DNA from: Chloroflexota bacterium
GTDB taxonomy: Bacteria; Chloroflexota; Anaerolineae; Anaerolineales; VGOW01
Length of the DNA: 64,000 bases
Assembly (NCBI GenBank): GCA_016197225.1
Contig: JACPWC010000056.1
Coordinates: 62,001-126,000, forward strand
Reading direction: 5' to 3'
In this document: in pieces, positions 1-64,000 of the stretch
Layout: the number at the start of each line of letters is the position of its first letter
How positions within the stretch are numbered: the first letter of the stretch is position 1
The notes under the pieces: model-generated
Databases searched by the model: none
Told to the model about the DNA's origin: nothing
Seen by the model: only the letters and a program-made list of their open reading frames with translations
Position numbers and translations under genes: made by a program

Positions 1-689
1 TCGACATCAACACGCCAACGACCAGCTATTTCGAACACAACAAACTCGCCAAGCTCGATCACATTCTGGAAAAGCTGGGGAGGGGCGACGTGGCCCTGGT
101 GTCAGATGGCGGCCTCCCCGGAATCTCGGACCCGGGCTACGAATTAATCCGCGAAGCGATTGATCGTGGCTTCACCGTCACCCCAATCCCCGGGCCGTCG
201 GCGATTCTTTCGGCGCTGGTGGCCTCCGGCCTGCCCACCGATTCGTTCGTCTATCTCGGCTTTCTGCCGCGCAAGGCCGGCGATCGGGCGCGCCTTCTCG
301 CCGCCAACACCGCCGACCCGCGCACGCTGATCTTCTTCGAGACGCCGCACCGCCTGCTCGAGTCGCTGGCCGACCTTCAGCGCGAGTTGGGCGACCGGCG
401 GATTGCCGTGTGCCGTGAGCTGACCAAACTGCACGAGGAGATTTTTCGCGGCTCGGTCAGTGAGGCCTTCGCTCACTTCAACGCCAAAGAGGTTCGCGGC
501 GAGATCACGCTCGTCGTCAAAGGGCAAAAGAATGAAGCCCCGGCAGAAACCTGGGACGAGGCCCGCATCCGCGCCGCCCTGCGCGACCTGCTGGCGCTGG
601 GGCTGGAGCGTAAAGAGGCGGCCAAACAAATCGCCGCCCAAAGCAATTGGGAACGGCGGGAGGTTTATAAGATCGCGACAGAGTTGTAG
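1..689 (+). CDS. rsmI: 16S rRNA (cytidine-2'-O)-methyltransferase RsmI, 5' truncated
   Basis: The reading frame is open from base 3 to the TAG at 687-689 (228 visible residues), so the N-terminus lies outside the window. RsmI uses S-adenosylmethionine to 2'-O-methylate C1402 of 16S rRNA in the decoding centre. Visible family signatures of the tetrapyrrole-methylase fold are TTSYFEHNK near the edge, SDGGLPGISDPGYEL, and the IPGPSAILSALVASGLP segment. The C-terminal part (ERKEAAKQIAAQSNWERREVY) is the usual small helical RsmI tail. A sigma70-like promoter for the next gene begins 9 bases after the stop, so it is probably the end of its own transcription unit. The gene looks intact within the window. 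Confidence 0.93.
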   Translation, partial: DINTPTTSYFEHNKLAKLDHILEKLGRGDVALVSDGGLPGISDPGYELIREAIDRGFTVTPIPGPSAILSALVASGLPTDSFVYLGFLPRKAGDRARLLAANTADPRTLIFFETPHRLLESLADLQRELGDRRIAVCRELTKLHEEIFRGSVSEAFAHFNAKEVRGEITLVVKGQKNEAPAETWDEARIRAALRDLLALGLERKEAAKQIAAQSNWERREVYKIATEL

Positions 690-698
690 AAGGACAAT

Positions 699-727
699 TT
701 GACACATTGGGGAAGTAACTTTACACT
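699..727 (+). promoter_or_regulatory. sigma70-type promoter of the first Ser/Thr kinase
   Basis: TTGACA at 699-704 and TACACT at 722-727 are separated by exactly 17 bases. The -10 box lies 42 bases before the kinase start at 770. Both hexamers are near consensus, and the element sits just after the rsmI stop, so it probably drives the kinase gene. Confidence 0.7.
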
Positions 728-769
728 ACGCCTGCTATTTGACAGACAGGCGGCGCTTTCCCAATACTC

Positions 770-2800
770 ATGTCGAATCTCGTCGGTTCCACCTTAGGCT
801 CGCACCACATCCTCGAACAAATTGGCTTTGGCGGCATGGCCAGCGTTTACATCGCCTACCAGCCCGGCCTCGAGCGGATGGTGGCCATCAAAGTCCTGCC
901 AGAGCTTTATGCCCAGAACGCCAAGTTCATGGAGCGCTTTGCCCAGGAAGCCCGGATCATCGCCCGCCTCGAACACCCCAACATTATTCCCATCTTCGAT
1001 TTTGCCACGCACGACGGCCTGGCTTACCTGACCATGCGTTACGTGCAGGCCGGAACTGCCAAAGAGATTTTGAGCCGGGGGCCGCTCTCGCTGGCCGACG
1101 TTTCCAAAATCATCACCGACATTGCCAGCGCCCTCGATTACGCGCACGCTCAGGGCGTGATTCACCGCGACGTGAAACCGGCCAACATTCTGGTAGACAA
1201 GACCGGCCACGCCTACCTCACCGATTTTGGCATTGCCAAACTCCTCGAAGCCACCGCCGACCTGACCAGCACCGGCTCTTCAATGGGCACCCCGGCTTAC
1301 ATGGCTCCCGAGCAAACGCTCAATCAACTCATCACCCCGCAAACCGATGTGTACTCGCTGGGCGTGATGCTCTACGAAATGGTGACCGGGCATTTGCCAT
1401 TCGACTCCGAGACTCCGATGGCCACGGCTCTGATGCACGTCAACACCTCTGCGCCGTCCATCCGCCACTTCAACCCCGGCCTGCCCCCCGCCCTCGAAGC
1501 CATGATCGAAAAGGCGCTGGCCAAGGAGCCTGGCGACCGCTATGCGACGGCAGGTCAACTGGCGCAAGCCTTCAACGCTGTGGTGGCGGCTACTGCCAGC
1601 GCGGCCACCGAGGGCGCGGTCAGCACCGCCAGCGACACAGCCTCGTCCACCAAACCGCCGCATCAACTGATCAAACTGGCCGCAGAGGCGGCGGCGGACA
1701 AACATGCCGAAGAAGTGACGAACCAGGTGCGTGAGATCGTGCGCCGCAAGCAATTGGCGGCGCAACAAAAACGGTTCGTACAGTTCCTGCCCTGGGCCGT
1801 CGGCGTGCTGGTGATTCTTGTGCTGGGGGCCAATCTCTTCCAGGCTCGGAGTGATGCTGAACAGGTGCGGATTCAGGCCGCGCAAACCAGCACTGCCGCC
1901 ATTGCCGAGTTGCTCAACGAAGTCAAGGTAGCCCAAACTGCCGCCGCCCGTGACAGCGACCCCGGTGCGCGTGGCACAGCTAACGCTCTGGAGACGCGCG
2001 CGGCGCTCGAAGGTGTGGCCGCCGTGGCTGTTATTCCCTCATCAACATTCACTCCCACCTTCACCGCCACCCCCACCGCCACTCTGACGGCCACCCGCAC
2101 CCTCCGCCCGCCGAACACAATCACTCCGGTTCCCAGCCCGACGACCACCCTGGCCTTTTCTCTGGGAGCCATTCCCACCGCCGGGCCGGACGAGGCCGGG
2201 ATCGTGCGCGGGCAGGTTGTCTATCAGAGTGCGCCTGTCGCCAATGCCAGAGTCATTCTTCGCCAAACATCCACCGGCGTTGAATTTGGCACGGCCATCA
2301 CCGATGCCAACGGGCAGTTTTTGTTTCAAAAAGTGCCGCCCGGCAGTTGGGTGATCACCGCCACCGCCAACGACGGCCTGACCAGCATGTTCTATGGCGG
2401 CTATCAGATTGGGCCGGGCTGCGATTTCTTCATTGGTCGCGCCAGCTTCACCCGAACGTTCGGCACCGGCAAGCTGGAGGATGCTAACTTGATCTTATGC
2501 ATGGTTCGGATCGGCGGCTTCGACATTACCACGCCTGCGGCAGGCAGTATCTTCCCCGGTTTGATAGTCTCGTGGAACGCGGTGGAAGGCGCGACCAACT
2601 ACGATATCGGCGTGCAAGACATCACCGATCCGTTCCAGCCGCCTCTGGCCGAAGACCATTTGGTTCAGCCATTCTTCGATTTCACCACGAAGCTCGGCGG
2701 CGATCCCACTATCTCCGGCCACTGCTATCAAATCCGCGTGATGGCCTTCGGCGGCAACGGCCCGATTACGACGACGACGACGCAGGCTTGCCGGCAGTAA
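770..2800 (+). CDS. Transmembrane serine/threonine protein kinase with extracellular carboxypeptidase-regulatory-like domain
   Basis: A 676-aa membrane receptor kinase. The cytoplasmic kinase domain (about 12-270) has the glycine loop GFGGMASVY, catalytic Lys41, the HRDVKPAN loop (Asp134), DFG at 152-154 and the APE motif at 179-181, so it should be active. A juxtamembrane segment rich in Ala/Glu precedes one membrane helix (about 338-357). Outside follow a Thr/Pro-rich stalk (about 425-465), a carboxypeptidase-regulatory-like beta-sandwich (about 480-545) and a C-terminal Ig/FN3-like domain. There are no PASTA repeats, so muropeptide sensing of the PknB kind is not indicated and the ligand is unknown. 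It is first of three paralogous kinase genes and has its own promoter. Confidence 0.9.
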   Translation: MSNLVGSTLGSHHILEQIGFGGMASVYIAYQPGLERMVAIKVLPELYAQNAKFMERFAQEARIIARLEHPNIIPIFDFATHDGLAYLTMRYVQAGTAKEILSRGPLSLADVSKIITDIASALDYAHAQGVIHRDVKPANILVDKTGHAYLTDFGIAKLLEATADLTSTGSSMGTPAYMAPEQTLNQLITPQTDVYSLGVMLYEMVTGHLPFDSETPMATALMHVNTSAPSIRHFNPGLPPALEAMIEKALAKEPGDRYATAGQLAQAFNAVVAATASAATEGAVSTASDTASSTKPPHQLIKLAAEAAADKHAEEVTNQVREIVRRKQLAAQQKRFVQFLPWAVGVLVILVLGANLFQARSDAEQVRIQAAQTSTAAIAELLNEVKVAQTAAARDSDPGARGTANALETRAALEGVAAVAVIPSSTFTPTFTATPTATLTATRTLRPPNTITPVPSPTTTLAFSLGAIPTAGPDEAGIVRGQVVYQSAPVANARVILRQTSTGVEFGTAITDANGQFLFQKVPPGSWVITATANDGLTSMFYGGYQIGPGCDFFIGRASFTRTFGTGKLEDANLILCMVRIGGFDITTPAAGSIFPGLIVSWNAVEGATNYDIGVQDITDPFQPPLAEDHLVQPFFDFTTKLGGDPTISGHCYQIRVMAFGGNGPITTTTTQACRQ

Positions 2801-2866
2801 CCCTCAAAGTTTCCCGTTTCACTCCGAATTCATCCCCTCTGAGTCCTTATCCCCCTTATTTGGGAA

Positions 2867-2908
2867 TTGACTCACGCCATAACTGAACTTAGACTACGCT
2901 TCAGTTAT
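2867..2908 (+). promoter_or_regulatory. Promoter of second kinase with palindrome over the -10 box
   Basis: TTGACT (2867-2872) and TAGACT (2890-2895) are 17 bases apart, with the -10 ending 41 bases before the start at 2937. A perfect 9-bp inverted repeat, ATAACTGAA (2879-2887) and TTCAGTTAT (2900-2908), straddles the -10 box. It could be an operator or an early-transcript hairpin; which of the two is inference. Confidence 0.55.
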
Positions 2909-2936
2909 TCAATCCTTCCCGATCACTGGACAATTC

Positions 2937-5510
2937 ATGGCGGATCTCATCGGCACTACTCTCGGCTCCTATCGTGTTCTTGAACAAATCGGTCTTGGGG
3001 GGATGGCAACAGTCTACAAAGCCTACCAGCCCGGCGTGGATCGGCTCGTCGCCCTCAAAATCCTGCCATCGCATTACGCCCAAGACCCGCTCTTCGTCCA
3101 GCGCTTCGAGCGAGAAGCCCGTGTCATCGCCAGCCTCGAACATCCCGGCATCATCCCCATCTATGACTTCGGCGCACAAGATGGCGTCTCCTACCTCGTC
3201 ATGCGCTACCTGCAGGCCGGGACAGTTAAAGACATCCTGGGGCGCGGACGGTTGCCCCTGGCCGATGCGGCCAAACTTATCAGCGAAATCGCCGCCGCGC
3301 TGGATTACGCTCACTCGCAGGGCATCATCCATCGCGACGTGAAGCCCAGCAACATTTTGGTAGACAAGCAGGGCAATGCTTATCTCACCGATTTCGGCAT
3401 CGCCAAAGTGTTGGAGGGCACGTCGGAACTCACTGGCTCGGCCATGCTCGGCACGCCGGCCTACATGGCTCCTGAGCAGACTCTCAGCAAGCCGGTGACG
3501 CCGCAGACCGACGTGTACTCGCTCGGCGTGATGCTCTACGAAATGGCAACGGGGAAACCGCCGTTTGAAGCCGAAACGCCGCTGGCCGTCGCCCTGATGC
3601 ACATCAACGAGTCACTGCCTCTGCCGCGCCAGGTCAACCCCGAACTGCCCGAAGCTGTCGAGTTGGTGATTCTGAAGGCATTGGCGAAAGACCCGGCTGA
3701 TCGTTACCAATCGGCAGGTGAACTGGCGCAAGCCTTCACCACAGCCACAAATGCGTCAGAGGCGGAAGCCGCCCCAACCCATCTGATCAAATTGGCCGAA
3801 GAAGCCGCAGAAGGCAAGGGTGAAGAACACGTCACCCATGCCGTCCGCGCCGAAGTGCGGCGGCAAGAAAGCACGGAGCGGCGACAACGCCTAATGCAGT
3901 GGTTACCGATCGCCGCCGGTGTCGTCGTGGTGGTGGCGTTGATTGCCGGGCTGGCCTTCTCCTTTCGACAAACCAATGCCACCCAGGCGCGGACCGGGCA
4001 AACCGCCACCGCCGGGGCGCAAGTGGCGCTGAACATGACGGCTCTTGCCAACCGTCCCACCCGAACGCCGGCACCGACCAGCACCCTCGACCTGGCTGCC
4101 GGGGCGACTCTGCTCGCCGCCCAAACTCAGACTCAGCAAGTTATTGCCCAGACCACGCAATCGGCGCAAGAGACCCTCATCGCCAGCACGCCCTACCCCA
4201 CCTTCCGCATCCGGCTTGCCGATGAGTCCGGCGAACCAATCACCGTGATGGGGTCGGTGACAGTGAGTTGCGGCGAAGGGGCAACCGCCACGAATGAAGT
4301 GAACGAACAGGGTGAAGCAACCTTTAATTTTGGCGAGATCACGCGTTCGTGCCGCGCGGCAACAGTGAACGCCAGAGCACAAGGCTATCAGCCCACCACC
4401 TCAGAAATTGCCAGTCTGACGCCGGGCGAGAACACGCTGACCCTCACCCTCAAACGCGACCCGTTCGGTATCCTGCCCTCCGAGGCCTGCGGCAAAGGCG
4501 AGACGCTGGTGTTTGTGGATGATTTTCAGAGCGAGGGGTTGGAGAAGTGGAGTGGCGAAAAAACAGCGTGGGAGATACAAGAATCGCCAGATGGCAACCG
4601 CATACTTTTCAACGATAACCAGGATGGCCTCGTTGCTCATCAGGAAGCATTATTCGTCAGCAAGGGTTTTAGCAATGTCCATGTTAGGTTTCGATTCAAG
4701 AACGGTGACGGAGTTACTGTAACGTTAATTAATTTACATGGCGATGGGCCACCAAAAGAGTTCGAGCTGCCTACAAGAGGCTATCAACTTAACTTCCATG
4801 GACTTGGCGGCGGGTTTAGGAAAATCATTGTTGGCACAAATGCCGCTTCTATTCCCCCGATACCTTTCTCCCCAGTGAATGTAAACTGGCATATAGTGGA
4901 TATGATGGACACAGACGGCTACATCAAACTTTATTTGGATAACATTTTCCAATTTGATTACCGAGACAGATCACCCCTATGGTCGGGGATTCTGTCGCTT
5001 GATGGCGGCAGATTGGACGATGTGATTATTTGCGGCTTGCCTGACTCAAAATCGCCAACCACCCCAACCACCATCCGCACAGCTTCAACTCCCTCAAAGC
5101 CGGTCACGCCCGCGCCGACGTTTACGCCAACGCCAATCACGACCTACGTGCAATTGGATCCCCCGGGATGCACCCAAACAACGGTGCTGGCCGGACGAAT
5201 CATTTTTGGCTTTGGGGCAGGAGGCTCTCCCGGACAAGAGAAGGAGTCGGTGATCGCCGATATCGGTGACACCGCCGCCGTGATCACCGTCAACGATCAG
5301 CCCACCACGCCATTGTCAGTAGACCCTTTTGGAAATTCGCTGGATAGTCGAGGCCGAACTATTGAGATTCAAGGGGATCAGAGACAATGGCATCATGCTA
5401 CTTACACCCAGACTCTTCTCGAGCTGGGAACTTATACTGTCGTTGGTATATGGGTGCGCAATGATCAAATTGAACGCCGTGGTTGCACCTTGACGGTGAT
5501 CGCGCCATAG
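2937..5510 (+). CDS. Transmembrane serine/threonine protein kinase with LamG-like outer domain
   Basis: An 857-aa paralogue of the preceding kinase. The kinase domain (about 12-270) keeps the glycine loop GLGGMATVY, Lys41, HRDVKPSN (Asp134), DFG 152-154 and the APE motif, so activity is expected. The juxtamembrane stretch EEAAEGKGEEH is shared with the third kinase. One membrane helix lies at about 323-345. The outer part has a Thr/Pro stalk, a Gln/Thr-rich helical stretch (QTQTQQVIAQTTQSAQETL), a small beta domain with two Cys, then a concanavalin/LamG-like sandwich (about 525-705, containing DDFQSEGLEKWSG), a second TP linker and a final beta domain. Ligand unknown. The third kinase starts 22 bases downstream, so the two are probably co-transcribed. 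Confidence 0.9.
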   Translation: MADLIGTTLGSYRVLEQIGLGGMATVYKAYQPGVDRLVALKILPSHYAQDPLFVQRFEREARVIASLEHPGIIPIYDFGAQDGVSYLVMRYLQAGTVKDILGRGRLPLADAAKLISEIAAALDYAHSQGIIHRDVKPSNILVDKQGNAYLTDFGIAKVLEGTSELTGSAMLGTPAYMAPEQTLSKPVTPQTDVYSLGVMLYEMATGKPPFEAETPLAVALMHINESLPLPRQVNPELPEAVELVILKALAKDPADRYQSAGELAQAFTTATNASEAEAAPTHLIKLAEEAAEGKGEEHVTHAVRAEVRRQESTERRQRLMQWLPIAAGVVVVVALIAGLAFSFRQTNATQARTGQTATAGAQVALNMTALANRPTRTPAPTSTLDLAAGATLLAAQTQTQQVIAQTTQSAQETLIASTPYPTFRIRLADESGEPITVMGSVTVSCGEGATATNEVNEQGEATFNFGEITRSCRAATVNARAQGYQPTTSEIASLTPGENTLTLTLKRDPFGILPSEACGKGETLVFVDDFQSEGLEKWSGEKTAWEIQESPDGNRILFNDNQDGLVAHQEALFVSKGFSNVHVRFRFKNGDGVTVTLINLHGDGPPKEFELPTRGYQLNFHGLGGGFRKIIVGTNAASIPPIPFSPVNVNWHIVDMMDTDGYIKLYLDNIFQFDYRDRSPLWSGILSLDGGRLDDVIICGLPDSKSPTTPTTIRTASTPSKPVTPAPTFTPTPITTYVQLDPPGCTQTTVLAGRIIFGFGAGGSPGQEKESVIADIGDTAAVITVNDQPTTPLSVDPFGNSLDSRGRTIEIQGDQRQWHHATYTQTLLELGTYTVVGIWVRNDQIERRGCTLTVIAP

Positions 5511-5532
5511 AAAACATACAGACAAACACACT

Positions 5533-7305
5533 ATGCCCAACCTCATCGGCTCTACCCTCGGCCCCTATCGCATCCTTGAACAAATCGGACTCGGCGGCAT
5601 GGCCACGGTTTATAAAGCCTACCAGCCCGGCACCGAGCGGCTGGTGGCCTTGAAGGTCATGCCTGATCACTACGCTCACAACCCGCACTTCGTCCAGCGC
5701 TTCGAGCAGGAAGCCCGCATCATCGCCAAACTCGAACACCGCAACATCGTCCCCGTTTTCGACTTCGGGACGCAAGACGGAACGACCTACCTTGTCATGC
5801 GCTACTTGCAAGCCGGAACCGTGAAGGACATTTTAGAGCGCGGCGCACTCTCCCTGGCCGACGCCGCGAAAATTATCGGCGACGTGGCCGCTGCGCTAGG
5901 CTATGCCCACGAGCAAGGCATCATTCACCGCGACGTGAAGCCGAGCAACATTCTGGTGGACAAAGATGGCAATGCCTATCTGATGGACTTCGGCATCGCC
6001 AAAGTATTGGAAGGCACGGCTAACCTTACTGGTTCGGCCATGCTTGGCACGCCGGCCTACATGGCCCCGGAGCAAACCCTCAACCGCCCGGTGACGGCGC
6101 AAACGGACGTGTACTCGCTGGGCGTGATGCTTTACGAGATGGTGACCGGCAGGCAACCGTTTGAAGCCGAAACGCCCATGGCCGTTGCCCTGAAGCACGT
6201 GCACGACTCACTGCCGCCGCCGCGCCACCTCAAACCCGACCTGCCTGACGAAGTGGAGTTGGTGATTCTAAAGGCGCTGGCGAAAGACCCGGCTGACCGT
6301 TACCAATCGGCGGGCGACTTGGCCCGCGCCTTTTCCAACGCTGTGCAGGCGACAGCGACTACAACGACAGAAACGGGACTGACTGAACTAGCTGAAAGTG
6401 CAGCGCAAGGAAAAGGTGAGGAACATATCACCGGGGCGGTGCGGTCGCAGATACGGCGACAGGAAGCAACCGAACGGATCAAACGCCTCATGAGACGGGC
6501 GCCGCTTGCTGTTGGCGCGGTCGTATTATTTGCGTTGGCCTCGGGTCTTTTCTATTCAATGCAACAGGGCAACATTCGACAGACGCAGGCCGCCGCGACT
6601 GAAAAAGCCGTTGCCCAACTCATGGCCGAAGCCACGAGAATTGCCGGCTTGCCAACCGAGACGCCCGTCCCAACAGCAACGCTCGACCTTGACGCTATTG
6701 CAAAGACACAAACGGTTCAGACCCAGACTCAACAAGCCATTGAGCAAGCCACGCTGGCCGCCGTGCAAGCACGAGCTACTGCTTCTCAATCGGCGCTGGA
6801 GACCATCATCGCCCTGACGCCAACCGCCACGCCTCTGGTCACCGCAACACCGACGGTTGCGCCGACGCCGACGCTACGAGCCAACCTGACTGGAATCTGG
6901 AAAATATATGGCCGAGGCACAACCACCGGCTGCACTGACGCCGCGCCGCCGCCCATGCCCAACCAAACTGGTTCAAACAACAACGGCCCAAGTAATTTCC
7001 AATTGATCTACAATGTTGTACACTCCGGCGCGTCAATATCCGCCTCACCAAGTGTCTATTTGGGCCAGGCACTTAGCACTGGTCTGACTGGGAGTGTCAG
7101 CGGAGATACCGTATCATTCCAAATCATCAATTTGAGTAACAACTACCAGCCAAATATCACAGCTTTTTCTGGAACCTGGGGATACAATCCTGATCCTAAT
7201 ATTCCCCCAGAGGACGTCCTCATTGGCACATATTCCGGCGGTGACACCGCCGGTTATGGTTGCCAATACTCAGGCAGCTTCATCGTTTATTTTGGCGGCT
7301 CTTGA
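5533..7305 (+). CDS. Transmembrane serine/threonine protein kinase, third of a tandem set
   Basis: A 590-aa receptor-type kinase. Residues 1-270 are closely similar to the two upstream kinases: GLGGMATVY loop, Lys41, HRDVKPSN, a DFG loop preceded by Met instead of Thr (LMDFGIAK), and GTPAYMAPEQ. One membrane helix is at about 323-343. Outside come a Gln/Thr-rich helical stretch, a short TP stalk (TPTATPLVTATPTVAPTP) and a C-terminal beta-rich domain of about 140 residues with Cys near both ends. I do not recognise that last domain. It differs from the outer domains of the other two kinases, so the set probably reads three different signals through one kinase type. No PP2C phosphatase gene is visible nearby. 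Confidence 0.9.
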   Translation: MPNLIGSTLGPYRILEQIGLGGMATVYKAYQPGTERLVALKVMPDHYAHNPHFVQRFEQEARIIAKLEHRNIVPVFDFGTQDGTTYLVMRYLQAGTVKDILERGALSLADAAKIIGDVAAALGYAHEQGIIHRDVKPSNILVDKDGNAYLMDFGIAKVLEGTANLTGSAMLGTPAYMAPEQTLNRPVTAQTDVYSLGVMLYEMVTGRQPFEAETPMAVALKHVHDSLPPPRHLKPDLPDEVELVILKALAKDPADRYQSAGDLARAFSNAVQATATTTTETGLTELAESAAQGKGEEHITGAVRSQIRRQEATERIKRLMRRAPLAVGAVVLFALASGLFYSMQQGNIRQTQAAATEKAVAQLMAEATRIAGLPTETPVPTATLDLDAIAKTQTVQTQTQQAIEQATLAAVQARATASQSALETIIALTPTATPLVTATPTVAPTPTLRANLTGIWKIYGRGTTTGCTDAAPPPMPNQTGSNNNGPSNFQLIYNVVHSGASISASPSVYLGQALSTGLTGSVSGDTVSFQIINLSNNYQPNITAFSGTWGYNPDPNIPPEDVLIGTYSGGDTAGYGCQYSGSFIVYFGGS

Positions 7306-7342
7306 TGAGAGAAACTCGGCGTCAACGGATAGCCAGCGGATG

Positions 7343-7370
7343 AACGGATTTCAGGCCTGCAATCCGTTTT
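7343..7370 (+). terminator. Possible terminator after the kinase genes
   Basis: AACGGATT (7343-7350) and AATCCGTT (7361-7368) form an 8-bp stem with a loop holding CAGGCCTG, followed only by a short T run. It lies 38 bases after the kinase stop. It may equally be one of the short dispersed repeats of this genome (a GCGGATGAAC-type unit precedes it). Confidence 0.35.
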
Positions 7371-7432
7371 GCGAATCATCTGTTGACACCACAGCCAAAA
7401 CAAGAAGACCCTGAGGCTGGTAAAATGCTTCT

Positions 7433-8491
7433 ATGAACCTCGATAACCTTCATCACTTCAAACAACTTGATCCAGGCGGCATGCTCGCCCACATCGAAGG
7501 CCTGCCCGACCAGCTCGAGGCCGCCTGGGCGCACGCCCAAACCCTGCCCCTGCCCGACCTCTCCGGCGTGACCCAAATCGTGCTGTGCGGCATGGGCGGC
7601 TCGGCCATCGGCGGCTCGCTTGTTGCCGCCCTCGTCGCCAACGAATGTCGTTCGTCGTTCGTCGTTTGCCGAGATTACGATCTCCCCGCCTGGGCGACCG
7701 GCCCGCACACGCTTGTCATCGGCTCATCACACTCCGGCAACACCGAAGAGACGCTCTCCTGCTTCAAGCAGGCAATTGAGCGCAAAACAAAGTTGATGGC
7801 GATTACGGGTGGAGGAAAGATTGCGGAAATGTGCCGCGAGGCGGGCGGCACGATCTGGAAGTTCGATTACAAGAGCCAGCCCCGCGCCGCCGTCGGTTAC
7901 TCGTTGATGTTGCCTCTGGCCTTCTTCTCGCGCTCAGGCCTCATCGCCGACAAATCAGCGGACGTGGCCGGGGCGGTGGCCGCCATGCGTGAACAGCAAA
8001 AAAGCCTGCGTGCCGAGTCGCCGGTGGTGAATAACCCGGCCAAACGCATGGCAGGGCAATTGATGGATCGGTTTGCGCTGATTTTTGGGTCAGGCCTCAT
8101 GGCCCCGGTCGCCCGCCGCTGGAAGGGGCAAATTTCGGAGAACGCCAAAGCCTGGGGGCAGTTTGAGGAACTGCCGGAGATGAATCACAATAGCGTGGTC
8201 GGAATAACCAATCCCCAATTACTAATTACTAAATACATGGCGCTGTTTCTCGAAAGTGACTTCGACCACCCGCGCAACAAGCTTCGCTCCGAGACCACGC
8301 GGACTCTGTTCATGACCGCCGGCTACAACACCGACGTGATTCGCGGCCTTGGCCCGACGCCGCTGGCCCAACTCCTCACGGCTTTGCACTACGGCGACTA
8401 CGTCAGCTATTACCTGGCAATGGCTTACGAGACCGACCCGACGCCAATTGGGCCGATTGAGGTGTTGAAGGAACGGCTGGCGAGAGCCTGA
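7433..8491 (+). CDS. Bifunctional phosphoglucose/phosphomannose isomerase
   Basis: 352 aa, the usual length of the archaeal/Chloroflexota PGI/PMI family, which interconverts fructose-6-phosphate with glucose-6-phosphate and mannose-6-phosphate. The N-terminal SIS domain shows GMGGSAIGGS (about 53-62) and SSHSGNTEET (about 97-106). The C-terminal SIS domain has the active-site stretch EELPEMNHN. Two patches look like short-repeat DNA taken into the gene: 7641-7669 (GTCGTTC-type repeats, encoding RSSFVVC) and about 8202-8236 (two AATTACT heptamers, encoding PQLLITKY). The frame stays open through both. The role is cytosolic: glycolysis/gluconeogenesis and sugar-nucleotide precursor supply. Confidence 0.92.
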   Translation: MNLDNLHHFKQLDPGGMLAHIEGLPDQLEAAWAHAQTLPLPDLSGVTQIVLCGMGGSAIGGSLVAALVANECRSSFVVCRDYDLPAWATGPHTLVIGSSHSGNTEETLSCFKQAIERKTKLMAITGGGKIAEMCREAGGTIWKFDYKSQPRAAVGYSLMLPLAFFSRSGLIADKSADVAGAVAAMREQQKSLRAESPVVNNPAKRMAGQLMDRFALIFGSGLMAPVARRWKGQISENAKAWGQFEELPEMNHNSVVGITNPQLLITKYMALFLESDFDHPRNKLRSETTRTLFMTAGYNTDVIRGLGPTPLAQLLTALHYGDYVSYYLAMAYETDPTPIGPIEVLKERLARA

Positions 8492-8493
8492 CA

Positions 8494-8558
8494 GGATGAC
8501 AAGATGAAGGGGTGACAAGGTGATCCAAAGTGCGGCTTCACCTTGTCATCTTGTCACC
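8494..8558. repeat. Heptamer/octamer-type repeat forming an inverted repeat
   Basis: GATGACAAG/GGTGACAAG-like units on the left (8494-8523) are mirrored by TCACCTTGTCATCTTGTCACC-type units on the right (8538-8558). GGTGACAAGGTGA (8511-8523) pairs with the right arm. The right arm supplies the last codons (GDKMTR) and stop of the minus-strand gene ending at 8538. Confidence 0.7.
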
Positions 8559-8975
8559 AGCGCCCCGCCGCTTCAACTCCGCCAGCGCCCCCGTCCACGG
8601 CTTGCCAACCGTATTGCTCTTGGGCAGTTTGATCGTGTTGAGCCTGGCGGCAATCTCCGGCATCAACACGGCCAACTCGCCCCAATCGTTCAGCAACACG
8701 GCCTCGCGCACCTTTTTGGCGCTCACCTGCGCCCACGCCCACTGCATCCGAAACTGATCGGCCTTGAGCCAGTAATCGCGTTTCTCCCAGGCTTTCACCG
8801 ACGTGTCCACCGTCGCGTCAATCTGGCTGAGGGCCAGCGACAAGAACGCGGCCATGTCGCGGGCCTCGTCGTCAATCTGCTTCTTCGCCGCCAGCTCTCG
8901 AATCGCAATCAGCACCGCCTTGCTCAACTGCGTTCTCTGCTTCCCCGACCCATCTGTGTTGATAACCCGACTCAT
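8538..8975 (-). CDS. Conserved hypothetical protein (145 aa)
   Basis: The start at 8975 (MSRVINTDGSGKQR) is chosen because AGGAG lies 6 bases upstream; the longer upstream frame runs through repeat DNA. The protein is soluble and mostly helical, with the stretch VKAWEKRDYWLKADQFRMQWAW. From memory, similar short proteins occur in other Chloroflexota, but I know no function. There is no signal peptide, membrane segment or recognisable motif. The last residues (GDKMTR) are encoded inside a dispersed repeat, so the native C-terminus may have been replaced. It faces the isomerase gene convergently, with 46 bases between. Confidence 0.65.
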   Translation of the reverse strand: MSRVINTDGSGKQRTQLSKAVLIAIRELAAKKQIDDEARDMAAFLSLALSQIDATVDTSVKAWEKRDYWLKADQFRMQWAWAQVSAKKVREAVLLNDWGELAVLMPEIAARLNTIKLPKSNTVGKPWTGALAELKRRGAGDKMTR

Positions 8976-8993
8976 GAGGCTCCTAAAAAGATT

Positions 8994-9069
8994 GACCACC
9001 AAGACACGAAGGCGCCAAGTCACCAAATTTTTCTTTGTGGCTTTGCGCCCTTGTGGCTTCGTGGTTGAT
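8994..9069. repeat. Palindromic CACGAAG/CTTTGTG-type dispersed repeat
   Basis: The left arm (about 8994-9019, ACCAAGACACGAAGGCG) is an imperfect inverted match of the right arm (about 9032-9069, CTTTGCGCCC...GTGGCTTCGTGGT). It belongs to the same sequence family as the arms at 36506-36534 and 36922-37013, but with no gene between the arms. Confidence 0.65.
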
Positions 9070-9112
9070 TTTTGAACGGCGCGATTGTCACCGATTGCCA
9101 GGCGCCTGTCAA

Positions 9113-9277
9113 GTAGGGGCGATTCATGAATCGCCCTTACCCATGAATCGCCCTTACCCATGAATCGCCCTTACCCATGAATCGCCCCTACTCATGAATC
9201 GCCCTTACCCATGAATCGCCCTTACCCATGAATCGCCCTTACCCATGAATCGCCCTTACCCATGAATCGCCCTTACC
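9113..9277. repeat. Palindrome plus nine-copy 17-bp tandem repeat
   Basis: The unit CATGAATCGCCCTTACC repeats nine times without spacers from 9125 to 9277; one copy (about 9176-9192) reads CGCCCCTACT. The left edge has GTAGGGGCGATT (9113-9124), which pairs with the first unit as a palindrome centred on CATG. The minus-strand gene ending at 9239 takes its last ten or so codons from the array. Not CRISPR, because there are no spacers. Confidence 0.9.
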
Positions 9278-10042
9278 CACCAATCGCACTGCGCCTCGAT
9301 ACGAATCGCCTTCTGCGGTTTGGCAAAGCGAGGCCGTCAACCCGGTGACGGGCGGCGTGCGACTGCCGACCTGAATGCCATAAACAATACCGGCCTGCAT
9401 CAAAAAGTCGCCATAGCTGGCGCTGATCTCCGGCTTGAGACCGGTGACGAAACCATCTTCGCCATCCGCCCACGTCACTGACACCCTCACGCCTGGCAAG
9501 GGCCGGCCGTCGGCGTCAATCACATCAACGATGATGAGCGGCAGGCGCTCGGCCTCGTTGCAATAGGCCTCTTGCGAAACCAAAACGTAATCGTAGATCG
9601 GCGTGGCTGTGGGCGTGAGCGTAGGAAATGTTGTGGAGGATGGAAACGAGGTGACAGTTGGCGGCAGAGTTGGAATCTCAGTGGCGGCCGTCGTGGCGGT
9701 GGGAACCAGCGTCACCGGAGCCACGCCCACGCCAAGCGCGGCGGCCAGGGCCGAGGGCGCAGACGTATCTTTGCCTTCGGCGGCCAGGCGTTGGGCCAAA
9801 GCGGTCACTGCCCCGGCAGGGTCGGCTACACCGAGTTGAGCCATTCGCTGGCGGGCGCGATCCAGATCACCGTCAGCGGTATATGATGTTGCGATCAGAA
9901 GCAGGTATTGATCTTTATAATCGCCGCGGAGGGCCGCAGGGGCAGTGTCGGTATAGCTCACCGGGCTGATCACCCCGCCATAAAACACGCCCAGAGCAAC
10001 GCCAATGATGAGGCCCAGAAGAATCAGCGAAGGTCGGATCAC
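9239..10042 (-). CDS. Single-pass membrane protein with TP-rich stalk, unknown function
   Basis: 267 aa. The N-terminal hydrophobic segment (about 4-24) is probably a membrane anchor. It is followed by a helical region (about 30-110) clearly related to the protein encoded upstream (compare SYTDTAPAALRGDYKDQYLLLIATSYTADGDLDRAR with its neighbour), a Thr/Pro stalk (about 112-150) and a C-terminal beta domain (about 153-250) with DVIDADGRPLPGVRVSV, a carboxypeptidase-regulatory/Ig-like signature. Its start overlaps the upstream gene by ATGA, so the pair is translationally coupled. The last residues (GKGDSWVRAIHG) come from the 17-bp tandem repeat. I cannot assign a function; the pair is probably an envelope complex. 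Confidence 0.7.
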   Translation of the reverse strand: MIRPSLILLGLIIGVALGVFYGGVISPVSYTDTAPAALRGDYKDQYLLLIATSYTADGDLDRARQRMAQLGVADPAGAVTALAQRLAAEGKDTSAPSALAAALGVGVAPVTLVPTATTAATEIPTLPPTVTSFPSSTTFPTLTPTATPIYDYVLVSQEAYCNEAERLPLIIVDVIDADGRPLPGVRVSVTWADGEDGFVTGLKPEISASYGDFLMQAGIVYGIQVGSRTPPVTGLTASLCQTAEGDSYRGAVRLVGKGDSWVRAIHG

Positions 10043-10398
10043 GGCGACTTAACTGGGAGTGGCGGCGGAACAGCGCCGAGGGCAGTTGCCAGCGCGTTAA
10101 GGGCGCGCAGGTCGTCGAGGGAAGCGCCGGCGGCCTGTTGAGCGGCAGTGTCGGCCACAAACTGGCCGGGGTTGGCAAGGTTGAGGGTGGCGAGGCGGGC
10201 GCGGGCGAGATCAAGGTTGGAGTCGAGGGCGTAGGCCTGGGCAATCATCAGCACAAAATCGGCTTTGTGGTCGGCGCGGAGCGTGTCGGGCGAGACATCC
10301 ACGTATTTCACCGGATTGAGAACCCAGGTGTAAAGCACGCCCGCCGCAAATCCGAGGAGGAGGCCGCCAAGCAAATTGAAAAATGCAGTCCGAGTCAT
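10039..10398 (-). CDS. Small single-pass membrane protein, paralogue of the next gene
   Basis: The ATG at 10398 (MTRTAFFNLLGG) puts a hydrophobic anchor at about 6-28; the frame extends 20 codons further upstream, but those residues are polar and lack family resemblance. The following helical region (NPVKYVDVSPDTLRADHKADFVLMIAQAY...) matches the N-terminal half of the downstream protein, here without stalk or beta domain. It overlaps the downstream gene by four bases (ATGA). Likely a tandem duplication in which one copy carries an added extracellular domain. Function unknown. Confidence 0.7.
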   Translation of the reverse strand: MTRTAFFNLLGGLLLGFAAGVLYTWVLNPVKYVDVSPDTLRADHKADFVLMIAQAYALDSNLDLARARLATLNLANPGQFVADTAAQQAAGASLDDLRALNALATALGAVPPPLPVKSP

Positions 10399-10481
10399 TA
10401 ACGCAAACGGGGCGTTCGCGGTATTCACCGCCGCCGCCCCGCGCTCTCCTGATGCCACATGTTATAATCGTGTTTGCAGTG

Positions 10482-10563
10482 TGCCGAAGGTGGGAGTCGA
10501 ACCCACATACCCGAAGGTACACGATTTTGAGTCGTGCGCGTCTGCCAGTTCCGCCACTTCGGC
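10482..10563 (-). tRNA. tRNA-Leu (CAA)
   Basis: On the minus strand the acceptor arms GCCGAAG (10563-10557) and CTTCGGC (10489-10483) pair, followed by discriminator A (10482). The anticodon stem CACGA/TCGTG encloses the loop CTCAAAA, giving anticodon CAA for the UUG codon. A long variable arm (about TACCTTCGGGTA) and the T arm GTGGGTTCGACTCCCAC are present, as expected for class II tRNA-Leu. CCA is not encoded. About 82 nt. Confidence 0.95.
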
Positions 10564-10574
10564 CAACGTGGCAA

Positions 10575-10603
10575 AGTATAGGCGAATGCGACAGATCGGT
10601 CAA
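10575..10603 (-). promoter_or_regulatory. Promoter of tRNA-Leu
   Basis: On the minus strand TTGACC (10603-10598), a 17-base spacer and TATACT (10580-10575) precede the tRNA 5' end by 11 bases. Near-consensus hexamers and ideal spacing make this a convincing housekeeping promoter. Confidence 0.8.
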
Positions 10604-10617
10604 GGATTAGGAACGCC

Positions 10618-10947
10618 GTGAAGACGTTGGAGCCGAATTTGCTAGCCGAAGTGGTCCGGCGCATTTCCGAAGCTGTGGCCCCGGAAAAAATTTACCTCTA
10701 TGGGTCTCATGCTTATGGCACGCCGCATGAAAACAGCGATGTGGATTTGTTGGTGCTGGTCAAGGATAGCGACGCATCATATTACAAGCGAACATTGCCA
10801 ATTTACAAGGCTCTACGTGGCTTATTAATCCCAATCGAAATAAAGGTTGTGACTCAAGAAGAGTTTCAGCGGCGCTTGAAGTGGGTTGTCTCCGTAGAAA
10901 AAGCGGCATCGCTCAAGGGCAAGGTGGTGTATGAGCGAAAACGCTGA
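10618..10947 (+). CDS. MNT-type nucleotidyltransferase domain protein (antitoxin of MNT/HEPN pair)
   Basis: 109 aa. The nucleotidyltransferase signature GSHAYGTPHENSDVDLLVLV carries the GSxxxG helix and the two acidic metal ligands (DVD) of the minimal nucleotidyltransferases. In characterised MNT/HEPN pairs this protein neutralises the HEPN partner, often by AMP-ylating it. Its stop overlaps the ATG of the HEPN frame (10931) by 17 bases, the usual coupled arrangement. It is related to the second module at 25591-25959. GTG at 10618 is the start; the tRNA promoter lies just upstream on the other strand. Confidence 0.85.
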   Translation: MKTLEPNLLAEVVRRISEAVAPEKIYLYGSHAYGTPHENSDVDLLVLVKDSDASYYKRTLPIYKALRGLLIPIEIKVVTQEEFQRRLKWVVSVEKAASLKGKVVYERKR

Positions 10948-11352
10948 TAACGCTCGGGCATGGCTCGAAAAGCCTGGAGCGATTTACTGTCGGCGCGGGT
11001 ATTAGTGGCTAATCAGCCTCCGATTTTGGATACTGCTTGTTTTCACTGCCAACAAGTGGCAGAAAAATCGCTCAAGGCCTATTTAGTCTTCAAGGGCGTC
11101 GTTTTTGAGAAAACACATAGCATGAGCTATTTGCTTGGCATGTGCTTGATACAGGACACAAATTTCACCTCTGTGCAAGAACAAGCAGAATTTCTAAACC
11201 CATTCGCCGTCGAGGTGCGCTATCCCGGTGACGCTGTCATGCCCTCAGCTGAAGAATCAGATGAAGCTCTGGCCGCCACGACGGCGATCTGGAGTTTTGT
11301 GCTGACACAGCTACCGGAAGAGTGTCATCCCTCGCGCCATCAATCTTCATGA
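10931..11352 (+). pseudogene. HEPN-domain protein of MNT/HEPN module, frameshifted
   Basis: From ATG 10931 the frame reads MSENADNARAWLEK, a typical HEPN N-terminus, then leaves frame at the A4 run 10968-10971. Adding one A gives ...WLEKAWSDLLSARVL, and the rest (FHCQQVAEKSLKAYLVFKG, FEKTH, EVRYPGD) is an intact HEPN domain ending at 11352. As sequenced, only a protein from the internal ATG at 10960 (MARKAWSDLL, 130 aa) could be made, missing about ten residues and without a visible Shine-Dalgarno. It is either a real inactivating deletion or a homopolymer sequencing error. HEPN proteins of this type are RNases acting as toxins. The end overlaps ychF by ATGA. Confidence 0.8.
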
Positions 11353-12428
11353 AACTAGGCATCATCGGTCTCCCCCAATCAGGCAAAACGACAATTTTCA
11401 ACGCTCTCACTGGCGGCCACAAACCGGTAGGCCAGCTTGCAGGCGGCGGGCGGTTTGAAGTCACTCAAGCCGTCGTATCTGTGCCCGACGAGCGCGTAGA
11501 CAAACTCTCGGCGATGTTCAAGCCGAAGAAGACGATCCACGCCCAGGTGGCTTATGCGGATATTGCCGGACTCGAAGAAGGCGCCGGCAAGGCCGGGTTT
11601 AGCGGCCCGCTGTTAAATCAACTGGCGACGATGGATGGCCTGATCCACGTGGTTCGGGCCTTTGAGAATCCGTCCCTGCCCCACCCTAGCGGTAGTGTGA
11701 ACCCGGCCCGCGACAAGACCAACGTGGAAGCCGACTTGCTGTTGAACGACCTGGTGGCCGTGGAGCGCAAGCTGGAGCGGCTGGCCGACGATTTGCGCAA
11801 GGGCGGTGTGAAGGATAAGACGTTGATCCAGCGCGAGCAGACGTTGTTTACCCATCTGCACGAAGCTCTGTCTGCCGAGAAGCCTCTGCGCGAACTTGAA
11901 TTGATGGCAGAAGACGAAAAGGTTTTGTCGTCGCATGCATTCCTCACTCGCAAGCCTTTGCTCACCGTCATCAATATCGGAGATGACGACAAAGAACCGG
12001 AGTCAGGTGGGGCGAGTTTCCAACTCGCCTTACGGGGGCGGCTGGAGATGGACATCGCCCAGCTTTCCCCCGAAGATGCGGCGACGTTTCTGGCCGAGTA
12101 CAACATTGCCGAGCCAAGCCTTCGCAGAATGATCAGGTTGTCGTACGATCTGCTGGGCCTGCAATCGTTCTTCACCGTAGGCGAAGATGAAGTGCGAGCC
12201 TGGACGGTGAAGCGCGGAGCGACCGCCCCGGAGGCGGCCGGCGAGATTCACTCCGACTTGCGCGAGGGCTTCATCCGCGCCGAGACGTTCAGCTACGGTG
12301 ACTTGATGAGCGCCGGCGGCCTGGCCGAAGTGAAGGCCAAAGGCAAATTCCGGCTCGAAGGCAAAGAATATATTGTGAAAGACGGCGATATTTTGAATAT
12401 CCGATTTAGCCCACCAGCGAAAAAGTAA
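11349..12428 (+). CDS. ychF: Redox/ribosome-associated ATPase YchF (OLA1 family)
   Basis: The ATG at 11349 (MKLGIIGLPQSGKTT) gives 359 aa, close to the 363-aa E. coli protein. G1 P-loop GLPQSGKTT, G3-region ADIAGLEEGAG, and the C-terminal TGS-like segment with GATAPEAAGEIHSD, FIRAETFSYGDL and VKDGDILNIRF are all present. YchF binds the ribosome, hydrolyses ATP rather than GTP and affects stress responses. Residues about 218-230 (SGGASFQLALRG) replace part of a variable loop and are encoded by a palindromic dispersed repeat (12007-12033). The start overlaps the HEPN stop by four bases, so it may be co-transcribed with that module. Confidence 0.95.
   Translation: MKLGIIGLPQSGKTTIFNALTGGHKPVGQLAGGGRFEVTQAVVSVPDERVDKLSAMFKPKKTIHAQVAYADIAGLEEGAGKAGFSGPLLNQLATMDGLIHVVRAFENPSLPHPSGSVNPARDKTNVEADLLLNDLVAVERKLERLADDLRKGGVKDKTLIQREQTLFTHLHEALSAEKPLRELELMAEDEKVLSSHAFLTRKPLLTVINIGDDDKEPESGGASFQLALRGRLEMDIAQLSPEDAATFLAEYNIAEPSLRRMIRLSYDLLGLQSFFTVGEDEVRAWTVKRGATAPEAAGEIHSDLREGFIRAETFSYGDLMSAGGLAEVKAKGKFRLEGKEYIVKDGDILNIRFSPPAKK
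12007..12033. repeat. Palindromic repeat inserted in frame in ychF
   Basis: GTGGGGCGAGTT (12007-12018), TCC, AACTCGCCTTAC (12022-12033): a 12-bp stem with one or two mismatches. The outer bases (GTRGGGCGA and TCGCC-TTAC) match those of the palindrome at 9113, but the core differs. It encodes the extra peptide SGGASFQLALRG in YchF. Confidence 0.75.
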
Positions 12429-12429
12429 T

Positions 12430-12472
12430 CAGTGGACAGTGTTCACTGACCACTGTCCACTGACCACTGAAA
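12430..12472. repeat. CAGTGGA-type heptamer repeat, inverted
   Basis: TCAGTGGACAGTG (12430-12442) pairs perfectly with CACTGTCCACTGA (12452-12464), followed by another CCACTG unit. It fills most of the ychF-pepF gap and could fold in the transcript. Confidence 0.75.
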
Positions 12473-12482
12473 GGAATTCCTC

Positions 12483-14258
12483 ATGACTTACACCCAATCC
12501 CGTTGGAAACTCGAGGCCCTGATTCCGTCTTCGGCGGAGGGGCCGGAAATTGAGAAAGCCATCAAGGCATTCGACAAACATGTAAAGAAGAACGAAGGCT
12601 GGCGCAAAAAGCTCAAGGCATCTATATCTGTCAAAGAGTTCCTGTCCCTGCTCAAGGATTATGAAGCCATGCAAGAGTCCGGGTTGCGGCTCAACGCCTT
12701 TGCCGGCTTGCAGTTCTCTGCCGACACCCAGAATCAGGCCGCCCTGGCCGTGCTGGGCCGGGTGGAGCAGTTGACGGCTGAGGCGCAGAACCGCCTGCTG
12801 TTCTTTTCGTTGTGGTGGAAGGCTCTGGACGACAAGAACGCGGCCCGGCTGATGAAGGCTTCGGGCGATTTGCGCTACTGGCTGGAAGAGATGCGGCACT
12901 TCAAGCCGCACACTCTTTCCGAAGCTGAAGAGAAAGTGGTCAACATCAAAAACGTCAACGGCCCGAACGCCATTCAGACGTTGTATGAAATGATCACCAA
13001 CAAATTCACTTTTACCATCGAAGTCAATGGTGAAAAGAAGACACTCACCCGTGACTCGCTGATGGTCTATGCCCGGGGCGCAGACGCCGGTCTGCGCGAG
13101 GCGGCCTACAAAGAGTTGTATCGAGTCTACGGTGAACAGGGCCTTTTGCTCTCGCAGATTTACGCCAATTTGATGCGCGATTGGCGCAGTGAGAATGTGA
13201 GCCTGCGCAAATTCAAAAGCCCGATTGCCCCGCGTAACCTGGCGAACGACATGCCGGACAGTGTCGTGGAAACCCTGCTGAAGGTCATCAAAGATAACGC
13301 CGGAGTCTTTCAACGCTACTTCAAACTCAAAGCCAAGTGGATCGGGGCCCCTTCGGGAAAACTGCGCCGCTACGACATTTATGCCCCGCTTGCGGGCTCG
13401 GAGAAAGAGTATCCCTACGATTTGGGCGTGAACATGGTTCTGGACACCTTTAGCGAGTTCTCGCCGCGGGTGGGCCAGTTGGCGAAGAAGGTGTTTGACG
13501 ACGGCCACGTGGACTCGGAAGTGCGGCCCGGCAAACGCGGCGGCGCATTCTGCGCCGGTGTGCTTCCAGGCATGTCGCCCTGGGTTCTGCTCAACTACAA
13601 CAATAAGGCGCAAGACGTGGCGACCACCGCTCACGAAATGGGCCACGCCATTCACGCCCTGCTGGCCGCCGACCACTCCCCCCTCACCTTCCACTCGGCC
13701 CTGCCGATGGCCGAGACTGCTTCAGTGTTCTCCGAAATTCTGCTCACCGAAAAACTGTTAGCCCAGGGAACCGACCCGGCGGTGAAGCGCGACCTGCTGG
13801 CTAAATCAATTGACGACGCTTACGCCACCGTCGGGCGACAGGGCTTCTTTGCCATGTGGGAGAAGGAAGCGCATGAGCTGGTGAAAAACGGCAAGACTGC
13901 TGACGAGATGGCCGAGCGCTACCTCGAAACGCTCAAGGAGCAATTCGGCGACGCGGTCGAAGTCAGCGACGAGTTCAAGTGGGAGTGGGTGTCCATTCCA
14001 CACTTCTATTCTGTGCCGTTTTACGTGTACGCCTACTCGTTCGGCCAACTGCTGGTGCTGGCGCTTTATGAAATGTACAAGCGCGAAGGCGAAGCCTTCA
14101 AGCCCAAGTATCTCAAGATTCTGACCTATGGCGGATCCGAAGCGCCAGCCAGGATTCTCAAAGAAGCGGGCATCAACATCGCCTCGGCCAAGTTCTGGCA
14201 GGGCGGCTTTGACGCGATTGGCCGGATGATTGACGAGTTGGAGAGGATGGAAGCGTAG
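12483..14258 (+). CDS. pepF: M3-family oligoendopeptidase F
   Basis: 591 aa, the usual size of the pepF/M3 clade. These are cytosolic zinc metallopeptidases that cleave short peptides released by proteases. The zinc site is HEMGH (His384, Glu385, His388) in the segment VATTAHEMGHAIHALLA, and the third ligand region MAETASVFSEILL follows about 28 residues later. The N-terminal helical domain and the C-terminal YVYAYSFGQLLVLALYEMY region are complete. The ATG at 12483 has AAGGAA eight bases upstream. A bidirectional terminator follows at 14291. No secretion signal. Confidence 0.93.
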   Translation: MTYTQSRWKLEALIPSSAEGPEIEKAIKAFDKHVKKNEGWRKKLKASISVKEFLSLLKDYEAMQESGLRLNAFAGLQFSADTQNQAALAVLGRVEQLTAEAQNRLLFFSLWWKALDDKNAARLMKASGDLRYWLEEMRHFKPHTLSEAEEKVVNIKNVNGPNAIQTLYEMITNKFTFTIEVNGEKKTLTRDSLMVYARGADAGLREAAYKELYRVYGEQGLLLSQIYANLMRDWRSENVSLRKFKSPIAPRNLANDMPDSVVETLLKVIKDNAGVFQRYFKLKAKWIGAPSGKLRRYDIYAPLAGSEKEYPYDLGVNMVLDTFSEFSPRVGQLAKKVFDDGHVDSEVRPGKRGGAFCAGVLPGMSPWVLLNYNNKAQDVATTAHEMGHAIHALLAADHSPLTFHSALPMAETASVFSEILLTEKLLAQGTDPAVKRDLLAKSIDDAYATVGRQGFFAMWEKEAHELVKNGKTADEMAERYLETLKEQFGDAVEVSDEFKWEWVSIPHFYSVPFYVYAYSFGQLLVLALYEMYKREGEAFKPKYLKILTYGGSEAPARILKEAGINIASAKFWQGGFDAIGRMIDELERMEA

Positions 14259-14290
14259 AAAACCCCAACGCCCAAAATCCCAAGAACCAA

Positions 14291-14325
14291 AAGAGCCTGA
14301 CGGTTTTGTGCCGCAGGCTCTTTTT
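14291..14325 (+). terminator. Bidirectional Rho-independent terminator between pepF and htpG
   Basis: AAGAGCCTG (14291-14299) and CAGGCTCTT (14314-14322) form a perfect 9-bp stem with a 14-base loop, followed by TTT. It lies between convergent genes, and A-rich sequence on the other side also suits minus-strand termination. Confidence 0.8.
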
Positions 14326-14350
14326 CTAATCTCCAATCTCTAATCTCTAT
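14326..14350. repeat. TCTAATCTCCAA-type heptamer repeat at the 3' end of htpG
   Basis: Tandem AATCTCC/AATCTCT units. The last codons (Asn-Arg-Asp) and stop of htpG fall within it. The complementary units occur at the other end of htpG (16196-16230), so the gene is bracketed by inverted copies. Confidence 0.65.
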
Positions 14351-16193
14351 TTCTCACCGCCGCTTCCATGAGTTGCTGAATTCGCGGCAACATCTCTGCC
14401 GGGTTGGGATGCAGGCCCTCGATGAGCAGGGAACTTTCGAACAACTGGTCAATGCAGGCCGTCAACAGCGGCTCGGACTCCGGTTGAGCCGCCATCTCGG
14501 CCAGTCGGCGGATGAGGCCGTGGCGGCGGTTGATCTCCAGCACCCGCTTTGGCATCTCGAAGTCTTTGTTGAGCAGGCGCTGGATACGAACCATCTCCTG
14601 CGCCGCGTTCGCGCCCGGCGCAACCAGCCGGGCCGGGCTGTCCACCAGCCGCTCCGAGGCCCGCACGTCCACAACCTTATCGCCCAACCGTTCTTTGAAT
14701 TTGGCGACCAGCCCTTCAAACTCGCCCGTCGGTGTTTCGGCCTCTTCAGGCTTCGATTGGTCTTGAGGAAGGTCGAGCGTCGGGTCGTCCACGCTTTGAA
14801 CTTTGAAGCCTTCATACTCTTGCAGGCCGGCCAGCATGAAGTTGTCAATCGGATCGGTCAGGTAGAGGGCTTCAAGGCTGTGGCGGCGGAAATAATCCAG
14901 GTGAGGGCTAATGGCGGCTGAACCGGCGCTGTCGGCCAACAGGTAGTAAATGGATTTCTGCGACGGCTGGGCGCGTCCCACATAGTCTGAGAGTGAAACC
15001 AGCTCATCGGCTTTCGAGGAATGAAAACGCAGGAGCGGCAAGAGCTTTTCTCGTCCAGCGTAGTCGGTGGCCAGACCTTCTTTGACGTAAACGCCGAACT
15101 CGTTCCAGAACGCGGCGTACTTGTCTTTGTCGTCGGCGGCCAGCTTTTTCAGTTCGTCAATCAGCTTGTGGGTCAGCGCCGTCTTGATGCGCTCCATCAC
15201 TTTGTTCGATTGCACCGTTTCGCGCGAGACGTTGAGCGGCAGGTCTTCCGAGTCGGCAACGCCCTGCACAAAACGGAAGTGATTTGGCAAAAGGTCTTTG
15301 CAGTAGTCCTGAATCAATACTTTGCGCGAATATAGTTTCAGCCCTTCCTCTTTTCGCGCCGCAAGGATGCCGCGCTCGGACTTGGCCGGGATGAAGAGCA
15401 TGGCGTAGATTTGCACCGGGGCGTCGGTGTTGAGGTGCGCCCGAAGCAGTGGCGGCTCAAACTCCAGAGTCAACTGGCGATAAAAATCGTTGGCCTGCTC
15501 GTCGGTCACCGAGGCGGCTGTTTGCCGCCAGATGGCCGTCTGCCGGTTGATCGCTTTATCCTTGAGATAGATCGGGAAGGCGACAAAGTCGGAGTGCTTG
15601 TGGATGGCTTGCTCCAGCCGCCAGTCTTTGGCGAAGTCGCTCGCGTCTTCTTTGAGTTTAAGGGTGATGGCCGTGCCCCGGTCAGTTTTATCCGCCGGGG
15701 TGATAGTGTAAGAGTCGCCGCCCTGAGTCGTCCACGCCCAGGCCGTGTCGCCGGGGCGGTACGAACGCGAAGTGACGGTGATCTCGTCGGCCACCATCAG
15801 GGCCGAGTAGAAGCCCACGCCGAAGCGGCCAATGATGTCGCTGGCTTTAGCGCCCTCTTTGAGCGACTCGAGAAACGCCGCCGCGCCGGAGTGAGCAATT
15901 GTGCCCAGATTGGCGATCAACTCGTCGTGATTCATGCCGATGCCGGTGTCGGCAATGGTCAAGGTTTTGCCGTCTTCTGACCCTGTGACCGTGATCTTAA
16001 GTTCAGCGTCCGAGTCGAGCACGTCGCGGTTGGTGAGCGTCTCGAACTGCAAACGGTTGAGGGCGTCGGAGGCGTTGGAGACCAGTTCGCGGAGAAAGAT
16101 TTCGCGGTCGGTGTAGAGCGAGTGGGCCAGGATGTTGAGCAGTTGGCGCACTTCGGCGCGGAATTCGATAGTTTGAGGGTTTTCAGTAGTCAT
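14340..16193 (-). CDS. htpG: Molecular chaperone HtpG (Hsp90)
   Basis: 617 aa, a normal bacterial Hsp90 length. The GHKL ATPase domain shows LRELVSNASDALNRL, ADTGIGM and IGRFGVGFYSA. The middle domain includes the catalytic-arginine region LPLNVSRETVQSNKVM, and the C-terminal dimerisation domain is complete. The ATG at 16193 starts MTTENPQTIEFRAEVRQLL, which is the conserved beginning. HtpG is a cytosolic ATP-dependent chaperone helping client proteins mature, usually induced by heat; I see no obvious heat-shock operator upstream, only repeat DNA. It is transcribed convergently with pepF. Confidence 0.97.
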   Translation of the reverse strand: MTTENPQTIEFRAEVRQLLNILAHSLYTDREIFLRELVSNASDALNRLQFETLTNRDVLDSDAELKITVTGSEDGKTLTIADTGIGMNHDELIANLGTIAHSGAAAFLESLKEGAKASDIIGRFGVGFYSALMVADEITVTSRSYRPGDTAWAWTTQGGDSYTITPADKTDRGTAITLKLKEDASDFAKDWRLEQAIHKHSDFVAFPIYLKDKAINRQTAIWRQTAASVTDEQANDFYRQLTLEFEPPLLRAHLNTDAPVQIYAMLFIPAKSERGILAARKEEGLKLYSRKVLIQDYCKDLLPNHFRFVQGVADSEDLPLNVSRETVQSNKVMERIKTALTHKLIDELKKLAADDKDKYAAFWNEFGVYVKEGLATDYAGREKLLPLLRFHSSKADELVSLSDYVGRAQPSQKSIYYLLADSAGSAAISPHLDYFRRHSLEALYLTDPIDNFMLAGLQEYEGFKVQSVDDPTLDLPQDQSKPEEAETPTGEFEGLVAKFKERLGDKVVDVRASERLVDSPARLVAPGANAAQEMVRIQRLLNKDFEMPKRVLEINRRHGLIRRLAEMAAQPESEPLLTACIDQLFESSLLIEGLHPNPAEMLPRIQQLMEAAVRNRD

Positions 16194-16195
16194 AG

Positions 16196-16230
16196 GTTAG
16201 AGGATTAGAGATTGGAGATTGGAGATTTTC
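16196..16230. repeat. GATTGGA/GATTAGA heptamer repeat upstream of htpG
   Basis: TTAGAGGATTAGAGATTGGAGATTGGAGATT: four or so 7-base units with small variations, the reverse complement of the units at 14326-14350. It occupies the htpG ribosome-binding region. Confidence 0.7.
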
Positions 16231-16268
16231 ATTACTGAGGTTTTTCTCTGTGGTTCAGTGGTGAAATA

Positions 16269-16982
16269 TTACCTCAGTTTTTTGAGTTCCCCAATTTCCC
16301 GTATGACACGGCAATCAGCGTCGGGGAAGAGACCTTTGGGGTCAATGAGGACGGGGGTCAGGCCGGCGCGGCGAGCGCCGACGATGTCGGCGTAGAAATT
16401 ATCGCCAACGTAGGCGGCCTGTTCGGGAGCGCAACCGGCCAGCGTTGCCGCTTGCAAAAAGATTCCGGGCGCGGGTTTCCAACTCTGCGCTTGCCCGGCG
16501 GAGAGGGTGAAGTGGAAGAAGCCGCTGAGGCCCAAATCGGCGGCCAGCCCGTCCAGCGGTTCAGGGCGGTTGGAGACCAAGCCCAGGGTGTAGCCGTCGG
16601 CGCGAAGTTGAGTCAAGGTCGGGATCACGTCGTCGGGAACATGGTGGACCGGCTTGTAGTCTTCGTCAAACCGTTTGTTGACCTGTTGACCCAGCGCCGG
16701 CAAATCGCCGTCAATCCCGAAGGCCTGCAGGAGCCGGGTTGTGTAACGCACCCAGAAGTCGCCGGTCTCGCCGCTAAACTCCTTGCGGTCAATGGTCTGC
16801 TCCGGCGATTCGGCCCAGTAGTAGTGAGTCCAGCGCTCGGCGTGGTGTTGCTGGCTTTGGCTGAGCGGGTGACCGAGTTCGGCCAGGTAGCCGACGAAGG
16901 TGTCGAAGCCGTTGGGGTGATTATGACGGAGCGTGCCGTCGAGGTCGAAGAGGATCGCGTGAAGAGAGTTTCCGTTTTTCAT
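16269..16982 (-). CDS. HAD-superfamily phosphatase
   Basis: 237 aa. All four HAD motifs are visible: FDLDGTL (nucleophile Asp13, acid Asp15), LVSNR (motif II), the Lys in QSWKPAPGIF (motif III) and GDNFYADIVGARRAG (motif IV). The cap between motifs I and II is helical (C1 type), as in phosphoglycolate phosphatase and related haloacid dehalogenase-like enzymes. The substrate cannot be told from sequence. It stands alone on the minus strand, 75 bases upstream of htpG, and diverges from the dienelactone hydrolase gene. Confidence 0.85.
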   Translation of the reverse strand: MKNGNSLHAILFDLDGTLRHNHPNGFDTFVGYLAELGHPLSQSQQHHAERWTHYYWAESPEQTIDRKEFSGETGDFWVRYTTRLLQAFGIDGDLPALGQQVNKRFDEDYKPVHHVPDDVIPTLTQLRADGYTLGLVSNRPEPLDGLAADLGLSGFFHFTLSAGQAQSWKPAPGIFLQAATLAGCAPEQAAYVGDNFYADIVGARRAGLTPVLIDPKGLFPDADCRVIREIGELKKLR

Positions 16983-16998
16983 CGGGGCTAATTGTAAC

Positions 16999-17029
16999 TT
17001 GACTCAGGCCGCAGAGGGTGGTTTAGAAT
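16999..17029 (+). promoter_or_regulatory. Probable promoter of dienelactone hydrolase gene
   Basis: TTGACT (16999-17004) and TAGAAT (17024-17029) are 19 bases apart, a slightly long spacing. If real, the transcript starts downstream of 17035, which rules out the longer reading frame that begins at 16999 and supports the ATG at 17053. Confidence 0.4.
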
Positions 17030-17052
17030 TGGCTTTGGAGGAGACAACCAAA

Positions 17053-17964
17053 ATGAAGATCATCAAACGAATCGGATTAGGCATCGTCATTGTCGTTGTG
17101 GCCCTGGTCGTGTTTCTCGTCGGCTCGGTGGTCCTGGACGCTCTGCTCGGCGGCGGGCGGCTGGACGCCCTGACAAACACTGATATTTCCAACGCGAACG
17201 GCCCGGATATTCGCGCCTACGTGGCCCGGCCAGCCACGCCCGGCCCGCATCCGGCGGTCATCATGATCCACGAGTTCTGGGGGCTGAGGCCGGACATTGT
17301 GGGCAAGGCCGAGGCGCTGGCCCAGGAGGGCTACATCGTCGTCGCGCCTGACTTGTTTCGCGGAAGCACGACCGGCTGGGTGCCGCGCGCGATCTATCAA
17401 GTCGTTTCGACGCCTCAGGAACAGATCATCGGCGACCTGGACGCGGTGTTTGCCTGGCTGGAGTCGCAGGCCGACGTGAAGGCTGACCGGATCGCCGTGA
17501 TGGGGTTTTGTTTTGGCGGAGGGGCGTCTCTTCGTTACAGTTTGACGAACAACGGGCTGGCAGGCACGGTGCTTCTTTATGGCTCGCCGATCACGGACGC
17601 TTCGCAACTCAAATCCCTGCCGGGGCCGGTATTGGGCATCTTCGGCGGGGCCGATCAATCCATTTCCGTCTCTCAGGTGAACGCCTTCGAGGCCGGGTTG
17701 AACGAAGCGGGTGTGCCGAACCAGATCACGATTTACGAGAATCAGCCACACGCCTTCGTCAAAAGCATTGAGGAGATTCAGCAGGGCGGCCCGCAGGGGC
17801 AAGCCTGGGATGAGGTTCTGGTCTTCTTGAAGGAAACTTTGCAAGACGAGACGGGTTCAAACCGCCGCCAGGTTTCTCCGGCTCAAGTCGTCGGCTCAAC
17901 TGACTGGCGTTACTGGCTGATGCTGGCTTACGAGCACACGATTGGGTCAGGCGCTCATCATTAG
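17053..17964 (+). CDS. Membrane-anchored dienelactone hydrolase-family protein
   Basis: The ATG at 17053 ([10 protein letters not shown]) follows GGAGGA at an acceptable distance. 303 aa. An N-terminal hydrophobic helix (about 7-33) is probably a signal anchor, so the enzyme faces outward. The alpha/beta-hydrolase domain has the [10 protein letters not shown] segment, nucleophile Cys in GFCFGGG, acid Asp in GGADQSI and His in QPHAFV: the Cys-Asp-His triad of dienelactone hydrolases rather than Ser. The natural substrate is unknown; such extracytoplasmic members are widespread hydrolases of uncertain role. The 3' end overlaps the convergent moaA by four bases. Confidence 0.85.
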
Positions 17965-18965
17965 CCACCGATGTGACTCATCTCCACCTTGGCCAGTGGG
18001 ATAATGTTCTCGGATCGGAGTTCTGAATAGCGATCGTCACGGACGCGCCAGACTTTAACGATGGCTTGCGACAGCTCTTCGTCGGTTGCGCCGCCTCTGA
18101 TTAATTGGCGGAAGTCGAAGCCCGAGGCGGCGAAGAGGCAGGTGTAGAGCTTGCCTTCGGCAGAGAGGCGGGCGCGGTTGCAATCGCGGCAAAAGGCCTG
18201 GGTCACAGAGGCCACTACCCCGACCTCACCGCTCCCGTCTTTGTAGCGCCAGCGCTCGGCCACTTCGCCAACGTAATTCGGATCAGCCGGCTCCAGCGGC
18301 ATCTCGGCAGAGATCATTTTGATAATCTCTGCCGCCGGGATGACGTCGTCCATCCGCCAGCCGTTGGTGCTACCTACGTCCATGTACTCGATGAAGCGCA
18401 GGATGTAGCCCTTGTGCTTGAAGAAGCGGGCCATGGGCAGGATGCTGGTTTCGTTCAGGCCGCGCTTGACGACCATGTTGACTTTGAGGGGCAACAGGCC
18501 GGCGGCGGCGGCGGCATCCATTCCTTCCAGCACCGCTTCCACCGGAAAGTCCACGTCGTTCATCGCCTTGAACACGTCGTCGTCGAGCGAGTCCAGGCTA
18601 ACCGTGACACGCTTGAGTCCGGCGTCTTTGAGGGCTTGCGCTTGTTTGGCTAAAAGTGCGCCGTTGGTAGTCAACGTGAGATCGAGGCCCGGAATCTCGG
18701 CCAGCATGGCGACGAGCTTGTGCAGGTCGCGGCGCACCAGCGGCTCGCCGCCGGTGAGGCGGATTTTTTGCACGCCGTGCCCCACGAAGAGACGGGCCAA
18801 CCGGGTGATCTCCTCGAAGGTCAAGACTTCAGCGCGGTTGAGGAATTGATAGTCAGGTCCGAAGATTTCCTTCGGCATGCAGTAGACGCACCGAAAGTTG
18901 CACCGGTCGGTGACGGAGATGCGGAGGTCGCGCAGGGGGCGGTTGAGGGTGTCGAAAAGAGTCAT
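17961..18965 (-). CDS. moaA: GTP 3',8-cyclase MoaA (molybdenum cofactor biosynthesis)
   Basis: 334 aa. This radical-SAM enzyme converts GTP to 3',8-cyclo-GTP, the first committed step of molybdopterin synthesis. The SAM cluster motif is [10 protein letters not shown] (Cys22, Cys26, Cys29). The C-terminal cluster Cys residues occur in [10 protein letters not shown] and YTCLFA, and the protein ends in Gly-Gly, the C-terminal tail that MoaA inserts into its active site. No other moa genes are nearby, so the rest of the pathway is elsewhere. The 15-bp string TCATGGCGGTCTGGT overlapping the start codon recurs about 50 bases upstream. Confidence 0.95.
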
Positions 18966-19035
18966 GGCGGTCTGGTGGTCGAATAGTCAAGTAGTCGGCG
19001 TAATGTGATTTTATCATGGCGGTCTGGTTTATCAA

Positions 19036-19069
19036 ATTAAAGAGCGCCGAGAGTTGGTCTTGGCGCTCT
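19036..19069 (-). terminator. Terminator downstream of the secreted beta-helix gene
   Basis: AGAGCGCC (19041-19048) and GGCGCTCT (19062-19069) pair over 8 bp. Read on the minus strand the stem is followed by TTTAATTTG. It ends the minus-strand transcript from the GH16 and beta-helix genes. Confidence 0.65.
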
Positions 19070-19094
19070 GAGAAACATTGCAAACAGGCCGAAT

Positions 19095-21521
19095 TTACGG
19101 CGGCGTGTTGAAACTCCTCACCGCCGACCACTGGCTGAACTGCATCCCACCATCCGCGCCGCCGCTCACCGCCCGCACCCGCCAGAAATATGGCGTCCCC
19201 GAACTCAACGCAACTTCCGGCGTGTAGGTCGAGACATTGACTCGCCCGCCCTGCCCCCGGCCAAGTATCGTGGCAAAGTTCGGGTCAGTCGAAATCTGCA
19301 CTTCGTAGTAACTCGTCACCGGAGTCACATCGCTCCAATCCAACGTGGGCTGGCCGTTTGCCACCGTTGCTCCGTTGGCAGGCGCGAGCAGGCTCGGCAC
19401 GCCCGGCGGGTTGGCGCTGTAGAAGTGACGAACGCGCGACCAGGCGCTGGGGCCGCCGGGGCCGTTGGCCCGCACCCGCCAGAAGAGCAGGGTGTTGCGC
19501 GGCAAGTCGGTGGGCATCACGTAGGCTGAAGGCGTGAGGTTGGTATTGAGGACGAGCGAAGTGAAGTTCTGGTTGGTGGAGGTTTGGAGGGTGTAGGAAG
19601 TCGCGATGCCGACGTTGTCCCAATCGAACAGCGGGCGGGTGGTAGAAGGAGCGTTCCCGCTTTGCGGAAAATTCAGAGCGGGCTGGATGAATTCATAGGC
19701 GCCGATGTCACAGGCCGCGCCTTGAGGTCGGGCAACACCGCGCTGGTCAAGGCTATTAACCGGGTCGGCGGCGCAGACAGAGTCATTGCCAGCATCAATC
19801 GCGGGGCTGCCAGGCAAAAGGGCATGGGTTTTGGTGAGGCCGCCGTTGTTTTGCAGGGAGCCGAGGAGAGGGTCGGCGACCGGGATTGTTGCACCACAAG
19901 TTGAATCACCCCAAAAAGGGTCGCCACCAAATTGTAGATTGTTGCCGCCATCAATGATCGTGGCAGAGCAATTTCTAGCAGAAATATTATTAGCAATAAT
20001 GGTGTTGTAAAGCGTTGTAGTAGCTGAGCCCCCACTATAAGCAATATTGGAGATGCCAGAATCGCCATTATTGAAGAACGTACTATTCTTTACCTCAATC
20101 GCTGATAAGCCAACTCCAGGATTCAAGCTTTCGACCCCGCCTTCGGGGTTGTTAGAGAAAGTGCTATTCGTGATGGTCAGGCCGTTCATGACAGTCGGAG
20201 GGAAAGCAAAATGTCTGCTCTCGATAGCAGCGACACCCATATTGTTAGAGAAGGTGCTACTATCAACAACGAGGGGGCCAAAAAAGTTGTAGAGGCCTCC
20301 ACGGTCATTATTGGAGAAAGTGCTGGCGGTGATGTGGGTGGGAACGTTGCTCACGCCGCGCTGGTAAATACCCGCGCCTAGTTCAGCACTATTGCCAGAG
20401 AAATTAGTGCGAGTGATTGTGAGGGGCCCCATACTCATGTTGTAAATTCCGCCGCCGCTACCGTTCGAAACTCCAGCTACATTATTCGAGAATGTGCTGT
20501 CACTCACAGACAACGTACTGGCTTCATTGATACCGAAGTTGTAAATGCCGCCGCCATCGCCTAAAGCAGTGTTATCGGATATGTTGCTATTTGTAATTGT
20601 CAGGATGCTACCGTCACCGTTAAAGATACCGCCGCCAGTGTACGCATTGTTGCCAGAAATAGTGCTGTTAGTGATTATAAGAGTGCCAGCATTACTGATC
20701 GCGGCGCCGTTAAGCACTCTGTAAGGGGTGCCATTATCAGAGAATGTGCTATTAGCGATGGTTACGATACCTCCTGCTCTATTACAGATGCCGCCGCCGG
20801 CAGAGCCAGCAAGGTTATTAGAGAAGGTGCTTCCCGAAATTGTCAAAGTACCGGCCTCATTCAAGATGGAGCCGCCACAGCTACTGACTTCACTGTAGGC
20901 TGAGTTTGAAAAAAAGCTATTCGTAACAGTTACTACGCCGCTGCTCCAAATGCCGCCTCCATAATACGAGTAGCTTCCAGTTACAGAGCTATCGTTGAGC
21001 GACAACGTCCCAAGATTATGAATGCCACCCCCGCCAAAAAAGTTGTTATTTGCGCCGCTATCAACGCCTCGAACAAGCGTCAATTGATTCAACGCCAGAG
21101 CCGCGCTAACTTCCACGAAGAAAAACCGGAAAGCAGGAGCGCCGGATAGAGGCCGATTGATAGTCGCCCCATGACCATTGATAGTAATGGTGCTGACAAT
21201 CACAGGCAGACCATTGTCGCCTTTATCAGCATAGGAGTTGTCTACTCCTGTCAGCGTATAAGTCGCCCCTGCCCCCAACTCAATCGTATCTGCCCCCGCG
21301 CTCCCGGCAGTGCAGTCGCCGCCACTCCCGCCGGTCGTGTTCGCTTCGTTGATGGCCTCAATCAGCGAGCACTGTCCGTCGCCAATATTCACGTTTGGGT
21401 TGGTCGTGGTTACGTTGATGGCCGCCGCGTAGGCTCGCGGTGTTGGCGCGGTAAAGGTAAGCCCGACTAACAGGGCAACACTCGTAATAATTCGAATGGC
21501 TTTGGCATTTGATACAGACAT
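19095..21521 (-). CDS. Secreted right-handed beta-helix protein with C-terminal FN3-like pair
   Basis: The ATG at 21521 (MSVSNAKAIRI) is preceded by GGAG; 808 aa. The signal peptide ends near YAAA (about residue 33). CSLIEAINEAN marks a CSLREAI-type domain. A long parallel beta-helix with about 20 turns of the N-S-T-F-S-N-N / G-G-G-I-Y-N type follows, then the closing element SPAIDAGND...DQRGVARPQG...CDIGAYEF (choice-of-anchor-Q-like). The last ~190 residues are two FN3-like domains nearly identical to the end of the GH16 protein 33 bases upstream. Probably surface polysaccharide-binding or adhesive; catalytic activity is not evident. Likely co-transcribed with the GH16 gene. Confidence 0.85.
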   Translation of the reverse strand: MSVSNAKAIRIITSVALLVGLTFTAPTPRAYAAAINVTTTNPNVNIGDGQCSLIEAINEANTTGGSGGDCTAGSAGADTIELGAGATYTLTGVDNSYADKGDNGLPVIVSTITINGHGATINRPLSGAPAFRFFFVEVSAALALNQLTLVRGVDSGANNNFFGGGGIHNLGTLSLNDSSVTGSYSYYGGGIWSSGVVTVTNSFFSNSAYSEVSSCGGSILNEAGTLTISGSTFSNNLAGSAGGGICNRAGGIVTIANSTFSDNGTPYRVLNGAAISNAGTLIITNSTISGNNAYTGGGIFNGDGSILTITNSNISDNTALGDGGGIYNFGINEASTLSVSDSTFSNNVAGVSNGSGGGIYNMSMGPLTITRTNFSGNSAELGAGIYQRGVSNVPTHITASTFSNNDRGGLYNFFGPLVVDSSTFSNNMGVAAIESRHFAFPPTVMNGLTITNSTFSNNPEGGVESLNPGVGLSAIEVKNSTFFNNGDSGISNIAYSGGSATTTLYNTIIANNISARNCSATIIDGGNNLQFGGDPFWGDSTCGATIPVADPLLGSLQNNGGLTKTHALLPGSPAIDAGNDSVCAADPVNSLDQRGVARPQGAACDIGAYEFIQPALNFPQSGNAPSTTRPLFDWDNVGIATSYTLQTSTNQNFTSLVLNTNLTPSAYVMPTDLPRNTLLFWRVRANGPGGPSAWSRVRHFYSANPPGVPSLLAPANGATVANGQPTLDWSDVTPVTSYYEVQISTDPNFATILGRGQGGRVNVSTYTPEVALSSGTPYFWRVRAVSGGADGGMQFSQWSAVRSFNTPP

Positions 21522-21554
21522 GTTTGGCTCCACAGTATGAGTTACGCTAATCTA

Positions 21555-23048
21555 TCACGGCGTCACATTGAAACGTCTAACCGCCGACCACTGGCTGAAC
21601 TGCATCCCCCCGTCCGCGCCGCCGCTCACCGCCCGCACCTGCCAGTAAAACGTCCCTGAACCCAAAGCCGCTTCCGGCGTGTACTGCGACAGGTTCACCT
21701 TCCCGCCCTGCCCTCGCCCAAGCACCGTCGTGAAATTCTGGTCGGTCGAAATCTGTACTTCGTAGTAAGTCGCCGCCGGGGTCACGTCGTTCCAGTCCAG
21801 CAATGGCTGGTTGCTTACATTGGCGCCGTTGGGAGGCGCAAGCAGAGCAGGCACGCCCGGCGGGTTAGCGCTGAAGAAGTGCCGCACCCGCGACCAGGCG
21901 CTGGGGCCGCCAGGCCCGTTCGCCCGCACCCGCCAGAAGAGCAGGGTGTTGCGGGGCAAGTCCGCCGTCGGCACATAGGCCGATGGCGTGAGAGGGACGT
22001 TCAGGACGAATGAAGTGAAGTTCTGGTTGGTGGAGATTTGGAGGGTGTAGGAAGTGGCGGTTGCCACGCTGGCCCAATCGAACAGTGGGCGAGTGGTAGG
22101 AGGCGTATCGCCGCCGACGGGGAAGTTCAGCACAGGCGGCGCAAGCGAGGAATAATAAATCCGGACGTAGTCAACGAGCATGGTCCCACCGGAAGCGGTG
22201 GAGGCCGTCGGGTTACCTGGCCAGCCGCCACCCATCGCAACGTTCAGGATTACGAAGAATCCGTGGTTCGCCGCGTTGTTCCACGTCGTCGCGTCTACTT
22301 GGTTGGCATTCACCGTATGACGCTGGACACCATCAACGTACCAGCGGAACTGGTTGGGTGAGATGCTCTTGTCCCACTCGAACCGATACGTGTGGAAACC
22401 AGCTTGGAGGGGCGGCGAGAAGCCAGAGTCGCTCGCAGAAATCCCCGTTGTCTCGTTACATGGACCGCCCGGGTTCACGCCACAATGAAACGTGCCGACC
22501 CACGTGTTGGTGCCATTGATGTTCTCCATAATGTCGATCTCGCCGACACTCGGCCAGTTCCAGTAGTTGCCGCGATACGGCGCGCCAAGCATCCAGAATG
22601 CTGGCCAGTAGCCCTGAGCAGCAGATCCTGTAACGTTTGGCAATTGGATCGATGCCTCGATAGCCATTTTTTGACCAGTGGGCGGTTGGAAGTCCTTACG
22701 CTTCGTCTCAATGCGGCCTGAAGTCCACCCTGTTAGAGGATCTGAACCTGTATGAAGCGCCCGGATGTTGAGGAAACCGCCACTCTGGAAAACGTTAGCT
22801 GTACTACTACTCATCACCTCGATCTCGCCAGTACCCCAGTTCGCTGGCCCACCAGGATAACTTGTGCCTGTGTCGTATATCCAGTCGGCATTACTAACAC
22901 CGCCAGACCCATTGAACTCATCGCTCCAATGAAGAACCCAGATTGACTCCGCTAAAACTCGCTGCGCAGGTGCAACGGTAAAAGTCAGCCCGGCCAGCAG
23001 GCTGGCGGCAAGAGCAAAACGAACGGATTTAGCGATAAAGTCAAACAT
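21555..23048 (-). CDS. Secreted glycoside hydrolase family 16 (beta-glucanase-like)
   Basis: 497 aa with an N-terminal signal peptide (cleavage near VLAES, about residue 33). The GH16 domain (about 38-300) has the active-site signature GEIDIMEN: nucleophile Glu170, Asp172 and acid/base Glu175. Other conserved aromatic segments are GYWPAFWMLG and FHTYRFEWD. Members retain configuration and cut beta-1,3 or mixed-link glucans or algal galactans; the exact substrate cannot be called. The C-terminus (about 305-497) carries two FN3-like domains shared with the downstream beta-helix protein, probably for substrate or surface attachment. The ribosome-binding site GGGAGGGG precedes the ATG. Confidence 0.9.
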   Translation of the reverse strand: MFDFIAKSVRFALAASLLAGLTFTVAPAQRVLAESIWVLHWSDEFNGSGGVSNADWIYDTGTSYPGGPANWGTGEIEVMSSSTANVFQSGGFLNIRALHTGSDPLTGWTSGRIETKRKDFQPPTGQKMAIEASIQLPNVTGSAAQGYWPAFWMLGAPYRGNYWNWPSVGEIDIMENINGTNTWVGTFHCGVNPGGPCNETTGISASDSGFSPPLQAGFHTYRFEWDKSISPNQFRWYVDGVQRHTVNANQVDATTWNNAANHGFFVILNVAMGGGWPGNPTASTASGGTMLVDYVRIYYSSLAPPVLNFPVGGDTPPTTRPLFDWASVATATSYTLQISTNQNFTSFVLNVPLTPSAYVPTADLPRNTLLFWRVRANGPGGPSAWSRVRHFFSANPPGVPALLAPPNGANVSNQPLLDWNDVTPAATYYEVQISTDQNFTTVLGRGQGGKVNLSQYTPEAALGSGTFYWQVRAVSGGADGGMQFSQWSAVRRFNVTP

Positions 23049-23115
23049 GGGTTCCCCTCCCAGCGTTGCAGAGCCATTCTAACCAGAAACCGGAGCGGGC
23101 CGAAAGTGACACTTG

Positions 23116-23154
23116 TGCTTATGTTCCTCTGATTTTCTGCTTACGTTCCTCCGA
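23116..23154. promoter_or_regulatory. Pair of 17-bp direct repeats in the GH16/dnaK divergent region
   Basis: TGCTTATGTTCCTCTGA (23116-23132) and TGCTTACGTTCCTCCGA (23138-23154) differ at two positions and start 22 bp apart, two helical turns. This is the arrangement of a two-site operator. On the minus strand each contains GGAAC, resembling an ECF-sigma -35 element. It lies 68-106 bases upstream of the GH16 start and about 140 upstream of dnaK. Confidence 0.45.
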
Positions 23155-23292
23155 CGCGCCCCGCATATTCTTATCACAGATTGGCCCTCGATGGCAAGTA
23201 TAAGGCCAAAAATCAGTACATTGTCACGAAGGCATTCAGTACAAATGCAAGCCGGTTACCCGGCGTAGAGGCGAAGCAGTTAGGAGAACAAT

Positions 23293-25185
23293 ATGAGCAA
23301 AATTATTGGCATTGACCTCGGCACGACGAACTCCATCGTGGCCGTGATGGAAGGCGGCGATCCAACCGTGATCGCCACCAGCGAAGGGCAACGGATTCTG
23401 CCCTCGGTCGTGGCCTTCAACAAAAACGGCGAGCGCCTCACCGGCTTCACCGCCAAGCGCCAGGCCGTCGTCAATTCGGAGAACACCGTTTACTCCATCA
23501 AGCGATTCATGGGCCGCCACTTCGACGAAGTGGAAGGCGAGCGCAAGATGGTGAGCTACGACGTCACCAAAGGCCCGGCCGGCGACGCCCGCGTTCGCAT
23601 TCCGCAAAACGGCAAGGCCTACACCCCGCAGGAAATCTCGGCCATGATCCTGGGCAAGCTCAAGCAGGAAGCCGAAGCGTATCTTGGCGAACAAGTTACG
23701 CAGGCCGTCATCACTGTGCCTGCTTACTTCAACGACTCACAGCGTCAGGCCACCAAAGACGCGGGCAAGATCGCCGGCCTCGAAGTCCTGCGCATCATCA
23801 ACGAACCGACGGCAGCGGCGCTGGCTTACGGCCTCGACAAGAAGAAGAACGAGACGATCCTGGTCTTCGACCTCGGCGGCGGCACGTTTGACGTGAGCGT
23901 GCTGGAAGTGGGCGACGGCGTTGTGGAAGTGAAGGCCACCAACGGCGACACCCACCTCGGCGGCGACGACTGGGATCAGAAAGTCGTCAACTGGCTGGCC
24001 GAAGAATTTCAGAAGCAAGAGGGTATTGACCTGCGCAAGGATCGGCAGGCGCTACAACGATTGCGCGAGGCCGGCGAGAAGGCCAAGATCGAACTCTCGT
24101 CGGTGATGGAAACCGAGATCAACCTGCCCTTCGTCACCGCCGATGCCAGCGGCCCCAGGCATTTGGTGATCCGGCTGACTCGATCCAAGTTTGAGCAGTT
24201 GACGAAAGACTTGCTCGACCGTTGCCGCCGGCCTTTTGAGCAGGCGTTGAAGGACGCCGGGGTAACCGCCGCCCAATTAAACAACGTGGTTCTGGTGGGC
24301 GGCTCGACTCGCATGCCGATGGCGCAAGATTTAGTGAGAAGTTTGACGAATGGCAAAGAGCCGCACAAGGGCGTGAACCCCGACGAAGTGGTGGCTGTGG
24401 GCGCGGCCATTCAGGCCGGGGTGTTGTCGGGCGACGTGAAAGATTTGCTCCTGCTTGACGTGACTCCGCTCACCCTGAGCATCGAAACGATGGGCGGCGT
24501 GGCGACGCCCATCATCGAACGCAACACGACGATCCCGGTGAAGAAGAGCCAGGTCTTCTCCACCGCCGAAGACGGCCAAACCGCCGTAGACGTTCACATC
24601 ATGCAGGGCGAGCGCCCGATGGCAACCGACAACATGACCCTCGGCCAGTTCCGGCTGGACGGCCTCCCGCCCGCGCCGCGCGGCCTGCCGCAGATCGAAG
24701 TCACTTACGACATTGACGCCAACGGCATCCTGAAAGTGAGCGCCAAAGACAAAGCCACTGGCCGCGAGCAGAAGATTGCGATCACCGCCAGCACCAACCT
24801 GAACAAGAGCGACATCGAGCGGATGGTAAACGAAGCCAAGCGCAACGAGTCTGAAGACCGCAAGCGCAAAGAACTGGTGGAGGCCCGCAACAACGGCGAC
24901 TCACTGGCCTACCAGGCCGAGAAGGCTCTGCATGACCTGGGCGACAAAGTGCCGGGCAGTGACAGGCAGAAGATCGAGAAGCAAATCGCCGACCTGCGCG
25001 AGGCGCTCAAGGGCGATGACGTGAATCGCATTCACAGTTTGAGTGAGCAGTTGCAGCAGGCCACCTATGCCTTGAGCCAGCAGATGTACGCCGGTCAGAC
25101 CGGCACAAACGGCGGCTCAACCGGCCCAGGCCCTGGCCGCCGTGAAGAGGGCGATGTAGTTGAAGGAGAATTCACCGAGGCGTAA
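23293..25185 (+). CDS. dnaK: Molecular chaperone DnaK (Hsp70)
   Basis: 630 aa. The ATPase domain begins [19 protein letters not shown] and includes [33 protein letters not shown] and [11 protein letters not shown]. The substrate-binding domain contains [17 protein letters not shown] and [19 protein letters not shown], and the helical lid is complete, ending in an acidic Gly/Pro-rich tail (VVEGEFTEA). DnaK is the cytosolic Hsp70 working with DnaJ and GrpE. Neither partner is next to it, so this is a stand-alone dnaK locus. AGGAG sits 7 bases before the ATG. No CIRCE element is visible upstream. A strong terminator follows. Confidence 0.97.
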
Positions 25186-25190
25186 CAAAA

Positions 25191-25231
25191 AACTTCCCGA
25201 AGGTTTGAGAACCTTCGGGAAGTTTTTTTAT
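25191..25231. terminator. Strong bidirectional terminator of dnaK and the HEPN gene
   Basis: AACTTCCCGAAGGTT (25191-25205), loop TGAG, AACCTTCGGGAAGTT (25210-25224): a perfect 15-bp stem followed by TTTTT on the plus strand, with A-rich sequence on the other side giving T-rich RNA for minus-strand transcripts. Confidence 0.92.
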
Positions 25232-25239
25232 AAAAGTAA

Positions 25240-25646
25240 TCAGGGGTGAACTTCAGCAGGCAGTAACGAAAGAATGAATATGTAGAGCTTTTCCGCGTCT
25301 GTAAGCGCCTCATCAAACTCATCCTGATCCGGTCCAGAATTTCGCCAGGGTAACGAAAAGCAGTTGCGTAGGGCGTCAAACGTTCGCCAGTATCCAACCA
25401 GGGCAACAACGACGATTCAAGCATTGCCGCTATCTCGATAAGCAAGCGAACATCATGGACTTTTTCAAATCGTTGATCGCGGAAAACAAGGAAGGCTTTG
25501 ACTGCCTTTTCAGCCGCCTGTTGGCAGTGGTAGATAGCCGTATCCAAATAAGGGTCAGGGCCGACAGACAATTTTCGCGCGGTTGCCAAGTCATGTTGTG
25601 CTTTGATCAACCAATTCTGCACTAATTGCTGTTTCGCTTCTTCCAT
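25240..25646 (-). pseudogene. Second HEPN-domain protein of MNT/HEPN module, frameshifted
   Basis: The frame starts at ATG 25646 (MEEAKQQLVQNWLIKAQHDL) and gives a good HEPN domain: HCQQAAEKAVKAFLVFRD, FEKVHD, AFRYPGE. Around 25336-25342 (GAAATTCTGG on the minus strand) it leaves frame and would run on into antisense dnaK as a nonsense tail. One added base restores SGPDQDEFDEALTDAEKLYI...PAEVHP and a stop at 25240-25242, just before the shared terminator, a length (~135 aa) normal for the family. So this gene, like the HEPN gene at 10931, carries an apparent single-base deletion. It overlaps the start of its nucleotidyltransferase partner by about 56 bases. Confidence 0.8.
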
Positions 25647-25959
25647 ACAGCACTTTCCCCTTTTCAAGAATCTCACATTCTAGTGACGCAGGGACGCGGC
25701 GGAAGCGTTCAACTTCAGCCCGGGTCTTCACCAAAATGTCAATCGGCACAAATAAGCCGCGCAAAGCACGATAAGCTTGGGTTGCCCGCTCGGTTGGTTT
25801 AAGACCACTGTGCGACACAATGATCAGCAGATCCAGATCGCTATCTTCATTTGGCGAACCCCAGGCATGTGAGCCAAACAGAACAACTTGTTCTGGCTGT
25901 AATTCAATAACCAGCCGTCGAGTAATCTCACCAAGCAAGCCTTCAGGGAGCGTCTTCAT
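25591..25959 (-). CDS. MNT-type nucleotidyltransferase domain protein (second module)
   Basis: From ATG 25959 (MKTLPEGLLGEITRRL) 122 aa; a GTG 33 bases earlier is possible. The catalytic signature VVLFGSHAWGSPNEDSDLDL has the GSxxxG turn and the DLD metal ligands, so it should be an active nucleotidyltransferase. It pairs with the overlapping HEPN gene downstream and is a homologue of the module at 10618. In such modules this subunit is the antitoxin. The gene follows the beta-lactamase-like gene closely on the same strand. Intact, unlike its partner. Confidence 0.85.
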   Translation of the reverse strand: MKTLPEGLLGEITRRLVIELQPEQVVLFGSHAWGSPNEDSDLDLLIIVSHSGLKPTERATQAYRALRGLFVPIDILVKTRAEVERFRRVPASLECEILEKGKVLYGRSETAISAELVDQSTT

Positions 25960-25988
25960 GAATTGGATTGTATCATCAAACAACAAGC

Positions 25989-27527
25989 TCACCGCCGATT
26001 GTAGTAATTAAACACCGCCGTCGCCAGCGAGATCACCAACCGGTCAGCCGTGTCGAACGGAACCGGCTCGTCGCGGTGGACGTAAACCGTCATCGCGTAA
26101 TTGCCGCCGGGCGAAAAGACAAGTGCGGCGTCGCCCACGTTGTTCAACGGCGAGCTATCCCAGCCGTGCTTGTGAACGACCGTCGCGCCGGGCGAGCCGC
26201 CGGCAATAAAGCGGGGGATCAGTTTATTCTCGGCCAGCAGGTCAATGATGCGCTGGCACTCTTCGGCGGTGAACTGGCCGGGGAACGTTTCCATGAGCGG
26301 GCCGCCGCCTTTTGAACATTGATAGATCATCACCATCAACCGCCCCATGTCCGAAGCCGTCGTCTGGTTGTAACGGTCGGGCGAGAGATCAATGTCGGTG
26401 CGGATGTTAGCCGGCGTGTCTCGTGGCGTGGTGATCGCGCCGAGCGTGTTGAGCAGTCCGGCCAGGTAAGTGTTACGCAAGCCAAGCGTCTCCATCGTAT
26501 CGCTCACTCTGTTTGCTCCAATCAGTCCGCCGCCGTCGCCGAGAATACCGAGAATGATGTCGGTGTATTCGTTGGCCGAGTCGCTGAAGATGCCGTCGAG
26601 CAAAAGTTGCTCATCGGGAGTCGGCGGCCCGTCTTTGTAGCGGAAGAACGTCATCGCTACCGGAACCTTGATCGTGCTCATGCCCGAATACGCAATGCCA
26701 TCGCCAACCGGAAACGGCTTTTGATCATTCATCGCCATGTCGAGCGTCTGGCCCGTGTCGAGGTCGGCCAGATAAATGCTCACGGTGCCGCTGAACTGGT
26801 GCAAGCGAACGTCGGTGTAGAGCAAATCGGCCAGGGTGTCGAACGTGGGCGGCGAGGCCGAGAAGTCGTTGACGGGCAGAGTCACGGCTCGGTCGGTGGG
26901 CGAGCGCAACGCAGTGTTGATCAGGGCGAAGGCAGTGTTCATGTCCAACGCGTAGCCGGCTGAACCGGGGGTGAAGCCCAGCGTAGCCGGGTCGGCCTTC
27001 GCGGGTGTGCCGTTGTCATCGTAATGAGCCGCCACCTCAGTCAAAAATTTATTCAACGCATTCTGATCAAAACTGGCTTGCAGAGGCACGGGCGGGGGCG
27101 GCGGCGGCGGCTCGCTCCACAAGTACGCCCAGAAGTCGGCCCACACTGAGCCGGAGCTTTGCGCCGCCGACACCTGCCCCAGCATCGCTTCCGTGTCGAG
27201 TTTGAAGTTGATTGTCGTCGGATCAAGTTGAAAGGAACTGACACGATAATCGAGCGTGAGCGGCGAGCCATAAACTTTGTTCAGCCGGCTCTCGGCCTCG
27301 GGCCGGGTGAGGCCTCCCACCGGAACTCCGGCCACCACCTGCCCCGCCGGAATCCGATCCAGGCTTCGGGCGAAGAGCAAAATCTGAATCAGCAGAATCA
27401 CCAGCGAGCCGAGAATACCGATGGCCGAAAGCGTGAGCCAGAAGCGAAAACTGCTGAGGCTGAGTTTGAACCGTCGGCGCGGGCGCACCGGGCCGGGGCG
27501 GCTGTTGAGGCGGCGATCTATTTGCAT
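25989..27527 (-). CDS. Membrane-anchored class A beta-lactamase-fold protein with PG-binding-like domain
   Basis: 512 aa. A basic N-terminus and one membrane helix (about 28-53) are followed by a VanW/YoaR-type peptidoglycan-binding-like region (about 60-250, starting GVPVGGLTRPEAESRL) containing a Pro run, then a serine beta-lactamase/transpeptidase-like domain (about 255-510). The SxxK motif is Ser284-Thr-Ile-Lys287; the region TASDMGRLM is at the SDN-loop position; HKHG stands where KTG is usual. Such proteins in Chloroflexota and Actinobacteria are annotated as serine hydrolases; activity on beta-lactams is not assured, especially with the KTG change. Probably acts on the cell wall outside the membrane. 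Confidence 0.8.
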   Translation of the reverse strand: MQIDRRLNSRPGPVRPRRRFKLSLSSFRFWLTLSAIGILGSLVILLIQILLFARSLDRIPAGQVVAGVPVGGLTRPEAESRLNKVYGSPLTLDYRVSSFQLDPTTINFKLDTEAMLGQVSAAQSSGSVWADFWAYLWSEPPPPPPPVPLQASFDQNALNKFLTEVAAHYDDNGTPAKADPATLGFTPGSAGYALDMNTAFALINTALRSPTDRAVTLPVNDFSASPPTFDTLADLLYTDVRLHQFSGTVSIYLADLDTGQTLDMAMNDQKPFPVGDGIAYSGMSTIKVPVAMTFFRYKDGPPTPDEQLLLDGIFSDSANEYTDIILGILGDGGGLIGANRVSDTMETLGLRNTYLAGLLNTLGAITTPRDTPANIRTDIDLSPDRYNQTTASDMGRLMVMIYQCSKGGGPLMETFPGQFTAEECQRIIDLLAENKLIPRFIAGGSPGATVVHKHGWDSSPLNNVGDAALVFSPGGNYAMTVYVHRDEPVPFDTADRLVISLATAVFNYYNRR

Positions 27528-27530
27528 GAG

Positions 27531-27597
27531 CGACGATGGACGATGGACGACAGACGACGGACAAAACTGTCGTCTATCGTCCGTCGTCTGTTGTCAG
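27531..27597. repeat. GACGATG/GACGACGG heptamer repeat, inverted
   Basis: GACGATGGACGATGGACGAC-type units (27531-27562) are mirrored by GTCGTCTATCGTCCGTCGTC-type units (27569-27590). It fills the gap between the lipoprotein and beta-lactamase-like genes. The same family occurs at 33857-33915 and 61780-61841. Confidence 0.7.
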
Positions 27598-28250
27598 TTA
27601 CAAGGCGCATCAGGGACATAGTAGTCGTGGGTGAAGGTTTGCCCGTCGCCGCCGGTCACGCTCACCGTGCCGGTGATGACGCCGCCGCAGGTCTTGGCGA
27701 TGGTGAAAAAGATGAAGGTGTAATTCACTCCGGCGTTCTCAAACTTGCCGTCGCCGTTGGCATTGACGATCATCGTTTGGCCGTCGTGCTTCACCGAAAA
27801 CGGCGGCCTGCTCCCGGCGAACTCTACCGAGAGCGTCACCAGCGAGCCATCCGGCGGGCGCGCCGGGTCGCGCGCCACGGCGGCTAACTGCACGCCGCGA
27901 AACGCAATCGGCCCGGCGCTGGGAGGCGAGGTCGGGGTCGCCGTCCTGGCCGGCGGGCGCGGGGTGTTGGTGAAAACAGGGGCGGGAACAGTGGTGGGCA
28001 GGATGAGGCGAATGATGGCCGTCTCGGTCGCCGTTGGTGGCGGCGTGTCGGCAGGCAGAAGAGTAGCCGTGTCAGTCGGAATCGGCAGAGCCGTATCGGT
28101 GGGCAACGGCGTGTCCGACGGTAAAATAACTTCCACATGCGGAAAGGCTTGCACGGTGACTCCGGCGGTGGGGAACGTCGTTGGTTGCCCGTTACAAGCG
28201 GCGGCCCCGCAAGTAGCAACAAGGCAAAGGCATTTCACAAACAGCTTCAT
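27594..28250 (-). CDS. Putative lipoprotein with TP-rich stalk
   Basis: 218 aa. The N-terminus MKLFVKCLCLVATCGAAAC looks like a lipoprotein signal, with Cys19 (or Cys14) as the lipidated residue, although the lipobox is atypical. Residues about 40-115 are a low-complexity Thr/Pro/Asp stalk (PTDTALPIPTDTATLLPADT). The C-terminal ~100 residues form a beta-rich domain with two Cys (KTCGGV and the final PCN). I do not recognise the domain. It lies upstream of, and on the same strand as, the beta-lactamase-like gene, so both may belong to an envelope unit. Confidence 0.7.
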   Translation of the reverse strand: MKLFVKCLCLVATCGAAACNGQPTTFPTAGVTVQAFPHVEVILPSDTPLPTDTALPIPTDTATLLPADTPPPTATETAIIRLILPTTVPAPVFTNTPRPPARTATPTSPPSAGPIAFRGVQLAAVARDPARPPDGSLVTLSVEFAGSRPPFSVKHDGQTMIVNANGDGKFENAGVNYTFIFFTIAKTCGGVITGTVSVTGGDGQTFTHDYYVPDAPCN

Positions 28251-28352
28251 AAACAGTGGCGATTATAACCTCTCTCGACAGGCCAGACATCTCGGCCCAT
28301 TGTTTACGGTAGTGTTTGTTGTGGTGCGGAGGGCGTGAGACGGAATTTTTTA

Positions 28353-28421
28353 ACGCAAAGCCGCAAAGTTGCCAGAGCGCAAAGAAAAACCAGTTTATTC
28401 CTGGCGGCTTTGCGTTAAGGG
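28353..28421. repeat. Palindromic CGCAAAG-type repeat upstream of mutS2
   Basis: TTAACGCAAAGCCGC (28352-28366) and GCGGCTTTGCGTTAA (about 28405-28419) are perfect inverted arms around a 40-base centre rich in GCGCAAAGAAAAA. It is of the same kind as 8994-9069. Nothing else recognisable lies in 28251-28485. Confidence 0.7.
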
Positions 28422-28485
28422 TTTTCACTCTCTCCCTGTATGCTTGCTCACTAATCGTGTAGAATCGTCCATGTAAGCCCGACAC

Positions 28486-30921
28486 ATGGACTCCAAATCT
28501 CTCCACACCCTCGAGCTCCCCAAAATACTCGACCGCCTCGCCACCTACTGCTCATTCTCTGGCGGCGTTGATCTTGCGCATCGCCTTGCGCCCACGACCG
28601 ATCTCGCCGAAGCCAAACGCTGGTTGCAGGAAACCTCCGAAGCTCGCAAACTGCTCTCGGTCAAAACCGACGCCTCCATCGGCGGCGCGCGCGACGTGCG
28701 GCAGTTCGCCGCCAACGCCGCCATCGGCGCAGTGCTGTGGCCGATTGAAATTCTCGACATCAAGAACACCCTCATCGCCGGGCGGACTCTCAAACGCGCC
28801 TTGAGCCGGCTGGGCGACCAGTTCCCCCGCCTGGCCTTCATCGCTTCCACGATTAACGAGTGCCCCGGTCTGGTGGAAGCCATTGGCCGGACGATTGACG
28901 AACGCGGCGAGGTTCTGGATTCCGCCTCTGAAAAACTTGCCAGCATCCGCCGCGAACTCAAGATCGCCTACGACCGCCTCCTGCAAAAACTGCAATCCAT
29001 CCTCAGCAGTGCGCGCTATTCCACTTACCTGCAAGAGAATTTGATCACGCAACGCGAAGGCCGTTACGTCGTTCCGCTCAAGTCGGAGCACAAGGGCAAG
29101 TTGCGCGGCATCGTCCACGATCAATCGGCCTCCGGCGCAACACTATTCGTCGAGCCGCTGGCGACGGTGGAACTCAATAACACCTGGCGGGGACTGCAAC
29201 TGCAAGAGCAAGAGGAGATTCGCCGCATCCTGGCCGAACTGTGCGCCGTCATCGGCGGGCAGGCCGAAGGCATCAAACACACCGTCGAGGCCCTGGCCGA
29301 ACTTGACCTTGCTTTCGCCAAAGCCAAATACGCCGACGCCCTCCGCGCCAGCGAACCTGCCCTTACGGATTTTCGCCCAAACACCCAACCACCCAACCCG
29401 CTGGCGCGAACCACCCGCGCCCACCCCGGCTCCGTCATCCAACTGCGTGAAGCGCGCCACCCGCTCCTCGATCAAACGACGGTTGTACCGGTAGATTTTG
29501 TGTTGGACGATCAAACCTACGTCGTCGTCATCACCGGCCCCAACACCGGCGGCAAAACCGTCAGCCTCAAAACCGTCGGCCTGCTGGCCCTCATGGCTCA
29601 GTGCGGCTTGCACATCCCGGCCCAATCTGGCTCGGCGCTCTCGATCTTTGAAGGCATCTACGCCGACATCGGCGACGAGCAATCCATCGAGCAAAGCCTG
29701 TCCACCTTTTCGTCGCACGTCACCAACATCGTCGGCATCCTCAAGCACATCAACACCCGGTCGCTGGTGATCCTCGACGAGCTTGGCGCCGGCACCGATC
29801 CCACCGAAGGCTCGGCCATCGCCCGCGCCATCCTCTCCTACCTGCTCGACCTGGGCGTGACCGCCCTCGCTACCACTCACTATCCCGAACTCAAAATCTA
29901 CGCCCACACCACGCCCGGCGTCGCCAACGCCAGCGTCGAGTTCGATCTCGAAACGCTCGCGCCGACTTATCATCTCACCATCGGCCTGCCGGGCCGCTCC
30001 AACGCCTTCGCCATCGCCCAGCGCCTCGGCCTCGACGGAACCATCATCGCCGAAGCCAAAGACATGATGCCCAACACCGACCTCGAAGCCGAAAAACTGC
30101 TGGACGAAATTCACCGCCAGCGCGACCTCGCCCGCCGCGAGCGCACCCTGGCCGAAGCCGTGCGCGCCGACGCCCTCAAGCTCGAAACGACCCTCAGCCG
30201 CCGCCTCGACCGAATCGAAGAAGAGCGGCAAAAGATTCTGGAGGACGCCCGGGCCGAGGCCAAAGCCGAGATTGAAAAGCTACAAGAGGAACTGATGGGA
30301 CTGCGCCGCAAACTGCAAAACGCCGCCCTGCCTCTCACCGTGATCAAGGAAGTGGCCGCCGCCACTGAAAAATTGGCCGATGAGACGGACATCCCTATCT
30401 TTCCCTCATCCGGTAAATCCGTTCAATCCGTTGACCCCAAACGCCCCCTCCGCCTCGGCGACTCAGTCTGGGTCAAGAACCTCAAAACTGAAGGCGCCAT
30501 CCTCTCACTCACTTCTTCAGAAGCCGAAGTGCAAATTGGCCGCCTGCGCGTCCGGGCCAAACTCGACGAACTGCAAGCGATGGCCGATAAAACAAATCCC
30601 AAATCCCAAGCGCCAAAACCCCAACCCTCCGACGACCACTCGACTACCCGACCATCCGACCACCCAACCACTGGCATGGAAATTGACATTCGCGGCCAGA
30701 CGGTTGAAGAAGGCCTGCTTATGCTTGAGCGCTACCTCGACTCGGCCTATCTCGCCAGCCTGCCCTGGGTGCGAATCATTCACGGCAAAGGCACCGGCAA
30801 ACTGCGCCAGGCCGTGCGCGACGCCCTGCGTGCCAGCGACCTCGTCATCTCGCAGGAACCCGGCCAGGATGGCGAAGGCGGCGAGGGCGTAACGATTGCC
30901 AAACTGGCAATCGCCGACTAA
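28486..30921 (+). CDS. mutS2: Endonuclease MutS2 (ribosome rescue / recombination)
   Basis: 811 aa. The core and lever domains precede the ABC-type ATPase: Walker [11 protein letters not shown] (about residue 350), Walker B/signature [19 protein letters not shown], and the H-loop [10 protein letters not shown] long coiled coil (about 525-620) follows, and the C-terminal Smr domain (about 725-811) has [11 protein letters not shown] and the HGKGTGKLR loop. MutS2 acts on branched DNA and on collided ribosomes. The linker before Smr ([15 protein letters not shown] and on) is encoded by repeat-like DNA (30594-30674); a smaller patch (NTQPPNPL) lies near 29380. ATG at 28486. Confidence 0.95.
30594..30674. 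repeat. Repeat-derived linker inside mutS2
   Basis: Runs of AAATCCC, CCAAAACCCC and CGACTACCCGACCATCCGACC heptamer-like units, read in frame as a Pro/Ser/Thr-rich linker between the KOW-like region and the Smr domain. Confidence 0.6.
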
Positions 30922-30931
30922 GGAGATCATC

Positions 30932-32572
30932 ATGGAACAATCAGACTGGAACACGTTAATAGACGAGTTGATCAAATTGTGCAGCCCAGATGCGTATCAG
31001 AAGTTTGCCGAGACCGTCGGCGAAGGTTTTGACGAGGGCGGCCTGGCCCCGTTCTACCACACCTCACCGCTTTTATTGCTCACGGCCGGCATGTATCACG
31101 AAGCAATGACCTTGCCCGACGCCAACCTCTCGTCCATCGCTGGCGGCCTGGAGCGCCTCTGGCAAACCGTCATTGAAGACCGGGATGCATCAACATTGCC
31201 AACCGAAGATGACGAAGAGGAAGACGAGTATTGGGTGGACGAGCTTGAAATCCTGCGCGACGAAGCCGATGGCTTGCTGGCAATTTTTGAAGCCTACGCC
31301 GCCGGCCAGGCCTCGCCTGAGACTGACGCCAACGCCCTCATCCAACAAGCCTTGTTGCGTATTTCTTCCAACCATCACAAGGCCCGCCAGCTTTTCGGGC
31401 AGGCGGGCGCGGCCATCATAAGCGGCGCAAAATACTGGCCGCTGTGGCACCACGAAGTGGATACGCCCCCGGCGCACGGTTGGATACGCGGGCTGTTTGG
31501 CCTGCTCACCTTTGTCAAGATCAACGAGCAGTATCCGCTGGCGCCCCTTGCCGAACAACGGCCAAAGTATCAAGAAAAGGATGAGACCGCACCTGACGAG
31601 ACCGGGCCGGAAGAGCTGTTCGAAGAGTTTGAGGAAAAACTCTCCCCCGACGAGCAACACTTGATGAAGATTTTGCTCTGCGGCAAAGAGAAACTCAGCG
31701 ACAAGCAGATTGCCGAAGTTTCCTTCACACCCGAAATCATCAGCCGCCTCAAGCTGATAGTGCAGAGCGAAGAATACGCTTACGAAGATTCGGAAGGCAA
31801 AGGCTACGCGCCCATCCACGCCGCCAAACTGCTCGGCAAGTCCGGTTCGCCCGAAGCTGTGGACGCTCTGCTCTTCGCTTTGTATAAGAGCGATCCTGAC
31901 GACATCCTAAACTCTGAGGCCTGCTTCGCCCTCGAAGCGCTCGGCCCGCTGGCCCTGCCGGCAGTGCTGGACACGATGCAATACAGCAACGACCTCGACT
32001 TCAAACTTTTAGTGGCCGGCGTATTAAGCAATATTGGCCAAGGCGACGAGCGCGCCTTCCGCGCCCTCGAAGCTTATTACCACGAAACCACCTGGGATGA
32101 TGACCGGGTGATGGCTGTCGCCGACCTGGGAGTGCTGGGCGATCCTCGCGGCCTGCCCATCCTCCAGAAAGCTCTCAACGACCGCGAGATTACTCCGATG
32201 GGCATCAACGAGACTGTCGCCGCCATCGAAACGCTCGACCCCAGCCACAACCCCGAAGAACTCAAACGCCTCGAAGCCAAAGCCCGCCAGCGATACGATA
32301 GCCATCTGGTGCGTTTTGACAAATACGGGCAGGCTTTCTGTCGCGAATGCGGCTCGCTGATGGAGAAGGGCGCCTTTGGACAATGGCAACACGTCGAACC
32401 GGAGCCGCCTCTGTCAGCCGCCCGCGCCTCGCGCCCGGCGCTTCCTGCTTTCAACCCGCTCCCGCCAGTTGACCCGCGCTTCAAAAACGTGGGCCGCAAC
32501 GACCCTTGCCCGTGCGGCTCCGGCAAAAAGTTCAAGCACTGTCATGGCTCCGGCAAGGAAATGGTGAACTGA
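30932..32572 (+). CDS. HEAT-repeat protein with C-terminal SEC-C zinc motif
   Basis: The ATG at 30932 ([13 protein letters not shown]) follows AAGGAG at an ideal distance, so the earlier in-frame ATG at 30896, inside mutS2, is not used. 546 aa. The N-terminal ~190 residues are helical and acidic; HEAT-like repeats occupy about 275-430 ([31 protein letters not shown]). A CxxC-type segment FCRECGSLM precedes the final SEC-C motif [18 protein letters not shown], which binds zinc and, in SecA, contacts SecB or ribosomes. Function unknown. It starts 10 bases after mutS2 and ends 9 before lysA, so the three are probably one operon. Confidence 0.85.
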
Positions 32573-32581
32573 CCATCCCTC

Positions 32582-33853
32582 GTGTCGGCCTTCAATTACC
32601 TCAACGGCTTGCTTCACTGCGACTTAGTTCCACTCTCTACTCTTGCCGCTAAATTCGGCACGCCGCTTTACGTTTACTCGGCCGACCGCCTGCGCGAAAA
32701 CTACCGCCGCCTGGCCGCCGCTTTCGCCCCGCTCCATCCCACGATCTGCTACTCGGTCAAAGCCAACTCTAACCTTTCTATTCTGCGCTTGCTCAGGGAT
32801 GAAGGCGCAAGTTTCGACATCGTCTCCGGCGGCGAACTCTTTCGAGTCCAACAACTCGGCGCCAACATGGCGCACGTTGTGTTTGCCGGAGTCGGCAAGA
32901 CCGAGGCCGAAATTGAAATGGCGCTCCGGGCGAACGTCGGCTGGATCAACGTCGAGTCTGACGGTGAACTGCGCCGGGTGAATGACCTGGCCGGACGGTT
33001 GGGCCGCCATCCCAACGTCGCCATCCGTCTCCGCCCCGACGTGGACGCCGACACCCATCGTCACATCAGCACCGGCTCGGCGGCCAGCAAGTTCGGCGTG
33101 CCGGTCACTCAGGCGCTCGAACTCGTCCGCGCCCAACTCCCTAACCTCCACGTTCGCGGCGCGCACATTCACATCGGCTCGCAACTCGCCAACCCTCAAG
33201 CCACGTTGCAGGCGATCGAGGCTGTGTTGGAATTTGTGGCGAAGGCAAACGCGCTCGGCGCAACCATTGACACGCTCGACATCGGCGGCGGCTTCCCCGT
33301 GTCGTATCGCGGCGACGACGAAATGCCCGACATCGAATCCTTCGCCGCTCCCATTTTGAACCAACTCGCCCACTGGAAAGGCGGCCTCACCCTGGAACCA
33401 GGCCGTTATCTGGTGGCCGACTCTGCCGCCCTGATCGTCACCGTTCAATACGAGAAAAACGATTCTGCGCCAGCACATCGCATCGTCATCGTGGACGCCG
33501 GGATGAATACTTTGCTCCGCCCGGCCCTGTACGACGCCTATCATCGCGTTCTGCCTGTAGAGCGAATTGACAACACCTGCCCCACCGCAGGTGTGGGTTC
33601 GCCCTACACCCCTGCCGACGTGGCCGGCCCCATCTGCGAGTCCGCCGACTTCTTGGCTCGCAATTGTCCTCTGCCGCCGCTCAACTCTGGCGACCTTCTC
33701 GCCCTGCTCGACGTGGGCGCGTATGGCTTTGCCATGGCCTCCAATTACAACTCGCACCCGCTCCCTGCCGAAGTGCTGGTTGAAGGCAACACCCATCACC
33801 TCATCCGCCGCCGGCAGACTTACGAGCAGTTAATCGCAAACGAAGTGATATAG
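32582..33853 (+). CDS. lysA: Diaminopimelate decarboxylase
   Basis: 423 aa with a GTG start at 32582, nine bases after the SEC-C gene. LysA removes CO2 from meso-diaminopimelate to give lysine, using pyridoxal phosphate. Visible signatures are CYSVKANSN (PLP-binding Lys), AHIHIGSQ, DIGGGFPV, LEPGRYLVADS, CESADFLA (substrate-contacting Cys/Glu) and YGFAMASNYN. Length and order are standard for fold-III PLP decarboxylases. Other lysine genes are not present in the window. Confidence 0.95.
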   Translation: MSAFNYLNGLLHCDLVPLSTLAAKFGTPLYVYSADRLRENYRRLAAAFAPLHPTICYSVKANSNLSILRLLRDEGASFDIVSGGELFRVQQLGANMAHVVFAGVGKTEAEIEMALRANVGWINVESDGELRRVNDLAGRLGRHPNVAIRLRPDVDADTHRHISTGSAASKFGVPVTQALELVRAQLPNLHVRGAHIHIGSQLANPQATLQAIEAVLEFVAKANALGATIDTLDIGGGFPVSYRGDDEMPDIESFAAPILNQLAHWKGGLTLEPGRYLVADSAALIVTVQYEKNDSAPAHRIVIVDAGMNTLLRPALYDAYHRVLPVERIDNTCPTAGVGSPYTPADVAGPICESADFLARNCPLPPLNSGDLLALLDVGAYGFAMASNYNSHPLPAEVLVEGNTHHLIRRRQTYEQLIANEVI

Positions 33854-33856
33854 TTA

Positions 33857-33915
33857 ACGACGAAGGACAAAAGACGACGGACGACATTCCTTCATCTTTC
33901 GTCGGTCGTCTATCG
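33857..33915. repeat. GACGAAGGACA/GTCGTC heptamer repeat, inverted
   Basis: ACGACGAAGGACAAAAGACG and further units face CTTTCGTCGGTCGTCTATCG across a short centre, ending 3 bases before the SURF1 start codon. Same family as 27531 and 61780. It covers the ribosome-binding region of the next gene. Confidence 0.7.
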
Positions 33916-33918
33916 TTT

Positions 33919-34677
33919 ATGAAAAAACTTCTCCCCATCTTCTGGACTCTCTTCGTCATCGTCGGCGCGGCGGTGATGATCGCGCTGGGCTTCTGGCAAT
34001 TGAGCCGCCTCGGCGAACGACGCGCCCTCAACGCCGAGATCAAAAGCCACCTAGACCAGCCGCCGCTCACGATCACCGGCGAAGCACTGGACACTTCCGC
34101 GCTTGAATATCGCCGGGCCACCGTCACCGGCGCGTTCGACTTCCCGCAAGAGATTTTGCTTCGCAATCGTTCCAAGAGCGAAATCACCGGCGTTCATCTC
34201 CTCACGCCGCTCAAGATCGAAGGCAGTGACAAAGCCGTGTTAGTAGATCGCGGCTGGATTGCTTACACGGCCTCTGATCCACAAACCCGAACCGCCTACG
34301 CCGGGCCGACCGGCCTCGTCGCCCTCACCGGTGTCGTCCGCCTCAGCCAGAGCCGCCCCTCGACGCTGGCCCCCTACGACCCACCCCTCGGCCCCGACCT
34401 GCCCCGGCTCGACGCCTGGTTCTGGATTGACATCCCGCGTATTCAACAGCAAGTGCCTTATCCGCTTTTGCCATTCTTCATCGAGCAGGACGCCGGGCCA
34501 GACCCGACCACCCTGCCCGCCCCCGGCTGGGAAGTTGAATTGAACGACGGCCCGCACTTGAGTTATGCGGTTCAGTGGTTCTCGTTCGCAACGGTTTTGG
34601 TGACAGGGTCAATTGCGCTGGCCAGGAGAAACGTGAAACGACAAACGTCAAAGTTAAAAATGTCGTTTGACGTTTGA
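33919..34677 (+). CDS. SURF1-family protein
   Basis: 252 aa. Two membrane helices, one N-terminal (about 5-27, MKKLLPIFWTLFVIVGAAVMIALGFWQL) followed by the family motif GFWQLSRLGERRALN, and one C-terminal (about 213-233, SYAVQWFSFATVLVTGSIAL). Between them lie the conserved LLTPLKIEG and VLVDRGWI segments. SURF1 proteins assist maturation of haem-copper (cytochrome c) oxidase, so an aerobic respiratory chain is suggested, although no oxidase genes are in view. The final residues (VKRQTSKLKMSFDV) are encoded by a short inverted repeat (34630-34684). Confidence 0.88.
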   Translation: MKKLLPIFWTLFVIVGAAVMIALGFWQLSRLGERRALNAEIKSHLDQPPLTITGEALDTSALEYRRATVTGAFDFPQEILLRNRSKSEITGVHLLTPLKIEGSDKAVLVDRGWIAYTASDPQTRTAYAGPTGLVALTGVVRLSQSRPSTLAPYDPPLGPDLPRLDAWFWIDIPRIQQQVPYPLLPFFIEQDAGPDPTTLPAPGWEVELNDGPHLSYAVQWFSFATVLVTGSIALARRNVKRQTSKLKMSFDV

Positions 34678-34684
34678 CTTTGTG
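34630..34684. repeat. AACGTCAAA-type repeat at the SURF1 C-terminus
   Basis: ACGTGAAACGACAAACGTCAAAG faces TGTCGTTTGACGTTTGACTTTG with a short AT-rich centre. The gene's last 14 codons and stop lie within it. Confidence 0.65.
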
Positions 34685-34714
34685 CTATAGTATCCGGCAA
34701 AGAGGTGTGTTGCT

Positions 34715-35290
34715 ATGTCAGTCCAACTTGCGCCTGCTCAACTTGAAACTGAAACGCTCGTGACCGGCGACGAATTGCTGGCGATGGGCGACATCGGCCC
34801 CAGCGAACTCGTGGAAGGGAGAATAATCCTGATGAGTCCTACTGGCTTTGCTCATGGAAATTATGAACTTACCTTTGGTGAACATTTGAGAAGGTTCGTC
34901 AAACAAAAGAAGTTGGGTAAAGTCGCCGTCGGCGAAGTTGGCATTTATACTCAACGCGACCCGGACACAATTCGCGCCGCAGATGTCGCCTTTATTTCCC
35001 ACGAGCGCCTGGCTCAACAGAAACGGCAAAAAGGATTTCTGGAAGTTGCGCCTGAACTAGTGGTTGAAGTGATGTCACCCGACGACCGCTGGCAAGAGGT
35101 CACGCAAAAACTACGTGAGTATTTTGGAATTGGGGTCAAGCTGGTCTGGGTGGCTGAACCGACCACAAAAACGGTGTACGCTTACCGCTCGCTCACTGAC
35201 ATTCAAGAGTTCGCCGAAGCCGATGTGCTTACCTGTGAAGATGTTCTTCCAGGATTCAGTGCGCCGGTTGTCAACCTCTTTGAAGAGTAA
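34715..35290 (+). CDS. Uma2-family (DUF820) PD-(D/E)XK-like protein
   Basis: 191 aa. The family's typical N-terminal phrase appears as GDELLAMGDIGPSELVEGRIILMSP, then the nuclease-like core: RAADVAFIS (Asp), APELVVEVMSPDD (Glu-Val as E-x-K equivalent) and VKLVWVAEPTTKTVYAY. Uma2 proteins are very numerous in Chloroflexota and cyanobacteria and belong to the restriction-endonuclease fold, but their biological role is not established. An AGAGGTG ribosome site precedes the ATG. The next gene starts three bases after the stop. Confidence 0.88.
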   Translation: MSVQLAPAQLETETLVTGDELLAMGDIGPSELVEGRIILMSPTGFAHGNYELTFGEHLRRFVKQKKLGKVAVGEVGIYTQRDPDTIRAADVAFISHERLAQQKRQKGFLEVAPELVVEVMSPDDRWQEVTQKLREYFGIGVKLVWVAEPTTKTVYAYRSLTDIQEFAEADVLTCEDVLPGFSAPVVNLFEE

Positions 35291-35293
35291 ACA

Positions 35294-35560
35294 ATGCCTG
35301 AGAATCTGGTCGTCATTTACACTGCCGCCGGACAAGCCGAGGCCAACCTCATCAAGAGCGTGCTGGAGGCCGCCGGGATTCCGGCAATGAGCACTCAGGA
35401 GGGCGCAGGCGCGGCCTTCGGCTTAACGGTTGGCCTCATGGGCGAAGCCCGGATTTTGGTGAGAGAAGAAGACGCCGCCGAAGCGAAAGAACTTCTGGCG
35501 GCGATGGAACAAGAGCAACCGGACGAAGAAGATGATGACTCAAATGTCCCGGAGGCGTAA
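35294..35560 (+). CDS. DUF2007-family small protein
   Basis: 88 aa. The pattern LVVIYTAAGQAEANLIKSVLEAAGIPAMS followed by a hydrophobic/Gly stretch and ILVREEDAAEAKELL is the ferredoxin-like DUF2007 (putative signal-transducing) domain, whose function is unknown. An acidic tail (EEDDDSNVPEA) follows. It is probably co-transcribed with the Uma2 gene three bases upstream. Its last codons form the left arm of the terminator at 35543. Confidence 0.82.
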   Translation: MPENLVVIYTAAGQAEANLIKSVLEAAGIPAMSTQEGAGAAFGLTVGLMGEARILVREEDAAEAKELLAAMEQEQPDEEDDDSNVPEA

Positions 35561-35578
35561 ACCTTCGGGACATTGTTT
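35543..35578. terminator. Terminator overlapping the DUF2007 stop
   Basis: AATGTCCCGGAGG (35543-35555) and CCTTCGGGACATT (35562-35574) pair over 13 bp with one mismatch, followed by GTTTT. The stop codon is in the loop. It serves the convergent genes on both sides. Confidence 0.82.
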
Positions 35579-36075
35579 TACAGTTTTTTCTGCTTCACTT
35601 CCTGCACTTCACTCACCACCGTTTCAATCGGAACCAGCCGCCCGGCCGTGGTGTAATGCCCGTCTCCAGCCGGGGTGGTGGTTTCGCGCTCTTCAAAACG
35701 TTCCTTGTTCGCCAGGAACCACTCGCGCGTTTGCGGCATTGGCAAAATATACAGCAAGCGCGAGCCAACAAAATAATAGAAAACGTAATTGGCTTCGGTG
35801 TACAAAAAACAGCCCGGCGTACCCTTCTCCTTGTTGCTGTCGGTCTCAAAGAAAAAGTTGCCGGTCTCATGCCAGCGGTCGGCCTTGATCTCAATCGTGT
35901 CCGTCCCACGTTTCGAGACCCAGATCAAGTCAATGTCCGCCTTTTGAAAGTCGGGGTCTCTCTCGACATTGGCCACCCCGATCGTGCCCCGGTATTTCTT
36001 CAGCCACGATTCAATTTCAGCCGCCGCCTGCTTTGCCACTTCCATTCCGTTGCTCATCGTAATTTGTCGGTTCAC
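35578..36075 (-). CDS. Putative PD-(D/E)XK nuclease-like protein
   Basis: 165 aa from GTG 36075, which overlaps the epimerase stop as GTGA and has GAGGG upstream; ATG 36057 is an alternative. The core reads DPDFQKADIDLIWVSKR...DTIEIKADRW: an Asp, then Glu-Ile-Lys, separated as in PD-(D/E)XK nucleases, on alternating beta strands. The rest (GCFLYTEANYVFYYFVG) is aromatic and beta-rich. I do not know a named family; phage or restriction-type relatives are possible. Translational coupling to methylmalonyl-CoA epimerase is probably just a packing effect. Confidence 0.6.
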   Translation of the reverse strand: MNRQITMSNGMEVAKQAAAEIESWLKKYRGTIGVANVERDPDFQKADIDLIWVSKRGTDTIEIKADRWHETGNFFFETDSNKEKGTPGCFLYTEANYVFYYFVGSRLLYILPMPQTREWFLANKERFEERETTTPAGDGHYTTAGRLVPIETVVSEVQEVKQKKL

Positions 36076-36479
36076 GTTTCCCTCACTTCATATAACTCCA
36101 CCAATACACCGTTCGCGCTTTCGGGATGAATAAAGGCGGCCCGGTTGCCGCCTGCCGCCGTGATCGGCGTTTCGTTGATCAACCGCACGCCTTTCTCCTT
36201 CAATCGTCCCAACATCTCTTCAAGATTATCCACCTCAAGGGCAATATGATGCAAGCCGGGGCCGCGCTTGGCCAGGAACCTGGCCGCGCCGCTGGCCTCA
36301 GTCGTCGGTTTCACTAATTCCACTTCGCTGTCGCCCGTCGGCAAAAAAGCCACAATGGATTCCTGTGAAGCCACCTCTTCCACATGCGTCAGCGGCAGGC
36401 CCAGCGTGTCGCGCCAGAATGTAAGTGAGGTATCGAGATCAGGAACGATGATGGCGATGTGGTTGATCTTCTTGATCAT
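36072..36479 (-). CDS. mce: Methylmalonyl-CoA epimerase
   Basis: 135 aa, a vicinal-oxygen-chelate metalloenzyme interconverting (S)- and (R)-methylmalonyl-CoA between propionyl-CoA carboxylase and the mutase. Two beta-alpha-beta-beta-beta units are seen: INHIAIIVPDLDTSLTFWRD and GLHHIALEVDNLEEML, with metal ligands expected at the first His (NHIAI), the second His (HHIAL) and the C-terminal Glu (VLVELYE). Length is typical. It lies downstream of the mutase gene on the same strand, but the GxxExxY cassette separates the two. Confidence 0.92.
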   Translation of the reverse strand: MIKKINHIAIIVPDLDTSLTFWRDTLGLPLTHVEEVASQESIVAFLPTGDSEVELVKPTTEASGAARFLAKRGPGLHHIALEVDNLEEMLGRLKEKGVRLINETPITAAGGNRAAFIHPESANGVLVELYEVRET

Positions 36480-36505
36480 AGATTATGTCTGTCCGAGTCA
36501 AAAGA

Positions 36506-36534
36506 TTCACCGCGAAGACGCAAAGAGCGCGAAG
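36506..36534 (+). repeat. Left inverted repeat flanking the GxxExxY gene
   Basis: TTCACCGCGAAGACGCAAAG followed by AGCGCGAAG. Its reverse complement matches 36922-36952 at most positions. It ends three bases before the stop of the enclosed gene. Confidence 0.75.
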
Positions 36535-36537
36535 ATT

Positions 36538-36918
36538 TTATAGGTTATTGACCATTCGCTTGATGCCGTGTTTCATCAATGTAACGTTCCAATTCAGCAG
36601 GAAGCCAATCTTGCATTTTCGCATTTTCAAATAAGTAAGCAATTGGGCTTCATGAACAGGGAGTAGCTGATCAACCGACTTGTTCTCAACAACGATACTG
36701 TCTTCGACAAATTCATCAAGTCGGTAGCCGGCATCTATTGTCTGGCCGTCATACACAATCGGCAAGACCACTTCAGTCTCCACCTTCACACCGCGTTTTC
36801 GCAACTCGTAAACATGGCATTGCTGATAAGCCGACTCCAGCAATCCCGGGCCAAGCGCCCGATGAACCTTGATCGCCGCGTCCACAATTTGAGTAGCAAC
36901 CTCTTCAATATCCATCAT
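36538..36918 (-). CDS. GxxExxY protein (PD-(D/E)XK-like)
   Basis: 126 aa from ATG 36918; the frame extends upstream as TTG with residues NREGAKDAKK, but those are translated repeat. The family signature is KVHRALGPGLLESAYQQC, followed by KVETEVVLPIVYDGQTIDAGYRLD and IVVENKSVD (the E-x-K of the nuclease-like site) and LLTYLKM, and it ends NWNVTLMKHGIKRMVNNL. The function of GxxExxY proteins is unknown. It sits exactly between inverted copies of a ~30-bp repeat and between two genes of one metabolic pathway, which looks like an inserted cassette. Confidence 0.88.
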   Translation of the reverse strand: MMDIEEVATQIVDAAIKVHRALGPGLLESAYQQCHVYELRKRGVKVETEVVLPIVYDGQTIDAGYRLDEFVEDSIVVENKSVDQLLPVHEAQLLTYLKMRKCKIGFLLNWNVTLMKHGIKRMVNNL

Positions 36919-36921
36919 CTT

Positions 36922-37013
36922 CTTCGCGTCCTTTGCGCCTTCGCGGTTCAATTGATACGGCAGTTTCTTCAGCTCCCAATTTCTTCACGTCCTTCGTGCC
37001 TTCGCGGTTCAAT
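36922..37013 (-). repeat. Right inverted repeat of the GxxExxY cassette, two tandem copies
   Basis: First copy 36922-36952 (CTTCGCGTCCTTTGCGCCTT, then CGCGGTTCAAT) and second copy 36983-37013 (CTTCACGTCCTTCGTGCCTT, then CGCGGTTCAAT), with 30 bases between. The first copy is the inverted partner of 36506-36534. The second touches the mutase stop codon. Confidence 0.75.
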
Positions 37014-38653
37014 TACTGTGTTGGCCGATATTCACCCCACACCCCGCGAAGTGTACTGCAAATCTCGCCCAGCGTCAGGTCATTTTCCACGCAGGCGATG
37101 AGCAACGGCATCAGGTTGTCACTGCCCCGCGCCGCCGACTCCAGCCGCGACCGCAATTCAGTCACTCGCCCAGCGTCACGCCGGGCGCGGACGGCGGCCA
37201 CCTGGTCGCGTTGCATCTGCTCAATCGCCGGGTCAATCTTCAGCCGTTCGAGGTTGATCTGTTCTTCGACGGCAAACTCGTTAACGCCGACGACAATTTG
37301 CTCTTTGGACTCGACTGCCTGTTGATAGCGATAAGCCGCCTCTTGTATTTCGTTCTGGATGAAACCGCGTTCAATCGCCGCCAGCGCCCCGCCCATCTCG
37401 TCAATCTGTTTGAGGTAAGCCTCGGCCCGTTTCTCGATCTCGTCGGTGAGCGACTCGACGGCGTAACTTCCGGCCAGCGGGTCAACGGTGTCGGCCATAC
37501 CTGATTCGTGGGCGATGACTTGCTGGGTTCGCAGAGCCACGCGGGCGGCGTTTTCAGTCGGCAATTGCAAGGCTTCATCCATGCCATTGGTGTGCAAACT
37601 TTGTGTGCCGCCCAGCACCGCCGCCAGGGCTTGGATGGTGACGCGGGCCACGTTCACTTCCGGTTGTTGGGCGGTGAGGGTGCTACCGCCGGTCTGAGTA
37701 TGAAAGCGCAACATCCACGATTTCGGATTCTTGGCCCCGAATCGTTCGCGCATAATTCTGGCCCACAAACGGCGGGCGGCGCGGAACTTGGCGACTTCTT
37801 CCAGAAATTGATTGTGAGCGTTGAAGAAGAACGCCAACTGCGGCGCGAAGTCGTCTACGTTCAACCCGGCGTTGATGGCGGCTTGCACATAAGCAATGCC
37901 GTTTGCCAGAGTGAAGGCCACTTCCTGCACGGCGGTCGAACCGGCCTCACGAACGTGATAACCTGAAATGCTGATCGTATTCCAGTTCGGCGCTTCAGTC
38001 TGGCAGTAACGAAAGATGTCGGTGATGAGGCGCATCGAAGGCGCGGGCGGGAAGATATAGGTGCCGCGCGCGATGTACTCTTTGAGGATGTCGTTCTGAA
38101 TCGTGCCGCGCAGTTGCTTCGGCTCAACGCCCTGCCGCTTGCCGACGGCGATGTACATCGCCAGCAAAATTGAGGCGGGCGCGTTGATGGTCATGCTGGT
38201 GCTCGCTTTGTCGAGTGGGATGCCTTCAAACAATCGCGCCATGTCGTCGAGCGTAGGAATGGACACGCCCACTTTGCCTACCTCACCGAGCGCCATCACG
38301 TCGTCGGGGTCGTAGCCGATCTGTGTTGGCAGATCAAACGCCACCGAGAGTCCGGTCTGCCCCTGCCCCAGCAAAAACTTATAGCGGCGATTCGATTCTT
38401 CGGCGGTGGCGAAACCGGCATATTGACGCATTGTCCACAAGCGGCCACGATACATCGTCGGCTGGACGCCGCGCGTGAACGGATAGTCGCCGGGCCAGCC
38501 GACGTTTGCCGGGACAGTTTGATCGCCGGTCGGGCCGTAGACTCGCGCCAGCGGAATTCCCGATGACGTTTCAAATTGCGGCTTGCGTTCGGGGTTCTTT
38601 TTGAGAGTGGGGTTTAGCGTTTCTCGTTCCCAGCGTTCGCGTTCTGTTGTCAT
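37013..38653 (-). CDS. Methylmalonyl-CoA mutase, large (catalytic) subunit
   Basis: The ATG at 38653 ([13 protein letters not shown]) gives 546 aa; the upstream extension is repeat-encoded. This is the TIM-barrel subunit alone. Conserved segments are [73 protein letters not shown] (active-site His) and [12 protein letters not shown]. The B12-binding domain, present in one-chain enzymes, is missing, so a separate ~135-aa small subunit must be encoded elsewhere. It isomerises (R)-methylmalonyl-CoA to succinyl-CoA. A close relative such as isobutyryl- or ethylmalonyl-CoA mutase cannot be excluded, but the neighbouring epimerase and carboxylase genes favour methylmalonyl-CoA. Confidence 0.9.
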
Positions 38654-38655
38654 GA

Positions 38656-38738
38656 TTTTGGTGGCACGGACGCGAAGCGCACAGACAAACACGGAGTTTT
38701 TGTTTTATCCGTGTGTATCCGCGTTCATCCGCGTCCTA
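38656..38738. repeat. GCGGATGAACGCGGATACAC-type dispersed repeat
   Basis: CACGGACGCGAAGCGCACAG...ACACGGA on one side faces ATCCGTGTGTATCCGCGTTC and ATCCGCGTCC on the other, an imperfect inverted repeat between the SPFH and mutase genes. No ribosome-binding site is evident before the mutase start. Confidence 0.6.
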
Positions 38739-39245
38739 TTATTGTGGCGTCAACGTAAACTCAATCTTCGTAAACTTCAACTGCCACGCCCGCGACATTT
38801 GCTCGTTGAGGGCTTCGAGCGCCCACTGCTGGGCCTGGGCCGGGCGATCCCGCACGGCGGCCACGCCCATGTTTTTGATCTCGGCCAGCAACTTGTCGGC
38901 GACCACGACCACAATATCCTCCTGCGCCTGACGGGCGGCCATGACCGCTGGAATGGCGGCCACCACCTTGCAAGTGAACTGGCCTTTCACGGCATAGTGC
39001 TTGTCGGCGTCTAACACAAGGTCGGGCGGCAGGGCAAAAGTTCGCTCGCGCAAATCCACCAGCATCACCTGATCCAAAAATGGCAGAACCCAGGCGTTGC
39101 CCGGCGGCAACTCTTTCACCAGGCGGCCAAACCGGAACAAAACGCCCCGATGTTCCAGCGGGATCTTGCGCAGGGAGGCGAACATCAACACCAGCCCCGC
39201 CGCCGCTACCAAAACAATCAGGCCAAAATAAGGCAGGCCCGTCAT
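38739..39245 (-). CDS. Short SPFH/band-7 (stomatin-like) membrane protein
   Basis: 168 aa. An N-terminal membrane helix (about 4-23, YFGLIVLVAAAGLVLMF) is followed by the SPFH start RKIPLEHRGVLFRFGRLVKELPPG, VLPFLDQVMLVDLRERTFALP and the core beta/alpha region. The usual C-terminal coiled coil is missing, making it shorter than the 250-300 aa of most slipins. SPFH proteins form membrane-associated rings or scaffolds. The start overlaps the biotin-carrier stop by ATGA, so it is coupled to a carboxylase operon; a link to that enzyme is only inference. Confidence 0.8.
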   Translation of the reverse strand: MTGLPYFGLIVLVAAAGLVLMFASLRKIPLEHRGVLFRFGRLVKELPPGNAWVLPFLDQVMLVDLRERTFALPPDLVLDADKHYAVKGQFTCKVVAAIPAVMAARQAQEDIVVVVADKLLAEIKNMGVAAVRDRPAQAQQWALEALNEQMSRAWQLKFTKIEFTLTPQ

Positions 39246-39745
39246 CCGCTCACCGTCAGCAAAACCTGATTCTGTTCCACGCTGTCGCCGCCTTTTGTTT
39301 TCACTCGCATCACCGTCCCGGCGCGCGGCGACTTGAGTTCGTTTTGCATCTTCATCGATTCGAGAATTACCAGAATATCGCCCTTGTTCACCGCCTGGCC
39401 TTCGGCCACCGGAACCGACACCACCAGGCCCGGCATCGGAGCCTTGAGGTGAAAGTCGCCCGTCTCGGCGACGCCTCCCCCGGCCGACTTGGCCAGCCGC
39501 GCCGCCCGTTCGTCCACCACGTTGACGTCGTAGAGATTGCCGCGCATCAACACCCGCAGGCTGTCTTCGGCGTCATTATCCACAAAAGCCTCAAAGGAAT
39601 GATTGTCAATCAACAACGAATACAGGGCCTGGCTGCTTCCCTCGGCCAGGTCAATGGTATAAGTCTTGCCATCCACTATCACCTGATGATCATCGTTGAT
39701 CTCGATGATGTACGTCTTGTCGTTGATGGTCGTGGCGTATTTCAT
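39242..39745 (-). CDS. Biotin carrier subunit of acyl-CoA carboxylase
   Basis: The ATG at 39745 ([16 protein letters not shown]) overlaps the biotin carboxylase stop by ATGA; 167 aa. The C-terminal biotinyl domain (about 95-167) has [10 protein letters not shown] and the biotinylation motif LESMKMQNE, followed by [10 protein letters not shown]. The N-terminal beta-rich part (about 1-80) resembles the linking domain of propionyl-CoA-type carboxylases. It carries carboxybiotin from the AccC-type subunit to the carboxyltransferase. Confidence 0.92.
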
Positions 39746-41247
39746 CGGTGCATCCTCTCGTAACGGCCCACCCACTTCCAGTTGCTGGTGTCGCGCTCGC
39801 CGCGCTGGACGATCTGGGCCGCGTGCTGGCCGCGCCGGTGCGCCACCAGCGTGGCCACAATGGCCGCGATCTCAGGATGCGGCGCGCCTTCCTCTTCCAT
39901 TTGGAAACGTTCTTCCAGAAAACGGGTATCGAACTGCCCGGTCATGAAGCGGTACGAGTCGAGCAAATTCTGATGCAAAGGGATGTTGGTCTTGACGCCG
40001 ACGATCTTGTACTCTTCGAGGGCGCGGCGCATTCTCAACAAAGCCTCGCCGCGAGTCTCACCCCAGCAGATCAATTTTGAAATCAGCGAGTCGTAAAAGC
40101 GCGGGATAACATAGCCGGAGTAAGCGCAGGTGTCCACGCGCACGCCGGGGCCGGTGGGCAAAATAGAGGCCGAGATAGTGCCGGTGGAGGGCATGAAGTT
40201 GTTGTAGGGGTCTTCGGCGTTGATGCGGCACTCGATGGCCCAGCCGTTCAATTTGATCTCGTGCTGTTCGCGGCTGAGCTTGCGCCCACGGGCCACCCGG
40301 ATCTGTTCCTTGACGATGTCGAGGCCGGTCACCAGTTCCGTCACCGGGTGCTCCACTTGCAGGCGGGTGTTCATCTCCAGAAAATAAAAGTTCTTTTCTT
40401 TGTCCACCAAAAACTCAATCGTCCCGGCGTTGATGTAGCCCACTGCCGCCGCCGCCCGGCAGGCCACCTCGCCCATCTTCTGCCTCAGCGACTCATCCTC
40501 GTTCACAAACGGCGAGGGCGACTCTTCCAGCACTTTCTGGTGGCGACGCTGGATCGAACACTCGCGCTCGCCCAGATGAATCACGTTGCCCTGCGTGTCG
40601 GCCATGATCTGAATCTCAATGTGCCGCGCCCCGGTCACCAGCTTTTCAAGATAAACGTTGCCATCGCCAAACGCCGACTCGGCTTCGCGCCGGGCCGAGG
40701 CCAGTGCATGGAGCATTTCGTCTGCGGAATGAACTTCGCGCATACCCTTGCCGCCGCCGCCTGCCGTGGCCTTAATCAAAAGCGGGAAACCGATCTGCGG
40801 CGCGACGGCGACGATCTCTTCGTCGCGCAGGCTGCCCTCAGCCTCAGTTCCCGGAACCACAGGGACGCCGGCCCTGGTCACTGTGGCCCGGGCCACCGCC
40901 TTGTCGCCCATCGCCGCAATTGAAGAGGGCTTGGGGCCAATGAACGTAATCTCGGCTTCGGCGCACGCTTCCGCGAAATCCTCCCGCTCGGCCAGGAAAC
41001 CGTAGCCTGGATGAATGGCGTCAGCCTCGGCGCGCCGGGCCACGTCCAGAATCTTGTCCATACGCAAGTACGACTCGCGAGAGGGGGCCGGGCCGATCAA
41101 ATAGGCCTCGTCGGCGTAGCGGACGTGGAGAGCGTTGCGGTCGGCTTCCGAATAGACGGCCACCGTTTGGATGCCCAGCTCCCTGCAGGCGCGGATGATG
41201 CGGACGGCGATTTCGCCGCGATTGGCAATCAGGACTTTAGTCACCAT
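39742..41247 (-). CDS. accC: Biotin carboxylase subunit of acyl-CoA (propionyl-/acetyl-CoA) carboxylase
   Basis: 501 aa, longer than fatty-acid AccC (about 450), as in propionyl-CoA carboxylase alpha-type chains. Motifs: [20 protein letters not shown] at the N-terminus, the glycine-rich ATP-grasp loop [11 protein letters not shown], the HIEIQIMAD and [13 protein letters not shown] segments and [14 protein letters not shown]. It carboxylates biotin with ATP and bicarbonate. AGGAG precedes the ATG. It heads the minus-strand set accC, biotin carrier, SPFH, mutase. The matching carboxyltransferase lies 18.5 kb away at 59765 across the giant-gene island. Confidence 0.93.
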
Positions 41248-41719
41248 GAAATGAAAGCTCCTGTTTTGGTAAGCAACTCAATCGTGAAGCAGATTACAAA
41301 TTGGATGTACCGCCATTATATCCAAAGTCGGCGAGAAATCATCTCTGGCGCCATCTCGGCAATTGGAGAGTGCGATCCGCTGCCGGGCAAGTCAAACTCT
41401 CTTGCACATCACGCGCTAATAGAACAACAACCGAAAGCACGTTGTAAGCTGTTTTTTCGATTCCCTTGACCGTTTCTTGACACTCAAGCAGTTACAATGA
41501 AGCATCGTTTCGTAAGCAAGGCCAACTTAGGAAGCGTATGCAATGGGGTCAAGGCCTTCTCATCCTATTTCTGTTGTCAGCAAAAAAGAATATCCGCCTG
41601 CTGTAAAGCAAAACTCCAAAAGATTCTCGAAAAGCAGGCCGCACCTTCTCGGTCAACCATCTGTAGCGATGAATCTCCCAAGTGGAGATTTCCGGGTAAT
41701 GTCTTAGAGGAGTCAATTT
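41248..41719. other. 472-base divergent intergenic region before the first giant gene
   Basis: No convincing gene. It must hold the accC promoter and the giant-gene promoter. TTGACC (41467), TTGACA (41478) and TACAAT (41494) are present but with poor spacing. The segment 41489-41566 resembles the leader of the second giant gene (53077-53130). A hairpin GAATCTCC/GGAGATTT lies near 41670-41691, and AGAGGAG precedes the ATG. Confidence 0.5.
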
Positions 41720-44700
41720 ATGCCAAACCTGATTACGTCTCGCGCACGTTTCTGGTCTCTCTTCACATCTTCGCTCCGTTTTTCTGCGGTCGCCTCCTTC
41801 GTAACGATGCTTATCTTGCTGGCAGGCATCCTTGCGCCGAGGAACCTCGCTCAGGCGGCGACCTTTGATATCGGTTGTTCCGGCGGCGTGGGTGATGTTG
41901 CCGGACTGATTGCGGCGATCACCACTGCCAATGCCAACGGGGAGGCCGACACTATCAACCTGGCCGCCGATTGCGCCTACACGTTGACGGCGGTTGACAA
42001 TACCGCTGACGGGCTCCCCACCGGCCTGCCGGCCATCACTACCGACATTATTATCAGCGGCCCCAATGCGACGATTACTCGAGGCGCAGAGGTTCCCGAC
42101 TTCCGCTTTTTCTATGTTGACCCGGATGGTCACCTGACGCTGAATGACGTAACGGTGAGCAACGGGAATTTACCCAGCACTCTCACCACCACCTTCGGCG
42201 GCGCGCTCAGCAATGCCGGAACTACGATTATCAACGGCAGTCATTTTACAAGTAACCTGGCCGGCATCGGCGGCGCCATCAGCAACAGTGGCATTCTGAC
42301 CATCAACACCTCAACGTTCACCGGCAACACGGCGGCTGTTAATCAAGGCGGCGCGATTGCCAACTTTGCCACCGTGACGATCAGCCAGAGTTCGTTCGAC
42401 GGCAACAGCGCCGCCAACAATGGCGGCGCGCTCGACAACGCCGCTTTCGGCGGCGGCACGGCCACGGCGACGATTATTGACTCGACCTTGAGCGGGAATA
42501 CAGCCGGCGGCGCAGGCGGCGCGCTTCTCAACTTCGCGGACAACATCGATCTCGCTTCCACAGCCCTGCTCACAGTTCGCAATAGCGCGCTCGTCGGCAA
42601 CATGGCGACCGGGTCGGGCGGCGGCATCTTCAATTTTGGCGGCGGCGGCGTGGAGAATGTCGTCATCGAAGACAGCGCCATCACCGGCAACAGTGGCAGC
42701 AGCGGCGGCGGTGTTCGCAACAACAACGGCGTGACGACCGTCACCCGCAGTTTGATCAACAACAATACCTCAACTTCAGACGGCGGCGGTTTTTACAATG
42801 ATGCCGGCACTCTGACCATCGTCAACAGCACTGTCAGCGGCAACACCGCCTCTGTCAATGGCGGCGGCATTTACGAATTTGCCTTCGTCGGTGGTTTCAC
42901 TACCCATTTGAATAATGTGACCATCACCGGGAACACTGCCGACTCTGATGCAGATGACAATGGCGGCGGCGGCGGCGTATTCAACGACGGCGGCACTATT
43001 AATGCAAACAACACAATCATCGCCGCCAATCTTGATCTCTCGGCTGGCATAGAGCCTTCTATCACTCCAGACTGTTCGGGCATTCTGACTTCGCAAGGAT
43101 ATAACCTGATTGCAAATACCGCCGGTTGCGTGATTTTTGGCGATACGACTGGCAACATCACAGACCTCAGCGCCAACTTAGGGCCGCTGGCGGACAACGG
43201 CGGCCCCACCTTCACTCACGCCCTGCTGACTGGCAGTCCGGCAATTGACGCCGGCGACCCGGCAGGCTGTAAGGATCGGTTCGGCGCGACTCTGGAGACC
43301 GACCAGCGCGGCGTTTCCCGGCCTCAGGATGGAGACAATGACCCGCCGGCGAACTGCGATATTGGCGCGTTTGAATTAGAGTCTTCGGTTCAAACCGGCC
43401 CGGTGTTCACCGTCAACACATCCGATGACCACGACGGTTTGTGCAGCGTGGACGACTGCACTTTGCGTGAGGCGATCAATGCGGCCAACGCTCACGCCAA
43501 TGGCGCTACGCCGGACGAGATTCGGTTCAACATTATCAGCGAAGGGAGCGTGCAAACCATCGCCCCAAGTTCGGCCCTGCCTTCCATTTTCGACCCGGTA
43601 ATCATTGACGGCTACACTCAACCTGGCGCAAGCCCCAACACTAACATTGAGGGTTTTGCTTCCAATGCCGTGCTCCATATCGAGTTGTCCGGCAGTTTGC
43701 TTGAGGGCGACGAGGTCGGCCTTGACCTGCAAACTTCCAGCAGTGTCGTGCGCGGCCTGGTTATTAATCGCTTCCCGCGCGAAGGAATTGCCATTCAGGG
43801 TGAAGGCGGTGGAGGCAACACGATTGAAGGCAACTTCATCGGCACGGATGTCACCGGCCTGCTTCCGGCCAGCAACGGCTTTGTCGGCGTCAACGTATTC
43901 ACCAACGACAACCTCATCGGCGGCCCAACCTCGGCGGCGCGTAACGTCATCTCTTCTAACGGCTCGACCGGCATCGCCTTCCAGTTTAGCTCCGGCAATA
44001 GCGCGCAAGGCAATCTGATTGGCGTCGGCGCTGATGCCGTCACCTTCCTGCCAAACTTCGTGGCCAGCGTCCCAGGCGGGGCCGGGGAGGGTTGGGGAAT
44101 CTTCATCGGGAACTTCAGCACAGGCCATACCATCGGCGGGTCAATCGCTGGCGCAGGCAATCTGATCGCCGGCAACGTCTCGGATGGAATCGAAATTCTT
44201 GACGGCGCAAGCACAATTGAGGGCAATACCATTATTCAGAATGCCGGTTCCGGCGTCGAAATCAGCGGCGCGAGCACGACCGGCAACGTTGTGCGCGCCA
44301 ATAGCATCTTTGACAATGACGGTTTGGGCATTGACCTGCTGGGCGACGGGGTGACGGCCAACGATGAGTTTGACGACGATACTGGCCCGAACAACCTGCA
44401 AAACTTCCCGGTGCTCGGCCTGGCCATCCCAACGAGTGGCGGCATCACCATTAGCGGCGAACTCAGCAGCAGTGGCGGGTCATTCACCCTTGATTTCTAC
44501 GCCAGCGCCTCGTGTGATCTTTCGAACTTTGGCGAGGGCCAGCGGCATCTCGGCGCCACAAGTGTTGGCACAGATGAGGGCGGGTTTGCCTCCTTCACCG
44601 CCGACCTGATCACCGCCCAACCGGTCACGTCAAGCGACTTCATCACCGCCACTGCGACTGACAGTTCCGGCAACACGTCTGAGTTCTCGCCGTGCGCCCC

Positions 44701-47700
44701 GGCTGACCCGAACAACGTCTCCTGGCCGCAGGCGCTCCAGACGCCCCTGGTCAGCGGCGGCGACCCCTCGATTCTGGAAGGGTCATCGGATCAATTCCTC
44801 ACCGAAGCGGGTCAGTCGCGCTGGTACAAGTTCACCGTCCAGCCGGGAAGCAAGCTCATCGTCACGCTGACGAACCTGCCAGCCAACTATGACCTGACGG
44901 TTTACAAGGACATCGCCCAAGCCTTCAACGATCTGACCAGCCCGCAAGACCTGGTGAAGTTGAGCGCCGAGTTCGCGCCCGACAGCTTCAGCCCGGACAG
45001 CTTCAGTCCCGACAGCTTTAGTCCCGACAGTTTCAGCCCGGATAGCTTCAGCCCCGACAGCTTCAGTCCTGACAGCTTCAGCCCGGACAGTTTCAGCCCG
45101 GATAGCTTTAGCCCGGATAGTTTTAGCCCCGACAGCTTCAGCCCCGATAGCTTTAGCCCGGACAGCTTTAGTCCCGACAGCTTTAGTCCCGACAGCTTTA
45201 GTCCCGACAGCTTCAGCCCCGACAGCTTTAGCGAAATCCCCGAAGCCTACGCCAGCGCCCAGACCCGGAGCCTGATCGGCATCTCGGCCTTCGACGGCAC
45301 GGCCAGCGAAGGCATCCTGCTCAACACCTGGGACAACGCCGGCGACTTCTATATTCGCGTGCGCGGGCGCAACGGCGCGTTCAGCCTGGCCGGCGCTTTC
45401 CATCTCGAAATCACCATGCTCACCGGAACGTGCGGTGATGTGAGCTTGGCCCTCCCGGCCAGCAACACAACTGCCACCGCCGGTGGTTTCAACACTGTCA
45501 TCCTCGCCGACCTGGCCCGCATGGAAGGCACGGCAGGCGACAAGGCCGCTCTGCTGGCGCAACTCAACACACTAGCCACAGCGGTCAACGGTGTGGTCGT
45601 GAACGTGGGCGCGGACGCCCGGGTGGCCGCCGCCAACACCCAGGCCGACACCAACTTTGAATGTCCGTTCGCCAAGAACCTCGTCGCCGCTTCCATCAAG
45701 AGCATCGTGGACGCCTATCGAGACGTGAACCCGATCCAGTACGTGGTCATCGTCGGCAACGACAACGTCATCCCGTTCTTCCGCCACCCCGATAACGCCT
45801 TGCTGGCGAACGAGCAGAATTACGTGCCGCCAGTGCGCGACAACACCGCCTCGCAGGCCAGCCTCAAGTTCGGCTACGTGCTCGGCCAGGACGCCTACGG
45901 CTCAAGCATCAGCATCTCGTACAAAGTCAATGTCTTCCCGATCCCCGATCTGCCAGTTGGCCGTTTGGTGGAAACGCCGACCGAAGTGATTGGCATGATC
46001 AACGCCTTCCTGACCACAGGCGACGGCGTGGTGGACACCCCGGCCTCGTCGTTGGTCACCGGCTACGACTTCCTCGAAGACGCCGCCAACGCCGTTCAAA
46101 CCGAACTGGTGGCCGGCCTCGGTTCAACCGCCACTGCCACCGACACTCTCATCGCCCCGCGCGACGCCTCACCGCTTGACCCGCAAGCCTGGACGGCGGA
46201 TCAACTGCGAGCCGCACTGCTGACCAACCGCCACGACCTGATCTACCTGGCCGGGCACTTCAGCGCCTCCAGCGCCCTGGCCGCCGACTACACCACCCGC
46301 ATGCTGGCCAACGAACTGACGGCCTCATCGGTGAATCTGGTGAACAGCATCGTCTACAGCGCCGGGTGCCACTCCGGCTACAACATCGTTAACGATCACG
46401 GCATCGCCAATGTCACGCAGGAACCGGATTGGGCGCGCGCCTTTGCCCAGAAACAGGCGACCCTTATCGCCGGAACCGGCTATCAATATGGCGACACCGA
46501 TTTCATCGAATACAGCGAGAGCATCTATCTTGAGTTCACCCGCCAACTGCGAACCGGCACCGGCCCGGTGTCAGTCGGGAATGCGCTGGTGGCGGCCAAA
46601 CTCGCCTACCTGGCCGACACGCCTCAACTCAAAGGCATCCACGAGAAGGCTCTGCTCGAAGCCACAATCTACGGCCTGCCGATGATCAGCGTCAACATGC
46701 CGGGCGAACGCCTGACTCCGGTAAGCGACTCTTCGATTGTTGGCGCACTGAACGGCTATGTTGCTGATCCTGGAAACACGCTCGGCTTGCAATTCACCGA
46801 CATCACGGTGACGCCGACTCTGACCACCCACACCGTCACCCTCCACAACCCCACCAACTTTGCCCAGACCTTCGACGCCACTTATCTTTCGGGCAGTGAC
46901 GGGCAAGTGACGGCCCCGGCAGAACCTGTCCTGCCGCTGGAAATAGAAAACGTGACAGCCAACGGAACAGTTTTGCGCGGCGTGGGCTTCCGGGGTGGCG
47001 GCTACACCGACACACCGGGCATCCTGCCGCTCACCGGCGCGGCCACCACCGAGCTTCGCGGCGTCCACCCGCCGTTCTTCTCCGAAGTGTTCTATCCGAT
47101 CAAGCCCTGGCACGTGAACTACTTCGAGGCCCTCAGCCGAGGCAATGGCGTCACCCGCCTGGCGGTGATGCCGGCCCAGTATCAGTCGGCCAACGGCAGT
47201 TCGTTCACCGGCACACTCCGGCAGTTCAACGACATGGACTTCCGGCTCTTCTACAGCAACAACACCCAAACTTACGGCGGCAACACCCCGGCCCTGGCGG
47301 CGGCCCCTTACATCGCCAAAGTGCTGGCGGCCTCTACCGCCACCGACATCAACTTTGAAGTCACCGTCGTCGGCGATCCTTCGGCGGGCGTCCAGGAAGT
47401 GTGGGTGACTTACACCGCCCTCAGCGGGCCGTACGCCGGGCAATGGCAATCGCTCGACCTGGCGCAAGACACAAATGACTCGCGGCTGTGGAAAGGCTCG
47501 CTCCCGCTCAACGGAACCGCTCCGCAAGACATTCGTTACCTGGCGCAAGCTGTGAACGGCGTGGGCCTGGTTGCCGCCAGCACCAACCTCGGCGCTTACT
47601 ACCAGCCCGACGTTGATCCCGGCGCGCCCTCGCCCGACCTGACCCCGACTGTTCTCGACCTTCAGGCGTCAAGCGCGACTGGCGCATACAGCACCACCGC

Positions 47701-48844
47701 CATGTTCACGGCCACGCTCACCAGTGGCGGCTCGCCGCTGGCAAGCGAAACCATCGTCTTCGCCCTCGGCGGCCAGACTCGCCGCGCCACGACCGACGCC
47801 AACGGTCGGGCCGCCCTTGAGCTTCTGCTCCTCGGCCTGCCGGGCAACTACGAGTTGCGGGCGGCATTCCGAGGCTCGGATGTTCACGCGCCATCGTCCG
47901 ACATGGTTGCGTTCGCCGTCGTCAAGCAGAACACAGCCATCACGCTCGACCCGCCATCAGTCACGGTCGTGGCCGGCAACAACAGCGGTATTGTAGCGAC
48001 GTTGAAAGACGCCGCCGGCCTGCCGCTCGGCCAGAAGACCATCTTCTTTGTCGTCACCGGCCTCGGCGGTAATTACGCCACCTCGGTCATCACCGACTTC
48101 GCCGGGCGAGCGCCTCTCGGCTCTGTGCCACTGCCTCCCGGCAGTTACACCGTTCGCGCCTTCTTTGGCGGCACGATTCCGGTGCCGGGCAACCCGATCA
48201 CCCTCGACGACCCGCGCTACAACTCGTCGTCGGCAACCGGCGCGCTCACCCACCTCTCGCCCTTCCCGGCCAACGGCGTGCTCGACAACTTCAACCGCCG
48301 CAATGGCCGCCTGCGCGCGCCGCACAAACCCTGGCATGGCTCCGAGGGCCTGGGCGGCTACCAGATCATCAACAAACAGGTGGACGTGGTTGGCGGCGGG
48401 CCGATCTACTGGCGAAACAACCCGAAGTTCGGCGCGAACCAGGAAGCCTACATCACCTTCAAGAAGGTAGACGGCGACGGCATCGAGCAAGACCTTCTGC
48501 TCAAGGTGCAGGGCAACTCGCCCGACTGGCGCAAGGGCGCGATTGAGGTGCTCTACGACGCCCGGCACAACGCAGTACGCGTGGAGACTTTCAGGCCAGG
48601 CAACAAGCACTGGACGATCTACGCCAATATCCCGCTTACCCTGAACGACGGCGATCAGTTCGGCGCGCAAGCCTTGAGCAACGGCCAGGTGAAAATCTTC
48701 AAGAACGGCATGCTTGTGGGCACGGTGACGCTCAACACTGCCGACCAGACCTTTTTCAACAACAAGGGTGGGCGCACCGGTCTGTGGTTCATCAAAGCCG
48801 GCGACGCCGTCTTCGACGACTTCGGCGGCGGCAACATTCCGTAG
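41720..48844 (+). CDS. Giant secreted beta-helix protein with (PDSF)17 repeat and C25-like cysteine peptidase domain
   Basis: 2374 aa. Signal peptide to about residue 46 (NLAQAATF). Then a Pmp-type beta-helix (about 55-480), a closing choice-of-anchor-Q-like element (SPAIDAGDP...TDQRGVSRPQ), a CSLREAI-type segment (CTLREAINAANAHANGATPD, about 575) with NosD-like turns, and a PPC-like beta domain (SRWYKFTVQPGSKL, about 1035). Residues 1086-1170 are 17 tandem xPDSF units. Next is a domain (about 1220-1680) with LIYLAGHFSAS (His1513) and VYSAGCHSGYN (Cys1550), the order and strand context of clan CD peptidases such as gingipain C25. Ig-like domains and a LamG-like C-terminus (about 2185-2374) follow. 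Paralogue of the gene at 53173. The substrate is unknown and peptidase activity is inference. Confidence 0.85.
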   Translation: MPNLITSRARFWSLFTSSLRFSAVASFVTMLILLAGILAPRNLAQAATFDIGCSGGVGDVAGLIAAITTANANGEADTINLAADCAYTLTAVDNTADGLPTGLPAITTDIIISGPNATITRGAEVPDFRFFYVDPDGHLTLNDVTVSNGNLPSTLTTTFGGALSNAGTTIINGSHFTSNLAGIGGAISNSGILTINTSTFTGNTAAVNQGGAIANFATVTISQSSFDGNSAANNGGALDNAAFGGGTATATIIDSTLSGNTAGGAGGALLNFADNIDLASTALLTVRNSALVGNMATGSGGGIFNFGGGGVENVVIEDSAITGNSGSSGGGVRNNNGVTTVTRSLINNNTSTSDGGGFYNDAGTLTIVNSTVSGNTASVNGGGIYEFAFVGGFTTHLNNVTITGNTADSDADDNGGGGGVFNDGGTINANNTIIAANLDLSAGIEPSITPDCSGILTSQGYNLIANTAGCVIFGDTTGNITDLSANLGPLADNGGPTFTHALLTGSPAIDAGDPAGCKDRFGATLETDQRGVSRPQDGDNDPPANCDIGAFELESSVQTGPVFTVNTSDDHDGLCSVDDCTLREAINAANAHANGATPDEIRFNIISEGSVQTIAPSSALPSIFDPVIIDGYTQPGASPNTNIEGFASNAVLHIELSGSLLEGDEVGLDLQTSSSVVRGLVINRFPREGIAIQGEGGGGNTIEGNFIGTDVTGLLPASNGFVGVNVFTNDNLIGGPTSAARNVISSNGSTGIAFQFSSGNSAQGNLIGVGADAVTFLPNFVASVPGGAGEGWGIFIGNFSTGHTIGGSIAGAGNLIAGNVSDGIEILDGASTIEGNTIIQNAGSGVEISGASTTGNVVRANSIFDNDGLGIDLLGDGVTANDEFDDDTGPNNLQNFPVLGLAIPTSGGITISGELSSSGGSFTLDFYASASCDLSNFGEGQRHLGATSVGTDEGGFASFTADLITAQPVTSSDFITATATDSSGNTSEFSPCAPADPNNVSWPQALQTPLVSGGDPSILEGSSDQFLTEAGQSRWYKFTVQPGSKLIVTLTNLPANYDLTVYKDIAQAFNDLTSPQDLVKLSAEFAPDSFSPDSFSPDSFSPDSFSPDSFSPDSFSPDSFSPDSFSPDSFSPDSFSPDSFSPDSFSPDSFSPDSFSPDSFSPDSFSPDSFSEIPEAYASAQTRSLIGISAFDGTASEGILLNTWDNAGDFYIRVRGRNGAFSLAGAFHLEITMLTGTCGDVSLALPASNTTATAGGFNTVILADLARMEGTAGDKAALLAQLNTLATAVNGVVVNVGADARVAAANTQADTNFECPFAKNLVAASIKSIVDAYRDVNPIQYVVIVGNDNVIPFFRHPDNALLANEQNYVPPVRDNTASQASLKFGYVLGQDAYGSSISISYKVNVFPIPDLPVGRLVETPTEVIGMINAFLTTGDGVVDTPASSLVTGYDFLEDAANAVQTELVAGLGSTATATDTLIAPRDASPLDPQAWTADQLRAALLTNRHDLIYLAGHFSASSALAADYTTRMLANELTASSVNLVNSIVYSAGCHSGYNIVNDHGIANVTQEPDWARAFAQKQATLIAGTGYQYGDTDFIEYSESIYLEFTRQLRTGTGPVSVGNALVAAKLAYLADTPQLKGIHEKALLEATIYGLPMISVNMPGERLTPVSDSSIVGALNGYVADPGNTLGLQFTDITVTPTLTTHTVTLHNPTNFAQTFDATYLSGSDGQVTAPAEPVLPLEIENVTANGTVLRGVGFRGGGYTDTPGILPLTGAATTELRGVHPPFFSEVFYPIKPWHVNYFEALSRGNGVTRLAVMPAQYQSANGSSFTGTLRQFNDMDFRLFYSNNTQTYGGNTPALAAAPYIAKVLAASTATDINFEVTVVGDPSAGVQEVWVTYTALSGPYAGQWQSLDLAQDTNDSRLWKGSLPLNGTAPQDIRYLAQAVNGVGLVAASTNLGAYYQPDVDPGAPSPDLTPTVLDLQASSATGAYSTTAMFTATLTSGGSPLASETIVFALGGQTRRATTDANGRAALELLLLGLPGNYELRAAFRGSDVHAPSSDMVAFAVVKQNTAITLDPPSVTVVAGNNSGIVATLKDAAGLPLGQKTIFFVVTGLGGNYATSVITDFAGRAPLGSVPLPPGSYTVRAFFGGTIPVPGNPITLDDPRYNSSSATGALTHLSPFPANGVLDNFNRRNGRLRAPHKPWHGSEGLGGYQIINKQVDVVGGGPIYWRNNPKFGANQEAYITFKKVDGDGIEQDLLLKVQGNSPDWRKGAIEVLYDARHNAVRVETFRPGNKHWTIYANIPLTLNDGDQFGAQALSNGQVKIFKNGMLVGTVTLNTADQTFFNNKGGRTGLWFIKAGDAVFDDFGGGNIP
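44975..45229 (+). repeat. 15-bp tandem repeat encoding 17 xPDSF units
   Basis: Exactly 255 bases = 17 x 15. The first unit is APDSF, all others SPDSF, with no amino-acid change inside. Codons vary freely (AGC/AGT, CCC/CCG/CCT, GAC/GAT, TTC/TTT), so the peptide, not the DNA, is conserved. Confidence 0.97.
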
Positions 48845-48870
48845 CCGGCCGCCCCTCAGCAACTTTAGTG

Positions 48871-48914
48871 AACAGAGCGGAGAGCCTGCGCAACACTCTT
48901 CGCTCTGTTTTTTG
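48871..48914 (+). terminator. Terminator after the first giant gene
   Basis: AACAGAGCG (48871-48879) pairs with CGCTCTGTT (48901-48909), with AGAG/CTCT extending the stem inside, followed by TTTTG. It lies 26 bases after the stop. Confidence 0.85.
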
Positions 48915-48988
48915 TGAGACGACAACCCACTAATTTCACAGTAGCACTCTTTGCCATTTGAGATACAATTGACAATCAAAATCAGGCC

Positions 48989-51900
48989 ATGATTGACACG
49001 TTGAGCGTCTATATTCCGATGGACCGACGGCAAGCCTTAGCCAAAGGCGTTGCCCTGCCTGATCGCGCGTATGGCGCCGCCCTCTTCGCCGATGTCTCCG
49101 GTTTCACCGCCCTGACCGAAGCCTTGGCCAACGAGCTTGGCCCGCAACGCGGGGCTGAGGAGTTGAGCCGCCACCTCAATCTGGTGTACGACGCCCTGAT
49201 CGCCGAACTGCATCGCTACGGTGGAAGCGCCATCAGCTTCACCGGCGACGCCATCACCTGCTGGTTCGATGGCGCTGAAACGACGACTCAATTGGCGACC
49301 CAGCGAGCCGTAGCCTGCGGGCTGGCCATGCAGAAAGCCATGGGCGCGTTCGTCGAAGTGACGATCCCGTCCGGGCGAACAGTGTCGCTGGCGGTGAAGG
49401 TGGCCGTGGCCACCGGCCCGGCCCGGCGCTTTGTCGTGGGCGACCCCGTTATCCAGGTGATGGACGTGCTGGCCGGGACGACGCTCGACAACCTGTCTGC
49501 CACCGAGAAGCAGGCCGGGAAGGGTGAAGTGGTGCTTCACTCTTCCGCCGCCGAGGCGTTGGGAAACCTGGTTCGCATTGCCTCCCGGAGCTATGACGAG
49601 TCGCCGGGCCAGCGCCCGGCAGTCGTGTCCGGCCTCACCAACGACGTGGCGGCTTCCCCGTGGCCGGCGCTTTCCACCGACGCCCTCAATGAATCTCAGA
49701 TCCGCCCGTGGCTGTTGCCTCCCGTCTACACCCGCTTGATGGGCGGGCAAGGCGAGTTCCTGGCCGAACTGCGCCCGGCGGTGGCCCTTTTTTTGCGTTT
49801 TAGCGGCATTGATTACGATGCCGACGACGAAGCCGGAGACAAGCTCAATGCTTACATCCGGCAAGTGCAGAGCGTCTTTGCCCGCTACGAGGGCGCGCTG
49901 ATGAATGTGAACATCGGCGACAAAGGCAGTGCGCTCTACGCCGCATTTGGCGCGCCGCTGGCCCACGAGGATGACGCCGCCCGCGCGGCTTCGGCGGCGC
50001 TGGAACTGCGACTCCCGTCATTGAATTACATTCGCGCGGTGCAAATTGGAATCAGCCAGGGCCGAATGCGTACCGGCGCTTATGGCAGTGGCGAATGCCG
50101 CACTTACGGTGTGCTGGGCGATGACGTGAACCTGGCCGCCCGATTAATGCAGGCGGCGGCGCCGGGGCAAATTCTGGCCAGCCGGGGGGCGCAACAAAGC
50201 GCGAGCCATGATTTCAACTGGGAGGGTCTGGCGGCCATCAAAGTCAAGGGCAAGACCGAGCCGGTGGACGTTTACAATTTGCGCGGCCAGAGGGCGCGCC
50301 AGGCCGTCCGGCTTCAGGAAATCAACTACACCATTCCTATGGTGGGCCGCGCCGAAGAACTGGCCGCCATCGAGCAGAAGATGGCGCAGGTCATGCGTGG
50401 GCACGGTCAGATTGCCGGCATCACCGCTGAGGCCGGCATGGGCAAGTCGCGGCTGATGGCTGAGGTTATTCGCCTGGCCAATGAATATCAGCTTACCGGC
50501 TACGGCGGCGAATGTCTGTCGTATGGAACCAACACCAGTTACCTGGTCTGGCACTCGATCTGGCGAAGCTTCTTTGGCGTTGACCCGGAGTGGGACCTGG
50601 CGCAACAAGTGAAAGCCTTGAGGCGGCAGTTGCAAATGATTGACCCGGCTCTCACGCCCCGCCTGCCCCTGCTCGACGCGGCCCTCAATCTGCCCATCCC
50701 TGACGACGATTTCACTCGCGACTTCGACGCCAAATTACGCAAGACCTCACGCGAGGCTCTGCTGGCCGATTGTTTGCGGGGGCGGGCCAGGTTCGGCCCT
50801 CTCTTCCTGGTTCTGGAAGATTGCCACTGGATCGATCCTCTGTCGAACGATCTACTGGAAGTGATCGGACGGGCCATCGCCGATTTGCCTATCTTGCTGG
50901 TGATGAGTTATCGCCCGATGGACTCGCAGAGCGGCCAGACTCTGCGGGTGAGCCAACTGCCTCATTTCAGCGAAACCAAACTCAACGACTTCACGCCTCA
51001 GGAAGCTGAACGGCTGATCAGCTTGAAGCTGGAACAGTTCTTCGGCGCACAGACGGCGATCCCGCAGGATTTCATCGGCAAAATCACTGACAAGGCGCAA
51101 GGCAACCCGTTTTATATTGAAGAACTGCTCAACTACCTCCAAGATCGAAAGATTGACCCGCGCAACAGTCAGGCGTTGGAACAACTCGATTTCCCGGCCA
51201 ACCTCCACAGCCTGATCCTTAGCCGCATGGACCAGCTTACCGAAGATCAGAAGAGCACGATCAAAGTGGCCAGTATCATCGGGCGGCAGTTTAAGGCGGC
51301 CATGCTCTGGGGCGCTTATTCCCAGTTGGTGGGCGACGAGCCACAAGTGCGAGCCAACCTTGAAGCCCTGGGCCGCCTGGATTTAACGCCGCTCGACACA
51401 CCCGACCCTGAGCTTGAATATCTCTTTAAACATATCATTACTCACGAAGTCGCCTACGAGAGTCTGCCCTATGCCTTGCGAGCCACTCTGCACGATCAGA
51501 TCGCCCAATACATCGAGCGGACTTTCAGCAAAGTGCTGGAGCAGTGGGTAGCCCCCCTGGCCTTTCATTATGGGCGAAGCGAGAACACGGCCAAGAAGCG
51601 CGAGTATTGGCTGAAGGCCGTCGAGGCCGCCCAGGCTAACTACGACAACAAGTGGGCGATTGATTACTACCAACAGGTTCTGCCTCTGTTGACCGCCGAA
51701 GAACAGGTGCCTGTCATGCTCAAACTGGGCGGCGTGCTGGAATTGGTTGGCCGCTGGGCAGAGACGGGCGACTCGTATCTAAAAGCGCTGGCCCTCACCG
51801 AGCAGTTGGGCGACCGGCGCGCCCAGGCCCAGTGCCAGACTGTGATCGGCGAATTCACTCGCAAACGAAGCCAGTACACCGAAGCCTCGGACTGGCTGGC

Positions 51901-52681
51901 GAAAGCGCAAGCCATCTTTGAAGACCTGGGCGACCGGGCCGGGGTAGCCCAGGTGCTTCACTACGCCGGGTCGCTGGCCGCGCAACAGGGCAATTACAAC
52001 CTGGCTCAGGCCCGCTACGAAGCCAGCCTTGTCCTCCGGCAGGAGTTGGATGATAAAACGCGCATCGGCGGCCTGCTCAGCAACCTGGGCATCATCGCCC
52101 GCCTGGGAGGCAATTACGAACAGGCTCGCGCCTACCACGAAGAAGGCCTGGCCATCCGGCGCGAAGTCGGAGACCGCTCGGCCATCGCTCACTCGCTGAA
52201 CAACCTGGCCAACGTGGCCCTGGATCAGGGCAACTACGCCGAGGCCCGCGCCCGCCACGAAGAGGCGGCGACTCTTCGCCGCCAGATCGGCGACCGCTGG
52301 GCCGAGGCGAATTCTCTCAACAACCTCGGCAATGTCGCCCGCGCTCAAGGCGATTATGCGGCGGCGCGCTCGATGTATCAGGAAAGTTTGACCATCAACA
52401 ACCAACTGGGCGACCGCTGGGCAACAGCCTACTTGTTGGAAGACATGGGCGGCCTGGCTTCGCTCGAAGGCCAGCCCGAACGCGCCTTTCGGCTGGTGGG
52501 CGCCGCCGCCGGCTTACGGGAAGCCATTGGCTCCCCCCTCTCCCCCGCCGAAAAGAACAAGCTCGAAGCCCTGCTCGCCAACGCCCGGCAGGCGCTCGAT
52601 GAAACAGCCTGGAACAGCCTCATAGACAAAGGCCGGGCCTTGACCCTGCCAGAGGCAGTTCAATACGCCCTGCAAAACTAG
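48989..52681 (+). CDS. Adenylate/guanylate cyclase-domain protein with AAA ATPase and TPR repeats
   Basis: 1230 aa, no membrane segment. The first class III cyclase domain (about 25-190) has FADVSGFTAL (metal Asp35) and SFTGDAITCWF (Asp87). The second (about 260-430) reads FLRFSGIDYDADD and lacks the first Asp, so it is probably degenerate. An AAA/STAND-type ATPase follows: MVGRAEELAAIE, P-loop AEAGMGKSRL (about 485) and LVLEDCHWIDPLSNDLLE. The C-terminus (about 900-1190) holds TPR units (GNYNLAQARYEASLVLRQEL and similar). The layout matches the widespread cyclase-AAA-TPR signalling proteins; nucleotide product and partners are unknown. It lies alone between the two giant genes, all on the plus strand, with its own leader and terminator. 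Confidence 0.9.
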   Translation: MIDTLSVYIPMDRRQALAKGVALPDRAYGAALFADVSGFTALTEALANELGPQRGAEELSRHLNLVYDALIAELHRYGGSAISFTGDAITCWFDGAETTTQLATQRAVACGLAMQKAMGAFVEVTIPSGRTVSLAVKVAVATGPARRFVVGDPVIQVMDVLAGTTLDNLSATEKQAGKGEVVLHSSAAEALGNLVRIASRSYDESPGQRPAVVSGLTNDVAASPWPALSTDALNESQIRPWLLPPVYTRLMGGQGEFLAELRPAVALFLRFSGIDYDADDEAGDKLNAYIRQVQSVFARYEGALMNVNIGDKGSALYAAFGAPLAHEDDAARAASAALELRLPSLNYIRAVQIGISQGRMRTGAYGSGECRTYGVLGDDVNLAARLMQAAAPGQILASRGAQQSASHDFNWEGLAAIKVKGKTEPVDVYNLRGQRARQAVRLQEINYTIPMVGRAEELAAIEQKMAQVMRGHGQIAGITAEAGMGKSRLMAEVIRLANEYQLTGYGGECLSYGTNTSYLVWHSIWRSFFGVDPEWDLAQQVKALRRQLQMIDPALTPRLPLLDAALNLPIPDDDFTRDFDAKLRKTSREALLADCLRGRARFGPLFLVLEDCHWIDPLSNDLLEVIGRAIADLPILLVMSYRPMDSQSGQTLRVSQLPHFSETKLNDFTPQEAERLISLKLEQFFGAQTAIPQDFIGKITDKAQGNPFYIEELLNYLQDRKIDPRNSQALEQLDFPANLHSLILSRMDQLTEDQKSTIKVASIIGRQFKAAMLWGAYSQLVGDEPQVRANLEALGRLDLTPLDTPDPELEYLFKHIITHEVAYESLPYALRATLHDQIAQYIERTFSKVLEQWVAPLAFHYGRSENTAKKREYWLKAVEAAQANYDNKWAIDYYQQVLPLLTAEEQVPVMLKLGGVLELVGRWAETGDSYLKALALTEQLGDRRAQAQCQTVIGEFTRKRSQYTEASDWLAKAQAIFEDLGDRAGVAQVLHYAGSLAAQQGNYNLAQARYEASLVLRQELDDKTRIGGLLSNLGIIARLGGNYEQARAYHEEGLAIRREVGDRSAIAHSLNNLANVALDQGNYAEARARHEEAATLRRQIGDRWAEANSLNNLGNVARAQGDYAAARSMYQESLTINNQLGDRWATAYLLEDMGGLASLEGQPERAFRLVGAAAGLREAIGSPLSPAEKNKLEALLANARQALDETAWNSLIDKGRALTLPEAVQYALQN

Positions 52682-52690
52682 CCACGTTCA

Positions 52691-52722
52691 GAGAAACCGG
52701 CGCATCCCAACGCCGGTTTCTC
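52691..52722 (+). terminator. Hairpin after the cyclase gene
   Basis: GAGAAACCGGCG (52691-52702) and CGCCGGTTTCTC (52711-52722) form a perfect 12-bp stem with an 8-base loop. A T run is lacking, so termination efficiency is uncertain. Confidence 0.6.
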
Positions 52723-52930
52723 ATTCCCCACCCTCAACCTTCCTCAACCGGGGCGCAAACTGTGTCCTGAAATACAGACGGCGAAGCTCAAACATGATAT
52801 TGTGAAACTGCCAGAGTAAGGGCGTATCACCCTAATCTCCTGTCCAACCGCCCATATCCTGAACCGGGTTTGAACGGTATAGAACGGATGTGAAGCAGTT
52901 GAGGCCGCAATCAGGGAGAAACTATAGACG

Positions 52931-53019
52931 TTATTGGAAATAACCTTTTGCGCGCTCCAACCGCGTCCTCGTGGTTGGGCCGCCCGCGAGGACGCGGGCC
53001 GGGAGCCAATTTCCGATAA
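52931..53019 (+). mobile_element. MITE-like palindromic element, left of second giant gene
   Basis: 89 bp. The ends TTATTGGAAATAA and (reverse complement) TTATCGGAAATTGG are terminal inverted repeats; inside, AACCGCGTCCTCG pairs with CGAGGACGCGG. It is the inverted counterpart of 59641-59756. No coding capacity; mobility is inferred from structure. Confidence 0.65.
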
Positions 53020-53172
53020 AGTTTATCTACTATCAGTTTCCCTTGATGTTTCCTTTACCCTTTTTTGAGTATATGCCAGTTCAATTCAGTATCGCTTCTT
53101 CCTAAGAAGCGAACACCGGGGTCTCATCCTGCGGGGGGTGAGCAGTTCGAAAATAGGATTGAGGAGAGAGAC

Positions 53173-56100
53173 ATGAAAAACTTTACAAAGCTAGCCATGC
53201 GTCTGGCGGGCGCAACGGCCCTTCTGGTCGCCGTCCTGTCGCTTCAGTTTTCCGTCTATATGACTTCCAGGGCCAGCGGCGCCACTACCATCGTCGTCAA
53301 CAGCCCTCTCGACAAAATCAACACTGACGGCCTTTGCACCCTGCGCGAGGCCGTCATTGCCGCCAACAAGGACCTGGCCTCCAGCAGTCAACCCGGCGAA
53401 TGCCCGGCCGGGAGCGGAACAGACACCATCGTCCTCCCGACGGGAACCTACACCCTCACCCGCACCGACTCCGGTAGCGAAGATGCATCCTCAACCGGCG
53501 ACCTGGACATCAAAAGCAACCTGTCCATCACCACCACCGGCCCGGCCACCATCACCGCCGCCAGCGGCTTTACCGACCGCATCTTTCAAATTCACATTGG
53601 CAAGACCGTCACCATCTCGGGAGTCACGATCAGCAACGGCAACATCTCCGATGATGATGGCGGCGGCGGTATCCATAACAAAGGCGTCCTCATCCTTCAG
53701 AACAGCACCATCTCGGGCAATAAATCCGGGGGCAAAGGCGGCGGCATTTTCAACGCCGGAACTCTCACCCTGATCAACGACACCATCAGCGGCAACTCCG
53801 CCAAAACCGACGGCGGCGGTCTCTTCAATTACAGCGACACGGCGACTCTCACCAACGTTACCATTGCCAACAACACCGCTGACCTCGACGCCAACGGTTC
53901 CGGCAACGGCGGTGGCCTGGCCCGCTACGGCGGCACGGTTTACATCAAGAATGTGATCATCGCCGGCAACAACGACAACAGCGCCTCGACCAAACATCGC
54001 GACTGCTCCGGTTCAATCGCCTCTCAGGGAAACAACCTGATTCAATTCACGACTGGCTGTACCCTCACCGGAGTCAGCACCGGCAACCTGCTCGGCGTGA
54101 ACCCCAACCTCGGCCCCCTGCAAAACAACGGCGGCAACACCGCCACTCATGCTTTGCCCGCTGGTAGCCCGGCGATTGACGCCGGAACGAACACCGGTTG
54201 CCCGGCCACCGACCAGCGCGGCGTGACCCGGCCTCAGGGCGCAAAATGCGACATTGGCGCTTACGAATTTGAAAACCCCGCCCAGCCTGGCCCCACCTTC
54301 GTCGTCAACACCACCGACGACCCCGGCGACGGCCTGTGCGCCTTCAATCATTGCTCTCTGCGCGAAGCGATTGCCGCCGCCAACATCCGCACCAACGGCG
54401 CAACGCCCGATCAGATCACCTTCAACATCCCCGGCGCAGGCCCGCACACTATTCAGCCAACTTCGGCCCTGCCGACGATCACCGACCCGGTCGTCGTTGA
54501 CGGCACGACCGACGCAGTCGTGTTGGACGGCTTCAACGCTGGAACCGGCGCGAACGGCTTCATCCTCGCCACCAGCAACAGCACTATCCGCAACTTGACG
54601 ATCACCCGCTTCAACGGAAACGGCGTGCGCGTCAGCTCCGGCGTAGGCAACGCCCTGCGCGCCAACAGCATCTTCGACAATGGCGCTTCGGGCATTGACC
54701 TGGGTGGCGACGGCCCGACGGCCAACGATACCAATGACGCCGACTCGGGCGCGAACGGCCTGCAAAACTTTGCCACCCTCACTCGCGCCATTCCCAGCGG
54801 CGGCAACATTGGCATCGAAGGCCGCCTCAACAGCGCCGCCAACACTGCTTTCACGATTGAATTCTTCGCCAGCCCGGTTTGCGAGTCTTCCAACTTTGGC
54901 GAAGGCCAAACCTTCCTCGGCTCAACGACGACCACAACCGACGCGACGGGTGACGCCACCTTCAGCGCCTCCATTGCCTCGACGGTCGCCGTCGGCCAGT
55001 TTGTCACGGCCACTGCCACCGATCCTGGCGGCAACACCTCCGAGTTCTCGCAGTGTGTGGTCGCCGGCCTGGGCAACGATGTCTGGACGCGCGCTTCTCG
55101 CCTGACGCTCGGCGGCGACCCGCTCTCAGCGCCAGCCGATCACTTTGTTGACCTGCCCGGCCAGTCGCGCTGGTACAAGTTCTCGGTGCAACCGGGGAGC
55201 AAGGTGATCGTCACCCTCACCGGCCTGCCCGCCAACTACGACCTCACCCTCTACAAAGACATCGCCACCGCATACAAAACCATCGCCTCACCGCAAGACC
55301 TGGTGCGGCTCGGCGCCGAGTATGCGCCCGACACCTTCAGCCCAGATTCGTTTAGCCCCGACACGTTTAGCCCGGACACATTCAGTCCCGACACCTTCAG
55401 CCCCGACACGTTTAGCCCGGACACCTTCAGTCCCGACACGTTCAGCCCGGACACGTTTAGCCCAGACACCTTCAGCCCGGATACGTTTAGCCCCGACACG
55501 TTTAGTCCTGATACTTTCAGCCCGGATACGTTTAGCCCGGATACGTTTAGCCCGGACACCTTCAGCCCCGACCCAGCGGCCTTCTCCAGCGCCCAGAGCC
55601 GCAGTCTCATTGGCGTCTCGGCGTTTGACGGCACGAGCGGCGAGGGACTCAGCCTCAACACCTGGAACAACGCCGGCGATTTTTACGTGCGCGTGCGTGG
55701 CCGCAACGGCGCGTTCAGCCTGACCGCGCCCTTCCATCTGCAAGTAATCATGCTCACCGGCTCGTGCGGCGCCGTCAGCCCGACGCTCCCGGCCAACTCG
55801 CTGGCTGGCGTGGCTGGCAGCTACAAGACCATCATCCTCACCGACCTGGCCCGCACGGCTGGCACGGTGGACGAGAAAAACGCCCTGCAAGCGAAGTTGG
55901 CCGAGTTTGCCAACCCGACGCTTCATCCTGAAGTGGCTGGTGTTATCGTGGACGTGGGAGCCGATGCCCGCGTGGCCGCCGCCAACATTCAAGCCGACGC
56001 TCACCCTGAGTGCCCCTACGCTAAGAATCTGGTGGCGTCTTCCATCAAGAACATCATTGATAGCTACCGCGCCTTGAACACGCTGGAGTATGTGGTCATC

Positions 56101-59100
56101 GTCGGCCACGACAACACCATCCCGTTCTTCCGCTATCCCGATCAGGCGTTGCTGGCGAACGAGCAGAACTACGTGCCGCCGGTGAAGGATGCCACCTCCT
56201 CGCAGGCCAGCCTCAAGCTGGGTTACGTGCTCAGCCAGGATGGCTACGGCGCGCCGTTCGAACTTTCGACGAAGGTCAACACCTTCCCGCTGCCCGGCCT
56301 GGCGATTGGCCGCCTGGTGGAAACGGCGGCTGATGCCGCCACGATGCTCGACGCTTATCTCGCCACGAGCGGCGGCGTTGCGCCGCAACCGGCCTCGTCG
56401 CTCGTCACCGGCTACGACTTCCTCGAAGACGCCGCGAATGCGGTTCAGAGTGAACTGGCCGCCGGGCTGGGTTTGGGGGCGACCACCGACACGCTCATTG
56501 CCGACCGGGCGCTTTCCCCGACAGACCCGGCCTCGTGGACGGCATCTCAACTGAAGACGGCGCTTCTGACCAATCGCCACGATCTGATCTTCCTCGCCGG
56601 CCACTTCAGCGCCAGCAGCACCCTGGCCGCCGACTACAAGACGCGGCTGTTGACGACGGAGGTGGCGGCTTCCAGCACCGACTTCACCAACAGCATCATC
56701 TTCAGCGCCGGTTGTCACGCCGGCTACAACATCGTCAACGAGCACAACGTGGCCGGCGTTACCGCCGAGCCAGACTGGGCGCAGACGTTCGCCCGAAAAG
56801 GCGCAACCCTGATCGCCGGAACCGGCTATCAATACGGCGACACCGACTTCGTCGAATACAGCGAGCGGCTCTACCTGGAATTCAGCCAGGCGTTGCGAAC
56901 CGGAACCGGGCCGGTGGCGGTGGGCAAGGCGCTGGTGGCGGCCAAACAGGCGTACCTGGCGGGCACGCCGGAACTGCGCGGCATCCACGAGAAGGCCCTG
57001 CTCGAAGCCACCCTCTTCGGCCTGCCCATGTTGAGCGTGAACATGCCCGGCCAACGCCTGCCCTCGAGCAGTGACGCTTCCATCGTCGCCGCGCCCAACA
57101 CCTTCGCCGTCAACCCCGGCGCGACGCTTGGCTTGCAGTTTGCCGATGTCAACGTGACTTCGACGCTCACGCCGCACACGGTCACCCTCAAAGACCCGAC
57201 CAACGCCACGCAAACCTACGACGCCACTTATCTTTCTGGCGGCAACGGCGTGGTGTCAAACCCGGCCGAGCCGGTTCTGCCCGCCGAAGTTCGCAACGTC
57301 ACTGTGCCCGGCACGGTTCTGCGCGGCGTGGGCTTCCGGGGTGGCTCCTACTCCGACCTGGCGAACATCCTGCCGCTCACCGGCGCGGCATCCACCGAAC
57401 TGCGCGGCGTTCATGCCCCGGCCTTCTACGATGTGTTCTACCCGATCCAGCCCTGGCGCGCCAACTACTTCGCCGCCCTGACGAACGTCAACGGGGCCAC
57501 CCGCCTCATCGTCACCCCGGCCCAGTTCCAGTCCGACCCGGCCTCGCTGATCGGCAGAGGCACGTTGCGGCAGTTCGGCAACATGAACTTCCGGCTGTAC
57601 TACAGCAACAACACCCAGACTTTCTCCGGCAACGTCCCAGCGCTGTCTGAGCCGCCTTCGATCACCAACATCGTTGCCACCGTGTCCGGCGGGAACATGA
57701 TCTTTAGCGCCCAGGTCACGGGCGAGCCTGCCGCCGGCGTTCAGGAAGTCTGGGTCACTTACACCGCCCTCAGCGGCCCCTTTGCCGGAACCTGGCAATC
57801 GCTTGATTTGACTCGAAGCGCCACTGACTCGAAGACGTGGCAGGGCACGCTCGACCTCGTTGGCACTCCGCCCGGAGACGTGCGCTTCGTGGCGCAAGCC
57901 GCCAACGGCGTTGGCCTGGTGACGTTGATGACAAACCTGGGCCGTTACTACAGCATCAACCTGGCCCCCACCGAGCCAACTCTGCTCGTCCTCGAAACCC
58001 CGGCGGCCTCGTCCGGCCCGTACCGCACCTCGGCCACCTTCAGCGCCGTGCTCACCAACAACGGCGCGCCACTGGTTGGGCAGTTGGTCAAGTTCAATCT
58101 TGGCAGCCAGGGGCGGCGGGCCGTCACCGACGTAAATGGCCGGGCGACCGTCACCATATTCCTCAACGGCCTCCCCGGCGATGATGAGTTGCGCGCCTCC
58201 TTCCTCGGAACCGAACTCTACCAACCGTCCTTCGCCGGGCCGCTCACCTTCACCATCACTAAGCAGGCCACTTCGCTCACGCTTAACCCGGCCTCGGCGA
58301 CCAGCCACCTGGGCAACGGCCCGCTCATCACGGCAACGCTCACCGACGCCGCCGACAACCATCTGGCCGAAGAGACCGTGTTCTTTGTGATTACCGGCGA
58401 GTCAGGATCGTACAATACCGCCGTCATCACCGACTACGCCGGTCAGGCCGTCTTGAGCGACGTGCCACTGCCGTTTGGCAGTTACACCGTCAACGCCTAC
58501 TTCAGCGGCGCGATCACCCTCAGCACCGAAGAAACGCTCGTATTCGACGATGCGCGCTACACGCCCTCGACGGCCACCGGCTCGCTGGCTCTGATCAACA
58601 ACACCCCAGCGGCGGTGGATGATGCTTACGAGGTGGACGAGAATGACTCGCTGACAGTGGCCGCTCCGGGCGTGCTGGGCAACGACGGTGACGCCGACGA
58701 CGATCCCCTCACCGCGATTCTGGTGGACGCCCCGACTCACGGCACGGTGACGCTCAACACCGACGGCTCCTTCACTTACACCCCAGCCGACGACTTTCAC
58801 GGCACAGACGCCTTCACCTACGCCGCCAACGACGGCTTCACCAACAGCAACACGGCCATCGTCACCATCACCGTCAACGAAGTGGAAACCCTGATCTACG
58901 GCGTGCAGAACATGAGCGAGAGCGTGCAGTTCTTCACCGTTGACCGGATCACCCACGTTGTCATGCCGCTCGGCCCGGTGCAAGTTGGTTACGACATCGA
59001 AGGCCTTGACCTTCACCCGACCACCGGCGTTCTGTATGCCAGCTCTGAAAACGGCGGGCGGCTCTACACTGTAGACAAGCAAACCGGACTGCTGACGCTC

Positions 59101-59532
59101 GTCGGCCCGACCGGCTTCAACAACGTGCCGGGCCTCTCCTTCAAACCTGACGGGACGCTGTGGGGCTGGGCCAAGAATCAAGGGCTGATCACGATCAATC
59201 CTGCCACCGGCCAGGGCACATTGGTCTTTGCCTCAACGATGGCAACCAAGAACGTGGAAGGCATTGCCTGGAACAACGATGGCACACTGTTGTACATGGT
59301 TGCCAACCGCGACCTGCTTGTCTACAACCCGAGCGGGAACACCGTGACCAAGATCGCCAGCAACCTGCCCGGCAAGACCGAGGCTGTTGACATGCGGCCC
59401 GACGGCCTGCTGGCGCTCGGCGTGCACGGGTTCACGATCTACGCTTATGACGTGAATTTGAAGCAAGTGGTCACGAGCGAGAACATCACCATCCCCTACG
59501 ACGACGTGGAAGGTCTGGCCTGGCCTAATTAA
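53173..59532 (+). CDS. Second giant secreted beta-helix protein with (PDTF)16 repeat and C25-like cysteine peptidase domain
   Basis: The ATG at 53173 (MKNFTKLAMRLAG) follows GAGGAGAGAG; 2119 aa. Signal peptide to about residue 36 (SRASGA). CSLREAI-like segment CTLREAVIAANKD (about 55), short Pmp-type beta-helix, SPAIDAGTN closing element, second CSLREAIAAAN (about 395), and PPC-like SRWYKFSVQPGSKV (about 665). Residues 718-797 are 16 xPDTF units (unit 2 is SPDSF). The peptidase-like domain has LIFLAGHFSAS (His1144) and FSAGCHAGYN (Cys1181), the same 37-residue spacing as its paralogue. Ig-like domains, a cadherin/tandem-95-type repeat (VDDAYEVDENDSLTV, DDFHGTDAFTYAANDG) and a beta-propeller-like C-terminus (about 1910-2119) differ from the paralogue's LamG-like end. 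Confidence 0.85.
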   Translation: MKNFTKLAMRLAGATALLVAVLSLQFSVYMTSRASGATTIVVNSPLDKINTDGLCTLREAVIAANKDLASSSQPGECPAGSGTDTIVLPTGTYTLTRTDSGSEDASSTGDLDIKSNLSITTTGPATITAASGFTDRIFQIHIGKTVTISGVTISNGNISDDDGGGGIHNKGVLILQNSTISGNKSGGKGGGIFNAGTLTLINDTISGNSAKTDGGGLFNYSDTATLTNVTIANNTADLDANGSGNGGGLARYGGTVYIKNVIIAGNNDNSASTKHRDCSGSIASQGNNLIQFTTGCTLTGVSTGNLLGVNPNLGPLQNNGGNTATHALPAGSPAIDAGTNTGCPATDQRGVTRPQGAKCDIGAYEFENPAQPGPTFVVNTTDDPGDGLCAFNHCSLREAIAAANIRTNGATPDQITFNIPGAGPHTIQPTSALPTITDPVVVDGTTDAVVLDGFNAGTGANGFILATSNSTIRNLTITRFNGNGVRVSSGVGNALRANSIFDNGASGIDLGGDGPTANDTNDADSGANGLQNFATLTRAIPSGGNIGIEGRLNSAANTAFTIEFFASPVCESSNFGEGQTFLGSTTTTTDATGDATFSASIASTVAVGQFVTATATDPGGNTSEFSQCVVAGLGNDVWTRASRLTLGGDPLSAPADHFVDLPGQSRWYKFSVQPGSKVIVTLTGLPANYDLTLYKDIATAYKTIASPQDLVRLGAEYAPDTFSPDSFSPDTFSPDTFSPDTFSPDTFSPDTFSPDTFSPDTFSPDTFSPDTFSPDTFSPDTFSPDTFSPDTFSPDTFSPDPAAFSSAQSRSLIGVSAFDGTSGEGLSLNTWNNAGDFYVRVRGRNGAFSLTAPFHLQVIMLTGSCGAVSPTLPANSLAGVAGSYKTIILTDLARTAGTVDEKNALQAKLAEFANPTLHPEVAGVIVDVGADARVAAANIQADAHPECPYAKNLVASSIKNIIDSYRALNTLEYVVIVGHDNTIPFFRYPDQALLANEQNYVPPVKDATSSQASLKLGYVLSQDGYGAPFELSTKVNTFPLPGLAIGRLVETAADAATMLDAYLATSGGVAPQPASSLVTGYDFLEDAANAVQSELAAGLGLGATTDTLIADRALSPTDPASWTASQLKTALLTNRHDLIFLAGHFSASSTLAADYKTRLLTTEVAASSTDFTNSIIFSAGCHAGYNIVNEHNVAGVTAEPDWAQTFARKGATLIAGTGYQYGDTDFVEYSERLYLEFSQALRTGTGPVAVGKALVAAKQAYLAGTPELRGIHEKALLEATLFGLPMLSVNMPGQRLPSSSDASIVAAPNTFAVNPGATLGLQFADVNVTSTLTPHTVTLKDPTNATQTYDATYLSGGNGVVSNPAEPVLPAEVRNVTVPGTVLRGVGFRGGSYSDLANILPLTGAASTELRGVHAPAFYDVFYPIQPWRANYFAALTNVNGATRLIVTPAQFQSDPASLIGRGTLRQFGNMNFRLYYSNNTQTFSGNVPALSEPPSITNIVATVSGGNMIFSAQVTGEPAAGVQEVWVTYTALSGPFAGTWQSLDLTRSATDSKTWQGTLDLVGTPPGDVRFVAQAANGVGLVTLMTNLGRYYSINLAPTEPTLLVLETPAASSGPYRTSATFSAVLTNNGAPLVGQLVKFNLGSQGRRAVTDVNGRATVTIFLNGLPGDDELRASFLGTELYQPSFAGPLTFTITKQATSLTLNPASATSHLGNGPLITATLTDAADNHLAEETVFFVITGESGSYNTAVITDYAGQAVLSDVPLPFGSYTVNAYFSGAITLSTEETLVFDDARYTPSTATGSLALINNTPAAVDDAYEVDENDSLTVAAPGVLGNDGDADDDPLTAILVDAPTHGTVTLNTDGSFTYTPADDFHGTDAFTYAANDGFTNSNTAIVTITVNEVETLIYGVQNMSESVQFFTVDRITHVVMPLGPVQVGYDIEGLDLHPTTGVLYASSENGGRLYTVDKQTGLLTLVGPTGFNNVPGLSFKPDGTLWGWAKNQGLITINPATGQGTLVFASTMATKNVEGIAWNNDGTLLYMVANRDLLVYNPSGNTVTKIASNLPGKTEAVDMRPDGLLALGVHGFTIYAYDVNLKQVVTSENITIPYDDVEGLAWPN
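55324..55563 (+). repeat. 15-bp tandem repeat encoding 16 xPDTF units
   Basis: 240 bases = 16 x 15. First unit APDTF, second SPDSF, the remaining fourteen SPDTF; then SPDPAAF leaves the pattern. Codon use varies synonymously (ACC/ACG/ACA/ACT, GAC/GAT), as in the paralogue. Confidence 0.97.
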
Positions 59533-59537
59533 CGGGT

Positions 59538-59578
59538 AAGACCTGCCGGGTCTTCGCGCAAGCGACCCGGCAGGTCTT
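59538..59578. repeat. Palindromic GACCTGCCGGGTC hairpin
   Basis: AAGACCTGCCGGGTC (59538-59552) and GACCCGGCAGGTCTT (59564-59578) form a perfect 15-bp stem with an 11-base loop right after the giant-gene stop. No T run, so more likely a dispersed palindrome than a terminator. Confidence 0.75.
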
Positions 59579-59595
59579 GGCAGAGCTACGTCTCG

Positions 59596-59636
59596 AAACC
59601 CGTTTTCCTGGCTACGGAAAACGGGTTTTTATTTTA
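59596..59636 (+). terminator. Strong terminator of the second giant gene
   Basis: AAACCCGTTTTCC (59596-59608), a 7-base loop, GGAAAACGGGTTT (59616-59628), then a run TTATTTT: a classical Rho-independent terminator. Confidence 0.92.
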
Positions 59637-59640
59637 GACC

Positions 59641-59756
59641 TTATCGGAAATAAGCTCATAGCCCGCGTCCTCGCGGGCCCCTTCGGGCAACCGCGCCCCA
59701 CCGGGATGCTTCGCGAAGGACGCGGTTGGGGAGCGTCATAATGTTATTCCTGATAA
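59641..59756 (-). mobile_element. MITE-like palindromic element, right of second giant gene
   Basis: 116 bp. Terminal repeats TTATCGGAAATAA (59641-59653) and TTATTCCTGATAA (59744-59756); inner CCCGCGTCCTCGCGGG and AACCGCG...GGACGCGGTT. Its reverse complement aligns with 52931-53019 end to end, with an extra ~25 bases in the middle. It lies 8 bases from the carboxyltransferase stop. Confidence 0.7.
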
Positions 59757-59764
59757 GATTTTTT

Positions 59765-61315
59765 CTATAACGGAATGTTTCCGTGTTTCTTCTGCGGGTT
59801 GCTGTCGCGTTTGTGGGCCAGCAGTTCCAGGCCGTTGATCAGGCGCGGGCGGGTTTCACGCGGCTCGATCACGTCGTCAATGTAGCCGCGCGAGGCGGCC
59901 ACGTACGGGTTGGCAAACTTCTCGCGGTACATCTGCACCAGTTCGGCTTTTTTGGCAACGGGGTCTTCAGCCTCGGCCAGTTCTTTGCGGAAGATGATGC
60001 TCACCGCCCCGTCCGGCCCCATCACCGCAATCTCCGCCGTCGGCCAGGCCAGGTTGAGGTCGCCGCGAATGTGCTTGCTACTCATCACGTCGTAAGCGCC
60101 GCCGTAAGCCTTGCGGGTGATCACTGTGAGTTTGGGCACGGTGGCTTCGCAGTAAGCGTAAAGCAGTTTCGCGCCACTACGAATGATGCCGCCGTGTTCC
60201 TGCTTCACGCCCGGCAGGAAGCCCGGCACGTCTTCAAACGTAACCAGTGGAATGTTGAAGCAATCACAAAAGCGAATAAAACGCGCCCCTTTCTCCGAAG
60301 CGTTGATGTCGAGCACTCCGGCCAACACCGCCGGTTGATTGGCGATGACGCCCACACTGTGGCCGCCCAACCGGGCGAAGCCGACGACGATGTTCTGGGC
60401 GTAGTCGGCGTGAATCTCAAAAAACTCGCCGTTGTCCACAATCCGGGTGATCACATCCTTGATGTCATAGGGCTTGTTCGGGTTTTCGGGAACGATGGAA
60501 TCGAGCGCCGCATCTTCACGCAGAGAATCGTCAATGCTCTTCACAAACGGCGGGTCTTCCATGTTGTTCTGCGGGATGTAGCCCAACAGCTTGCGAATCA
60601 GAAACAGGCAGTCGGCCTCGTTCTCGGCCACGTAATGGCACACGCCCGACACCGAACTGTGAACGCTGGCCCCGCCTAAATCTTCAAACGACACTTCTTC
60701 GGCGGTCACGCTCTTCACCACGTCCGGCCCGGTGACGAACATGTACGACGAGCCTTTGACCATGAAGATGAAGTCGGTGAGGGCCGGCGAGTACACCGCC
60801 CCGCCGGCGCACGGCCCCATGATGGCGCTGATTTGCGGGATGACGCCCGAGGCCAGGGTGTTGCGGAGAAAGATATCGGCGTAGCCGCCGAGCGAGACCA
60901 CGCCTTCCTGGATTCGCGCCCCACCCGAGTCGTTCAACCCGATCACCGGGGCACCCGTCTTCACGGCCATGTCCATGATCTTGCATACCTTCTCGGCGTG
61001 AACTTCTCCCAGGCTCCCGCCGAAAACGGTGAAGTCCTGCGAGAAGACGTAAACCAGCCGCCCGTCAATCGTGCCCCAGCCTGTCACCACGCTGTCGCTG
61101 AGAAACTGCTTCTCGTCCAGCCCGAAGTCGTGCGTGCGGTGGGTGACAAAGGCATCCACTTCGCGGAACGAGCCGCGGTCGAGCAAGAGTTCGAGCCGCT
61201 CGCGAGCGGTGAGCCGCCCGCGCTTGTGCTGGGCTTCGATGCGATCCGCCCCGCCGCCGAGTTTCGCTTCCTCACGCAAACTTCGCAAATGTTCGATTTT
61301 TTGGTCAATTGCCAT
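59765..61315 (-). CDS. pccB: Carboxyltransferase subunit of propionyl-CoA (acyl-CoA) carboxylase
   Basis: 516 aa, the usual length of PccB/AccD5-type subunits. Crotonase-fold halves carry the oxyanion-hole segments [14 protein letters not shown] and [16 protein letters not shown] in the N-terminal half, and [20 protein letters not shown] and [11 protein letters not shown] in the C-terminal half. It transfers the carboxyl group from biotin to propionyl-CoA, forming methylmalonyl-CoA. The biotin carboxylase and carrier genes lie on the same strand at 39-41 kb, beyond the plus-strand island, and mutase and epimerase follow them. Confidence 0.94.
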
Positions 61316-61324
61316 CTCATCTCC

Positions 61325-61399
61325 ATTTTGGGTTTTGGATTTGCGATTTTAGATTGCTCAATCATCAATCCAAAATCCGAAATCGGAAATCTAAAATCG
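61325..61399. repeat. GATTTTGGATT-type heptamer repeat, inverted
   Basis: TTTTGGGTTTTGGATTTGCG and GATTTTAGATTG face CAATCCAAAATCCGAAATCG and AAATCTAAAATCG. The 3' end of the small membrane-protein gene (Arg-Phe-stop) lies in the right arm. Confidence 0.65.
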
Positions 61400-61774
61400 G
61401 TTGCGTCCCAACACGCCCCAAACCAGCGCCAGCACTAGCACCGTCAGACCAAGCGCAAAGCCGGTGGAAAGTTGCGCGTAATCGGAACGTGAGAACAGAA
61501 TCCTGTCGAGCCAGGCCTGCGCCTGGGAGCCGGTGACGGCGATGAGGGTCAGCCACCAGCCCCACCGGTTTAGCCGCTTCAACCCAACTGAGGCCGCCAC
61601 CAACGCCCCGCCCCACATCGCTGCCGAGAGGATGGCGTAAGGCAAGGGTAACGACACGTCAAGTTGGATCAACAAAGGCTGGCGGGCGAAGAGCACGGCG
61701 GCCCGCGTCCACTGCATCAACCCTAATATAAACACCAGAAGGGACAGCCAGGTTACACTGAGCGAGCGGCGCAT
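61391..61774 (-). CDS. Small integral membrane protein, unknown
   Basis: The ATG at 61774 (MRRSLSVTWLSLL) gives 127 aa with about four membrane helices (roughly 5-25, 42-62, 70-86 and 102-122). Conserved-looking features are few (FARQPLLIQLDVSLPLPYAI, LNRWGWWLTLIAVTG). No family recognised. It lies between pccB and the dehydrogenase gene on the same strand, with heptamer repeats on both sides. Confidence 0.65.
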   Translation of the reverse strand: MRRSLSVTWLSLLVFILGLMQWTRAAVLFARQPLLIQLDVSLPLPYAILSAAMWGGALVAASVGLKRLNRWGWWLTLIAVTGSQAQAWLDRILFSRSDYAQLSTGFALGLTVLVLALVWGVLGRNRF

Positions 61775-61779
61775 TGGAA

Positions 61780-61841
61780 AGACGAATGACAAATGACGAA
61801 TGACGAATGACGAAGGTCATTGTCCGTCGTCTTTCGTCGAA
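61780..61841. repeat. ATGACGA heptamer repeat
   Basis: AAGACGAATGACAAATGACG, then three further ATGACGA units (61781-61815), then the mirrored part CATTGTCCGTCGTCTTTCGTCG. It fills the whole gap between the dehydrogenase stop and the membrane-protein start. Confidence 0.75.
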
Positions 61842-62873
61842 TCAGATGGCTAACACAATCTTCCCAAACACGTCGCCCCGTTCCATCTTCTCGTGCGCGG
61901 CCCGGATGTCGGAAAGCGGGAACGTCGAGTTGATGGGCGCGTGAAGCTTGCCCGCAAACACCAGCCCCATGACCGTTGCAAAATCGGCGCGCGTTCCCAT
62001 CGTCGAGCCAATCAGGCTGATATGTTTGCCAAACATAAAGCGATTGTCTATCTCAAACTTTGGTCCGGCGGTGTTGCCCACTGTCAGCACGCGGCCTCCT
62101 TTTCGCACACAACGAAGGCTGGTCATCATCGTGGCCGCGCCCACGTTGTCCACCACCACGTCCACGCCGCGCTTGCCCGTCAACTGGTAAATCTTCTTGC
62201 CCCAATCTTCTTTGGAGCGATCAATCAACACGTCCGCGCCGAGCGACTGAGCCAGGGCCAGCTTCTTTTCGTCCGAGCCGACGACGTAAACGGTGCAACC
62301 GGCCAGTTTGGCAATCTGGATGGCGGCGGTGTTCACGCCCCCGCCCGCGCCCACGATCAGAATCGTCTCACCCGCTTGAAGCCGGCCTTTGGTGATGAGC
62401 GAGTGCCAGGCGGTGTGGAACACGAGACCGGCGGCGGCGGCTTGTTCAAAGGGGAAGCCGTCGGGCAAGCGCAAAAGCTGTCGTTCGGGAATAGCGGCGT
62501 ATTCGGCATTCGTGCCGTCAACCGTCTCGCCGAACAGGTGCCAGTTGAAGCACAGGTTATCATTCCCGGCCACACACATTTCACAGTGGCCGCAACCGAC
62601 GTTGGTGTTGAGAACGACCCGGTCGCCCACAGAAAAGCCGGCCCTGAGCGAAGTCGAAGAGGCGGCAACGACGCCCGCTCCATCCGAGCCGAGGGTGTGC
62701 GGCAGGGTCAATTTGATTCCCGGCCAGCCGTCGCGCACCCACTTGTCCACCCGGTTCATGGCCGCGGCTTTGATCTGCACCAGGACTTCTCCGGGCCGGG
62801 GTTCGGGCACTGGCAGTTCACCGTAAGTCATCACTTCCGGGCCGCCGTGTTGAGGGAAGAATGCGGTTTTCAT
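61842..62873 (-). CDS. Zinc-type medium-chain alcohol dehydrogenase / quinone oxidoreductase
   Basis: The ATG at 62873 (MKTAFFPQHGGPEVM) overlaps the upstream gene by ATGA; 343 aa. The GroES-like domain carries the structural-zinc cysteines CGHCEMCVAGNDNLC. The Rossmann domain has LIVGAGGGVNTAAIQIAKLAG and VVGSDEKKLALA for NAD(P)H. The catalytic-zinc Cys typical of true alcohol dehydrogenases is replaced (AMNRVDKWVRDG), as in quinone-oxidoreductase-like members. Residues about 70-80 (SSTSLRAGFS) look repeat-derived (62641-62660). The substrate cannot be deduced. Confidence 0.88.
   Translation of the reverse strand: MKTAFFPQHGGPEVMTYGELPVPEPRPGEVLVQIKAAAMNRVDKWVRDGWPGIKLTLPHTLGSDGAGVVAASSTSLRAGFSVGDRVVLNTNVGCGHCEMCVAGNDNLCFNWHLFGETVDGTNAEYAAIPERQLLRLPDGFPFEQAAAAGLVFHTAWHSLITKGRLQAGETILIVGAGGGVNTAAIQIAKLAGCTVYVVGSDEKKLALAQSLGADVLIDRSKEDWGKKIYQLTGKRGVDVVVDNVGAATMMTSLRCVRKGGRVLTVGNTAGPKFEIDNRFMFGKHISLIGSTMGTRADFATVMGLVFAGKLHAPINSTFPLSDIRAAHEKMERGDVFGKIVLAI
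62641..62660. repeat. CCTGAGCGAAGTCGAAG dispersed repeat inside the dehydrogenase gene
   Basis: The string CCTGAGCGAAGTCGAAG (62643-62659) is, from memory, a common intergenic repeat in environmental genomes. Here it is read in frame as part of STSLRAG, where relatives usually have a short glycine-containing loop. Confidence 0.5.
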
Positions 62874-64000
62874 TGAGGTTCGGTTGAGGATGCCCGCCGC
62901 CACAGCCAGAGAGTAAGGCCGCATCCGATCAGGGTGGCGGCAAGGCCAACAGCCACATCCCACGGGCGATAACGGAATTCGTAGGTATGTTGACCGGCGG
63001 GGGCAGTGACGGCAAGCCAGCGATCTTGTTTAAGCGGCTCCGGTTTCTCATCTCGCCAAACGTACCAGCCAACCCACGAGTTTTCCTCCACGACAAGTTG
63101 CCCAGCGCGATCGGTGGAGCAAGTCACCGTCAAGTCGCCACCGCTACCAGCGGCCTGACATGGCACTTTTTGAGCACCTGAAGCTATGTAGGCATATTCA
63201 GCCTGAGCGTCCTGATAAATAGGGATGTCGCCCAAAAGGCCAACCACCTCGGTATCGGGCGGAGCACCAGTACGATTGGCAATCAAATATGGTTTGGGAG
63301 GCTCCCTGTTTTTCCACTTCCATGCCCAAACAACGTTAGTCACTTTTAGTTGCGCTGCCACCGCAGGCTCGATCCAAAAATGCTCGCCGAAAGGCAGGGC
63401 AATCCAACGATCACCAGTGAGGTAAAGGTCTGATATAACTTGCTGGTAAGACTGGTAAATAGGGCTGGCATCACTAGTGCGAATAAAAACCTGGCTCAGA
63501 TCATAGGCGGTGCTGAACGACCAGTAGAGAGGAACGGCCAGCACCCATGCCACCGAGAGAGTGGCTGATTTGGCTGTGGTGAAAGAAATAGTGAGCTTCG
63601 GCCAGTTGAGCTTCAGCAATTGGTCGAAGCCATAAGCAGCTAGGGCCACAATGGGTGGGACAGCAAGAATGCTCATCAACGACGGATGGCGAAAGCCGTC
63701 GAAGTAAGTGGATAGTTTCGCAAGCCATTTTAGCGGAATGGCACTGCCCATCAGGAAACTCATCATCATGCCCGCGATCAGGCAAAGGGCCAGGCGGGCA
63801 TTGTCGCGACGAATAAAGCGAATAGAAATAATGGCCAGCAGGACCGGCACCCAGCCAATGTAAATGGTGAAGAGTTCAGGAGCGACGAACTTGCCGAGAA
63901 CATTAGTGTTCATGAAGGCCAGGTCGCGGATGACCAGGTTGAGAGGCGCGTATTCGAGCGGTTGAGCGCGAGTAAAGAGAGGGTCGGTTTCTTTGGCAAA
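62870..64000 (-). CDS. YfhO-like membrane protein, 5' truncated
   Basis: The frame is open to the window edge (376 visible residues); the first 29 codons before the internal ATG at 63913 continue the protein (KETDPLFTRAQPLEY). Visible membrane helices include IYIGWVPVLLAIISIRF, LALCLIAGMMMSFLMG, MSILAVPPIVALAAY and ATLSVAWVLAVPLYW, and a last one VAVGLAATLIGCGLTLWLW. Between lies an outer domain with VEENSWVGWYVWRDEKPEPL and AGQHTYEFRYRPWD, the characteristic end of YfhO-family proteins (possible glycosyltransferase-like lipid or teichoic-acid modifiers). Coupled to the dehydrogenase gene by ATGA. Confidence 0.75.
   Translation of the reverse strand, partial: FAKETDPLFTRAQPLEYAPLNLVIRDLAFMNTNVLGKFVAPELFTIYIGWVPVLLAIISIRFIRRDNARLALCLIAGMMMSFLMGSAIPLKWLAKLSTYFDGFRHPSLMSILAVPPIVALAAYGFDQLLKLNWPKLTISFTTAKSATLSVAWVLAVPLYWSFSTAYDLSQVFIRTSDASPIYQSYQQVISDLYLTGDRWIALPFGEHFWIEPAVAAQLKVTNVVWAWKWKNREPPKPYLIANRTGAPPDTEVVGLLGDIPIYQDAQAEYAYIASGAQKVPCQAAGSGGDLTVTCSTDRAGQLVVEENSWVGWYVWRDEKPEPLKQDRWLAVTAPAGQHTYEFRYRPWDVAVGLAATLIGCGLTLWLWRRASSTEPQ

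Follow-up and report, generated by a model that had tools for sequence, protein, structure and literature searches.

Giant secreted proteins with a predicted gingipain-like peptidase and a short-peptide array, encoded beside a cyclase-STAND ATPase-TPR regulator in Chloroflexota and other bacteria

Related systems and the locus

The C25 gingipains RgpB and Kgp are exported peptidases with a two-subdomain clan CD fold, in which the His precedes the Cys, and they carry Ig-like domains C-terminal of the catalytic domain. Members of the soluble adenylyl cyclase (sAC) family (ADCY10 type and bacterial sAC-like) consist of a C1-C2 composite cyclase followed by an ATPase and helical repeats; to our knowledge, the ligands of the bacterial members with TPR tails are largely unknown. 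Chloroflexus has sAC-type cyclases that are responsive to bicarbonate (PMC11006738). RRNPP(A) systems pair a secreted short peptide, which is sometimes encoded in tandem, with a neighbouring cytosolic TPR protein; tandem Phr pheromones are cut outside the cell and bound by the Rap TPR (PMC11343458). STAND-centred conflict systems, which occur in multicellular-type bacteria, combine a STAND ATPase and TPRs with a clan CD peptidase (Kaur et al., 2020, PMC7159879). The locus described here shares, according to our predictions, features with each of these systems. Its parts all come from known families, and the combination of a gingipain-like peptidase, a homogenised array and a sAC/STAND/TPR sensor was not found described: an earlier description of such a giant-array-cyclase system was not found in the literature searched, which covered few subscription journals, and the word "gingipain" is absent from the text of Kaur et al.

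The window, that is the whole stretch of DNA analysed, comprises 64,000 nucleotides of a Chloroflexota contig; features lie on its forward strand unless indicated otherwise. As described in an earlier note on this DNA, two paralogous genes surround one regulator gene. The giant secreted C25-like protein P1 (41720..48844) has 2374 aa, the regulator, a tandem class III cyclase - STAND ATPase - TPR protein (48989..52681), has 1230 aa and the second giant P2 (53173..59532; alternative start TTG at 53065) has 2119 aa. The cassette is an 18.5-kb insertion (41248..59764) in a carboxylase operon, located between the genes for biotin carboxylase (39742-41247, reverse strand) and carboxyltransferase (59765-61315, reverse strand). 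In two genomes of the same genus the gap between these two genes is 17-20 bp, and no giant was found in either genome.

The giant proteins and their arrays

P1 starts with a signal peptide (approximately 41720..41857) with a hydrophobic h-region followed by AQA, and signal-like N-termini are present in most relatives of the giants, which supports the signal peptides proposed earlier for both proteins. The following beta-helix region (41858..44719) had been read as Pmp/CSLREAI type, in agreement with matches to Chlam_PMP and Beta_helix repeats, choice_anch_Q and CSLREA. A PPC-like domain is divided into two halves (44780..44974 and 45230..45424) that both form strands in the model; its Pfam match, found in the first half, is weak (PF04151, E 5.7e-4). 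The peptidase-like domain (45482..46705) is followed by the expected Ig-like domains (46706..48286), with Big_3_5/Big_1 matches in their second half, and by an exchangeable C-terminal domain (48287..48841). The latter had been described as LamG-like, for which there is no Pfam match; it is without homology to the P2 C-terminus, and the tail of one relative (L131) resembles it. The exchangeable C-terminus of P2 (58591..59529) is cadherin-like/Big_9 and then propeller-like, as had been suggested. Residues 817-2184 of P1 and 456-1813 of P2 form a shared block with 61% identity, whereas the C-termini are unrelated.

The earlier note had assigned the motifs GHFSAS and SAGCH to a clan CD peptidase, and the fold had been set as a test beforehand. 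The AlphaFold model of the P1 domain showed a gingipain fold, with the best structural match to RgpB (4ief; Z 32.9, 306 aligned residues, rmsd 2.6; VIA-align) and a further one to Kgp (Z 28.6); the next family, separase, follows at Z 17.0. The candidate catalytic residue His1513 (46256..46258) comes after model strand 488-491 and the candidate nucleophile Cys1550 (46367..46369) after strand 525-528. The corresponding P2 domain (55816..57051, delimited by alignment to P1) is 68% identical and contains His1144 and Cys1181, giving the same spacing of 37 residues in both giants. Since 41 of 42 relatives retain the His/Cys pair, it does not occur by chance. P1 and P2 gave no match to Pfam C25 (PF01364) in single-sequence searches; 24 of the 42 relatives match this family at E≤1 (best 9.7e-13), and several, among them L048, L057 and L066, exceed the Pfam cut-off. 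A profile made from the 42 members matched gingipain R2 in the PDB weakly (E 0.64). We consider the giants gingipain-fold (C25-like) predicted peptidases with a conserved candidate His/Cys pair. They differ from the C25 gingipains in sequence (approximately 16% identity), in having a PPC-like domain and a homogenised peptide array before the peptidase and in their cyclase partner, and a T9SS C-terminal sorting domain was not found in an NCBIfam scan of P1 and P2. In contrast to the STAND conflict systems (PMC7159879), the peptidase is a separate gene and, judged from the signal peptides, exported rather than a cytosolic effector.

Inserted in the PPC-like domain of P1 is a near-perfect tandem array of SPDSF (44975..45229; 17 units, the first being APDSF; SPDSF x16), and P2 contains a near-perfect SPDTF array (55324..55563; 16 units; SPDTF x14). 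The P1 array is disordered in the AlphaFold model (pLDDT about 28). Thus, the "pentapeptide repeat" reported earlier is real as an array of pentapeptides but does not belong to the Pfam pentapeptide repeat family (quadrilateral beta-helix): Pfam searches gave no profile match, and the modelled pLDDT is low. Tandem near-identical penta- or hexapeptides were found at the same place inside the PPC-like domain in 107 of 134 giants (arrays were called at ≥15 of 20 matches; the best value in shuffles was 11). The unit varies from giant to giant; pooling 1083 units showed that 94% are identical to the commonest one, and 77 of the 107 arrays are perfect. The 1022 identical peptide copies are written in 760 DNA spellings, so selection acts on the peptide itself and keeps the units identical at that level. 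The spelling count was used in place of the pooled pN, which is inflated because Ser changes between AGY and TCN are scored as non-silent. No residue usable as a fixed cleavage site is common to all array units. A genome-wide search located the array only in the two giants; it revealed no orphan copies and, in contrast to RRNPP(A) systems, no small dedicated propeptide gene.

The regulator and its pairing with the giants

The regulator contains a C1-C2 cyclase pair of the soluble adenylyl cyclase type (48989..50278), a STAND/AAA_16 ATPase domain with a Walker A motif (GxGKS; 50306..51538) and a TPR superhelix (51596..52468), and no signal peptide was seen in its sequence. The cyclase-AAA-TPR composition given in the earlier note is therefore correct in its three parts, but the cyclase domains number two. 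Human sAC matches the cyclase part with Z 39.9 over 405 residues, and the ATPase matches the STAND-TPR structure 6mfv (E 7.6e-17). The TPR resembles those of LGN (Z 30.3) and RapI (Z 26.5), TPR resemblance alone being weak evidence. Like the sAC family, the regulators keep their catalytic residues: the composite site, consisting of Asp35 and Asp87 in C1, which we take to be the metal residues, and Asn381 and Arg385 in C2, presumably active-site residues, is complete at each residue in 62 of 62 regulators. The position four before Asp87, presumably the site of the bicarbonate-binding lysine of sAC, is mostly G/S/Y in the 62 regulators, and such a lysine is, in contrast to the sAC family, not evident. 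This clade also differs from the sAC family in that it is tied to giants and in that its TPR co-varies with their array.

Searching for homologues with an alignment yielded 80 giant loci, whereas a single-sequence query found nothing. Among loci with both flanks visible, the giant adjoins a regulator in 34 of 44 named and 18 of 29 class loci. Such pairs are found in Chloroflexota, Verrucomicrobiota and Actinomycetota, with the regulator on either side of the giant and the genes in any orientation. A cyclase-AAA-TPR gene is thus located beside giant homologues in most of these loci, as had been predicted, but no other locus showed a giant-cyclase-giant triplet, one giant with one regulator being the usual arrangement. 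The earlier overall reading holds in part, for the gingipain fold and the neighbouring regulator gene, not for the LamG C-terminus; a stalk role of the N-terminal part and target choice by the exchangeable C-terminus are conjectural. What appears to be the central element, the homogenised array and its co-variation with the TPR of the regulator, goes beyond that reading. In the class sampled, the regulator was found in all 12 genomes that have close giants and in 3 of 237 others (Fisher test, p = 5e-18 with regulators called by a plain bit-score cut; 1.4e-19 with a looser full-length definition). This co-occurrence persists when the genes lie apart, with the best regulator on another contig or approximately 40 kb away (genome G207). 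The association is thus nearly obligatory among the sampled genomes. Two more sAC-like genes are present in the genome studied here and neither lies beside a giant; the link is therefore confined to a subset of the family. A neighbour regulator is absent from 8 of 10 array-less members and from 14 of 85 array-bearing members, array loss corresponding to about four changes on the tree; four members with no or a degenerate array still have a neighbour regulator. The pairing provides the bacterial sAC-like cyclases with TPR tails with a concrete, testable partner, and suggests that bacteria of at least three phyla may read their own secreted protein by a means not described so far.

Co-variation was analysed with Mantel tests, in which shared ancestry enters only through the control domains. 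In the close tier the array unit co-varies with the TPR (r 0.50) and not with the cyclase (0.13) or the ATPase (-0.02) of the same regulator, and controlling for C25, cyclase and ATPase gave 0.57 (p<0.001) for the TPR. The signal peaks at regulator residues 961-1110. The unit co-varies also with the C25 catalytic half (0.47 given the N half), and TPR and C25 correlate with r 0.93. Plain linkage was rejected as the cause because the TPR tracks the unit even at loci whose regulator has its cyclase end towards the giant. Once C25 is controlled for, the unit adds nothing at loci with the cyclase end facing the giant, nor in the distant tier alone; the TPR may therefore read another part of the giant.

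Possible modes of recognition

We propose, with a probability of roughly one half, a two-part module in which the cytosolic TPR regulator recognises the array-bearing secreted giant, most likely via the array peptide, and thereby controls cyclic-nucleotide synthesis. On an exposed and disordered loop, the secreted gingipain-fold peptidase would present one short peptide in many copies, this peptide would be the ligand of the TPR groove, and at this locus one regulator would read both SPDSF and SPDTF. The peptidase half that co-varies with the unit may cut the array. With a cytosolic regulator and an exported array, a return path or a contact before export must be assumed: freed peptides might be taken up again by an oligopeptide importer, in the manner of Phr/Rap signalling, or the array might be read before export. 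The product would be cAMP, with CRP-like proteins as its effectors. In the genome there are 14 SBP_bac_5 and 17 cNMP_binding matches, which indicates a general capacity for import and for cyclic-nucleotide readout.

A more specific version, which we put forward tentatively, is peptide signalling outside Bacillota, with the giant peptidase freeing its own pheromone and a partner STAND adenylyl cyclase reading the imported peptide in its TPR groove. The peptide, the specificity of the peptidase and the groove of the receptor would then have evolved in step on many occasions in Chloroflexota, Actinomycetota and Verrucomicrobiota. The TPR model resembles the RapI superhelix, but compared with RRNPP(A) systems (PMC11343458) the carrier is a predicted protease of >2000 aa with 4-23 copies, the output is a cyclase instead of an HTH or Rap-type domain, the hosts belong to the three phyla named and the peptide is a predicted one. 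If the array is a pheromone, TPR-read peptide communication would reach phyla in which it has yet to be established, and would be joined to cyclic nucleotides.

Control could also run from the inside outwards, with an internal signal such as bicarbonate or the ATP state leading to a cyclase product that switches on the gene or the export of the giant. The giant would then serve as a protease at the surface or in nutrition, and its array as a spacer that is structural, glycosylated or flexible. The TPR ligand would be a folded region of the giant, or else a shared export component. A dedicated cyclase beside an exported protease fits such a scheme, as do the bicarbonate response of the Chloroflexus cyclases (PMC11006738), the CRP-like domains in the genome and the fact that the TPR tracks C25 as well as the array; it leaves unexplained why the units stay identical while their codons drift and why unit and TPR co-vary over and above C25 both in the full set and in the close tier, and we regard it as rather doubtful. 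The TPR might, on the other hand, act as a chaperone or export checkpoint by binding, in the cytosol, the still unfolded array of a freshly synthesised giant, the STAND cyclase reporting export load and the peptide being neither released nor imported. This would make an import step unnecessary and is consistent with a regulator lacking a signal peptide, with a TPR fold matching that of LGN, whose groove accommodates linear peptides, and with the predicted disorder of the array. Multivalent tethers usually tolerate imperfect copies, yet most arrays are perfect, and the co-variation of the C25 catalytic half with the unit fits cleavage better, which makes this alternative unlikely.

Finally, giant and regulator might be functionally unlinked and adjacent merely as hitch-hikers on a mobile cassette. 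The cassette is an insertion absent from the same-genus genomes, and would therefore move as a unit. This is very improbable, since the co-occurrence in all 12 genomes contradicts it and holds with the genes apart, across phyla and in every orientation.

Insertion of three genes into a carboxylase operon

Two giant secreted proteins, P1 (2374 aa, 41720-48844) and P2 (2119 aa, 53173-59532), flank a gene for a 1230-aa regulator (48989-52681) that contains two class III cyclase domains, an AAA_16/STAND ATPase and TPR_12 repeats. The positions of the three genes, all on the plus strand, agree with an earlier note on this sequence. The cassette interrupts a minus-strand acyl-CoA carboxylase operon: biotin carboxylase (39742-41247) is encoded on one side of it and carboxyltransferase (59765-61315) on the other, with genes for a biotin carrier and methylmalonyl-CoA mutase further along. 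In two genomes of the same genus (L250, L251) these carboxylase genes are 17-20 bp apart, and all four same-genus genomes examined are without a giant. Thus, the cassette was gained, probably by horizontal transfer. P1 and P2 are the only giants in the source genome. The insertion's right edge, 3′ of the P2 stop codon (59533-59764), carries GC-rich inverted repeats, likely terminators.

Giant proteins and their peptide array

P1 and P2 have a block in common (P1 817-2184) that is 61% identical, and their C-termini, reported in the earlier note to differ, are unrelated. Of 249 genomes from the class, 59 contain relatives, which fall into two tiers, a close one at 46-70% identity and a distant one at about 30-40%; the 80 named loci with giants belong to Chloroflexota, Verrucomicrobiota, Actinomycetota and a few MAGs labelled Proteobacteria. 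Most complete members start with a signal-peptide-like N-terminus. The constant core consists of PPC-like domain, array, C25 domain and Ig-like domains, while the N- and C-terminal parts vary freely. An IYLPLVxR-like motif, perhaps a Chloroflexota C-terminal sorting signal, ends many distant-tier giants (L043, L047, L056, L060, L061, L068 and others) and a few close-tier ones (L073, L037, L095, L143); neither P1 nor P2 has it at its C-terminus.

Singly, P1 and P2 did not match C25 in Pfam and PDB searches; 24 of 42 aligned members match Pfam Peptidase_C25 (best 9.7e-13). The proposed catalytic residues are indeed 37 residues apart in both proteins (His1513/Cys1550 in P1, His1144/Cys1181 in P2) and are kept in 41 of the 42. 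The sole exception, L051 (G116:C91), has Arg and Ser instead; it has lost the array as well, and its available sequence shows no regulator. Clan CD peptidases carry His and Cys after core strands. The AlphaFold model of P1 1020-1950 (63-row alignment, pLDDT 85.5, pTM 0.87) places each of the two residues after a core strand, and the comparison with gingipain suggested earlier matched it to RgpB (Z 32.9, rmsd 2.6, 306 residues) and Kgp (Z 28.6), with separases (Z 17.0), CHAT and legumains scoring well below among the solved structures. By computation the giants are exported gingipain-fold proteins, and the idea of exported clan CD peptidases was right in outline.

The array, a series of tandem short-peptide units, is located within the PPC-like domain, N-terminal of the C25 domain. 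It consists of APDSF followed by 16 SPDSF units in P1 and of 16 units, mostly SPDTF, in P2, and is probably disordered since its pLDDT is about 28. With a cut-off of 15 of 20 matches (shuffled sequences reach 11 at most), arrays were called in 107 of the 134 members having enough upstream sequence, with a period of five in 65, six in 41 and eight in one. The unit varies by protein (SPDAF, SPEAF, SPSVF, SPAQF, SPSQW, NPDAFT, SPFKA, GQLGNV, GRISSI, IPLQN, GGWASI and more); 94% of 1083 units are the commonest unit of their own array. The 1022 identical peptides are encoded by 760 DNA versions, and identical DNA was found in five of 77 perfectly identical arrays. The copies are therefore not fresh duplications, and selection keeps the exact peptide. 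Copies of the array elsewhere in the source genome were not found.

The regulator and its pairing with the giants

In the regulator model (residues 21-1220, pLDDT 88.2, pTM 0.68) the cyclase pair resembles human soluble adenylyl cyclase (Z 39.9, 405 residues, rmsd 2.7), and the STAND-TPR structure 6mfv was a strong Foldseek match. The TPR part resembles LGN (Z 30.3) and RapI (Z 26.5), two superhelices that bind peptides; for Rap, peptide binding is described in PMC11343458. Asp35 and Asp87 (metal, C1), Asn381 and Arg385 (C2) and the Walker A GxGK of the ATPase are invariant in 62 regulators. Because the catalytic residues of C1 and C2 are invariant, the regulator is probably an active cyclase with a single site; its product would be cAMP. 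The source genome encodes more sAC-like cyclase proteins (L152 8992-12894, L153 7531-11646, L154 8512-10974), one fused to a response-regulator-like N-terminus; none adjoins a giant. The neighbour of some distant-tier giants is an AAA-TPR protein that lacks the cyclase domains (L056 8127-10643, L058 11246-13831), and the output domain may thus be interchangeable.

The note's idea of a regulator was also right in outline. Among loci with both flanks visible, 34 of 44 named ones and 18 of 29 from the class have a regulator no more than 1.5 kb from the giant, on either side of it and in either strand relation. When genomes of the class sample are counted instead of loci, a close regulator (1085 bits or more) occurs in 12/12 genomes with a close-tier giant versus 3/237 others (p = 5e-18); one of these three has a distant-tier giant beside a close regulator (L057). 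Genomes with a non-adjacent giant retain the regulator elsewhere, and non-adjacent regulators branch nested among adjacent ones. The pairing is for practical purposes certain. Giants with an array are adjacent in 71 cases and not in 14, those without in two and eight (p = 9e-5), although this association goes back to about four changes on the tree.

Co-variation of the array and a possible function

Distances between units were compared with distances between protein parts, using 50-53 pairs of adjacent genes. In the full set the unit correlated with TPR (0.82), C25 (0.79), PPC end (0.88) and Ig (0.84); its correlations with CYC (0.55) and AAA (0.56) were weaker. For the 35 close-tier pairs by themselves the values were 0.50 for TPR, 0.43 for C25, 0.13 for CYC and -0.02 for AAA. 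In the close tier the partial correlation of unit and TPR given C25, CYC and AAA was 0.57 (p<0.001); the 15 distant-tier pairs, taken separately, showed no significant effect beyond that of C25. Sliding windows locate the signal in TPR residues 961-1100. With the N half of C25 controlled for, its catalytic half still tracks the unit (partial 0.47); the reverse was not seen. In pairs with unlike units the TPRs are farther apart at equal cyclase divergence; the ATPases of the close tier are not. Linkage alone would predict that the cyclase tracks the giant when the cyclase end of the regulator faces it. In that orientation TPR reached 0.53 and CYC 0.17, which speaks against mere linkage, though unit and C25 are inseparable in this subset. 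Computation thus shows that array, TPR and peptidase half co-vary.

We infer that the TPR groove might read the array peptide and that the STAND module would gate the cyclase; the probability that the array is the TPR ligand is about 0.5. The array could be read before export, or the peptidase could release its peptide for re-import, for which Phr peptides are a precedent (PMC11343458). The 14 SBP_bac_5 and 17 cNMP_binding matches in the source genome permit release and re-import without proving it. A full pheromone function seems less likely than not. The computations establish an exported gingipain-fold protein, a partner cyclase and a selected peptide array. No earlier description was found in the literature searched, and the system appears undescribed; its novelty lies in the whole, every part belonging, fully or nearly, to a known family.

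The regulator of L057 (3443-7396), whose neighbouring distant-tier giant has an array of GAVGNT units, combines a close-tier cyclase and ATPase (52-54% identity) with a divergent TPR (28%) and looks like a TPR swap.
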